From: Phanerodontia chrysosporium
Lineage: Eukaryota; Basidiomycota; Agaricomycetes; Polyporales; Phanerochaetaceae
NCBI GenBank assembly: GCA_001910725.1
Contig: MJGA01000073.1
Location: 1 to 53,962, forward strand
Reading direction: 5' to 3'
Length of the DNA stretch: 53,962 nt
Positions 1-53,962 of the stretch are shown here, one piece after another. The notes beneath the pieces were generated by a model. That model saw only the letters and a program-made list of their open reading frames with translations. It was not told the DNA's origin and did not search any database. The stretch's first letter is position 1; each line of letters starts with the position of its first letter. The position numbers and the translations under genes are program-made.

Positions 1-1
1 A

Positions 2-3000
2 GCCGACTCGTCACCGTGCGAGGGCTGTGAACTCGGCAAATCTCGCCGAGATCCCTTTCCGCCATCTGACTCGCGCGCCAAGCATCCTTTGGACTTGGTG
101 CACATGGACCTTGTCGAGTATCCGTCACTCTCCATTGATGGGTACAAGTACGCGATGACTACCCTCGACGATCATTCCTCTTTCGGTGTCGCCTGGTACC
201 TTAAACGGAAATCAGACGCCCTCTCGTGCCTTAAGCGGTACAAAGCTTGGGCCGAGACTCAGACCGAGCGGAAGCTTAAGTGCATCCGATCGGACCGAGG
301 GGGGGAGTTCTTCGGCCGCGACTTCGACGAGTTCCTTGCAGAGCATGGCATAGAGCGCCAGCAGAGCGTCGCCAGATCACCACAACAAAACGGACGAGCG
401 GAACGATGGCAGCAGACAATTGCCAATAAGGCTGAGGCTATGCGACATCATGCCGGACTCTCATCAGGGTTCTGGAAGCTTGCCTCCGAAGCCGCCGTTC
501 ACATCTACAATCGGCAACCGCTCCGACGTCTCAAGTGGAAGCCGCCCATTACCGCATGGGATGGCACAGTGCCGGACGTTTCATATTTCCGCGTATTTGG
601 CTGTAAAGCCTACGTACACATACACAAGGACGCACGCCAGAATAAGCTGCAGCCTAAGGCTAAAGTAATGGTGTTTGTCGGCTATGAACCTGGTTCAAAG
701 GGTTACAGGTTCTGGGATAAAAGTAGCCGTTCCATCGTCGTGTCCCGCGATGTGACCTTCGATGAGAAGTCCTTCCCTAATAAGGAACCACAGGCTAGTC
801 AAGCAGACGAACCTGATGATGCCGCACCTCCTTTCCGGAACCCAACGCCGGAACCGGACATTGATCCGGAACAAGACCTCCCTGACGTCTTACCCGATGA
901 GGCACCGCATCCGCGCCCTGACAATGCGCTAAGCGATAGCGATAGTGACCTCGAAGATCTGTACCAAGATCCACCACCTAAGCCACAACCTCAACAGCAC
1001 CCACCAGAACCAGTCCCACGGGCAGAGCCACAGCCGCCGCCCATACAACCTCGTTATCCTCGATATCCTTCACCTCCCCGCATGGCACGTAGACGACAGC
1101 GCTCTTCTCCTTCACCAGAGAGAGCACAGCAACGTCGCGGACATTCATCCCCACGTCGCGAGTTACGTCGCCCTGATACTCCAGAGAACCGCGAAGAGCA
1201 CAGACGTGCCCGCGAGTGGCTCAGAGATCACGGCCCGTTCCAGCCGCAAGCGCCCGCTCCACCGCCTCCGGAACCCGTTCCCGATCATCCATACCAAAGA
1301 CCACGGCGCCAGAACGCCGGTCAGCGGAGAGTTCCGGATAATTCATATGGCGATGTTCCACCTACGGAAGCGTGGCGGCAGCAGGAACGAGACATCAGAC
1401 GTGATCAACGCGAAGCTAGACAGCGCGCTGAGGAGTACCAACAATGGCGTGAGTCTATTCCCATCCCCAGCGATGACTCTTCATCGTCGCATGGTGGATC
1501 GGATGCAGATGTAGAGACAGATCCCGATCACCCCATGAGCGGCACGCTCTCGGGTTCTTATCGCGAACTGCTCATGCATGCCACGCAAGTTGACCCTCAG
1601 ACCTACAAGGAAGCGATGTCTAGACCTGATGCGAAGCAGTGGGAGATTGCAATGCTTGAGGAATTGAAATCTCACGAGGAAAACAAGACTTGGATTCTGG
1701 TTACACGACCGCGTAATCGACGGATCGTGAAATGCAAATGGGTGTTTGTCATCAAGGCTGACGGCCGCTACAAAGCGCGCCTCGTGGCCAAAGGATTCAC
1801 TCAGGTACAGGGTATAGACTTTCAGGAAACCTTCTCTCCCGTCGCACGATATGAAGCTATACGCTTCTTGCTCGCACATGCCGCACTCGAAAATTGGGAA
1901 ATCGAGGCAATGGATATAAAAACGGCCTTCCTGTATGGCGAGCTCGACGAGGAGATCTACATGGAACAACCAGAAGGTTTCGTGGAGAAGGGAAAGGAGC
2001 ACATGGTGTGCAAGCTGCAGAAGGCAATCTACGGCCTGAAGCAAGCCTCTCGCACCTGGAATCAGAAGTTACACCAAACTCTGATAGGCATCGGTTTCGA
2101 ACGTACCCGGTCAGATGCCGGGGTATACGTCTACGAGCAGAAGAAGGGCCACATGATCCTTATCGTCTACGTCGACGATCTGCTCCCAATGGGTCCGAGC
2201 AAATCTGAGATTGATCGCGTCAAGAAGGTTCTCGCAGACAAATTCCAAATGCGGGACCTCGGCCCGGCGGACACCTTCCTGGGCATGCGCATCACTCGTG
2301 ATCGCTTGAAGCGGCAACTGGAACTGGATCAGCAGAACTACATCGAGCAGGTCCTCACACGCTTCCAGATGCACAATGCAAAGCCGCAAAAAACCCCACT
2401 GCCTGAAGGATTACACCTCGAGAAGGCAGAAGATGGCTACAAGGCCAACGCGACGCTACTACATCAGTACCAGACCATGATCGGTAGCTTGATCTATTGC
2501 ATGATCGGGTCACGGCCCGACATAGCATACGCCGTCACTCGTCTCTCCCAGTACATGTCCAATCCCACACCCACGCACGTTGAGCATGCGAAACATGTCT
2601 TGCGATACCTCCGTGCGACAAGTGACTTCCGCATCCGTTTCCAGGGTTCCGGTTAATCGGGCCTGATTGGTTATTCGGATGCAGACTGGGGTGAGAATCG
2701 AGATAACCGACGATCGACTACTGGCTACACGTTCCTCATGGCTGATGCCGCTGTCACATGGGTTTCCCGGATGCAGCGGACCGTAGCACGCTCCTCGACT
2801 GAAGCCGAATACATGGCGCTTTCTGACGCATGTTCGGAGGTTGCCTGGCTGACGTCACTCCAACGCGAGATCGGATTCCCACAGAAGGGTCCGGTGCCCA
2901 TGGTTTCAGACAACCAAGGCGGAATTTTCCTCGCTATCAATCCCGCGCATGATCGTCGCCTCAAGCATGTGGACATTCGATATCACTTCATCCGCGAGTT

Positions 3001-3139
3001 CGTAGAGGACAAACGCGTCGAGATAGTGTACATCTCCACCGACGACATGATCGCCGACATTCTCACCAAGCCGCTAGGTGCGAAGAAGCACGAGAAGTTC
3101 CGAAAGGCTCTCGGCCTCGTATCTTCCAAGGACTTGTAA
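2..3139 (+). pseudogene. copia polyprotein: integrase, reverse transcriptase, RNase H (one internal stop)
   Basis: The frame is open from base 2 and starts within the GAG-pre-integrase zinc region (CEGCELGKSRRDPFP). The integrase core shows the D, D, E triad at LVHMDLVEYP, SDRGGEFF and QQNGRAERW, followed by the GYEPGSKGYRFW segment. A proline/glutamine-rich linker of about 250 residues leads to reverse transcriptase (KARLVAKGFTQ, the MDIKTAFLYGEL block, catalytic YVDD near 2170). RNase H ends with SSTEAEYMALSDA. A TAA at 2654-2656 interrupts the frame between RT and RNase H (..GSG-stop-SGLIGYSDADW..), while downstream sequence continues in the same frame to a stop at 3139. The single lesion and otherwise intact domains suggest a young, recently disabled copy. 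Confidence 0.92.
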
Positions 3140-3150
3140 ACGAGTGGGAG

Positions 3151-3440
3151 TGTCAGATCTTGGGCGTTTACCGTCCTGATATGGTAGGGCGCATCAGCGC
3201 CACCAAGCCCCAGCGTTCCGCATATGGACACCTCTCTCGTAGCACTGTAGTACATGCGTCAGCACCTCGAATATATGGCCATTATGCTCACTAATATGCA
3301 GTAGAATTATTCATCATCTTGTAAAGACGATGACTGTGTATTCTGGTCCAGTAAACCCGCTTACATACAGTAGTCCTAGACATGTATATATACCGGCTCT
3401 GTAGCACCAGAATAAATAAGTTCAGAGTACATTCTTCACA
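3151..3440 (+). repeat. 3' LTR of the copia element
   Basis: A purine tract (CGAGTGGGAG, 3141-3150) directly precedes TGTCAGATC, the expected LTR start. A TATATATA box lies at about 3383-3391 and an AATAAA-type polyadenylation signal (GAATAAATAAG) near 3412. The end is at CA near 3438-3440, where the ParB-like reading frame resumes on the other strand. Length about 290 bp. Confidence 0.8.
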
Positions 3441-5465
3441 CCCAGCAGTTTCTTGTACACCTTGGTCATATTCGTGTTCGCCTCGTCGATAGTGGCTTGT
3501 GTACCTGATGCGCGCTGCTGCGCCCAGTACTCCATGCTCCTGTCGAGTTCGTCCGCTGTCGGGCAATCCTTGATAATACGCCCCATTCCGTCGAAATGTA
3601 CCCAGAGCGTTTCGACGACATTCGAGGCGATCTGGTGTCCAACACATAGTCAGTAAAGCAATCACCTCCTTCGCCTGCTGCACTCACCGCGCCGTACACG
3701 TTGAGCAAATGCGAAACCAAGTACGAAACCTTCCAGATCGGATGCTCCACGAGCGGGTTTTTGGCCTCGATGAGATGCATAAGGAGCTGCAGAGAGTGAG
3801 GGACACGAAGCAAAGCAGCCACCGGAGCTGACTTCCGCGGCGTCTCCTTCTGCTTCTTCGCCATCGCAGCCGTCGCAGTCGCAACGTCGACACCTTTCGA
3901 TGTCGACGCCGCTTTCCCTGCGCCCTTCGCCTTCGCCGCCTTGCCGCCCTTCGTCGTCTTCGCCGCGGATTTGCTCGACTGTGCCGAGGTCGCCACCTCC
4001 GCGGCCGTCTCATCAGCGACATCGACGCCCTTCGCGCCCTCGATGGCCTCGTCCGCGTTTGCAGCGGTCATCGTCCCCAAGCTTGCTTCCAGCTTGCTCT
4101 CGGCGAGCGCGGTCAACCCGTCAGCCGTGGCCTTCTTCTCGCCGTAAACGAGGCCGTCGCGCTCGATCGCAAGCAGCCCGACGATCATCTCGAGAAACTC
4201 CTCAGGTGTCTCGCCGCGCAACGTCTCGTTGAAGTTTCGCGCCATCTCGTACAACTCGTCCTGGGTCATCTTGTCTGCAATGTAATGAGTACTTCAATAT
4301 ATCGGTGTAGAAGTCCCGAGTAATGCCTTACCGCGGTCGTAGATCGCAACCAACCACCAACCGCTTGCTTTCTGGATGTCCTGCCACTTCTTCGTCTCCT
4401 GCTTCGCGGCCTCGAGAACCGCGACGGTGGCGTGGTACTCTTGAGCTTCTGGTATGTTCTCATGGTTCAAATTCCCCTTCTTCTCTTCTTCGTCGATCTT
4501 GTTCTTCAGGTGTTTCAATGTGTCTTGCAACCCGTGAATTCGTACCGCCCCTTGTATAACCCGATTGTCGACGATCTTCATGTACTGCCGCAGGGCTGCT
4601 AGACGATGCTGCCCACCGGAGACCGCGATGTACTTGACATTGTCCTTCAGCAGAGAATCTAGCGTCGGCCAGACGTCTTCGCTCGCCGTGAAAATGTCGA
4701 GGTTCTGCAGTGCCGCGTAGCTGGAACACTTGGCCAGACGCTCTGCCGCGTCCGGCTTCAGATCAGTTCCAACCTTTAGCGGCACCTTGAACATCGTGGT
4801 GCGGTCAACCCGCCGGATGCCCTCGTCCTCGTACCGACGGACGAGGTTCGTCAGCGCCTGGTTATGGACTATTCGTTTGACCCAGCGGCCAAACTCAGGA
4901 CGGACCGCGTCGTCCGCGAGCCAGTTGACACGGGCGAAGCCCATGAACGCGTCCGTGATGTTCACGCGAATTCGTGTGATGACGTGCGGGTCGAACGCGG
5001 TCTTGCTTGGCGGCAGGGTCGAAAGCTCGTCCAAAACGCTACGGAGCTCTCGCGCCTGGTAGCGATGCGATTTAGCAAGACAAGGTACGCGATTAGAGAC
5101 TTAACACGTACGTAGCGCGTGGTTGCGTCCTCATTCTCGTCAACCCATTGCTCCTCCTCTTGGCTGTCCTTGTCGACAGCCTTCCCCTTCCCTTTACGAG
5201 GAGGATCGCCTTCGACGATGCCTCCATCGGTGTCGCCTTCGTCGGCTGATACATCTTCGTCAATTACTTCGACCTCATCGTCCGCGTCGTTCGTGCGCTG
5301 AGGCTTCTTTGTGGAGCTCTCAACCGGTTTGTCGTTATCTCCTGCCTCCTGAGCCTTCTTGCGAGGTGCTCGGGTTGTTTTCTTCGGCTCCTTGCCGCTC
5401 TGGCTTTTGATATTTGCCATTGCACGCTTCAGGGCGGCAGTTGACATAGACGGAGCTTTCGGCAT
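3441..5465 (-). pseudogene. ParB/sulfiredoxin-like domain protein, copy 1, interrupted by copia
   Basis: Four exons on the minus strand: 5465-5112, 5055-4332, 4274-3688 and 3631-3441, with introns of about 56, 57 and 56 nt bounded by GTACGT..CAG, GTAAGG..CAG and GTGAGT..CAG. The first is a Lys/acidic low-complexity N-terminus (MPKAPSMST..). Exon 2 holds a conserved fold ending in YIAVSGGQHRLAALRQYMK, which resembles the signature box of the ParB/sulfiredoxin/DGQHR superfamily, then KASGWWLVAIYD. Exon 3 begins ELYEMARNF.. and runs into Ala/Lys-rich sequence. Exon 4 (ETLWVHFDGMGRIIKDCP..) is cut at 3440 by the copia LTR, so roughly 60% of the E2 homologue is missing. The start at 5465 is chosen by position relative to copy 2. 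The function is inferred only from the motif: DNA binding, nuclease or nucleotide chemistry all occur in this superfamily. Confidence 0.75.
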
Positions 5466-5757
5466 GTTTCCTGTAGATATTCTGTGAGAATAATACATGC
5501 AAAACATCTAGCACCAAACGTACCAGAGTTGTTGAAGTGATTCGAATAGATTCTGAGGCGGTGACGACAATGACGGTGGTGGAGGGACCGAGGACGAGAG
5601 GGCGATGGAGGATTGGGCACGATAGCATCGATTGATGTGGTATCCCAAACGGGTAGTTAACTAATTCACGGTAAATATTTAATTATGGATATCTCCTGAT
5701 TTGTAGTTATCGTGTGGGTGATGATGAGGATATGTATTGATCAACGCTATACTTGCG
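5466..5757. promoter_or_regulatory. putative promoter interval of ParB-like gene copy 1
   Basis: About 290 bp between the presumed start codon of copy 1 and the first palindrome of the adjacent array. No convincing TATA box was found; an AT-rich stretch lies at 5650-5710. Because the array begins directly upstream, any factor that binds the palindromes would sit in the promoter of this gene. Confidence 0.35.
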
Positions 5758-6301
5758 CCGCGAATGTCTCGATACACTCGCGGCTGGACACCACTCAAGT
5801 ATGGTTGCGCCGCGAATGCGTCGACACACTCGCGGCGGGACACCAGTCAAGTACGGTTGCGCCGCGATTGTGTCGACACACTCGCGGCGGGACACCAGTC
5901 AAATAAGGTCGCGCCGCGAATGTCTCGATACACTCGCGGCTGGACCTCACTCAAGTACCCTCCCGCCGCGAATGTCTCGATACACTCGCGGCTGGACTTC
6001 ACTCAAGTACGGCTGCGCCGCGAGTGTCTCGACACACTCGCGGCGGGACACCACTCAAGGACGGTTGCGCCGCGAGTGTCTCGACACACTCGCGGCTGGA
6101 CACCACTCAAGGACGGTTGCGCCGCGAGTGTCTCGACACACTCGCGGCGGGACACCAGTCAAATATGGTCGCGCCGCGAATGTCTCGATACACTCGCGGC
6201 TGGACCTCACTCAAGTACCCCCGCCGCGAATGTCTCGATACACTCGCGGCTGGACACCAGTCAAGTACGGTTGCGTCGTGAGTATCTCGACACACTCGCG
6301 G
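5758..6301. repeat. E1 palindrome array 1: 11 units, 52-bp period
   Basis: Imperfect 26-bp palindromes start at 5758, 5810, 5862, 5914, 5966, 6018, 6070, 6122, 6174, 6224 and 6276. The period is 52 bp except once (50). Each has left half CCGCG(A)RTGTCTC and a near-inverse right half, with TCGA at the dyad. The spacers are also about 26 bp and are themselves conserved (GGACACCACTCAAGTAC type), which excludes a CRISPR array. The array lies between ParB-like copy 1 and gene A. Confidence 0.95.
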
Positions 6302-6463
6302 CTGGCCCACACCCCACGTGGATGGTGAAATACCAGCAAGGTTAGAGCAATTTGACCTTATCTCAAAGGCCACCATAAGTCACACAAATCATTTCCATTA
6401 CTCGAGATAGACTGGATACATTTACAAGAGATTTGTACAGCAGATAACGGATATAGCAATGAG

Positions 6464-7131
6464 CTATTCATAGAAGCAGATGCACATTTCGATCTGAGAG
6501 AGCTCCTGGTGGATTGAGACCTCAAACGGGAGCGCGTAGTCACCGGACCACTCATACTTGAACTCGCCGTTGAACATCAAAAGCATCCGCAGACCATGAC
6601 TCCACACGAGGTGACGCATGGCAATTTCCCACGCAGTCTCTCCGTATTTCTGGATACACTCCGGCTGGGTTCAACAGTGAGCTCGCTGTCGCACTATGCA
6701 TCATTATCGTCCATCAACTCACCGCGAAATCGCGGAGGGCGGTCCATGCCGGGTCGCCGGAAGTCATTCCGTTGATATCCAGGTTCATCCTCAGGATTTG
6801 GCCAGCAATCGACCGCGCGCTGGTGAGTATGCGCACGAACCTGGCCCTCTTGACGTCCCGGGCATCATCGTGCTGCCGCGCGTACTCTGCGAAATCTCCC
6901 TCGAAGTTGTCCCGATCTCGTTCGTGGTACTTCTCCCCAGACAAACCATCGAAGTCCCAATATCGCTCAACCGCGTATTCTACCTCGCGGAGCATCCTCC
7001 CACGTCGATCCTGCCAAACTCTTCATCAGTACCCTCTTCACTTCAGCGAAAACCTTACTTACATGAGATGAGGCACGCTCGCCATCGTCGACCTCTTCGG
7101 TCACGGCACGAGATGGAGCGTTTGTGGACAT
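6464..7131 (-). CDS. E1 gene A: 185-aa protein of unknown function
   Basis: Three exons give an uninterrupted frame: 7131-7063, 7010-6723 and 6664-6464, separated by introns of 52 and 58 nt (GTAAGT..CAG, GTGAGT..CAG), all phase 0. The start ATG is at 7131 and the TAG stop at 6464. The product begins MSTNAPSRAVTEEVDDGE, continues with an acidic/aromatic block (ERYWDFDGLSGEKYHERDRD, NFEGDFAEYARQHDD), a basic amphipathic stretch (RARFVRILTSARSIAGQILRM) and ends HLVWSHGLRMLLMFNGEF..ICFYE. No known domain was recognised. Conservation of exon structure and protein sequence with gene B supports it as real. It lies between the two 52-bp palindrome arrays of E1, so it may be an accessory gene of the element; that is inference. 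Confidence 0.7.
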
Positions 7132-7479
7132 TATGATGAGGGGGTGGTGGTGGTGGTGGTGGTCTTTCAAGTCGCTCAGCATTTCCCTTGCACGAGATTG
7201 CTACTGATAAGAAGTTGGTCACATGTTGTATGCACCTGTTTGCAGATAGATTGACCAGCTGATGGCTGTGGAATGGACATTCCCGTCTTTGCATTTGTTT
7301 TTTTATAGTATGTTTGTGGCAGACATATGCAATTTCTGACATCCCAGATAGTACGATCTATACTATGTGACCGACACAAACATCCGTAAAACTGGTCGTG
7401 GCACAAATCTCTTCTTTAACCCATGTCTGAACCCTCTGGACGTCTGTCTGTTGTCATGTGCGTTCTGGGCCAGCCAACG

Positions 7480-7921
7480 CCGCGAGTGTCTCGACACACT
7501 CGCGGCTGGACACCACTCAAGTACCCTCCCGCCGCGAGTGTCTCGACAAACTCGCGGCTGGACACCACTCAAGTACCCTCCCGCCGCGAGTGTCTCGACA
7601 CACTCGCGGCTGGACATCACTCAAGTACCCTCCCGCCGCGAGTGTGTCGAGACACTCGCGGCTGGACCTCACTCAAGTAGGGCTGCGCCGCGAGTGTCTC
7701 GACACACTCGCGGCTGGACATCACTCAAGTACCCTCCCGCCGCGAGTGTGTCGAGACACTCGCGGCTGGACCTCACTCGAGTACGGTTGCGCCGCGAGTG
7801 TCTCGACACACTCGCGGCTGGACATCACTCAAGTACCCTCCCGCCGCGAGTGTCTCGACACACTCGCGGCTGGACATCACTCGAGTACGGTTGCGCCGCG
7901 AGTGTCTCGACACACTCGCGG
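7480..7921. repeat. E1 palindrome array 2: 9 units, exact 52-bp period
   Basis: 26-bp palindromes start at 7480, 7532, 7584, 7636, 7688, 7740, 7792, 7844 and 7896, each exactly 52 bp apart. The usual core is GTGTCTCGACACAC; units at 7636 and 7740 have the core in reverse orientation (GTGTGTCGAGACAC). The array lies just upstream of gene A's 5' region and downstream of gene B. Confidence 0.95.
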
Positions 7922-8077
7922 CTCGCCCACACCCCACAACGATGTTAGAACACATACAGTTTACCCCGCTGTCACCTTATCTCAAAGCCCACCCCCTTAT
8001 AAGTCAGACGAACAATCTTTCTTACTCCAGATAGACTGCATACAGATCGTCACTATGACAATAATGAGGAATACTAT

Positions 8078-8733
8078 TTACAAGTAGCGACATTTCTCGC
8101 GCTGCGCGAGCTCCTGATGCAATGTGAACTCAAAGTCGAAACTCTCGGACATAGTAAAATGGAAATCGCGCTGAAACGTCCTAAGCCAGTGCAGACCATG
8201 ACTCCGCACGAGGTGATACATCGCAATGTTCCAGGGACTCGGTCCGAAATGCTCCCGACAATACGTCTGGATTCGATAGTAAGCCCGCTTTCACACTATG
8301 CATCAATCTCGTTCACGAACTCACCCCGGTGTCACGGATCGTCGTCCAGGCCTCGTCACCCCGCGACATATCGTTGATATTCAGGTTCATCCTCAGGATC
8401 ATTCCAGCAATCGCCCGCGCGCTGTGGAGTATGCGCACGAACCTGGCCTTCTTGACGTCCTCAGCGTCATCGTTCTGCCGTGCGTACTCTGCGAAATCTC
8501 CCTCGAAGTTGTCCCAATTTCAATCGCGGTACCACGGCCCAGACAAACCCTCGAACTTCCAATGCTCCTCAAACACGTATTGTCGGTTGCGCACCGGGCT
8601 CCCATCTCCGTTCTGCCAAACTCTTCATCAGTACCATCTTCACCTCGGCGAAAACCTTACTTACGCCAGGTGAGGCATGCTCCCCATCCTCGACCTCTTC
8701 GGGGACGGCACGCGAATCAGTAGTGCTGGACAT
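8078..8733 (-). pseudogene. E1 gene B: paralogue of gene A with a nonsense codon
   Basis: Exons 8733-8665, 8612-8325 and 8266-8078 match gene A in order; exons 1 and 2 have identical lengths (69 and 288 nt) and the splice sites correspond. The protein begins MSSTTDSRAVPEEVEDGE and ends AQREKCRYL. A TGA at 8522-8520 interrupts exon 2 at the position where gene A has an Arg (..WYRD-stop-NWDNFEGDF..), consistent with a CGA to TGA transition. Downstream the frame is intact, and RARFVRIL/KARFVRIL and IAGxILRMNLxIN are conserved. It is probably a recently inactivated duplicate. Function unknown. Confidence 0.7.
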
Positions 8734-9074
8734 TACGAGGGTGGATGGTGGTGGTGGTCTTTCAAGTCGCCCAGCACTGCCCTGGCGCGAGATCGCTACT
8801 GATAAGAATTTGATCACATGTTGTATGCACCCGTTTGCAGATAGATTGACCAGCTGATGGCGGTGGAATGGACATTCCCGCCTTTGCATCTGTTTATTAA
8901 TATATTTGTGGCAGACATATGCATTTTCTGACATCCCAGATAGTATAATCTGTACTATTTGGCTAACCCAAAGTCGGTAAAATTTATTTGTCATGGCACA
9001 AATCCCTTCTTTAACCCCTCTTTTAACCCTCTCGACACCTATCAATTCTCATCTGCGTTCTGGGCCCCCCAACG

Positions 9075-9243
9075 CCGCGCCTGTCTCAGAACAGTCGCGG
9101 CTGACCCACGTCCATATGGGTCCATCACTCATCCTGTCAGTCCGCCGCGAGTGTCTCAGAACATTCGCGGCTGACCCATGTCCATATGGCTCCATCGCTC
9201 ATCATCACCTCAGTCCGCCGCGAGTGTCTCAGAACATTCGCGG
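9075..9243. repeat. E1 subterminal palindrome cluster (3 units)
   Basis: Three degenerate 26-bp dyads at 9075-9100, 9145-9170 and 9218-9243, of form CCGCG..TGTCTC / AGAACA..CGCGG, spaced 70 and 73 bp. The spacers share CTGACCCATGTCCATATGG-type sequence. Related dyads occur at 34013 and 34083 near the second copy of this terminus. Confidence 0.85.
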
Positions 9244-9487
9244 CGCATAGGCTGTCTCAACACTACTTCACATTCCTTACCTTCAACCCTATCAATACCT
9301 TACATATACCCTTCTTTTACCTACCCAGGACCCATATTAGACCCTGTACCCCTTCCGTAACCATAACCTACCTGCACCATACTTATATCCTAGTTGAACC
9401 CACCTTAACCCATGAATAACCCTCAACCCGTACTTAGCCCCATCCTGAACCCAACATGTACCCTAAACCGACAGCAAGAATCTAGGC
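9244..9487. other. E1 right end: C-rich strand-asymmetric terminus
   Basis: The plus strand is rich in AACCC/CCCTA motifs, finishing with CCCTAAACCGACAGCAAG and then AATCTAGGC before ATAAT at 9488-9492. The same last 90 bp occur at 34160-34251, again ending at ATAAT, which fixes this as an element boundary. The sequence to its right is an unrelated gypsy reading frame in one case and an unrelated structured segment in the other. Confidence 0.75.
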
Positions 9488-9492
9488 ATAAT

Positions 9493-12400
9493 GAACAGGT
9501 AACGCTGGTAGGGTATCAAGTGGGTTCTCTGGAAACCGCCGCTCCACACGTGCGTCTTCCGGGAATACGGCTGGTACGGGTTTAACCTTGCGATCAACGC
9601 GCTTGTAGGCTCCAAGGACCTCCGGAGTATGCATAGGCTTGTAGGCAGAGAATAGGTCTGGCCCGTCCATACACAGGATGACGTCATCTTCCGTAAGGGT
9701 TTTTAGAAATTTTTCCATAGAAATCGTAAGGAGAATGGGTTCATCAGCTTCTTCTTCAGTAGTTTCTTCTTGAATGGTGACGTAGTGTATTGCTCCTGAA
9801 AGTGTTTCATCCGTTTGCTGGGCGTGGCGCCCATCGCCAGGTACTTGGCTCGGAGATGCCCTTGACGTGACATGGGTTTCAGCGAGGGTATGATTATACT
9901 TGGAGTCGTGAGCGGAATTGAGTGTACATTCAGGGGCGACATCGGGTGCGGTAGAGAATATCATCTTGCTGGTGGGCATGGGCTCACGCATGTATGGATA
10001 TGGGGCAGACGCATTTATTGCGTGCCTAGATACATGCAAGAGTGGCCATACATAGGTGTACACTAGAAAAACAACGGCAAAAATGATTGCTATAAGTACA
10101 AAGGCCGTAAGTAGACAGAAGTACATGGAAAAGCTTTGTGGTTTTGGGGCAATCATGCCTGTAGTTATCGCGATCTCGTACTGGAGCACAGAAGAGAACT
10201 GACGTTGATACGGAGCGGGCAGTGTAGCGGCGAAATATTTTTCGGAATTTTCGCAATTTTCTGTTGTTTTTGGTAAGCCGTCGCGGACGGTACAGGCGGC
10301 TTCTGGTGTAGCGGCAGAGATGAGCATGAATAGAATAAAACGTTGAAAACCGAGAGCTCTGGGGACTTGAGAATCATGGCGCAAGTGTTGCGCCGCCGTA
10401 CGAGGTGCTGGTGTCGAATTATGCCTTGGCCGGGGGTTAATACCGTGGTTGGTGTGCAGAAGTGAGCGTACCTCTTCAGAGTCGATGATACCCGCACACG
10501 CAGAGCATGTGACGGTAGCATCCAATGTCCCCAAGGTCACCGCGCATGCGTAGGTTGCGCACGGCTGAAGCTTCGGGGGCGTCGATTCTGAAGAGCTCGA
10601 TGAACTCGCAGATTTCGCGCTGTTCAGCAGCGATCGGATCCGTGCTTTGGGCCCAGAAGTGCTTGGCTTGGCGGACCAGCAGCTGTTCTCCTGCATGAGG
10701 TATGGGGTGCCGTCGCACTCAGGGTACGGCAAGAGGCATTCGAAATCTTCAAGGTGACGAGTGGGCTCGGTGAGCTTGCGGACAAGAAAGGTGGTAATGT
10801 CGCGGGAGCGTGCGAGGCTGAGGGTGTCGCCGGCCATGGACAGGATGTGAGCGCGGGTGCAGTTGGCGACCGAGAACGTGAACATGTCGATATCAGGTGG
10901 ATTATCGGTGTCGTGCATGTGTTGCCACGTTCCGAGAGGGTGCGGCAGGTAGGCGGGCTCGGTAGGGACATGTTCGGCGGTGTGAAACGTGGTCGGATAG
11001 GACAGGAGGGTCTCATGGATGTTAATTTGCGCCGGTGGGTCAGGAAAGGGGGTGTCAGGTCGGTCTGCAGTCTGAGACGAGGATTCTGGCTCGGCGGGCG
11101 GGCGTGCAGCTTCGGGGTGTGCGTCTGGATGGGGCGTAACAGTTCGCGTGTCTTGTATGACCTCGATTTGACGAAGATCGCCCATGCGAAGCGGAGTATC
11201 GTAGGGATCGATCGAAGTCGTGCTCAAGCGCGAAGGCGCAGCAGACTCGTCGGAAGAGCCTGCAGCAGCAAGATTGAGCGTCGACATATGCTGCGAAAGA
11301 CTCACCGGCGAGAGGACAGGTGTCCTTGGGAGCTCTCGCTCCTGCTCGGACGCGGTCTCGCCTGGACGTTCGGGTTGACGCGGTGAGTACTGCGGCGGTG
11401 GTGTAGGCGTGCGCATGGCGCGACGGACGCGCTCCAGGTCCTCCATGCTCGGCGCCATGCGGGCCACGACCTCGTTGCCTGACTCGTCCCCAAGGACGAT
11501 CTCAATGGTGACTGAGACGGCAGCGGGCTCGTGTTCGGCGTGTTCGGCAAGTTCTGGTGCGAGTTCTTCTTCTTCCTCTTCATGCGCTTGCTGATACTGC
11601 GGCTGAACATGTGGGTGAGCGTCCGGTGCATCGCTGGTGGCAAGGACGGTGCCGTTGGGGTCGAGGTGGAAGTCGGGGAGGTAGGCCGGGTCGTTGATTA
11701 CAGCGGCGCTTAGCTCTCCGGATGGATGCACCAAGAACAGGACCCCGTTGATGCCTCGCACGGCTACCCAAATGCCATTGCTGTGCGACACTTGATTGTT
11801 GCACGGGCACGGCAAGAAGGGACCGCGCAGCGGAGGCAGGTCTGCTTGTTCGGCGATGGTAGGTTCTTGCCTTCCTTCTTCGGCACTGCGGGAACTGATG
11901 CGCCACGAAGTGAGCGCCAATCTCTTTAGGACTTCAGCCAGGACTGCATACCTGTCCACAACAGCGTCGCGGCCTCGAGGTGCGTAGGTTCGGCATCCGC
12001 CAATGACTAACACCTCAAGCGCACGAACCTCGATGCCCTCGACAAGGGCTCGACGGATGTCGGCGCTGATCACCTCGTTCGCGTCGCACAGGCCCCAGTG
12101 TTCAACGGGCTCGGCGGTTGCAGACGCGGGCGAGTGCTGGTGGGCAGGGGGTACAGGTATGTTGTTCTGTGCGTGGACATGTGTAGCTGACTCGTGGGGG
12201 CTAGGCATACCGCTGTCAGGCGAAGAATCGCTCCACTCGGTCGTCGTGGAAGCGGTGTCGCCATTCCAGCCATAGCTGCTGACATCGGTTGAGCTGGTGT
12301 CGCTGCTGTCCAGCCTAGGTGGTGAGTTCTGGAGTTCTGATTCGATAACATGTACGTGCATGCTGACGTCTTCAGCCTGTAGATCTTCGAAGGCCTGCGG

Positions 12401-15400
12401 ATCGAAGGTAGCCGGCGTATGGACTTCGCTGCGCGAGTCCTCGCTGCTGCTATCGACATCCACGTGGATTAGGTCGTCGAAGGGATGCGGGTGGCGACAG
12501 GTGGGGATTCCGAGGCCTTCAACGTAGGAGAACGCTTCCTCTAGCTTCTCCTGTGCCTCGATGTAACCCTCCTCCTGCATTCGGTTGTAGTACCGGTCCG
12601 AAAAGGTGAGTACGTCGTTCCGATCTTCTTCAAACAAATACCCTCGGCAGCCCGCGATCATGAGGATAGCGCGGACATGAGCAGCGTCGCTCGGGGCCCA
12701 TTCGTCGGCACGGCTGTAGGCTTCGGCTGTGACGCAGTCGTTGAGCAGCTCGGCGGTGACGCGGCCTAAGAAACGGATGGGTGTAGCGTCGCGGAAGGGT
12801 GGCCAGAGCAGGTAAGCCACTTCTCGGCTCGTAATCGTGATGGTTGACGGCGGGTTCTGTTCTCCAGCAGGTGGCTCCGTGTCTGGACGTTCCAGCGGCT
12901 TGCGCAGCCAGTACACCAGGATCCATCCCTGGAAATGCGTGCACTGGAGGCCTTCGAGAGCGTCCGGGGCGTCGTCGATGTCGTAGCACGACGAGAACTG
13001 GACCAGCTCACCGTTCTCAAGCCCAGGGATCCACAGATGGATGTGCGGCGAGAAATGGTGAGTGATTTTCCAGCTCATATGGTCATGAACTCGTCGGGCT
13101 GACTCCATTTCGTTTTGGGTTCGATGCCCGGGTGTTGGCATCGGCATTATGCGTACTAGGTTGTCTGGGTCGCTCTGTGCAAACTGGCGCACCGCAGCTG
13201 TATACAGATCCACCCAATGGTTGTCAAACTGACGACCAGCTGGGTTAAACGACGGCGGCGAGCTATCGGGCACGGGAGGCAAATCGGGCGGTTCAGGTGT
13301 ATTGGGCATAGCGGGGAGGTACACAGGTTCGAGGTGAGTCCCGAACGAGTCCCCCTTCTGTGCGGGTACTGACTTATGCTTCGCTTGGGCCAATCGAAGC
13401 AGGGCACGCGCGGCGTCAAGCTCTTGAAGGTCGTAATCGGATACTGGTAGGTCCAACGCGTTACAGAAGAAGGCGACCGCGCGACTGACGTCTTCGTCCA
13501 GGGCGGGTGTGTTTACCGGTGTTGTGCGCTCTGACATAGCGGGCCAGGTGCGTGCAGGCGGCGGTAAGTCTTCCAGCGGCTTAAATTCGTCTTCCAGGTC
13601 GAATATTGCAAGCTGGAGGTTCTGCACAGGCTCCTGCCACAGCAGATCTGGGCCGGGGGTCCTTTCAAATGTGGACTCCCTTCGCGCATCGCTCAGCATC
13701 ACGTCCTCATCTCGGACGATGCATAGTGGCAGGGGTCCGGGAACGGCGGCGTGCTCAACCTGAAACGGACGCATCGGCGGCTTTGGTGAGTCCCTTGCTT
13801 CGGTACGATCACTTTCTAACCATCTTGATTCTTCCCGTCGATTGGGGTGACTGCGCACCAGGGCTGTCGATCGCTCAGGCCGGGCCCGATTCGAGGGTCC
13901 ATAGGCCTTGTGGCGTTCTATTACGGCTCCAGGTACGTTGGCTCCTTCATCGTTTGCGATCTCCATGACGTATGGGGGCATTTCTTCAGGTGATTCAGTG
14001 GCTAACGAATTCTTGACGCGTTGCAGATAGTCTCGGGCTCGATCCACCAGCTGCTGGGAAGCTGACCACTGGATCTGGGCGAGACCGATCTCATACTGCC
14101 GTTCATACGAGCGGCGGTCTGACTGCGGGTTTCTCCATACATCGCCAGGTATGTACGTTCCGTTTCGTTCGTCTGCTTCTACTAGAGCTAATTGCCGTTG
14201 GAGCACCATTAGCAGATGCTCCTCGGCGAGCCGTCGAGCCAGCCTGAAACGCTCCGCATTGGCGAGCTCCAGCTTGCCAAGGACACGGTCAAGAACGCGT
14301 GTCATTTGCTCGGCTTCGGGCAGTGTCACGTACGTTTGCTTCCGTGGCCGCTCTCCTTCGCTCCAATCGTGGAGCTGACCTCGTTTCATAGGTTTTACAC
14401 ATTCAGGTGGGCGAGAACGGGGTTCCCACGTCTGGCGGTGCCCTGGAACATATAGCGGCGGGCTTGACGGGCTGAGGTGCATTGCCTCATACTGTCGAGC
14501 CAGCTCGTCTCCAGCTTCAACACTAAAGACGTAGTCTGGCGGCTCCGGTAAGTCGTCTGTCCATTCTTCCAGTGGGGGCAGTTCTTCATCGTCACTAACC
14601 TCACTCTGTCTCGCCTCTTGCAGCTGTATCGGCCATGCTTCGGTGAGTATTGTTCCTAGTCGGCTCTTCTGTGGGTCCAACTTCTTACCCACGAGTTCGG
14701 TCCATTTGGGGATGGTCGGTACGTTATTCTGCTTCTCAGTTCCTCGATCTTCTTGAATAACCTCCTCTGTAGGCATCACCAGTTGCGTTCTGGCTTCATG
14801 TCGCCGGGATAAGGCGTCTGCTCGGGCGCAGGCTTCAGCGAGACCCCACGAAGTTTCCATATCATGGACCATGGTGAGTATTTCGCGCTGCTCGTGAATT
14901 GCGTTTTCTAATCTCGTCAAGCGGGCAGAAATTTCCTTGTTCTCGGTTTCGTAGTTACATGCGGTTGGTTCTTCGGATGCGGAGTCGTTGGTATGTAGTA
15001 CTGCCTTGCAGCTGGAGATCAGTCCTCCACAGAATCCACTGATCTTCTGCCACCAGCCGACGAAAGGGCCACCGCCTTCAGGAAAATGGCTGTCTTCATT
15101 CAGCAGCATTAACCCTCCGGGCATGGTAAGCGGTTCGTCTTCATCGGTGTCTTCCAGATTACTGACTCTGCTTGACATCTCCTCTTCGGACTCCAGTTCT
15201 TCCTCGCAGGTGTAGTATACTTCAGGCTCAGTTACTCCCTGGATTCCACTATCGCCTTCATATCCGTGTTCCTTGTCTGGCTGGATATTTCCTGTAGCAT
15301 TCGTAGTATTTGTAGTGTTTATCTGGCTGCGTTCCTCTTGCGCCAGGACTGCGATTGCAAGCTTCTCTAGTTCCTCAACTAGTATTGATTCTGGCTCCTG

Positions 15401-18295
15401 CACATTGGGCTGTTCCAGGGCTTGGTGCGGGGTTTTTCTGGTCACAAGCCGCTCAGGCTCCTCTGAATGTGCTTGTAGGACCGACTCCGAGTGGTGCTCT
15501 GTTCGCCGACGCTTTCCGGTAGACTCGGTTATGAAATGCATAGCATTTTCACGGCGTAGAGGACGACCATGTGTTCTGGTTACGACTGGGGTGCTTCCAT
15601 CTTGGACCGTGCCAGCGTAGACCTCCAGTTGCCGAGCCACTTGTCGAGTACGTGCATCTTCCAGCTCGTTAACTTGAGGATTAACACAAGCTTGTACTGA
15701 CGCTGTAGATCGAGCAATGTATTCTGCGATTTCTGGGTCCATAGTTGGATCAGGCGTGACAAGTATTTCATAATTGACTTGTAAGGTCTTGTCCTTGAAT
15801 TGCAGGTAGGTTCCATCAATGCGTTCATCGATGCTGATGTAGTTGCCTCGTTGCCAAGGGCGTCCCAAGAGCAAGTCGAAAGGGGCCTTATTTCCAATGT
15901 ACACATTGGCGTAGGTCAATACTGACCCACACGTGAGTGGTACATCAGCGACAAAGCCACTGAGGACTCCTTCCCCTCCATTGGCATCTCCCATGAGGAT
16001 TTTCTTGGTTACGTCCATCGGTCGGCTGAGGCAGTTTAGCCATGCCTTGCGATGAGCAATGTTCAGCTGAGATCCAGTGTCGATGATGGCCAGGATGGGA
16101 ATACCATCACATTCCATGCGTAACTTGATCAGTTGTCCGCGTGTGCGGGGCATAAAGGCTGCAGCGTAAGATTGCGGATCTAGTTCACTGGCTACTGCTA
16201 GCTTGGCAGAGGCTGAAGTGCGTGACTCCACAGGTTTCAGTGACTTGGGCTTGATTACTTCTTGCACCTGGTGGCTGACTTCCTTTGATACTGCCAGTAG
16301 TTCGCCCACAGCCATTGTTACAGGGGTGTTCAGCACTTTATCCAGTACTGAACGGGGGTTTACTTGTTTCTGCAACTCTGACTGTCGTGGAAATCGCTGC
16401 TCGTTAGGCGACGTTTCCTTCATAGTTATGTCTTGAGTGGCTGACTTCTTGGCTTTGCCCTTGTCTTCTTTCTTCTTCATTGCTCCTTGAGGGTCTTCCT
16501 GAAAGGCCTGATTATCTTGCGGGTTGAACATTGGTGGGTGAACGTCAACAGGATGGGTTGTTTTAGGTTCTGACGCCTGCTTCTTGGGTATAACAGGCTC
16601 TGGAACTCTAGGCTCGAGGACATTTTCTTTGTCCTTACGCATGGACTTGCGTTGTGGAACCCATACTCCGTCAAACCTTTCCTTGCGAGCTTGCTGAGTA
16701 GACTTTTCAGATCTGATGGCAGGGTACATAACCGGTGGGCATAAATCTTCATTGTCTGAACTGTCGCATGAGGTATTATCTTCATCGTCTGAGCTATACA
16801 CATGACGGGTGGTGTAAACTTCGCGTGACGCTGAAGAGCTTGGTTCATCGGGTACTGAGATATAATGGCTGGTCGAGGCCATTATACGTTTGACAGCTGT
16901 GGCGATAGGTTCATCTAATGATTGACGGAAGATGCGAGCTCCATTGGTAAAGATGTATCGTCCACGTGCATCACTTTGGATTATGCCTTTCTTTACCAGG
17001 TCTTGAAGTGCAGGGCACTGTGTCATGGTATGTCCAGCTTCTCCGCAGCCGTAACATTTACCATTGTTTCGAGGAGGTGGAAGACCGTCTACAGATCGCG
17101 CCATGTGCGGAGGAGTGTCCCGTCCAGGGTAACGACCGGTAGGCCCTTGCTTTTCCTTCTGCTCCTTCGGGGTAGGAATAATATCACGTATAGCTGGATT
17201 ACGGGTGTAGGCCTTGAAATATGTTGCAGCGTATCGTGCATCATCAACAGACATCTTGCCTAGTTGTTCCACAAGACGGTCCAGCTCTGGGTCTTCGCTT
17301 TTCTTGGAGGACTTCCTGGAAGAATGACGAGTCGAGCGAGGTGGAGCATCTGAGTCTGAGTCAGATTCCTGCTCAAGTCCCCGATCAAAGCTGACGCGCT
17401 TGCGGCTGGAAACTCGCTTCTTCAGGCTCTTGCTATGCTTCTTTCGCGATCGTGACTCGCGTTCTTCTTCTTCAGAACTATTTGACAAGTCCGATTCACT
17501 ATCGCTGTCTGAGCTATCCTCGTTATCGCTTTCTTCATCTGAGCTAAATCGCTCAGTGTCAAAGCGATCTCGCTTGAGGATACTTTCAGCAGCCTTGTAG
17601 ACGTCTTCAATCTCGAAGGGATCTTCCAGATCATGGTTTGGCTTTTGGGCCATGATCCTGGCTTCGAGGAGGTTGCGGAGGTTATGAGGAATTCCCATCC
17701 ATAGATAGGTCTTGTAGTCTCTTTCTTGGATCTTGTTCTTCCTCATCAACCAACCCGCGATTCGTATGTACCCTCTGGTGTACCTCCACCAATGGGCAAG
17801 GTTCTTGATCTTCTTCTTTTCTGCCTTCTTGATGTATTGAGCTAGATCTGCGCGCTTAAATCTGCGCTTATCCCGCTCAGCTTCATAGTACTTGCGGAAG
17901 TCTTGTACGAACACTGTCCAGTTCTTTACTTCATAACTATGAAGTCCCTCCAAAGTCTCCTTGACTGTGCGAGAGCAATACTGGACCAGGTTCTCAATCT
18001 TCTCTGTGTCATTCGTGACATGATACTTGGTGCATAGGCGTTGATAGAAGTAAAGGAAAGGTTCCACATCTGAGTGCCTTCCTTTGAACTTCTTAGGAGC
18101 TCCCTTCGCTCCTGGTAGAGGTAGGTCGATGGCAGATAACGGCTGAGTCATGACTGTGTGAGTAGGTGCTTGAACAGGTGATGATGGTGATGGGGGTGAT
18201 GACAATGACGATGATGAGGTGGAAGTATAACTTGGGGCGATAGATGATACGTCAGATAGACTTGGTGTGCTCAAGTCTTGTGACATATACAGCAA
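9493..18295 (-). pseudogene. GypsyA giant gag-protease polyprotein, 3'-truncated
   Basis: An uninterrupted frame of about 2,934 residues from ATG at 18295. The N-terminal third is gag-like (PLPGAKGAPKKFKGRHSDVEPF.., a retrotransposon gag fold with WWRYTRGYIR) followed by a CCHC zinc knuckle, CYGCGEAGHTMTQCP, near residue 415. A retropepsin follows at about residue 735 (AIIDTGSQLNIAH; LLLGRPW). An exceptionally long, mostly disordered region then extends to about residue 2,600. Two hydrophobic segments follow, FILFMLISAATPEAAC at about 2,650 and a strong membrane segment (CLLTAFVLIAIIFAVVFLVY) at about 2,720. The frame ends in element E1 sequence (..PALPVHYA-stop), so everything from RT onward is lost. 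A complete reading frame of this size implies recent activity or selection before E1 arrived. Confidence 0.88.
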
Positions 18296-18599
18296 ATTGT
18301 GCCGCTACTGGGTTATTTCCCCCTCGCGGTGGGCTCCAGATGACGCGATCAGGGACGGATACTCTATGTGAAAGAGCGGCCGTTTGCCGAGTTTCCTGGA
18401 CCAGTCGTTAGGTCGAGAGTTCCCGGGTGTTCGTGGGGAGAAGTGTAAAGTAGCGGGATCTTGGTGGAGAGGGTGATGAATAGGATGTATATGGGCGTAG
18501 ATGAGGAAGGGGGCTGGTGAGTGTGATGATGTACCAGGACGAGTTTCCTTATGCCGGTGTATAACCTTGAACAAAGATCTAGTATTACTTCGATAGAAG

Positions 18600-19070
18600 T
18601 GTATACTAGATACAACAGGGAGGGTACAAGATAGTGTCTACAGCGTTAGACACTAGCCTGCAAATAGTCTTTTCGCTCGTGAGGCTACTAAGACCAAAGG
18701 CGTGCTTGACTTCGTAACGTGACTTGACTTTGACTTGACTTGACTTGACTTGACTTGACTTTAACTTGACGGCGTAAGCCTGTAGACGGATTCTACAAGA
18801 CTTGAATACTCACTGGATACCGGGTGTATCACAATGAGGAAGCAGACCAGGCAGGCGTAAGATGCGGGGCAAGATAGGCTTATTTTATTGCTATCTACAG
18901 CAGGGGTATTTATACTAGTCTGAAAGTATTGCAAATTCCTCTGAAAGCCTTACAAATCACGACAGATGGACTGTGTCATTGATTTGTAAGATCAGAAGTT
19001 ACGCTCTGTAATGACGACATCGTGATTGGTGATAGCGATGTCATGCTTTGTAATGACGATGTCGTGCACT
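18600..19070 (-). repeat. probable 5' LTR and leader of GypsyA
   Basis: On the minus strand there is a TATA box (TAGTATAAATACC, about 18925-18913) followed by AATAAAAT near 18890 and a leader toward the gag start at 18295. A (TTGAC)n microsatellite lies within it (18719-18770). No second LTR exists in the window to define the ends, so the limits are approximate, as is the border with E2 on the right. Confidence 0.5.
18719..18770. repeat. (TTGAC)n microsatellite
   Basis: Eight or so TTGAC pentamers in a row with occasional extra T, inside the GypsyA LTR/leader region. Confidence 0.9.
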
Positions 19071-20045
19071 TGAAATGAATAGGCCTTGCATCGTAATTGA
19101 CCAGGCTGGCCTAGGCATTTGTGTAAGAGGTTTCAGCAGGGGTTTTGCAGATGCTGTGATGCAATAGTTAGTGAAATTATGATATTCTGGAAGGGCAGAC
19201 AGCGAAATGGGGCGAGTATGAGAGGAGGAGTGGCGTGTGGGCGCTAGGATCATGCCAAATAGGGTAGTGCTGGCCATATAGAGGTATTGAGTAGGCCTGA
19301 ATAGATGTAAGAGTGCAGGGTACCGGTCTCTTCTATTCTTCGCCCTATTTCTCATGTTCTTGTGCCAAACAGGTTTGGCGCAGGACACCGGACCTCGAGA
19401 CTGGCACCTCCTCCTGTCGAAGCAGGTGTTGCAATGAGGAGGAGCTTCGCCAGCATCTGTTCAGATGGGCCCTCCACCTCGCGCAGCGCATTGAGATCGA
19501 TCGGGTCAGCCGGGTCGACGTCGTTGACGATGCGCAGGCCTGAGAGCGGAGCCGGGAACATGTTCGTGGCACCCTTGATCTTGAAATAGCCTGGGGCCAT
19601 GTTGCTCCTGTGGCCACCGTCCTCGTCCTCGTCCTCGTCTGCGTCAGAGCCGTCGAGGTGGCCCACCTTGATCTCGCGCTGGCGCTCCAGATTCTCCATG
19701 ATGACCTGAATACAATACTTCAGTTTGACTGACATTCAATAAACGTTCTACTTACTGTCCACGCTGCCTGAAGTGCCTGAATGACCGCCTTCGAGATGGT
19801 CTTCACAACGATCATGCCGGTTACAGGGTGTACAGCGTACACGCCAGAGACGGAGAGAAGGCGTCGGAAGATTACCTCGACCTTGGCGACCTCGGCGCGG
19901 ATTTCGCGATGGTAGAGGATGAGGGCCCGCAGCATCTCCAACGGCATGGGGATTTCATCCTCCGCGTCGGTGTACGCGGAGATCTCAGACCCACCGTCGC
20001 TGCTCGACGAAGCCGATGTTGCGTCCTCGTCGTTGTCGTTGTCGT

Positions 20046-20165
20046 TGTCCTCCTCATCCTCGTCGTCCTCGTCGTCCTCGTCGTCCTCGTCGTCCTCGTC
20101 GTCCTCGTCGTCCTCGTCGTCCTCGTCTTCTTCCTCGTCCTCGTCGCCTTCGTTCTCTTCCTCGT
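20046..20165 (-). repeat. acidic coding microsatellite (GAC/GAG run)
   Basis: A CTCGTC-type trinucleotide repeat in exon 6 encodes a long alternating Asp/Glu tract (DEDDEDDED..). The antisense strand reads as long Val/Leu or Ser runs that are not genes. Confidence 0.9.
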
Positions 20166-21571
20166 CTTCATCGTCGCCCTCGCCCTTCGCGCCGTCTTCG
20201 TCCTCGTTCTGGTCCTCGACGTCGCCAGAGTCGTTAGCCTTCTTCTTGCCCTTCAGGCGCGTATTCCGTGCAGCTCTCGCGGCTGCTCGCTCACGCCGTG
20301 CGCGCAAGGCAGCCTCGCGCTTCTTCTCGATGGATTCTGCCGACCGCGCGCCGTCCGGCCAGATGAACATCCGGACGGACTTCGTGGTGGCGACGAGGGC
20401 AGGCTGGGAGTAAGGGTCGAGCGCGACCTCGATCGAAGCGCGAAGCTGCAGCATGTGCTCATCATCCATGATTTTCGGGAGCACCACTTTGCTGTGCGTG
20501 CTCTCGAAAATCATGGCGAGGAACAACGTGCTGATCTGCTCGTTCATGCTGTTCCCAGTGAACGCAGGCCAAAGGTAGTGGGACCGCAGTGTCCATCGGC
20601 CTGCGTCCGACCGACTTGACGTGACAGCCTGGTGGCGTACGCTCCACTTCTTCTCGGGGTCCTTGATCCAAAGCTTCACGATGTTCTGGAGAGCTTCGCG
20701 CTCGGTGTTGTACGATGTCAGGGCCTCGAGGAGGTCGAAGGTGTCGGAGTTCAGCCAGTCCTGGTAAGGCGCGATGTCGACGAAGGTCATCGCAGACTCG
20801 ACAGTCTGGACGCTAGGCTCGGTGGTGGTGGTGGGGGGGACGTAGGCGGCGTTGTCGGAAGCTTCCTCTGCGGTCGCTTTGCTGGCCTTGCCCTTGCCTT
20901 TGCCTTTGCCCTTGGCCGTCGTGGTGGCGGTGTCCGCTGCTTTGCCCTTACCCTTGCCCTTGCCCTTGCCGCCCTTTGCTGTCTCTGCTTTCGCGCTCTG
21001 CTGGACGACGGCAGTACGGCCACTTCGCGGCAACTTGTTGAGCTGCTCGTTCAGGCTCGTGAGCGTACGGTTATTCGTGCGGTTGGTGCGGCGGGCGTTG
21101 TAATCGGTGCGCGCTGTGTCAATATCCTGGACGTTGCTGTTGAACCAGGCATCTGACAGGACTGCGCCCTGTTCTGCCTTGGCGAGGAGGCGAGGCGGGA
21201 CAAGGGTCTTGATCTTGTCCTCGATGAAGTAGATAGTTCGCGGGCCCTCGTTGTACAGCGTCCACATCAGCTGTATCGAGGCGTAAGTACAATGTATGCA
21301 CGACGGATAGTCCTAGCCATGACATGACACACCGCTTCCACTGCCTTGTCGACATGTTTAGGGACGATATTTGAGTTGGGGTTGCGAAAGGCGGTGATGA
21401 CGCCCTCGGAGAAGTCGCGTGCGATGTACGGGGAGAAGTTCTTCGTGATGATGTACGGTATCGAGCGGTCAAAGAAGGGGAGAATCTGCAAAGACGATTG
21501 TGTCAGTTGATCACTCTACAACTGAAAAAACGAGCTCTAAAGGGGACCGTGCATATAAATCGACCAAGTCA

Positions 21572-21898
21572 CCGCGCGTGTTTCGAAACACGCGCGGGAA
21601 ACCACGCTCATTCACGCCTTCGCTGGCTCAAATGACAAGCAAGAAGCCTGAGGTCGAAAACGGAGTGGTCATCCGCGCGTGTTTCGAAACACGCGCGGGG
21701 AACCACCCACATATTGCCCTCGTGGGCTCGAACGACAAGGTTGAAGCCTTGGGTCTAAAACGGAGTGGTCATCCGCGCGTGTTTCGAAACACGCGCGGGG
21801 AACCACCCCATCCTCGCCTTCGTGGGCTCGAACGACATGAAGGAAGTCTTGGGTCTAAAATGGCGTACTCATCCGCGCGTGTTTCGAAACACGCGCGG
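21572..21898. repeat. E2 intronic palindrome array (4 units, about 100-bp period)
   Basis: Perfect 26-bp palindromes at 21572-21597, 21673-21698, 21773-21798 and 21873-21898. The left half is CCGCGCGTGTTTC and the right half is its exact inverse. The repeat unit is about 100 bp, including conserved spacer (GGAACCACCC.., CGTGGGCTCGAACGACA, CTTGGGTCTAAAA). All four lie in intron 4 of ParB-like copy 2 (21945-21486). Confidence 0.95.
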
Positions 21899-24435
21899 GG
21901 AATCGCACCCAAACTCTATACGAAGAAAGATAACGCCGTACTCACCTCAGATAAGGCGTCCTTGCAAAACTCCAAGCGACGGAACGTGTCCATGACGAAC
22001 GTGAGGCTGGGAAGCGGCATCGGCCCAAAGTTCTCGTGGCATTGCTGCCCAGAGAGCACAAAGACGACGGCTTTCGCCTCGACCTGCGCCCAGAGATCCT
22101 TCGAGTGCTGCGACGCACTGTCGTCCGCCTTCACGCTCTCGCACTTCGCAGAGACGAGCTCGCGCAGCTTTGTCAGGTACATCTCCAGCGCATGCTGGAC
22201 GAGGGCCTGATCGTCGTTGTTGCGCAGAGTCTTGTTCGTCAGCAACAACGCGACGTCCGCCAGCTCGACGCGCTTCTTGTCGGTCTTGAAAGCATGCATG
22301 TACGCCTCGTCCGCCAAGGCCATGATGTCAGGGAGTATTTCATAGGAAGGGCGTTCTGTCTTGTTCCCCAGCATGAGCTTGTATATTCCTCGCCAGCTTT
22401 TCCTCGACTGCGCGACCACTTCAGGGACTTCCGAAGCACCCTACTGGGTCCAGTTGCCGATGCTGTTGTCCAGAGTGCTGATGTCGGGGCAGTCCTTGAT
22501 GACCCGCCCCATCGCATCGAAATGCACCCAGAGCGTCCCCACAATCGTCGACGCAAGCTGCGTTCCAAAGAAATCAGCAACGCCCCATGCACGTCAAGCC
22601 AAGCCTCGCACGTGCGAGCGAACTTACCGCTCCGTACACGTCTAGCAAATGCTTCTGCAACAAGTTCACCTTCCAGATCGCGTGCTTCGCCAGCCCGTCC
22701 TTCGCATGTGCGATGCGAACCAACAGGCTGAGCGAATGCACCGAGCGAAGCAGCGCAGTCACCGCCGCCGATTTTCGCGGCTGACCCAGTTGCTGCTTCG
22801 CGACCTCGGCCATGGCTGTCGCAGCGTCGACAATCTGAGTCGTGTCCTTCTTCGCGCCCTTCGCAGCCTTGCTGGCCTTCGCAGCCTTCGCTGCAGTCTT
22901 CGCAGCCTGAGCAGCTGCCTTTGCGGCCGCCTTCGTCTGCTTCGTCGAGGTCTCGGGCGCAGATGCGTCCTCGTTCGCGCCACCCGCATTCGCGTCTGCC
23001 TCCTCGGCGTCCATGCGGAGTTTCTCAGCTTCCGCCGGAGGCGCGTTCGCGTCCTTCATTGAAGTCGCCGTCGTTACCAGATTCTTCACCGCGATACTCA
23101 CCAATTTGCTCGCGTCGTTCTTCTGCTCGCCATAGACGAGCTTGTCCAGTTCGATGCCGAGGAGCCCCAGAATCATCTCCAGAAACTCCTCAGGAGTCTC
23201 TCCGCGCACCATCTCCCGGAAGTTCCTCGCCATCTCGTAGAGATCGTCCGAGGTCAGCTTGTCTGTCAAGTCGTAACTCGCCCGTCAGCTTCGTTAATAG
23301 CATCTACCAGTAATTCGCCACTCACCATAGTCGTAAATCGCGACGAGCCACCATCCGCTCGCCTTCTGAATCTGCGCCCACTTCCGCGTCTGCACAGTCA
23401 CCCTCTCCAAGTCGTCGAGCACGACCTTGTATTCACGAGCGTACGGGAGGGTGCTGGTATCCTGCGGGCCGTCGAGTTTCTCCTTCTCGACCAGCGGCTT
23501 CAGCCGCTCGGCCTCCGCGCGCAACGCATGAATCTGAGCCGCGCCTTGAACGAGCCGGACGTTCAGAATCTTCATGTACTCCCGAAGCGCGGCGAGACGA
23601 TGCTGTCCACCAGAGACAGCAACGTACTTCGTGCCGTCCTTCACCAGCGAGTCCAGCGTAGGCCAGTCTTCTTCCGACGCCTTGACGATGTCGAGCTTCT
23701 GCAGTGCTGCGAAGCTCGCGCACCGCTGGAGTCGCTCGACCGCGTCCGGTTTGAGGTCCGTCGCCGGACTCAGCGGGATCTTGAACATCGTCTCCAAGTT
23801 GACGCGTCGAATCTCTTCCTCGTCGAACTTCCTCACCAGGTTCGAGACACCGACTCTGTGAACCAAACGCCTGACCCACATGCCGAACTCGGCACGGACT
23901 GACTCAGGTGCGATCCAGTTAACGCGAGCGTATCCGAGGAACGCCGCGTGAATGTTCACCCGCATCTTCACAATGACGTGCGGGTCGACGATGTTCTTGT
24001 CCTCGGGGAGCTTGGATAGCTCGTTCATGACCTCCATGAGCTCCTTCGACTGAATACGATCTATATTTAATATACCTCGCTGCTTTAGTTCAATGTAGCA
24101 CGTACGTATTGTTCCTCGGGAGTGAGGACTTCGTCTACCCAAACATCCTCGTCCGTTGCCTTCTCCTTCCCCTTTCCCTTTGAGGCCTGCTCTGCATCCT
24201 CCTCTCCTTCGCTCTTCTCGCTCTCCTCGCTCAGAACAGCAATCTCTGGGTCCGCAGCGTCCGCCTGCGCAGTGTGCTGGCTCCCAGACGCCTTAGCATT
24301 CGCATCCGAGGACTTTGCAGTCCCCTGTTTGGCAAGCGAAGTGAGCAGCGCCTTGGGATCACTGGCAGGGTTGGCCTTGGCCAGCTTGATCGCCTTTTTC
24401 AAAACAGAGCTTTTAGCTGACTGTTTGGGGGCCAT

Positions 24436-24704
24436 TTCTAAGCAAACTAACACCACAGTGAGTAACTTAGTAGTAAGATCAATTTGCACTGCACTCACAA
24501 ACAGTATATTTAGGGTCTGCTGGTGTGTTGGTGAAGGTAGAGAGCGAGAGGCGACATCGACGAGGGAGCCTTGATCCATCGATCGATGGCATATGTCCCG
24601 TTTTGGATGTATCAATTGATGAGAATATAATATTAATAATTTGTATGCCCAGATATGGGGCTTGTCGGACATCCAAATCGGATCATATCAAACAAGGCGC
24701 CCAT
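24436..24704. promoter_or_regulatory. putative promoter interval of ParB-like copy 2
   Basis: About 270 bp between the start codon and the first upstream palindrome. It includes an AT-rich block (24615-24645). No clear TATA box was identified. Position and size resemble the equivalent interval in E1 (5466-5757). Confidence 0.35.
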
Positions 24705-25016
24705 CCGCGCGTGTTTCGAAACACGCGCGGATGGATGCATGAAAACGGACATGTCCATCCGTGCGTGTTTCGAAACACGCGCGGTGATGGACCGATGTCA
24801 GAACCTCTCCGTGCGTGTTTCGAAACACGCACGGATGGACATGTCCATTTTCATGCATCCATCCGCGCGTGTTTCGAAACACGCGCGGATCGAGATGACG
24901 TGTAGCGTAGTGTCCTTTTCAAGACCGTGGACCTCTTTGTACCCTCTTTGTACCCTCTACCAACCAACACCACAGGATACGCTGTACTCTCCGCGCGTGT
25001 TTCGAAACACGCGCGG
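24705..25016. repeat. E2 upstream palindrome array (5 units)
   Basis: 26-bp palindromes start at 24705, 24759, 24809, 24863 and 24991. Units 1, 4 and 5 are the perfect CCGCGCGTGTTTC dyad. Unit 2 has CCGTGCG on its left arm and unit 3 is a perfect CCGTGCGTGTTTC dyad. Units 1-2 and 3-4 with their spacers are mirror copies of each other (24705-24784 against 24809-24888). Confidence 0.95.
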
Positions 25017-25079
25017 GGAGGTCATGTATATTTAACACTATCCAAACCCCTTATACCTTCCGCGAACTCTTGGAGCCTT

Positions 25080-25560
25080 ACCTGGACCCTATCCATACCC
25101 TCTTGTTACCCTGCTGGTATCCTCTTGTACCCTCTTGTTACCTTTCTAGTACCCCCTTGTACCCTCTTGTTACCCTTCTAGTACCCCCCTTGTACCCTCT
25201 TGTTACCCTTCTAGTACCCCCTTGTACCCTCTTGTTACCCTTCTAGTACCCCCTTGTACCCTCTTGTTACCCTTCTAGTACCCCCTTGTACCCTCTTGTT
25301 ACCCTTCTAGTACCCCCTTGTACCCTCTTGTTACCCTTCTAGTACCCCCTTGTACCCTCTTGTTACCCTTCTAGTACCCCCTTGAACCTTACCTATACCT
25401 TCCTTGTACCCCTTTGTACCTTACCTATACCTTACTTGTACTCTTCATGTACCCTTATTGTACCCTTATTGTACCCTTATTGTACCTTACTTGTACCTCC
25501 TATGTACCTTGCCCTGGGTTCACCCTTGATTCTTGGGTACCCCCAAATTGTACCCCTTTC
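25080..25560. repeat. C-rich minisatellite, about 32-bp unit
   Basis: A core of about eight near-identical 32-33-bp units lies at about 25125-25390 (TTGTACCCTCTTG, TTACCCTTCTAGTACCCCC), flanked by degenerate TTGTACC(C/T) repeats to about 25560. All C-runs are on the plus strand. It occupies the place of the C-rich end in E1 and probably belongs to the E2 terminus. Confidence 0.9.
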
Positions 25561-25665
25561 CCGCGCCAGTTCCAGTTATGTACCCCCAAAACCCCACTAC
25601 CAAAAAGTGGTCCAACCTATAACCCACCTAGAACCCTGAACCCACAGTCGATTTTCCCATATAAT

Positions 25666-26283
25666 ACTGGTTTTTTACTGGTACCTTAGGGCTTAGGTCA
25701 CCCTCCAGGCTTTGACTTTTATTTGTGCGAAATAACGAGGGGTATCCCCGACACATTCCAACCTATGTTAAATTATGGAACGTGGAAATCCATGAATTGG
25801 GATCGGTTATGTATGCTGCAAGCATGAGATCGAACATGTAAAACGTGAGTGAATCTCCGATCGCTGCTCGAGCAGCGATCGGGGCTGATGGGTATGCTAC
25901 CTTCCTCCGCTGCCTTCAATTGTCGGTGGTTCCCCGATCGCTGCTCGAACAGCAATCGGGTGGTCCTATCAATCCCATCAGCTGTCGCCACCCGATCGCT
26001 GTTTGAGCAGTGATCGGATGATAACCCCAGTTCTACTCAGTGTTACCTGCCATAACTGGACCGTTTCCGATCGCTGCTCGAGCAGCCATCGGAGATTCAG
26101 TCACGTTTTACATGTTCGATCTCATGCTTGCAGCATACATAACCGATCCCAATTCATGGATTTCCACGTTCCATAATTTAACATAGGTTGGAATGTGTCG
26201 GGGATACCCCTCGTTATTTCGCACAAATAAAAGTCAAAGCCTGGAGGGTGACCTAAGCCCTAAGGTACCAGTAAAAAACCAGT
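25666..26283. mobile_element. foldback element, 618 bp, with 217-bp terminal inverted repeats
   Basis: Terminal inverted repeats 25666-25882 and 26067-26283 are almost identical and begin ACTGGTTTTTTACTGGTACC. The element is flanked on both sides by ATAAT (25661-25665 and 26284-26288) in direct orientation, a 5-bp target duplication or shared site. The inner ends of the repeats and the 184-bp loop carry four 26-bp palindromes. It has no coding potential of its own. Near-identity of the arms indicates recent insertion. The last 28 bp of its right end recur at 34635-34662. Confidence 0.88.
25857..26092. repeat. foldback palindromes (4 units)
   Basis: 26-bp dyads at 25857-25882 (perfect; half-site CCGATCGCTGCTC), 25934-25959, 25992-26017 and 26067-26092 (one to three mismatches each). 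They have the same length as the E1 and E2 palindromes and, in units 1, 2 and 4, TCGA at the centre. Confidence 0.92.
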
Positions 26284-26288
26284 ATAAT

Positions 26289-29200
26289 GCCAACGATTCA
26301 TGCCTGCTGCCATCAACGGCGGGCGCTCTCGCTCAATTTGGCACCCCCGACACTTGCGAAAGGCGCATCAGTGATCCACGCGACCTTGGCGCTTACCTGA
26401 CTGAAGGCTTGCATATAACCAGCCTAGAGAGCGGTAGCATGGGTGCTATACCTTCCAATGAATGTAATCAGCTTCAAACTTTCTATGCCACTATTCAAGA
26501 AGAAAGTCTGAACATTCAATGGGACGATATAGAGCCGGTCTTAGTAACCACTGACATGGACAAGTTCATGGAGGGCCTAGACGAAGAAGACACCATCATT
26601 ACGTATGATGGTGAATACATGTTTTCATCCAAGCAGCAGATGAGCTCTCCTGAAGTACTTACGGCTTATAAAAGGGTTGATCGTAAGGTCAAACCTGTGC
26701 CTGCAGTATTCCCAGAAGATGCAAGAGTATTGCGACAGTTTCCTGAGGACCCATTAGCCTCACTGCCTCCATTAACCCCACGACCACCTACTTTTGAACC
26801 CAATGGAGGGCGGCTAACCTTTGAAAACCTGGAAGCAATGAATCTGAATGCAACAGGATTTCTATGGCCAGAGGAATTGAAGTTATTTCAGCATATACTT
26901 CAATTAAATCAAGCGCACTTTGTATTCGAAGACAGCCAACGAGGCTCCTTCAGGGAAGACTATTTCTCCCCGTACATCATTCCTGTGGTACCTCACGTTC
27001 CTTGGGCATTCAAGAATATCCCTATACCCTTAGGGATTCATTAAAAAGTCCTTGACCTGCTACGGGAAAAGATAGTCGCTGGAGTATATGAGTCTAGTCA
27101 ATCCTCATATCGATCAAGATGGTTCTGTGTTCTCAAGAAAAGTGGCAAGCTAAGAATTGTACATGACTTACAGCCGCTGAACAAAGTAACTATACGAGAT
27201 GCAGGATTGCCTCCCAACCTGGATAACTTCGTGGAGCCATTTGCTGGACGACAGTGTTACACGGTTTTTGACTTGTATTGGGGATTTGATGCGCGCAAGG
27301 TGCACCCACAAAGCAGAAACCTTACAGCATTCATGACACCACTAGGGCTACTACGCATCACTTCGCTACCCACAGGCTTTACCAACTCACCAGCTGAATT
27401 TCAAGCGTGCATGTCTTTTATACTGCAGCATGAAATTCCTGATTACGCCAATATCTTTATAGACAACTTACCTATTAAAGGTCCTAAGAGCCGTTATAAA
27501 GACAAGTTTGGAAGGCCAGAAGTATTGCAAGCCAATCCAGGTATACGACGGTTTATCTGGGAACATGCAAATGATGTACACCGGATTATTCACAGGGTTG
27601 GACATGCGGGAGGAACGTTCTCCCCCTCAAAGGTTCAACTAGCGCAGGAGGAAGTTCTTATTATTGGCCAGAAGTGTACTCCAGAGGGGCAGTTGCCAGA
27701 TAGTCAGAAGATCGAGAAGGTTCTGAAATGGCCACCCTTAAAGACAGTAAAGGATGTCAAAGGATTCCTTGGTCTTTGTGGCACAGTACGCATCTGGATT
27801 GAGAACTATTCAGCTAAGGCACGACCCTTGGCAGAACTCATACGCCACGATGTGGAGTTTGAATGGGACGCACGGCGACAAGCAGCCTTTGAAGAACTGA
27901 AACAGGCAATTACGTCACCACCAGCTCTACGCCCCATTGACTATGACTCAGAACGACCTGTGGTGTTATCAGTAGACTCCAGCATAATTGCAGTAGGGTT
28001 CATACTCGCACAGTATGACGAGAATGGCAAGAAGAGACCAGCAAGATACGGTTCAATCCCAATGAACAGTATAGAATCACGCTACTCTCAGCCCAAACTG
28101 GAATTATATGGGTTATTCAGAGCACTGCGAGCTTATCGCCTTTACATTATTGGAGTTAAGCACATGATAGTGGAGGTGGATGCGAAGTACATTAAAGGAA
28201 TGCTTAACGACCCTGACCTTCAACCTAATGCCACCATCAATAGGTGGATCCAGGGCATTCTTTTATTTGACTTCGAGTTAGTTCACGTACCAGCAAACAA
28301 ACATCGAGGACCCGACGCCTTATCAAGGAAGGAGATGGCAGAAGGAGAAGAGATAGTTGAAGAAGACGACAGTTGGTTGGACGACATACCCCTGTTGATA
28401 CCTGAACAATGCGGACCATGGATGAATATTGTGTCGCTCTACACACGCTTAGTGAGCTCGGTTCCTGAGCCCACCATCAGAACTTTCAAAGCATGTTTGT
28501 ACGAGCCTGACGAGCCCATGGTAGAGCATGTGTTTGCAGCATCAACCCAGCAGCAAGAACGAACATTAGCAGATATTTCCCACTTTCTGCAAACTACCCG
28601 GACACCTCAGTTTCAGACTACCCAAGAAAAGCAGCGGATCATTCAGAAGGCATTACGCTTCTATGTAACAGGAAAGGCCATGTACAAACGGCGTGGTTTA
28701 CAAGGACCTGCCAAGGTTATATTCCGTGCACATAAGCGTGAAGAATTGCTTCAAGCTGCACATGAGGGGCAAGGACATAGAGGAGCAGAAGCAGTCATGG
28801 CCATGTTAAAGGAACGTTTCTATTGGCCTAATATGTGGCAGGACATTCGCCATCATGTCCAGTCATGTCATCAATGCCAGATACGAAGTGTACGAAAGGC
28901 ACAGGTGCCTATCATGGTCTCAACACCATCGACACTGTTCTTGAAAGTCTATGTGGACGTCATGTTCATGCCTAAGTCACATGGCTACCGGTACATAGCA
29001 GCAGCACGTGATGACTTATCAGGAGCAGCAGAAGGACGGTCACTCAAGCGCAATGATGCACTTAGCATGTCCAAGTTCTTGTGGGAACAAGTCTTCTGCA
29101 GATATGGAGCAGTTGGACAAGTTGTCACTGATAATGGCAAGGAAGTGGAAGCAGCTTTTAGCGAGCTTATGGATCGATTTGGCGTACCTCAGATTCGAAT

Positions 29201-29996
29201 ATCTGCTTACAACTCCAAAGCAAATGGAGTGGTGGAACGAGGTCACTTCATTATACGCGAATCCATTGTCAAGGCATGTAATGGCAAGGTTTCAGACTGG
29301 CCTAAGCATGTTTGCCACGCCTTCTTTGCAGACAGGATAACTGTAAGGCGACAGACAGGCTACTCCCCCTTCTATTTGCTTCATGGAACAGACCCAGTCC
29401 TACCCTTTGACCTTACAGAGGCTACCTTTATGATGGACGGCTACAAACGCGGCATGAGCTCAGTAGAATTACTAGCTTTACGTTTACGTCAGTTACAAAA
29501 GCGCCCTGAAGACTTGTCAAAGGCAGCAGAAGTCTTAGCTAAGTATAGGTTCAAAGCAAAAGAACAATTCGAACATCGATATCGAACTCGACTTATACGC
29601 GAATCATATCCACCTGGTACCTTAGTGCTACTGCGTAACAAAGCAATAGAGGCTACTTTGGAACGTAAGCATAAGGATAGGTATTTAGGACCATATGAGG
29701 TGGTACGACGAACAAGAAACGGAGCATACATCCTACAAGAGCTGGATGGTACAGTTTGGCGACAAGCCATAGCGGCCTTTAGACTCATACCCTATGTGTC
29801 CAGGTCAAGCGAGTATCTTGAGGCAATAATGGAGCAGCTCCATGATAATGCTGAGGATGAGAGCTCAGGCACAGATCCTTGGTTTTCTGATAGTGAAAGG
29901 GAATATGGTTCTGGTAAATCTGCTGAGAGCTCTGTAAACCAGGACTCCTCCTTTGAAGGCAGCGAATCAGACTCATATTCACCCTCATCATTTTAG
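26289..29996 (+). pseudogene. GypsyB pol: RT, RNase H, integrase (5'-truncated, one stop, altered RT active site)
   Basis: The frame begins immediately right of ATAAT in the protease-RT linker (..YKRVDRKVKPVPAVFPEDARV..). TAA at 27042-27044 interrupts it before RT, and the same frame then runs to 29996. RT blocks are visible (SYRSRWFCVLKK, LRIVHDLQPLNK, SLPTGFTNSPAEFQ), but the catalytic YxDD box reads FIDN (ANIFIDNLPIKGP), losing the second Asp. RNase H-like sequence (PVVLSVDSSIIAVG; LELYGLFRALRAY; HRGPDALSR) follows, then the HHCC zinc region (HEGQGHRGAE..CHQCQIR) and an integrase core with VTDNGKEVE and GVVERGH. The C-terminus is acidic/Ser-rich. Gag and most of protease are missing, replaced by E2 and the foldback element. 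Confidence 0.9.
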
Positions 29997-30008
29997 AAAC
30001 GGCCAACT

Positions 30009-31110
30009 GGGGACAGTTGAAACTTCAAGCGACCCCCGGATATCATGCATCAAACATGTTTGATACAAGATATGGATGAATAGAGTCTAATTCACTGCTC
30101 AAAGACGAGCGCGAGAGAACAGGGACATTCTGGGATAGGCCAGAGGCCCAGGCTTTAGACGACAAATACCATGACAAATGCTCACCAAGCATTGTACTTC
30201 AGGCATGCCCTGGAAGGTAAAAGAAGAGAGTAGAATGCCATGGAAAGTTCTGGAAAAGCTTGGAAAGTGATACCCTGCTGGGAGCCAGGGAGATGGAAAG
30301 CACCAGAATACGATGGAATTTAAGAGAATAACGTAGAATACTCTAGAATAGCTTAGTCATACACTAATTTCACATCTCAGGAAAGGTATATAAACCCCCC
30401 TGAATGTGCCAGGAAATACAAGGCCCACGTTACTAGCTCTTTTTTTAGTACTGTGATCACCTTCACGTGTTTTGGGTTTACGTTCAACGTGGTTTACGGT
30501 GTCAGCACTCTAAGCTTGGTTAAATCCCAAGTAGAGTATGGTGTCTGGTATTCTAGTCTGGCTACACGTTGCCCAGTGTCGAATACCTGTGCTGTTGTTT
30601 TACGTTGTTCGGTGTTGTGTTCTAAGCTTGGTTAAATCCCAAGTAGAGCACTGTTGTTGTTGTTTGGTGTTACGCTCTAAGCTTGGTTAAATCCCAGGTA
30701 GAGTGTAGTTGTTGTTGTTGTTGTTGTTGTTTGGTGTTACGCTCTAAGCTTGGTTAAATCCCAGGTAGAGTGTAGTTGTTGTTGTTGTTGTTTGGAGTTG
30801 CGCTCTAGCCTGGTTTAACCCCTGGTAGAGTGTTGGTGTTTGATGCTCTAGGCTTGGTTAGATCCCAAGTAGAGTATCTGTGTTGGTGTTTATATTGTTT
30901 GGTGTTTTCCGGCAAAGTGGTCAAGCAGACAGGCTTTTCCTTTTGCTGTGTGTTTAAGGTCCTGCTACAAAACAGTTTGTAGTTTGATCTTACCCCAGGC
31001 GTCACCCCACCCTTACCATCTTCTCACATATCCTTGAACCCCCTTCCACCTCTGTAATTTCTCCCACGAACGCCCGAGGCAGAAGCTGACCAAAGATAAG
31101 TCCGCCTAAC
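30009..31110 (+). repeat. 3' LTR of GypsyB
   Basis: It begins near TGGGGACAGTTG after the pol stop. A TATATAAA box is at about 30387-30394. Six small hairpin repeats follow (see 30506-30877). The end is near CTCACG/ACGAACGCCCGAGGCAG.. ACTCGGTTCC, a block also found at the end of the GypsyC LTR (36068-36124). Sharing of GATATCATGC..CAAGATATGGATGA with 34878-34917 confirms family membership. The ends are approximate. Confidence 0.7.
30506..30877 (+). repeat. tandem mini-hairpins in GypsyB LTR leader
   Basis: Six copies of a roughly 27-bp unit (CTCTAAGCTTGGTTAAATCC then a TAGAG closing arm) separated by TTG-rich spacers. CTCTA and TAGAG can pair in each copy. They lie downstream of the TATA box, so they would be in the RNA leader. 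Confidence 0.85.
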
Positions 31111-31140
31111 TCGGTTCCTCGATTCAAACACTACTCCTGC

Positions 31141-33177
31141 AAGCTAAGGAGGTTTGAACAGGATCAACCACGACATCGCGACCATATTCTTCTGAAGCCA
31201 GAATTTTTCGCCAATCTGCTCGAAGTCTGCGCAATCGACGCCTCCCATGACGCCCCAGTAAACGACGATTTACTGCTCCAAGAGGTCAAGAAGGCTCTGT
31301 TATCCGACGAAGTCATCAAGAACTATCAATCGTTACTCAAATCAGGTCCACGCGAGTTCAAGAAACCGTTAGAGGAATGGAACTTTGAGAATGGATTGCT
31401 ACTCTTCCGGGGACATATCTACATACCGAAGGATGAGAATGAGGACTTACGACGACGAATAGTCCAAATGCACCACGACCACCCATCAGCCGGACATCCA
31501 GGCAGATGGAAGACCTACGAACTTGTCTCCCGAAACTATTGGTGGCCGGGAATGTCTGTCTTCGTCAAGAAATACGTCACAGGTTGCGACACGTGTCAGC
31601 GAATGAAGAATCGCACACAGCAGACCTACGGACAACTCATGCCCAACAAGGTACCTAATGGACCTTGGGAAGTTATTACCATCGACTTGATTACTCAGTT
31701 GATGCCGTCAAGAGAAAAGGATGCCATTCTAGTCGTTGTATGCCGACTCACCAAGAGAGCACGTTTCTTCGCGATAACGAACAAATTCTCTGCTAAAGAC
31801 CTCGCAAAGATCCTGATGGATAGAATTTACCCTATCCACGGATTACCTTTGCAGATAATCTCAGACAGAGGAACTCAATTCGCGGCAGAACTCTTTCAAG
31901 AATGGTGTAAGCTACTCGGTATCGAGTCAGCGATGTCTACGGTATACCACCCTCAGACAGACGGTCAAACAGAACGAGTAAATCAAGTTCTAGAACAGTA
32001 CCTACGCTGCTTCGCTGATAATGTCAATCACGAAGACTGGGTTGATTATCTGCCCACCGCAGAATTTGCCTACAACAATGCAGCACACGAAAGTACAAAG
32101 GACACGCCGTTCTTTCTAGAATATGGTAGACACCCACGGGCAGGACCAACTCTCGACAAGCAAGCCAAAAGCAAAGACTTGAACGAGATATTCAGACTTA
32201 GACAAGACGCCCAAGACAAGGCCAAAGCAGCCCTACAACTAGCAGCGGACCGTATGAAGTGGTACTACGACCAGAACAAGCAAGAAGTGCCGTTTAAAGT
32301 CGGCGACAAAGTCCTGCTGAATTCAAAGGATTACCAAACCACTCAACGCACGCTGACACCGAGGTACCTAGAACCGTTCGAAATCATCGAACAACTATCC
32401 AAAGTAACCTTCAAGGTGAAACTGCCTCCACAATACAGGGCATATCACCCGGTGTTCCATGCTAGTAAATTAATCCCCTATTCTACACCCTCCATCGTCG
32501 GCCAACGAGCCGCACCGCCAGAGCCAGAAGTTCATGACGGAGAGCTCGAGTACGAGGTCGAGAAAATTCTCAACCACAAGACTACCGGGCGTGTCAGGAA
32601 ACGAAACTGGTACATGGTTCAGTGGAAGGGTTATGGGCCAGAAGAAGACAAATGGGAACCAGAGAGTAATCTGGAAGGTGCAAAAGAGAAGATCGCGGAA
32701 TTTTGGCGTGTTCGGAACGAAGAAGCACCTATGGAAACAGACGGTTTAGAACTCGATGAAGAGGAAACCCTTCAAATCGTTCTAGATGGTGGAAAGACAC
32801 CATCCAAGAGCACTACCGAGGCAGCAGGCTGGGACCTGTATGCAGCAGAAGATGCAACAATTCCAGCAGGAGACCGCAAACTCATCAGCACTGGCATTCA
32901 CATCCGAGTTCCAACTGGAACCTATGGACGAATTGCACCGCGATCAGGACTGGCACTCAAAGGCATTCATGTCGGCGCAGGCGTTATCGACCGGGACTAC
33001 ACGGGTATCGTCAAAATACTACTCCTTAACACAAGCGACAGTGACTTCACAGTCACGACGGGAGATAGGACGGCTCAATTGATCCTGGAGAAAATTGCCG
33101 ATGCCGATATAGAAATCGTCGAAACGCTACAGTCAACCGATCGTGGATCAGGCGGGTTTGGATCCACTGGAAAATAA
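31141..33177 (+). CDS. GypsyD pol fragment: integrase, chromodomain and C-terminal dUTPase
   Basis: The frame is open from the GypsyB LTR border through 33177 with no stop; the start is lost by truncation. It opens near LLKPEFFANLLEV, typical of sequence just before the integrase zinc finger of chromoviruses. The HHCC zinc region (HHDHPSAGHPGRW..GCDTCQRMK) is followed by the D, D, E core (ITIDLIT, IISDRGTQFAA, YHPQTDGQTERVN). A chromodomain follows (YEVEKILNHK..YMVQWKGYGPEEDKWEPESNL). The last 120 residues contain all five dUTPase motifs: AAGWDLYAAED, PRSGLALKG, GVIDRDYTG, GDRTAQLIL and RGSGGFGSTG. dUTPase hydrolyses dUTP and could limit uracil incorporation during reverse transcription. RT and gag are absent. 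Confidence 0.92.
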   Translation, partial: KLRRFEQDQPRHRDHILLKPEFFANLLEVCAIDASHDAPVNDDLLLQEVKKALLSDEVIKNYQSLLKSGPREFKKPLEEWNFENGLLLFRGHIYIPKDENEDLRRRIVQMHHDHPSAGHPGRWKTYELVSRNYWWPGMSVFVKKYVTGCDTCQRMKNRTQQTYGQLMPNKVPNGPWEVITIDLITQLMPSREKDAILVVVCRLTKRARFFAITNKFSAKDLAKILMDRIYPIHGLPLQIISDRGTQFAAELFQEWCKLLGIESAMSTVYHPQTDGQTERVNQVLEQYLRCFADNVNHEDWVDYLPTAEFAYNNAAHESTKDTPFFLEYGRHPRAGPTLDKQAKSKDLNEIFRLRQDAQDKAKAALQLAADRMKWYYDQNKQEVPFKVGDKVLLNSKDYQTTQRTLTPRYLEPFEIIEQLSKVTFKVKLPPQYRAYHPVFHASKLIPYSTPSIVGQRAAPPEPEVHDGELEYEVEKILNHKTTGRVRKRNWYMVQWKGYGPEEDKWEPESNLEGAKEKIAEFWRVRNEEAPMETDGLELDEEETLQIVLDGGKTPSKSTTEAAGWDLYAAEDATIPAGDRKLISTGIHIRVPTGTYGRIAPRSGLALKGIHVGAGVIDRDYTGIVKILLLNTSDSDFTVTTGDRTAQLILEKIADADIEIVETLQSTDRGSGGFGSTGK

Positions 33178-33217
33178 AAAGTCTTCTCTCGGGAGTTCGA
33201 ATCTGAGGAGGGGGTAC

Positions 33218-33722
33218 TGTCACAGTTTTCTAATTCCCTACGGTTTTATTCTCGTAAGCGCCCAGTAGGCGCTAGGGGTTAGGGTTATGAACTAGGGTTA
33301 GGACAGGCACGCGTCAGAACGCGGTCACGTGTTGGTCACGTGCTGGGAATGGACTCAGAGTCATGTGAGGATCTTATCTTTATCTTATCTATGATGTAGA
33401 CGCTCCGGTACAAGGGTATAGTAGGTAGCCGGACCCAGGGTCCGGGTAGTGTATTCTAGAATAGCGTAGAAGGTTCCGGACACATCCGGTACTCGGCTTT
33501 AGACTTCGCTGAGCCCGGAGTGTCTTGGCAAGTATCGCACCATCATCACGCCATTGCGCATGTGATGGGCAGTATCAAGGGTCTCGGGTAGTACCAGGGG
33601 TCCTCCCCTTCATGTATATATACCGGGCTCTGCTGGGCTTAAGTCCCCAGCATCATCTACCTCGTCTTTCACCCACTTCACTCGCACACTCGCAGTCAAG
33701 TCCAACCCCACTTAAGCTACTA
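33218..33722 (+). repeat. 3' LTR of GypsyD
   Basis: A purine tract (GAGGAGGGGG) precedes TACTGTCACAG, the LTR start. A TATATATA box lies at 33615-33622 in a context (CATGTATATATACCGGGCTC) very like that of the copia LTR. The right limit near 33720 is estimated. Confidence 0.7.
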
Positions 33723-33724
33723 AG

Positions 33725-34251
33725 GTAAGTAGCGGGGTTTACTTTGACATAGTTTCTGAAAAAGTGGTAAAACACTGTACTTGCAGTTTATGATTTAGGA
33801 TTTCATTCTTGAATAACTATTTAATCCTGACTGCAAACGCCCATGGAAAAATCGCGAAAAATGGTAGGCATCGCCGCGAGTGTCACGAAACACTCGTGGC
33901 GATATATGCCTATTTTTGCGATTTTATTTGGATGCAATATGATTATTATTTAATTTAAAAAATGGCTCAGACTGCTGCAAATGCCCATGATCGCGAAAAA
34001 AGGTAGGCATCGCCGCGACTGTCACGAAACAATCGCGGCTGACTCATGTGTATATGGGACCATGACCATTCACATCAGTTCACCGCGAGTGTGTCAAAAC
34101 ATTCGCGGCACATAGGCTGTCTCAGCATCACTTCAGATACTTCACCTTCAACCCTAGTTAAACCCACCTTAACCCTCTAATAACCATGAACCCGTACTTA
34201 ACCCCATCCTGAACCCAACATGTACCCTAAACCGACAGCAAGAATCTAGGC
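33725..34251. mobile_element. E4: E1-like terminal fragment with palindromes
   Basis: Three 26-bp dyads (33874-33899, 34013-34038, 34083-34108) precede the same C-rich end as E1 (about 90 bp nearly identical to 9398-9487), which again stops at ATAAT (34252-34256). The first dyad is nested in a longer hairpin. No gene is present; it is either a deleted copy or a non-autonomous derivative. Confidence 0.75.
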
Positions 34252-34256
34252 ATAAT

Positions 34257-34662
34257 CTCGAGACTTCGAAAGGTGACTTTTCGGTAGTCCGCTGCTCGTT
34301 GGGGTGCTGTTGGCCCCTTCCGCATGATCTGTACATACAAAACCTTCGTACTTTTGCCGAGAAAGAATCCCTTAAGGGGATTCGTTGCTCCCGACCTCAG
34401 GGAGACTTTTCTCCGCACCAATCGCATTGCAGCCGACGAGCGACATTTCGCCTCTCGTCGGCCCGCCAGTCCCTTCGGGCCTGGCGGTTGCAAGGAGTAT
34501 ATATCCCAGTAGGAAACCGCTGATGAGTCTTCACGACGAAAGCTCAGCGCGACACAACAGTGTCGGCTGTCTTCGGTTTTCCTGTAAAGCATTCCGCGCT
34601 CGCCACTCGCTACGCTCGCGTTTCGCGCCCCCCAAACCCTAAGGTACCAGTAAAAAACCAGT
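34257..34662 (+). mobile_element. ATAAT-flanked 406-bp structured segment containing a hammerhead ribozyme
   Basis: The segment is bounded by ATAAT on both sides (34252-34256, 34663-34667). The right end matches the foldback element terminus (CCCTAAGGTACCAG then TAAAAAACCAGT). The interior is dense in inverted repeats: a 9-bp stem GCCGACGAG at 34432-34440 with 34454-34462, a 7-bp stem CCGCCAG at 34463-34469 with 34481-34487, AATCCCTTAAGGGGATT near 34368, and the ribozyme. It has retrozyme- or viroid-like character, but no second monomer copy is seen. Confidence 0.6.
34512..34582 (+). ncRNA. hammerhead ribozyme (type I layout)
   Basis: The conserved core is CTGATGA (34520-34526) and GAAA (34538-34541), bracketing stem II GTC/GAC with loop TTCAC. 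Stem I is GGAAACCG (34512-34519) with CGGTTTTCC (34574-34582), eight consecutive pairs including one G-U. Stem III is A-U and G-C, a small internal loop, CAGC/GCTG, a bulged G, then CGACAC/GTGTCG closed by AACA. Predicted self-cleavage follows CUU, after 34573. CUU fits the NUH rule but is a weaker site than GUC. Confidence 0.72.
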
Positions 34663-34667
34663 ATAAT

Positions 34668-36140
34668 GGCTAAGCTCACGGAAGATTCGGGAGATCAAGA
34701 CTCAGATACGGACTCATAGTTATCGGGAAGTTCAGCAGACTATGGCGCAGACTCAGATAAAGATTGAGACTCAGAGTTAGCTTCGTCAGCATATGAGGAG
34801 CCAGAATCGGCCTCATATTCATTCAGTTCGTAAGTGAGTTGAACTGAGGACAGTTCATATTTCAAGTAACCCCCAGATATCATGCGCCAAACCTGTTTGC
34901 CACAAGATATGGATGAAATGAGGCTCATTCTGGTATAGCAGGATTAGCACAATGAAGTAGAGCTTAGTATAGAAGAGGAATTCAAGGTGTGGGAATGTAT
35001 AGTAAAGCATGGGAGTTCAGAGCGAGGGCGTGAGAAGACAGAGACCCAAAGGGAAGGCGTGAGAAGACGCAGCCATCTTGGGATCACTGTGGGAAAGGCA
35101 GGCTATACTTGGGCGGTGTGGGAAAGTAACTACCCAATTAGGCCTGGGAATGCGCCAAGCATCTTTGGAATGAGGGGAGAGACGTGTGGAAAGTCAGAGG
35201 AAAGTATGGAAAGGAATGGAATCCACTGGAAAGGTACAGAAAGAAGGTGCCAAGCGGAAAAGGAAGCGGAAAGGCGTTGCAGGAAGGATGTAGAATAGTG
35301 TAGCACCTTGTAGAACATTCTAGCACTGTACAAATTGACCAAACACGGTCAAATAAGGCCATACTCTGTAGGAGTATAAAAGGCCACTCTCTTCTTCTCT
35401 CTCAATAGATCACTAGTTGGAAGCAGCCAGCTATTTTCTCACCTCAACCACCACCATCTCTTGGTGTGGGCTGTGTGTTATCAGTATAAGTGTGATTCAG
35501 TTCTGGTAAGGGTAGTTAGTCCACCAGTGCAAACAGGCATTGTGGTGGTAGTCTATCGCTTACTCAGTCTTTAGTCTACGGTCCTCCGTCTACAGTAAGA
35601 TTAGTTAGTCCACCAGTGCACTCAGGCATTGTGGTGGTAGTCTATTGCTTACTCTAGTTACGTCTACAGTATTACGATTTTACATTAGCTCTTTAGTCCA
35701 GCAAGGCACCTGGTAGTTGAGCTATTTGGTTGAGGAGGTTTAGTTATTCGTCTACAGTTCACAGTTTACATGTAAGTTATAGCAAGCAGGCTATATCTAC
35801 TTGATTGGTTATTCGGTCTACGGTTTACGTGTAAGTCATAGCAAGCAGGCTATACTTACTTGGTTGTTACTCGGTCTATGGTCATAAGTAAAGATAAGCA
35901 AGCAAGGCTTACTTTACTTACTCTTTGGTTACTAAGGTCTTACTTACAGGTGTTACTTGTACTTAAGTCTTATTACCTTTTCCCTTCTAGGAGACTAGCC
36001 TCTTCTACCTCTACACACTATCCTACCCTCTGTATACCTACTATCCCAGCAATACTTTTTCCCTCCACACGAACGCCTGAGGCAGTAGTCGACCAACAGT
36101 CTGGTCCACCTCACTCGGTTACCTTTGGTAATATCTTTTG
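34668..36140 (+). mobile_element. GypsyC 3' remnant: pol tail and LTR
   Basis: It starts right of ATAAT with the acidic pol tail (..LTEDSGDQDSDTDS-stop). The LTR begins near TGAGGACAGTTC (34845) and shares GATATCATGC..CAAGATATGGATGA with GypsyB. A TATAAAAGG box is at about 35376. Downstream are tandem leader repeats (CCACCAGTGC..TTGTGGTGG at about 35520 and 35612; GCAAGCAGGCTATA at about 35785 and 35840). The end lies near ACGAACGCCTGAGGCAG..ACTCGGTTACC (36068-36124). Confidence 0.75.
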
Positions 36141-37797
36141 CTAGGGTATAAAGCACGACAACGGATGCGACGAGGTGGCATAAGGTCAAGCAAGAGCTGA
36201 GTCTAGGGGTGTTGAAGATGTCAATGTGAACCTGTGCACCTGGTGCCCTCTGTCGCGGAGCTAGGGCTCAACGCTTCACGAGGGAGGGCAAGTGGGGAGG
36301 TCGACAACAAGGCGCAGCGGAGCGAGTCACACAGCGACGCACAACTTCTTCAGCTGTCCGTATTAACCAAGTTCTATTAGTGTTGTATGCTACAATACAA
36401 GTGACGGGCTTACCTGTCCGTATTGACCAAGAGGTCGAGATGACGGACAGGAGCGAGGGGAGCTACCCTTATATACTACAGTACTCTAGGGCAGGCTGTA
36501 TGATTACCTAAGCTGATGGGCAGTGCTTGGCATAGCCAGCGAGGCTGCGACGCGGACTGCGCGGCGAGGCTGTGCGGGGGCTATGTCACGAGGCTGTGTC
36601 AGCTGGCAGTGTCTCAAGGCTGCGTCGGGCCGAGGCTGTGTCATCAGGCTGATCAGCTCGGCGTGTCTCTGCGAGGGGAGTCATCAGGGATGACAGTGCC
36701 TCCTCGGCGATCCGGGGAACCGGTTGCAAGGCAGACCGGTGATCCGGGCGGTGTCTGAGCGCGCAGCGGGATGCGCTGGCATCTAGGGGTGATGCGCCAT
36801 CAGGGCGCTGGCGCTGAGTGGCCAGGCGCTGAGTGTGGGCGGCTAGGACTCCAGACGGCGCGAGGGTTGCTCGCCTGTTGAATTAATCGAGGAAAATAGC
36901 CAAAAATCGGCAAAAATAGGGCAGCACCGTCACATCCGTGACACCCTCGCCATCCCGCCCTTCATACCCTCTGTCCCCGGGCTTTGTCGCTGTGCTCGTT
37001 ATTATCACCCCATGTCGCCCCATCCATGAGAGCAGGCTAATATGTAAAATAATCAGAGATTCACCACTAATTCCCCTTAACCTGGGAGGAGACTCACAGC
37101 ATTTCATGCCCCAAGGTGTTGAAGCGCAACGCCGCCACCAGACGACGAGTGGAACATGCTCGAATGGGAAATGGTCAGGTTGCCAGGTGGGGTGGAAGGG
37201 GATGCGAAAGCGCTGGAACCTGCAGAGTCCCCACGCGTCCGGGGCCAGGCATCAGCCGGGTGGGGACACTGCCCATAATCAAAAAAAATCCCGACCAGAC
37301 CATTAATTTGCAAACAGCTGTAAAACTCGTCGAAAGTACTACTCGGCAAATCCCGTGCGTAATCAATCATACTATTCTCGCTACTACTCCGGGGGGATGG
37401 GTGGTGCACATCATTGATGGCTTCGGGGGCTTTGATTGGTCACTTATCTTGTGGAGCAGTTTTTGCCACTCTGAGCCCTTCAATAATTACCATGATTTTC
37501 ATGCACGCTCTGTTATGTGAATGGATGCTACATTGATTTAATCGGCCATATACATGTATCTACGACTATCTGTGGGCCGGTGCATGCCAAAAGGCAGTCG
37601 GCACCTAGTCCTGTTGCATTATTTTTGGCGGCCACTGTAGACCAAGGCCTCCCACTGTGGCATCATTCGTGCTATGTTGGGTCGGAGTTGGCATAGCCCT
37701 GCTAGCAATATCCTTACAGACACCTGAAAACATTGCAGCAATGCACCTCACGCATAACAAATAGAATCGAATGCCTATTCAAGTCTGCCTATGTACA
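36141..37797. other. non-coding interval at the edge of the transposon island
   Basis: No gene was recognised. GC-rich sequence at 36510-36680 has short repeats of GAGGCTGTGTCA type. A TATATAAG on the minus strand near 36470 could belong to an old LTR fragment. The 3' flank of the GH3 gene is at the right. Confidence 0.5.
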
Positions 37798-40247
37798 CTA
37801 CCGTGGTTGCGGCCACCCGAGAATCTGAGTAGTCTTGCCTGTAAGCTCGAAAGTATGCATGATCTCGCGCGTAGTATCCACCCACACACTATACTTCCCT
37901 GGATACAGTGAGCGCACGCCGCTCTCGTCCACGCGCGCAATCGATCCGAGTGTGACGGAGAGTGCCGCGGTTGCCGTGCGCCCGGGCGTAATGCCCTTGA
38001 CCCGCGTGTACGCGACGAGCTCTTGCTGCGGTGCAGGAGACGGGCCTACGGTCGTGTGCGCAAAGAGGAGGGCGACATAGTCGGAGGTGACCTTGCCCGA
38101 GTTTTTGACTGCGACGTGGAACGTGAAGAGCGGGGCAAGGTCAGTGAACGCGACGCCCGCATGCTTCGCCCCGGCGACGAGGCTGCTGATGTCGAAGCGC
38201 GACGGCGGGGATGCGGCCCACGAGAGCTTGAAGCTCGTGTAGTGCAGGCCAAAGCCGAAGTCGAAGACGGGCGTGCCAGTGTACCACTTGTACGTGCGCC
38301 CCGGAGACGAGCTGCTCGGGCGCAGCGCCATGTCGGTCATCGGGATCGCATCAACGTAGGCGGCGGGGTACTGGGTGATCGGAAGACGGCCAGAGGGCGC
38401 GGTCTTGCCGGTGAGGATGTTGACAATGGCCGTACCGCCGCTCTGTCCAGGATATCCACCCCACAAGAGGGCGTTGACCTGGCAGCGTCATCAGTATACC
38501 AGGAAGGGCATACAGTATACGGTACTTACGGCCTTGCTCGCCTTCAACGATGACGAATCCACTTGCCCGCCACCCATTTGGAGCACGATGAGCGGCTTCC
38601 GCAGCGCTGCGAGCTGCTCTATGAGGTCGAGCTGGTTGCCGGGCCATTCGATGCTGTCGCGGTCGTGCCCCTCGCTCTCGATCGTCTCGTCGATGCCGCC
38701 TGCGAAGACGATAGCGTCGGCTGCCTTGGCGGCCATGAGCGCGGAAGCGAAGCCGCTGGTGTCGGTGCTGTTGATGGCGGTGCCGTTCGCGAACGAGACG
38801 TGGAAGCCGGCGTCCTGCAGGGCTTGCAGCGGGCTGATGAGGAAGGGCGCGATGCCCTGGTAGTTGCCCTGCATCTGCGTCGTTGCGTTCGCCCACGGCC
38901 CGACGACCGCGATGTGCTTGATCCGGCGCGAGAGCGGGAGCGTGCCGTCGTTCTTCAAGAGGACGACACCTTCCTCGGCGGCGGTGAGAGCGAGGGCTTG
39001 TGCGGAAGGCGTGTTCACATCGGCCCAGCCAAGCTGTCGCCATGGCTGGTTCTCTGGAGAGTCAAAATAGCCTAGCCTATGGACACAATGTCAGGTATGC
39101 CTGCGACGAGGAGGCCAGCGTTGACGTACCTGACCAGTGAGCTATACAACCGCACCATGGACGTCTTGACGTCGTCCTCGGTGACGAGCTTCTGGTTCAC
39201 GGCGTCGACGAGGGTCTGAGAGTACGTGGTGCCGCAGTCGACGTCAGTCCCAGCCTTGAGCGAAACAGCGGACGCATTAACGAGCGTCGAAGTGTAGTTG
39301 TGGGGGTCAAAGACATTGTCGACCGCGTCGCAGTCGGACGTGATCCAGCCGTCGCCGAGGCCAAAGTGATCGCGGATGAGGTCCTGGAGGAGGTAGGGGC
39401 TCGCGCAGGACGGGACGCCGTTGACGGCGTTGTACGAGCACATGACGCTGCCGACGTGCGCGTCGCGCACGCAGCTCTGGAACGAGGGGGTGTAGAACTC
39501 GGCGAGGTCCTGTGTCGAGATGACCGCGTTGAACGCCATGCGGTTGTTGCCGTGCCAGTCCTCGAGGTCGTACCCAGCAAAGTGCTTGCAGTCGGCGACG
39601 ACCTTGTAGTAAGGGTCGGGGAGAGGCCGCCCTGCAGGCCGGTAATGAGTTGGTAGACGTACTGCGCGATGTGGTAGGGATCTTCGCCAGGCGTCTCTTG
39701 GCCGCGGCCCCAGCGGGGGTCCTTGAACGGGTTGATGTTCGGCGTGAAGAAGTCGAGGCCGGCGCGCCCTGCATTATTGAATGCACGAGCCTCCGTGCTA
39801 ATGACGGTAGCGATGGAGTGTATGAGGTCGTCATCGAACGTAGCTCCGAGAATGATAGGTTGCGGGAACGAAGTAGCAGAGCTGAACGGTGAGCCCGGTA
39901 CAGTCGAAAAGTTGGTACCGGGGCTCCGCGCGACGCCGTGCTAATCGTTTGTCAGAGAACGTCGATGGGACGGTAACCAGCAGACGTACCAGAGCTTCAC
40001 TCCACCAATTGTACGGCGGCAAACCAACGCGGGGCACGCCAGGTGAAGCGTTCACAGTGTTGTTGACGAGCTCTTCGAGAGTGAGCGCGTCGACGAGTGC
40101 TTTCGCGCGAGACACGGGATCTGCAGACGCATTGCAGACGAGGTTGCTCTTGAGCGGCCCGTTTGCACAGTCGGGAAAGGCACCGAGTACAGTCTGGGAC
40201 GCTGCTACAGACACAGCCAAGAGGCCCTTGTAGGAGAAGCGCGGCAT
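37798..40247 (-). CDS. GH3 beta-xylosidase-type glycoside hydrolase (apparent frameshift)
   Basis: Four exons: 40247-39990, 39940-39130, 39076-38530 and 38478-37798. A signal peptide (MPRFSYKGLLAVSVAASQTVLG) directs secretion. Family 3 landmarks are the N-terminal NNTVNASPGVPRVGLPPYNWWSEAL, DPRWGRGQETPGEDPY, VADCKHFAGYDLEDW, and the nucleophile region ITSDCDAVDNV. A second domain (AAEEGVVLLKNDGTLPL; HDRDSIEWPGNQLDL) and a C-terminal fibronectin-III-like domain (FDFGFGLHYTSFKLSW..) follow. The SDCDAV form is typical of fungal xylan 1,4-beta-xylosidases, which release xylose from xylo-oligosaccharides outside the cell. In exon 2 the frame slips by one base near 39617-39621 (LQGGLSP / DPYYK), in a run of four G on the plus strand. 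This is either a sequencing deletion or an inactivating mutation. Confidence 0.9.
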
Positions 40248-41615
40248 CGCAGCGAGCAGCGGGGATACGAGTTCAGCCAGCAGCTGGCTTAAATCTGGGC
40301 TGGCGACCATGGCGGGGTGCACGAGACGGCGGCGAGAGGCAACTGGCGGGCCTGCGGCACGAGTGGCTTGATCAGATGCCCGCCGAGGATGCCTACAGGA
40401 TGATTACCGTTCAGCGAAGCAGATGGATTAGTAAGGACAGCACGCACGCCAACTACGGCCGGATACAGTGCTGAACGTTTTGGAGGCAAATGGGCAACGG
40501 CGTGCGTCCGAGTCGGCGAGCTGCCCGTGGTGGACCGTCGGGCGCGCGATGGATGATGGCCAGCAGATTCCGGGGTTAGCAAACGCGCTATACGCGGGAC
40601 CGCGCGGTCAAAAGCTCATCAGGGAAGCACGGTCAGCTGCAGCTCGACCTGACTGCCGAGCGCGACGCGTGGGGTGATGCCTTCAGTGAGCCTGGTCACG
40701 GGAGAGTTCATGGCGGGGAACGCAAATAGAACGGCGGCGCAAACGGCAGTCACAACGTCGAATAGACAGCGCGAAGTCGACCGCCGCCCTGCGGCTTCTT
40801 CATCCACGGACGTCAGCAGGACCAAGGGTCGCGGTCCGGCAGCGATGACGTCAGAAGGTCTTCAAACTTGCGTTACGCATTCTGAAGGCAGCTGCCCAAG
40901 CGGCGACAATGGCTATACAATCATCAGCGAAGTGAAGTCAGCAGCGAGCCCTGCTGGCTTCGAGTGTGCACACACCTTTGCGCGTTTCGCTTCAACACCT
41001 CTCTCCACCACTTAGAGCTCCCAGAGCTTCCTGCAGCTAGTTGATCGCACCGGGTCTAGTTCACGCGCGGTATTCAGCGCAACTGGAAACGTCGCCCTCT
41101 GTGCAGCTCGTCCATGCAGGCCGAGGACTGCCTTTCCTTGCCATACCATACTCGCAACACAGAGCCCACTCGCGCGACATGTGAAGATGGGCTACCTTGA
41201 GGTGAAACAAAGCGTGCGATAATATACGACGGCACAAGGGCACAATGGGAATGGGGGATGTAAGAGCGAAGTGACGGTGGTTGCGCGAGACGACGAGCGT
41301 GCGGATCATTTCCCCCCGCGCGTCTACGCCTTCGTGGCGCTGACCCTAACCTCACACGGACCAAGACCGTACACCGCGTCCTCGAGTATGAGCCGGCGAC
41401 ATATAAATATGATACATGAAACAAAGCGTGACAAAGAGCGACACACAGCAGATTGCGAGATCCAGACCATTGAGCCCTACTACGTATACTATCCGAGAAT
41501 ATAAAAAAAGAGCGATTGCAATACTAATAGTCTATATGTGCGTGTCGTGTCCAAACGAGTCCAGGATGTAGATATAAGCAAGAAGAGGTGGATATCATGA
41601 CGGTCCGTGCACCGG
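40248..41615. other. intergenic interval between GH3 gene and membrane-protein gene
   Basis: No coding region was recognised on either strand; the reading frames present lack family features and splice continuity. It contains the promoter region of the GH3 gene (left part) and the 3' flank of the next gene (right part). No strong core promoter motif was identified. Confidence 0.5.
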
Positions 41616-43602
41616 CTACTCCTTGCGCACCTGCCGATCCAGCCAGCGCGGGCTCTCGCCCAGGCTGCCGCTGCCGCTCTCCCTTTTCGCCTGTGCATGG
41701 GCTTGCGCCTGTGCCTGTGCAAAGCCCTCCAGCTCCGTCGGCGTCGGCGTCGACGGCGACAGGGGCTCCGCATTCCGGATGATGAGCCGCGTCTGCGGCG
41801 GCTCGAGCACCGGCGAGCCCGTGCCCGCGCGGTCCACGTCGCCGGCGTCCTCCCCGACACGGTCGAGCGCGTACAGCGACTCGTCGACGGGCTGCCCCTG
41901 CGCGCGCTCCCACGACCGCTTCAGCGAGTGCGACGGCCCCACGGGACGGTGCTGCGCAGGCGGCGTCTGTGTCGTGTACGCCGTGGCCGTCGTCTGGTGC
42001 GTCACGCTCGTCGTGGTCGGGCTCTCCCGCCCCGACGCGTACGACAGCAGGCCCGCCTGCGACGGCGTGCGCCCGTGCTGCGGGACCGCCGATGCGCCGA
42101 CAATGACGGGCGTGCCGTACGCGACAGTGCGCGTCTGCTGTCCGGGGCCCATCACGTCGGGCACGATGCGCGCGAGGTCGACCTGGCTCGAGCCCGCGAC
42201 GAGCGGGTCGACGAACCGGCTGTCCTCGTTCGGCGGCGGCCAGACGGCCTCGTGGAAGATGCTGCCCGAGGACGCCGCACGCATGCCCATCAGGTACGGC
42301 GACGTCGGCTGCGAAGGCGCCGCGTGGAACTCTTGCATCGGTGTCGTCGGGTTCGAGGGGAGCCGCGAGGAGATTGTGCCCGATGCCGCGCGGCTGTGCA
42401 GGTTGAAGGGATGCGAAGAGGACGCGACCGAGGCGGGGTAGTCGCGGTACTGCGTCGTGGTGCCGATGCCGGGCGCGCCGAGCCAGTCGTCCTCGTCCTC
42501 GTCTTCGAGAAGGCTCCGCCTGCCCTTGCCAAATACACGCAGTTTCTTGTAGTTCATCCGTATCCTGTCCGAGCGCTGCAGGAAGATGACGAGGGCGACT
42601 ACGATTATAACGAAGACGGTTCCACCGATCGCGCTGCCGGTGATTATGGCACGATTCGATGCACTTGAAGGTCCAGAAGAGGACGGGTATGGTAAAGTAG
42701 TCGGTATTGCGGTCGTGAACTGAGGGGGGATCTCAGCGGGAAGCAATCAACATGAACACCAGACACGAACCGTGGTAGGTTGCCCATTGACATCCGTCGT
42801 GACAGTAGAATAGATCGTGGTATGAATCCCGCTAGAAGTACTGCTGGAGGTATCACTGCTGGCACTGGTGTCCGACGTACTGGTAGGAGTCGGCGTCGGT
42901 GTCGGGGTACTCGTGGAAGACGTGCTAGAGGCCGCGGATGTCGTCGTCGTGCTCGTCGAAGGGCCGCTCGAGGACGCCGCAGACGCCGACGATGCGACCG
43001 CCGACGAGCTCGACTGTGCTGCAGAGGATGTGCTCGACACGGTGGTAGACGAGGTTGAGCTCTGCGCGGCGGAGGAGGACTGGGACGCCGGATCTGACGT
43101 CGTCGTCGACTGGCTCGCCTGACTTTGGCTTGCGCTCTGCGACTGGCTCTGGCTCTGCTGGCTCTGCGAGGATGGTTGTCTGGTGCGCACTGTTCAGGAC
43201 CGCGACGCGTGGGTCTGCCGTGGGGGTGCACTCACGAGTCCGCAGGAGGCTGCCCCGTCCCCGAGTCCGCAGGGGACGACGGCCCAGAGGGTGGCGCCGA
43301 CCCGAGACCTGACGGGGGGAACGCAGGAGAGGGGCTGCTCCCACCGCCGAGCGGGTCTGAGTTGCTTGGATTCTGTCTTCGGAGTGCAGGCAACGAGCGA
43401 GACGGCGACTAATGAGGTATTGACATCGGGCACTAGTATGCAGGGCAGGCTGGATACATACAGGTGTCGCAGACGGCAGCAGCAGATCCCCCGAGGGTCC
43501 AGAATTGGGTCTTCTCCTCCTTAGCCTCTTGCTCAGTTCGGTCGCGGTCGGGGGAGCGTCCACGCCCCCTCTCCTAATGGCGGCATTGGATGCCCGTGAC
43601 AT
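41616..43602 (-). CDS. Ser/Thr-rich single-pass plasma-membrane protein, possible cell-wall stress sensor type
   Basis: A four-exon model: 43602-43462, 43372-43236, 43179-42771 and 42719-41616, with GT..AG introns. The third exon encodes a long Ser/Thr/Gln ectodomain (TSSTTVSSTSSAAQSS.. STPTPTPTPT), expected to be O-mannosylated. The last exon starts FTTAIPTTLPYPSS, then a single membrane segment AIIGSAIGG-type (AIITGSAIGGTVFVIIVVAL) and a cytosolic tail of about 310 residues beginning QRSDRIRMNYKKLRVFGKGRR, with Ser/Pro-rich and DEDEDDW stretches. The layout resembles fungal Mid2/Wsc-like sensors, but no WSC domain is present. The first exon lacks a clear signal peptide and its start is the least certain part. 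Confidence 0.65.
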
Positions 43603-44398
43603 CGTCTTCTGGATGAGGCTGAAGGACAGGCCAGAGAAGCGACTATGCAGAGCACATAAACTAGGTGCAAGACGGCGGAAGGAGAGGGTCTTAAGGGCGG
43701 AGGAGTCGGTGGTAGTGGTAGAAACGAAACATGAAAGTACAAGCTGCGTCGGTCGTCGGGTGCTAGGCGCCCAGCCAATGCCGAGGGAGGCGGAGTCGCC
43801 GCATCACCGCCGCCTCAAATGATCCCGCTCGCCCGCCAGTCTCGTCAACGACCTCCAACCTTTGACAGGCCGTCCTGACTCTTTCGCAGCACAGAAATAC
43901 CACTTTTTTTGCAGCAAATTGTTCAACATCTGCCACGGCGAACGGGGTGGACCGGCAGGAGCTGTCGAAACTGTCGAGCCTCCATCGCACCGGTTCCGGC
44001 ACAAACACGCCGCTCTCACCACCACCATGAGGCCGAGCATGCGCCAAGAACAACCTCCCTTGCTGCGCGAAGTCGAATGGCTGGCATCCTTGTTTCCGTG
44101 CGACCAGTGCTCCCGATAAATATTGTGAATTTCTGTCGCGAGTAACACGTACAGTCCACATCCAAATCCCCTCTTCGTCCTAAATGCGACGGTATATGTA
44201 CACAAAATGTCTGAATGCGAGACAGAGAATGCTGCGAATGGGAGGTGGTATAGTGAGAGTGAAAGCGAAGGGTTATGACGTATGCACGATAGCAAAATCC
44301 GACAAGCACTACATGACGACCAAGCAAAACGAGAGCACTTACTTTGAGACCAACGATAGCAGAGCAACGAACGACGATTCACGACCAGAAACCACCGC
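43603..44398. other. intergenic interval
   Basis: Between two minus-strand genes: promoter of the membrane-protein gene on the left and 3' flank of the WDDDF gene on the right. No gene, RNA or repeat was recognised. Confidence 0.5.
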
Positions 44399-47300
44399 TC
44401 ACGGTTGTGCACGCGAGGCGAGCAGCGACTTCATCTCGCCCACGCACTCGGAGCACCGCGCGTACACCTCTCGCGCATTCTCCAACAGCGGCCGGATGTT
44501 CTCTGGCGTCATCGCGAGCGAAATGCCACCGCCTTCGGGAGCGCGATCCGCTTCGGCTCGGGACTCTGCTCCACAAGAGGGCCTTGCCACGCCGGGGGCG
44601 GTGAGCGCAGCGAGCCTGTTCCACGTGCGGTTCGTCCGTTGCGCGATGTTGGCCGCTTCGAGCTCGGTCCGGCATACGACTGCCGCTTGCTCTTGAGATC
44701 CCACCCCTTCAGCAGGCGCACGGCGTCCCCTTCGAGCTCCGCGAGCTCCTTGACGTCCGACAGCTTCGTCGAGCGTGTGTGCGGCCGGCTGCCGTCGACC
44801 TCGGGCGTTGGTGCCTGGGAACGCGCACGGGACGGCGTTGGGGACGGGTTTGCCGAGGAGAGGGAGACCTGACTCGCGTTCAGGTTCTGCCGCGACGCGT
44901 GTGCTGCTTCTTTGGCGGAGACGTACATCGACGAGTGCTTCTTCCGCCGGACAGTCGCCGAACCGGATGGCGATGCGGCTTCGATGTCGGATGCTGACTC
45001 CACCTGGTCCCAATCCTCTTCCTCTGCCGATGGCGGACACGAGCTCGTGGACTCCGCAAGCAAGTCGTCCCGAGACAGCTCGCGCCCGGCTCCTGATGAT
45101 GGACTGCTCTTCGCCGTCGACGATTTGCTCTTCTGACCGAGCTTGAAGAGCGACGCAAGAGACGGCCTCCGCGGCGAGGAACGATGTGTCAGGGACGACG
45201 AGGTTACGTACGGCGAGTTTGGATGCTCTCGCAGTGACCTGGAGGACTCGGGGCCGGCGCTCGTCTTCGCCCGTGGTCGCGAGGCAACAGAAGGGTCGGG
45301 TGGCTTGGGTAGGTTCAGCGACGACATCGTACTCATTGACATGCTCGTTGATGAGCTGGGAATCGGCGGAACCGGGGGAGGAGAGCGAGGCTCCTGTTGG
45401 TGTCTCGTGGAGTGGCTCTTCTTCAGCGACCGCAGCATGTCTCGGAGGGCGCGCATGCCGAGACGGCCACTCTTACGCCGAGGCCCGCCTGAGGTGTCGT
45501 GCGCCGTGGACCCATGCTGAGACGACAGCTCGCTCGGGAGGGTGATCGTGCTGCTCATCGCATCGCCCCAGCGCCACTCGCGGTTAACATCCTCGAGGTG
45601 CGATTCAATCTTCATCATCGTCGCCGAGTCGGAATTGTTCAGCATATCGCGTAGCAAAAGCAGTTGGCGGCTACTCAGGTCGTGTCGACCTGTCGAAGCG
45701 CGCCATTGCGAAGCATGGGCAGGAGTACCAGGGCCAAAGGGTACCGCAGGTTTTGCCTCATCTCCAGCAAGTGTGATTGCCCGTTCGCGACTCTTCCGAC
45801 CGTCGGCCACCGGGGAATGATCTGTGAGCTGCGTAGACGAGGCTGACGGCGGGGGTTGCACTGGCGCACCACCCCCGAGCTCGATCAACAGCTCGGCGCA
45901 TTCCCATGCCATCCGATACTTGGTTTCTAAACCATGGTAGGCAGCAGTAAGGTCACGATGCTCAGCTGCCCTCTTGGAGACCACTGTCGACGAGGTCTGC
46001 GGATTGGTATTGGAGCGCGCCCTGTAGCCGGGGAGCGGGAGGCCAAAGAGAGTTGGTGAGATTGCGCGGGGTTGGGGCTCGTCTGGCGGCGCCGTCTGGA
46101 GCAAGAGTGATTGGATATCGATTACTAGGGAGTAATACGTTGATTGGAGCTCTCGTAGCTCTGCGTAAACGTCAGCGTAGGACGGCAGTGGAGAGGTGAC
46201 AGCAACTTACGTTCGACGCTAGTGGCGAAATCTCGCACCATCCCCAAATCTCTTCGGAGGCCCACCTGGGCTTGGCTGATCCGCGCAGGGATCTTCAGGT
46301 CGCTCAATGAACTGCGCCGGAAGACAGGAAGTTCAGTATCCTTGTCCTTCGGAGACTGCGTGGCGCGACCGAGAGACGAGGGCTGCGACGACATAGGGAG
46401 CTTTGACAGAGTCGGCGGCGCGGAAGGCGGACTGGGCATCAGGGTTTTGACGCTGCCCGTCAATGAAGGTAGCGTAGGTAGGGAAGGGAACGCTGCCTCT
46501 AGCATTGCATCGAGACCACCTTCACGAACAACAGGCTCCGACATACTCTTGGTCATTTCTCGGGGTGGCGAGGGTGGCTGGAGTTCGATTGGAGGTAAGA
46601 GAGGCTTCTCATCAATGGAGATCCTAGGCATGATGCGCGACGGAGGTCGCGGGGTGACGTCGAGCCCATGGTCAGAAGCAGTGTGATCGGATAAGCGAGG
46701 TACGGCGGTCGCGGCAGTCGACGTGCTAGGCCTGGCAGGCTCGTCAGGCGACTGCTCTTTGGTGTAAACGGTCGTCTTTGACCGCTTGTGCTTGCCCGTC
46801 ATGCTGATGCGCCGCATGCCGCCCATGAAACTGCGGCTACCTGGCTCGGGTTCGAGGCTGCTGCGCGACTTGCGAGGAGTCCGCATGTCTTCGCCATGCG
46901 CAGACGACGTACCCCGACTAAGGCGCCTGCTAGAAACGTCGTCGACGCTTGCAGATGCGGAACAGGGAACAGAGGACCCTCGACTGCTCGGCGTCTGGCG
47001 CCCGTTGTAGCTCGCATGACGAGAGCCGCGGGCGCGTGAGGAGGAACGAGATGTGCCAGTAGTTGCAGATGATGGTGGCTCGAGAGTGAGGGAACCACGC
47101 TTGTTGGCTACGTCGGTGAGGTCTTTGGGCAACGCTTGTCGTATCTTCTGCTTGCGCTTCGACGGCGTCTCTGGGTGATCGAAGCCGACCATGGCGAGAA
47201 GCCTGTCCATGGACTTCTCGTGTTTCAGTGGCAGGGCCGACACATTACTTGGTGGCGAGCCGGACCCTGCCCCAGGGCCGCCACCCGCGCGAAAAAACCA

Positions 47301-48392
47301 CTTGGAGGTTGGAGGAGAGGTAGGGATTGCCATCGAGGCCGGCCGAGAAGCGACCATCTCCGACTCGCGCGGTTCGTTGAGAGCAACTTCTACAGGCCCG
47401 GTACTCATGCGCTTCTTCCGTGCCGCGCCCCATTTCTTCCCAACAGATCCGATGCGGGAGACGAGCGAGCTCTTGCCAGCGCTCGGCGGAGCTGCGTCTG
47501 GTGGGGAGTCGTGCGGGGTAGTGTGCTCTGGAGGAGACCTCGAGCGCTCTGGGGTGACCGGACAAGGGTCATGTCGGTCGTCGAGTTCGTAAATGTTGGC
47601 ATCGACGCGCGGAGGACGGGACTTCTTGCGCAGTCGCCTCCGCTCGCGGGCCTGCTGTATGGGAGGACTAGGCGGAAGCGCGCCGAACGAGCTGCTCGAG
47701 ATCGTCGGGCGCAAAGCAAGGTGCGCAGTGGAGGAGTACGAGTGTCCCGCGATTGACTCGCGCCCAGACACCGGGACCGAGAAGACAGACGCTGTAGGCG
47801 ACCTAGGGAATGGCTGCGGATCGAGGCGACTGTCCGCGAAGGTCGACGGGATGGGTGGCACTGGTGGCGGCGGGGACTCGTCGGGAAGGACAGAGGGAAA
47901 CGCACCACGCCGAGAACGCGAGGTCACAGTCCTATCCTCCTCCCTGTCTGCAAACCCAAAGTCGCACTCCTCCTCGTCCGACGAATCCCACCGCGTGCTC
48001 TTCTTGCTCGGGGACGTCTGCTTGTCCTCGAAGTCGTCGTCCCAGTTCTCGGTTGGGCGGCGGCGGGTCTTGGGAGACGTACGCGTATGTGAAGGCAAGT
48101 CATCATTGTCTTGAAAGTCATCATCCCAGTTCTCCGCTTCGGCTGGACGGGCTCGCTTAGAAGGAGTGGATGGACCAGGTTTGGCCCAGTTGTGAGTACG
48201 AGAGTTGGGAGCGTTGCTCTTGCTCAGAACGCCATCCTTGACTGGCGTAGATGGAATGTTCGCCAGACCCTCGCTTACAGGCTGAAAGTCGAAGTCGTCA
48301 TCCCAGTTCTCTGTTTCACGCTCATCAGCCACGCGTCCTAGCATTCGGTGGATGAACAGCTTACCAGCAACACGAGGCTCTGAACCACTCAT
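44399..48392 (-). CDS. large disordered protein with WDDDF motifs; possible Byr4/Bfa1-type cytokinesis regulator
   Basis: Two exons: 48392-46211 and 46160-44399, joined by a 50-nt intron (GTAAGT..CAG) that links ..RDFATSVE to QLRELQSTYYSLVIDIQSLLL. About 1,310 residues. The N-terminal 120 residues contain three ENWDDDF motifs (TENWDDDFDF, AENWDDDFQD, TENWDDDFED). Fungal Byr4, the Bub2 partner controlling the septation network GTPase, also has acidic ..WDDD.. motifs at its N-terminus, so this is a possible orthologue. The WEGNE-type GAP segment I would expect was not found. The middle is Ser/Pro/Arg-rich. Conserved-looking helical parts lie at KRAAEHRDLTAAYHGLETKY, RQLLLLRDMLNNSDSATM and ELEAANIAQRTNRTWNRLAAL. 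Near 44681-44686 the frame slips by one base (..LLKGWDLKSK / AAVVCRTELEAAN..). Confidence 0.7.
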
Positions 48393-51300
48393 CCAACTGC
48401 CTTCAGTTCGCTAGCTCAATGATGACCACAGCCGTTCTCTGCGCAAAGATTCTGGGTCAAGGGTGAAGGTGAAGGTATAAGGAGCAACATTGACGCCAGG
48501 GTTGACGGTAGTATCCGGCGTTAACATCGCCTCTCACGAAGTGCTTATATTAAAACTCCCACGGTAAGTAACTAGCAACGACCATTTAGACGGGCATGTC
48601 TCAACGTGAACTCAACGGAAGATGTCCTATATGCGCAGAATTCACGGTATCAGAGTGTCAGAGATGTACAGCGGCACTTATGGTGGCTGGCTTAAATCAC
48701 CGACGCGCTGGTAAGGCCCTTATACCCGCGCGACCATCCCGGTGCTTCCTACGGTGCAGGCGAACAGGACCACCCGCGGCAGCCACACTTCGTGTGCTGC
48801 AAGCCCTGTTGGGACCTTGACGCGCTTGACGAACAATCCGTAGGAGATTATGTAGATGGGTCACTATCTCATGCTCGAATTACAGGATATCACAGCCATT
48901 CGAGACGACCGCGAGCTTGAACTTGCCAGCGGTGCGAATGATACTTCTTCAGCTGTGCAGGTAAGTTCGACACGCTACTACGCCCGTGACGGCTCATCCA
49001 ACGTAGTTGGGGAAATCCGGGTGGTTTGTCAGGCGCGATACACACCTCTGAACATTCAGCGAGCTTTCGATTTTGCCCTGCGAGGGCATGTGCGCAGGTA
49101 CACTTGCGTACCTATAGCATCCAGGAGCACCTATGAGCCGATGGACAGTTAGAGAGTTGCGCTGCCCTCACAATGTCCCTGGTAAGTACTCGTGTACCTG
49201 GCGTACCTGGCTGACCTTCTTCTTCCAATAGTACTCAATATTCGCACCGATGTGCCTGTATTTTCCCGAGCTCGTCCCATCACCTCCTCTTCGCAGTGCC
49301 AGATAAACAATACACGTTCGACATTGTTCAAAAGACCAGCGTTTCGGGGCTCTTTCGGCCACACCGTCGGGTCTTGAGCAAAGTGACCACGCGCGTAAGG
49401 AACAATAATTGATGCTCCAAGGTATGCCTCGTTCTCTGTATGCATTCTGCGCTCGTCTAATTGATTATATGCACTGATAGCCTTCGTCTGCGAACACTCA
49501 CAATGACACACATGTCGTTACGCGGGGATACCGTGCGCCGCAATCAGCGTCCTCGGTCGTATGAGGCTTCTCATGCTGCCGCCCGGCGAACAACAGGCGG
49601 TTTCATGACAGAACGTTTGACATGAGAGTTGATCGCGCACACGACTGCAGGCTAGAGCGTGCCTTTGCCGGAACAACCAGACGTAGCGGTGGAAGTATGC
49701 CAACCAGTGCGCCAGAACTACGCCCACGCAACCCTCCCGGGGTGGTATAAAAGGCCGATCGTCTGCGACCGCCGCAAGGGATGCCCCGACCTACGACTTC
49801 TCGTCATTGCTGCCTCACCTGAGGTGATCGCGACAATCCACAGCCGCCCGGTACCGTGGCCTTATCTGTTGTTAGCAATGTTAGACTTCAACAGCCACCT
49901 CTTCTCTGCATCGCTCACCCACCGTAACCTACTCTGTCTCTCTCCCCACAGCTTCCCTCCAATGTCGCAGAGTGTTCGCCGACTGCCCCTTGAAGCCTGG
50001 GATACTATATTTCTCGACCGCAAAAGGGTACATGTTGAACATTCAACCCCCCGTTCAACGGTCCAGAGACCCCATCCTGGCCTGTAGGCGACTCTGGGTG
50101 CGTGGTCCAGCCTGGTAGACCGCTGAAATACGCACGTAGTAAGAGGAATGGCTCTAGCGGTCCGTCCTACCAATTGCCGGGTGCCTTAGGCCCTTGTGGA
50201 TCCGACACCGCTCGTTCCAATTGCTCGACGCGACGCTGAACAGTATTAATCAAAGTACAACAACTTCCGACAGGTCGTCTACTCCCTCGCGCCTCCATCC
50301 AGAACGAAAGCACTCAGGTGTTTGTACCGCCAGGCACGAGCTCTCCCTTCCCTCACGGTTTACCTTTACCCTGCTGACTGTGCCATAGTCACAGGGCAGT
50401 CGGCTTCCCGCATACGCCGGCAGAGTTGTCACCGTCCATCGATGCACTGTCCACTATCCGCCATACTGAATGCGCGCGTCTCGCTGTCCCAGGCACTCAG
50501 ATGAGCGTGCAGCGAAAGCCCATCAATGTAACCTCTATTTCTCCGTACTTTCTGGCTCTAACGTTTACGCTAGCCAAACCTGCAGGTACAGCGCGAAATG
50601 AAGGGGACGCCAGCTGTGGGCTGCCTTTCACCGCTGGACCTCGCGATCGTGCCTGTCTATTTCGGCACACTCGCAAGGCACGCTCGTGCCTGGACTTCCT
50701 CCTCTGGGAAAGGCACGTCGGTTTGGCCCCTCGACGATCTCATCGGAGACACGAATTGCCGTATGTGCTCTGGATCTGCCCTGGCTCTGCTACAATTGCT
50801 CATGCATACTCACGGGCAACAGTGCGGCTAGAGTCTGCCGGCCCGTAGACGAGACGCGCCGCGACGCGGATGCTCCGCGTTTGCAGGGGCGGCCCTAGCC
50901 ACTCGCCGCTCTATTCGCTCCCAACGAAGGTCGACGACCAACCCCCGAGGATCGACGGCCAACACGTTGCACGACGCAGCTGCCGCGTTATTCCACGATC
51001 ATCGCTGTGCAGCCTGCGCACGCTCTTGCTGCACCCACGCGCGATTCTGGACCTGACATAACTTACTTTCCCAACTCTCAGGAAGCGCACGTATAGTCTC
51101 CGATCGAACGGTCTCGCCGGCGGTAGCGTACCTTACTCGCGGACGCCACAATGTCAATAGTGGAGCTGTGCACGGTCTCGTCCTGGCGCTCGGGCTCCCC
51201 GGGAATCAGCGCTCAGCGGAGACAGGTGGTCTAACCCTATCCTGGTCCGCGTAATGCGAGCCGTAGACTTTCCCGTTCTCTTGGCGTAGGTCCTAACGTC

Positions 51301-52286
51301 GTCTCCAGCGACGCAGTTCGAGGAGCCGTCGACACTGTTCGAGATGCGAGGGTTCCCCGTTCTTGAACTGGGCCCGGTCCACCCACTGTATAGGATTCTC
51401 AGAGCAAGACGCTTCCTTGCATCATTATGTACACTCCTCCCCTGTTCGTGCCTGACTGCGCTGCGCTGTTTGCGACTTGCTTATCCATGTTTTTCTACAG
51501 AATCTCTCGCCGACGACGCCGATGGTTCTCAAAACTGTCGCCCGTGCGCCGTAGATCCTCACCGTATCTCTGCTTACCATGCGGTATACACGGCGATAAG
51601 ACGGCTCTCGCTGATGCAGATTTCCGGCGCAGAGAGTAGCAGGATGCAAGGACAAAGGTCAGACAATCATCGCCACGGTACCTGTGAGAGTGCTCATGAC
51701 CCCCTGCGTATGCTGCAGCTAAATACTAGACGTCGTCTGATGCTGTCTCTTCTCGGCTGTGCACGTTCACGAAGCTACTATTCCGAATGCAGAGCCGCAG
51801 ACTTTGGACGTAATGGTGCTAGGTATGGGAGACGAACCGCGCATTGTGAAGGCGAGATGAGTAATGTTTCCGGCGGTCGCAGGCTCGATCGTCGGGGCCA
51901 TAGGCGATACCCACTCCCGAGAGACCCCATGCAACTGCACCCAGCCGCGGAGCCTACAGACTGTCCTGCTCTCACGCCGATAAAACTGAGGCGTATGAGG
52001 CTTTCCCGAGATTACCAAATGACCTACAAGCCATGCCAGACTCGGCGCAGCTTCAGCGGAGACCGGTCGACTTTGCGGGCTAGTATCGCCTCGCACTGTG
52101 CAGTGTTGACCCGTCTCAGGCACCTGCTGTCATTTGCTGGCAGGTTTGGCAGCTCCTACCCCTTTGAGGGTTTGCTTGCGTGGAACGTGACGAGCGCAAG
52201 ATCGCGACCTGCTCTGGAGACTAACCCGATTCCTTTCGCAGATGTGCATTGGATTCGGGCTCAGCCGCTCTTGGGGGAGACAGGCG
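48393..52286. other. long interval without recognised genes
   Basis: Roughly 3.9 kb. Several open frames exist on both strands (for example 48856-49152 plus and 51344-52354 plus), but none shows a domain, signal peptide, repeated architecture or splice-linked continuation. Promoter of the WDDDF gene at the left edge and of the secreted protein at the right. Confidence 0.5.
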
Positions 52287-52294
52287 TATATAAG
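52287..52294 (+). promoter_or_regulatory. TATA box of secreted cysteine-rich protein gene
   Basis: TATATAAG lies 92 bp upstream of the ATG at 52386, in GTATATAAGCC context. This is a strong consensus and suits a highly expressed secreted-protein gene. Confidence 0.7.
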
Positions 52295-52385
52295 CCTGGT
52301 GCACCTCAGCGTAGCAGAGCAGCGCCGCAAGACTACACACGCACACACTTCTAAGGCGGACCTTAGACTTCGCTACTCATCCACA

Positions 52386-53011
52386 ATGTTCACCTCGCTC
52401 TATATTGTCGCCGTCGTGTCTTCATTAGCCATCGTCGTCCAGGCGTTCCTCCCCTCTGAGCGCTCGGTGTACCCCAACCTCCACAAACGTCTTACCGGGC
52501 AGAGCATTGCCTTCGCTTGCTTCGGCGGTGGAGGCGACTGTCAATGCCCTCTCGACCTGAACAATGACGAGGGCGTTCTCATCAACGTTTACCCGGGTTA
52601 CCAGTGCGCGTACCCGAACGGTGCCTGCCAATGGGACGACAAGGTACGTTTGTCATGCCAGTCTTGTGCCTGTTAGACGTTCACCTGATCTTTGGCGATG
52701 GTAGACTGGTGCTCTCCAAACACCGGCCAGACCAACTGCCCGACGTCCGCGCCATGCAGCACCGTCTCTGGTTGCCAGTGCCCGCTCGACCTGAACGGCG
52801 ACACTGGCGTCCTCATCAACCAGTTCACTGGCTACCAATGCGCGTATCCGAACGGCGCCTGCACCTGGGATGGCGTACGTATATTTCCGCCGCGTTCGTA
52901 CTTGAACGAAACTCAATGTTCACCGGCCTCCAGCTCGGTAACCTGCAGAACATCGCGCAGACGAACTGCCCAGGCCTCGCGAAATGCGCTCAGCTCGGCA
53001 ACGATTCTTAA
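52386..53011 (+). CDS. small secreted cysteine-rich protein with a duplicated module
   Basis: Three exons, 52386-52647, 52705-52874 and 52934-53011, give about 169 residues. A signal peptide (MFTSLYIVAVVSSLAIVVQA) is followed by a short pro-segment ending in a Kex2-type Lys-Arg (NLHKR). Two modules follow, CQCPLDLNNDEGVLINVYPG and CQCPLDLNGDTGVLINQFTG, each continuing YQCAYPNGAC and W-D. The third exon adds AQTNCPGLAKC. Exon 1 ends at a GTTTGT donor in my preferred model, because the stronger GTACGT four bases upstream would break the frame. The start is supported by the TATA box and signal peptide. Function unknown; it has effector-like or cell-wall-associated features shared with many fungal small secreted proteins. 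Confidence 0.75.
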
Positions 53012-53962
53012 AACACTTTGTCGTCTTCACAGGTCGGACCCTTACTCGATCTTATGAGTTATCCACTTTCCGTGTGGTCTCTGCCTGAATATTTGGTTCT
53101 ATTGAAGTCGGTGACATGTTCGAGATTGCCAGTAATTATGTACAATAGCCTCCAGCGGTATTGATGTGACACCGTTATTGCACTGTGATTCAGCCATGCA
53201 GCAAGCAAGGTTCCAGGTCGTGATCTAAGCCGTTGTTCACCAAACATGCGAACGGTCAAATGCTAGCTGCTGGTAAGGCTGGCAAACCATAACGCGCGCT
53301 GACATCGACGGCCCAAAATGGTATATGCACCAATGGTGGGCTACTTATCGACAGCATCGTCAGACGCAGGGACAGTGGCAGGGTCTGTACACGTAGATTC
53401 AGGCTGCGCGGCTGACAAGGAATGAGAATGAGTTACGTTTAATTAGAACTGAATGTTTGCACAGCGAGCATCACAGTCAAGCTTGGCCATGAGCCTAGGC
53501 CTCATGAGTGAAGCACGTATAAAACTGTTGTCCTTCCCAAACTCTGGTTGATAATAGCCTGGAATCAAGGGCGAGCAAGGTAGATCCAGATGAGAGTTGT
53601 CCAGTCTGCCTATGCAACAGCAGTTGTTTGCGAGCCATGAGCGAGGTAGCATCCCGCTGAATGCTAGCGGCATGACATAGGGTCCTCCGGTGTGCGAAGG
53701 ACGAGGTGAAGTGAAGGTCGCAGGCTAGCTTAGAACCTGCTTTCATTGACTTTCCGTTACTTGGTAAGCAACCAGTCACAAAGGGTAACAGAGCCCGATA
53801 AGCAGGTTGCTACTGCGCGGTTGAATGGGGTAAGTAAAGTTTATCCTTTGGGCGCTTATGAGCGTCATTTTGCGAGAGCAGAATTTCGGCCGGAGTCAGG
53901 TCTTCCTCGATCCTCCACGATGACTGTCCTTACGCACCCCTCCATTCGCGTAGCTTGCTTAG
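53012..53962. other. terminal interval without recognised genes
   Basis: 3' flank of the secreted protein gene, then about 900 bp in which I see no coding region, structured RNA or repeat. Confidence 0.5.

Follow-up and report, generated by a model that had tools for sequence, protein, structure and literature searches.

The window analysed here is a stretch of 53,962 nucleotides from the fungus Phanerodontia chrysosporium (contig MJGA01000073.1). It carries two leftward genes, E1 and E2, accompanied by palindrome arrays and C-rich tails. E1 and E2 belong to two families of a giant gene, B and A respectively; a third family, C, is present in the window as tails. The features are as follows.

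1-3441, forward strand: Copia-type LTR element (RVT_2, 6.7e-76, and rve in the ORF 2-2653)
3442-5465, reverse strand: E1, family B giant gene, truncated and spliced (the C21, C73 and C82 copies extend further)
5465-5112, 5055-4332, 4274-3688, 3631-3442, reverse strand: exons of E1
5758-6301, no strand: family B palindrome array 1 (11 sites, spacing about 52 bp)
6460-7131, reverse strand: small gene 1 (about 200 codons; no Pfam match)
7480-7921, no strand: family B palindrome array 2 (9 sites)
8060-8733, reverse strand: small gene 2 (diverged tandem copy of small gene 1; in-frame stop)
9073-9492, forward strand: family B tail (3 degenerate palindromes, C-rich tract, fixed end ...CTAGGCATAAT)
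9493-19384, reverse strand: LTR element (2,940-codon ORF with DUF4100)
19352-24435, reverse strand: E2, family A giant gene, spliced
24435-24106, 24049-23326, 23262-22628, 22557-21946, 21485-21333, 21270-19756, 19705-19352, reverse strand: exons of E2
21572-21898, no strand: intronic family A palindromes (4 perfect sites in the 460-nt intron 21945-21486)
24705-25016, no strand: family A palindromes upstream of E2 (5 sites)
25040-25665, forward strand: family A tail (C-rich tract, 32-bp repeats, fixed end ...CCCATATAAT)
25666-26288, no strand: inverted pair of family C tails (palindromes of C type at 25857, 25934 and 26067; fixed end ...AAAAACCAGTATAAT)
33831-34256, forward strand: another fragment of a family B tail (host: the Penelope-like 3' fragment on its right)
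34257-34642, forward strand: Penelope-like 3'-end fragment (hammerhead-like core near 34520; end ...CCCCCCAAACCCTAA)
34643-34667, forward strand: family C tail, final 25 nt; the Penelope-like 3' end is attached here

As the original prediction held, E1 and E2 are homologous: 300 of 635 aligned positions are identical, exon 2 measures 724 nt in both, and the splice sites are equivalent. The proposed 1,440-codon reading of E2 contains a single in-frame TAG (22441-22443), at a position where the reading frame stays open in the C63, C85 and C93 copies. A 42-nt intron that we first assumed in E2 was rejected because other copies read through it.

Where do the two elements end? The left edges first assigned to them, 3441 for E1 and about 19385 for E2, are not element ends, because other copies run on past both. 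Family B copies on C21, C73 and C82 match E1 from 3441 onward and not earlier; we place the end of the Copia-type LTR there, where this element truncates the E1 gene on its 3' side. The edge of E2 is read as the start of the other LTR element, whose LTR begins inside E2's family A element and whose ORF is cut at the joint with the B tail. On the right, C-rich tails and ends at ATAAT were found in E1 and E2 as described. The claim that these ends lie inside different gypsy elements needs correction: only the end of E1 (9492) adjoins the ORF of an LTR element. The end of E2 (25665) adjoins the inverted pair of C tails at 25666-26288; this pair in turn adjoins gypsy-like coding sequence.

The ATAAT-flanked C module at 25661-26290 is that inverted pair of tails. 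Several features were missing from the earlier account: the third palindrome type at 25857-26092, the further tails ending at 34256 and 34667, and small genes 1 and 2, arranged in tandem between and beside the B arrays. Near-identical modules of small gene 1 lie amid C palindromes in C116 and C63. The B tail is also present at C116:32383-32800 and C63:358983-359399, and the A tail is common to C63, C85 and C116. The segment 34257-34642 was first read as a C fragment; rechecking identified it as a Penelope-like 3' end.

The phenomenon is larger than originally stated, comprising 23 matches to the giant gene in its own genome, three families and a location at chromosome ends. Family C is about 35% identical. 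All 23 matches lie within 76 kb of a contig end, and this includes the nine copies on contigs longer than 400 kb. Twenty genes read toward the nearer contig end, the exceptions being C21:2671 and two on C44. Telomere repeats, (TTTAGGG)n, occur at the same end on C55, C60, C63 and C64; on C21 about 20 telomere-type repeats are followed distally by a family C element. On C44, C55 and C64 the family C gene sits 14.2-14.8 kb from the contig end. The chromosome-end location had not been part of the earlier description.

The dN/dS ratio of the giant gene is low (0.14-0.30 in six pairs). The comparison of E1 with the C73 gene, with three nonsynonymous and no synonymous changes, counts against the explanation that we favor below. 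The elements also carry a gene 2 and a small gene in addition to the giant gene (gene 1). Neither has a family in the Pfam library used; two relatives of gene 2 are labelled PF26608, which that library does not include.

Each family has its own 26-bp palindrome, and E1 (B type) and E2 (A type) differ in this respect as predicted. Genome-wide there are 68 A sites (up to two mismatches), 132 B sites and 477 C sites (both up to three), whereas the reversed-pattern controls found none for any type in the whole genome; the palindromes are far above chance. The expectation that gene copies share neighboring palindromes was borne out: own-family sites occur at 23 of 23 giant-gene loci, and exclusively the own type at 22. 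Site types also occupy homologous places. They lie upstream of gene 1 and in one homologous gene-1 intron, which carries A sites in E2, C sites in C116 and B sites in one family B copy, C82 (none are seen in the roughly 170 nt available from C73). In families A and C they also lie between gene 1 and gene 2. Half-sites carry 1.55-1.87 bits per base versus 0.17-0.57 in the flanks, for sites chosen at up to six mismatches, a choice that favors the core over the flanks. Because gene families and site types co-diverge at homologous places, the predicted binding of each protein to its own palindromes is supported. Copies inside each family are near-identical, so this co-divergence rests on three lineages and one diverged C copy.

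The palindromes might instead be autoregulatory or insulator sites only, unrelated to mobility, and their positions upstream of genes and in introns suit such a role. In the best-preserved A copy, however, arrays repeat every 3.2-3.4 kb, and this regular tiling over gene 1, gene 2 and the stretch between them seems to exceed what promoter control would need. We regard purely regulatory sites as very improbable.

Each family has one fixed end, found at 61 sites genome-wide, 56 of them exact, so the common end point expected among copies exists. The 17-nt end of family B occurs in 26 places, all exact; the end of family A in eight, six exact (the reversed-pattern control gave one); and that of family C in 27, 24 exact. 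Tails can be stacked: B tails occur at C121:46441, 46891 and 47485, the last 2.9 kb from the telomere. The flank beyond the tail differs at each of the 20 junctions that we read. An uninterrupted host copy was found for 16 of these, and in 15 of the 16 the host has AT exactly at the junction. At C117:9492, where the closest relative is 74% identical, the AT was not seen; for C63:368013 and C116:12518, extrapolation to certain diverged host copies (73-83%) likewise finds no AT at the corresponding position.

Insertion by two ends, with duplication of the target, is not supported by these junctions. Short low-complexity matches aside, six of nine tested junctions had no co-oriented distal match, and we judged the match at the other three not to be a host remainder; C116:12518 might be a tandem duplication of 141 bp. 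The hallmark of a two-ended DNA transposon, both termini plus a target duplication, was found at none of the nine, and simple two-ended insertion was rejected. On C63, a contig that extends to the telomere, the remainders of a cut C element and a cut A element are absent distally. Subtelomeric exchange could have replaced distal flanks.

If the genes were simply a subtelomeric family of the ordinary sort, which break-induced replication and ectopic exchange had spread and of which the repeats were by-products, this would fit the 20.5 kb that C63 and C85 have in common at 99.4%. Against it stand the 61 common tail ends, the differing flanks at 20 junctions, the host AT and the cognate palindromes, which together call for an element-specific process; we consider such a family quite improbable.

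Helitrons use an AT target dinucleotide and have one precise end. One-ended rolling-circle insertion of this kind at A^T, leaving one precise and other ragged ends in ordinary subtelomeric sequence, would account for the host AT at 15 of 16 junctions, and the 17 Helitron_like_N matches in the genome could act in trans. None of the 17 lies at any mapped A, B or C element, however, and no Rep or helicase family was found in the scanned A and C parts. The termini also differ, the ends of A, B and C not being of the form TC...CTRR. With no accepted host remainder in the nine tested junctions, with tails stacked and with gene copies confined to contig ends, a Helitron-like origin is unlikely.

What machinery do the elements encode? 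None of the 23 ORFs of at least 250 codons in C116:1-31543 (A and C parts) matched Pfam at E 0.01, in agreement with the earlier failure to recognize a transposase. One long ORF was scanned in two pieces and another is cut at the locus edge; the absence of reverse transcriptase (RT) refers only to these A and C parts of C116. A Penelope-like RT query also found no match on C116. A Penelope-like element, with RT and a hammerhead-like 3' end, is interleaved with the A, B and C elements. Its RT lies on the strand opposite to the giant genes on C21, C55, C63, C77 and C82; C44 has genes on both strands. At C21:4696 its 3' end is joined to a cut B gene, and at C117:34642 to a cut C tail. A pattern scan of the available sequence found a hammerhead-like core at five of five Penelope-like 3' ends and at no A, B or C tail. 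Rfam at gathering score reported nothing on the window, L036, L048 or L049. At a lax setting it did not report the hammerhead-like core; the only matches were to microRNA models, which scored well under the required cut-offs and fell on palindrome arrays that fold back, and these were judged an artefact.

The giant protein had been likened to ParB, a likeness that rests on the nine-residue motif GGQHRLAAL. A ParB/sulfiredoxin fold may exist but is not supported by the searches. No ParB-type family was found in Pfam or NCBIfam at E values up to 10 (HMMER filters drop most matches above E 0.1), PHROGs gave no family named ParB, and PDB sequence searches gave nothing relevant. We judged three kinds of match to be chance: coiled-coil, SH3 and similar PDB entries, NCBIfam G3PDH_Arch (19 bits, where the cut-off is 780; E 0.00037) and an unnamed PHROGs family (0.001, one member only). 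With about 8,000 candidates scored for each query, neither E2 residues 105-640 nor a nine-sequence exon-2 alignment yielded a homologue at E 0.01, and scans of viral and prokaryote contigs yielded none. AlphaFold models were poor, with a pLDDT of 42 (pTM 0.35, two input sequences only) and, for a second model, 38. The giant protein has no helicase match, and no ParA-like gene was recognized.

We propose, with moderate confidence, that the three related families to which E1 and E2 belong consist of large repeated elements, situated near contig and chromosome ends and having one fixed proximal terminus, which are likely mobile, likely added to broken or eroded ends at AT, and likely encode a protein that binds the palindromes of its family. 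The original idea of a mobile element whose protein recognizes its own palindromes is supported in part, by co-divergence, own-type sites at all 23 loci and homologous placement; two-ended insertion is not. In the mechanism that we envisage, the giant protein of each family would bind its own palindromes and, loading at these regularly spaced sites, might cover or mark the element in the way that ParB spreads from parS. For addition, a broken host 3' end in AT would serve as primer and the C-rich strand would be copied starting at its 3' end, with the RT of the interleaved Penelope-like element likely acting in trans. Distal truncation would reflect erosion of the end before the next addition. 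Reading direction counts against this scheme: the giant genes and gene 2 point to the telomere and are antisense to the strand with the fixed 3' end, in contrast to telomeric retroelements. A more specific version is tentative and rather doubtful: a selfish element on chromosome ends, without a transposase or RT of its own, whose giant protein loads on its own 26-bp palindromes about every 3 kb in introns and intergenic stretches, coats the element in ParB-like fashion and delivers a copy to broken AT ends.

In bacterial ParB-parS systems the gene adjoins arrays of specific sites along its own replicon, and the arrangement here is similar; it differs in that no profile or structural homology was seen and no ParA-like gene recognized, and in its 26-bp sites in arrays about every 3 kb. 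The array placement recalls loading sites of a partition protein, the C-rich tails are telomere-like, the scanned parts contain no RT or transposase, and gene 2 and the small gene have no family in the Pfam library used. All of this would suit a linear replicon outside the chromosomes, its ends resembling telomeres and its partition system that of ParB/parS, which is captured at chromosome ends. We give this origin only a small chance: one terminus alone is visible, the tail ends, 56 of 61 of them exact, show more regularity than would be expected of plain end-joining, and we know of no free form.

If the preferred reading, addition to broken ends at AT, is true, selfish DNA would have a novel mode of life at telomeres, AT would be a sequence rule for end addition, and a eukaryotic element would be using a partition-like self-recognition system. 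Three co-diverged families of gene and palindrome in one genome amount to a natural specificity-swap experiment, and thanks to the fixed end every junction can be located with single-base precision.

The elements known to attach to telomeres are mainly carriers of reverse transcriptase. HeT-A, TART and TAHRE of Drosophila are added to broken ends and have a fixed proximal terminus and eroded distal ends. The layout here, which resembles that of elements added to eroded chromosome ends (HeT-A, terminons), would share all three properties; it differs in that no gag or RT was found, gene orientation is reversed and the genome has telomerase-type repeats. Fungal subtelomeric RecQ helicase families are likewise multi-copy subtelomeric genes (PMC7473861); in our families the giant protein has no helicase match, and there are palindromes and fixed tails. 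MoTeR and FoTeR, which also occupy fungal chromosome ends in consistent orientation, encode RT and a restriction-like endonuclease, and the 5' end of FoTeR faces the terminus (PMC12857005); the genes here read toward the terminus.

Terminons and Athena of bdelloid telomeres are endonuclease-deficient Penelope-like elements, giant and multi-ORF, with a C-rich proximal end (PMC6431247). Chromosome-end location, a fixed proximal end and distal truncation are traits of terminons found here, as are giant multi-ORF elements in head-to-tail or interspersed arrays. Unlike in terminons, no RT was found in the A and C parts scanned, the genes are antisense to the fixed 3' end, joining occurs at host AT, palindrome arrays are cognate, and no hammerhead-like core was found at the A, B and C tails. 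The Penelope-like element interleaved with them does fit the terminon 3' end (PMC6431247).

The window is the whole of contig C117 (53,962 bases), one of 145 contigs in a 39.0-Mb genome. Short introns, together with LTR elements of gypsy and Copia type and others that bear DUF4100, suggest that the source is a basidiomycete fungus. The giant genes of E1 and E2, the two elements read leftward on this contig, are homologous as claimed: after hand-splicing they align with 300 identities over 635 positions, each has an exon 2 of 724 nt, and their splice sites are equivalent. An in-frame TAG in E2 (22441-22443) is open in the copies on contigs C63, C85 and C93. Searching the whole genome with E2 exon 2 gave 23 matches in three families: A, to which E2 belongs (five matches, 93-100% identical to E2), B, E1's kind (six, 56-58%), and C (twelve, 34-41%). 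Position 3441, proposed as the left boundary of E1, proved to be a truncation point; the copies on C21, C73 and C82 continue beyond it. For exon 2, dN/dS is 0.14-0.24 in four within-A pairs, 0.23 between E1 and E2, and 0.30 between C113 and a diverged C44 copy. Two comparisons involve few changes: C113 and C44:905177 (4.5 and 4.5) give about 0.3, and E1 and the C73 copy differ by three nonsynonymous and no synonymous changes. These low ratios indicate that the giant protein is likely maintained by selection.

The original prediction held that this protein is ParB-like and recognises its own palindromes. The homology finds no support: no ParB-named profile in Pfam, NCBIfam or PHROGs matched the sequences given, the PDB held no relevant match, and structure prediction returned a poor model. 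The giant gene is genuinely paired with cognate palindromes, and this pairing has likely been under selection. Each family has its own palindrome.

Family palindromes, with sites in the whole genome
Family A: CCGCGCGTGTTTCGAAACACGCGCGG, 68 sites with up to 2 mismatches
Family B: CCGCGAGTGTSTCGASACACTCGCGG, 132 sites with up to 3 mismatches
Family C: CCGATCGCTGCTCGAGCAGCGATCGG, 477 sites with up to 3 mismatches

Reversed-pattern controls gave 0 sites each across the genome, and shuffled gene loci gave none. Own-type sites occur at all 23 gene loci, exclusively so at 22; the sole foreign palindrome, at locus L008, is part of an adjoining C tail. The three palindromes share a TCGA centre, and over 26 positions A agrees with B at 22 and C agrees with either at 14. 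Information content in the half-sites is 1.55-1.87 bits per base, compared with 0.17-0.57 for the 15 bases on the flanks; this was computed over 57, 84 and 96 distinct sites, chosen with a tolerance of up to 6 mismatches, which favours the core. In C sites, positions 1-4, 8-9 and 12-13 are nearly fixed, 7 mostly so, and 5, 6, 10 and 11 variable, a pattern that looks like the footprint of a protein.

By tblastn, families A and C have an array-bearing intron at one shared position in the giant gene, E2 residues 754/757. Intron palindromes are a weaker point in B: the C82 copy has three sites just beyond the corresponding splice site, the ~170 nt read past it in the C73 copy contain none, and the C21 copy is truncated before this position. 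In A and C the giant gene is followed by a second gene (37% identity between the two families), with intron arrays recognised by eye at C116 1698-2059 (A) and 15432-15669 (C). On C116 the A arrays recur every 3.2-3.4 kb, with centres at about 1.87, 5.08, 8.46 and 11.6 kb. Gene 2 has nine genome matches, and all seven of C type lie 7.4-7.5 kb from a giant-gene match; it has no match in Pfam, and its relatives, both labelled PF26608, are two proteins without a name (78% and 33% identity). No transposase had been recognised in these elements, and this holds on C116:1-31543, where 0 of 23 ORFs of at least 250 codons match Pfam at E 0.01. The small gene that separates the B arrays recurs at ~93% DNA identity on C116 and C63, where it stands between arrays of C type. 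The modules at 6321-9041 of the window (B) and C116:28226-32482 (C) are likewise ~93% identical with different flanking palindrome types, as if the arrays had been exchanged along with the element.

Copies of each family share one fixed end, the end of the C-rich tail, exact in most genome copies.

Tail ends, genome-wide
Family A: ...CCCATATAAT, 8 copies, 6 exact (reversed control, 1)
Family B: ...CTAGGCATAAT, 26 copies, all exact
Family C: ...AAAAACCAGTATAAT, 27 copies, 24 exact

We read 20 exact or near-exact ends (A 6, B 9, C 5) and found 20 different flanks. BLAST recovered an element-free host copy for 16; for C116:12659, C117:26288, C121:46441 and C63:358986 it found none. At 15 of the 16 junctions the closest host copies have AT, where ~1 in 16 would be expected without preference. 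For three of the 15 (C63:391929, 393838 and 394817) the host copies are weak, and for C117:25665 the host is itself an element end. AT was lacking at C117:9492, whose host has a sole relative, 74% identical. Among more diverged host copies, one for C63:368013 (73%) and two for C116:12518 (82-83%) have no AT at the extrapolated place. In the window, the C-rich tail at 25040-25560 has 32-bp repeats, about three 10.7-bp steps and possibly in helical phase.

A plain insertion would leave the rest of the host beyond the element. We sought this distal remainder on the same contig for nine junctions; short low-complexity matches aside, six had no co-oriented match.

Junctions without a distal remainder
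C116:12244
C116:32800
C117:34256
C63:368013
C63:376175
C85:112786

The co-oriented matches at the other three were rejected as remainders. At C116:12518 the newly joined element is a C tail, so that the match arises by construction; a 141-bp tandem duplication there would give an identical picture. At C116:31543 the match is a 74% paralogue 1.5 kb off, with an inverted half 2.2 kb off, and at C117:34667 it is a gypsy stretch of 69% identity, against 92-95% for the host half. On C63, an A tail follows a C element truncated at 368014, and a B tail in turn follows this A element, which is truncated at 376175; neither missing half turns up on C63 before the telomere. Tails are also stacked on C116 (A 12244, C 12518, C 12659) and C121 (B 46441, 46891 and 47485, with 2.9 kb between the last one and the telomere). 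C117 carries a C tail reduced to 25 nt, then a Penelope-like 3' end and then a B tail. On the distal side of ~20 telomere-type repeats on C21 there is a C element, joined ~45 nt within its tail. From these sequences, we judge that A, B and C did not arrive as plain insertions.

None of the 23 giant-gene matches is more than 76 kb from a contig end, and 20 are oriented toward the nearer one; C21:2671, whose contig is 25.7 kb long, and two C44 copies are not. Closeness to an end means little on short contigs, but on contigs above 400 kb all nine copies are still within 76 kb. (TTTAGGG)n telomere repeats close the same end on C55, C60, C63 and C64, and the C-family giant gene stands 14,179 (C44), 14,769 (C55) and 14,694 (C64) bases from the contig end. 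The repeat is of plant type and occurs on C21, where the array is interstitial, and on C51, C55, C57, C60, C63, C64 and C121. At C44:860000-898000 the elements are inverted relative to the contig end, through inversion or misassembly. A 20.5-kb subtelomeric block with a helicase C-terminal ORF is 99.4% identical between C63:402415-422943 and C85:121949-142482; on C85 it is next to a truncated A, and on C79 a truncated B has a related stretch beside it.

The best reading is that these would be chromosome-end elements, added at AT ends. In this they would work like terminons or HeT-A, but the defining features of both are absent from the parts read, and we therefore do not class them as members of either. 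The open-access literature searched holds no description of these elements, which does not establish their absence from print.

A possible helper enzyme is encoded in the last 6 kb of C63.

L036:1340-5149 (C63:437340-441149): Penelope-like reverse transcriptase gene, at the telomere

From its motifs we take this 1,270-codon ORF (RVT_1 1.6e-6, 28.4 bits, below the Pfam cut-off of 29.6) to be an endonuclease-deficient Penelope-like reverse transcriptase of the Coprina kind. Every contig with one of its 12 genome matches also carries element genes, tails or a telomere array. Its strand is opposite to the giant genes on C21, C55, C63, C77 and C82; on C44 genes lie on both strands. Five 3' ends were read, joined to five different hosts, each with a core 123 nt before ...CGCGCCCCCCAAACCCTAA that is hammerhead-like by its motif; Rfam did not report it. 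The case is strengthened by 3' ends that lie on cut B and C elements: at C21:4696 the host is a B gene interrupted within an exon, and at C117:34642 it is a C tail that has been cut. Conversely, a B tail is joined within a Penelope-like 3' region (C117:34256) and an A tail beside a Penelope-like stop codon (C85:112786). By these mutual joints, A, B, C and the Penelope-like element have been added onto one another at chromosome ends. The enzyme of the Penelope-like element may serve A, B and C in trans.

The Penelope-like sites include 34257-34642 of the window, C21:4696 and C85:111900, and the 3' end of the element also has C-strand telomere repeats. Away from the elements mapped, there are 17 Helitron_like_N matches (C66, C73, C124 and others). 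In an LTR-element ORF at 31090-33174 of the window, a single frame encodes an integrase, a chromodomain and, C-terminally, a dUTPase.
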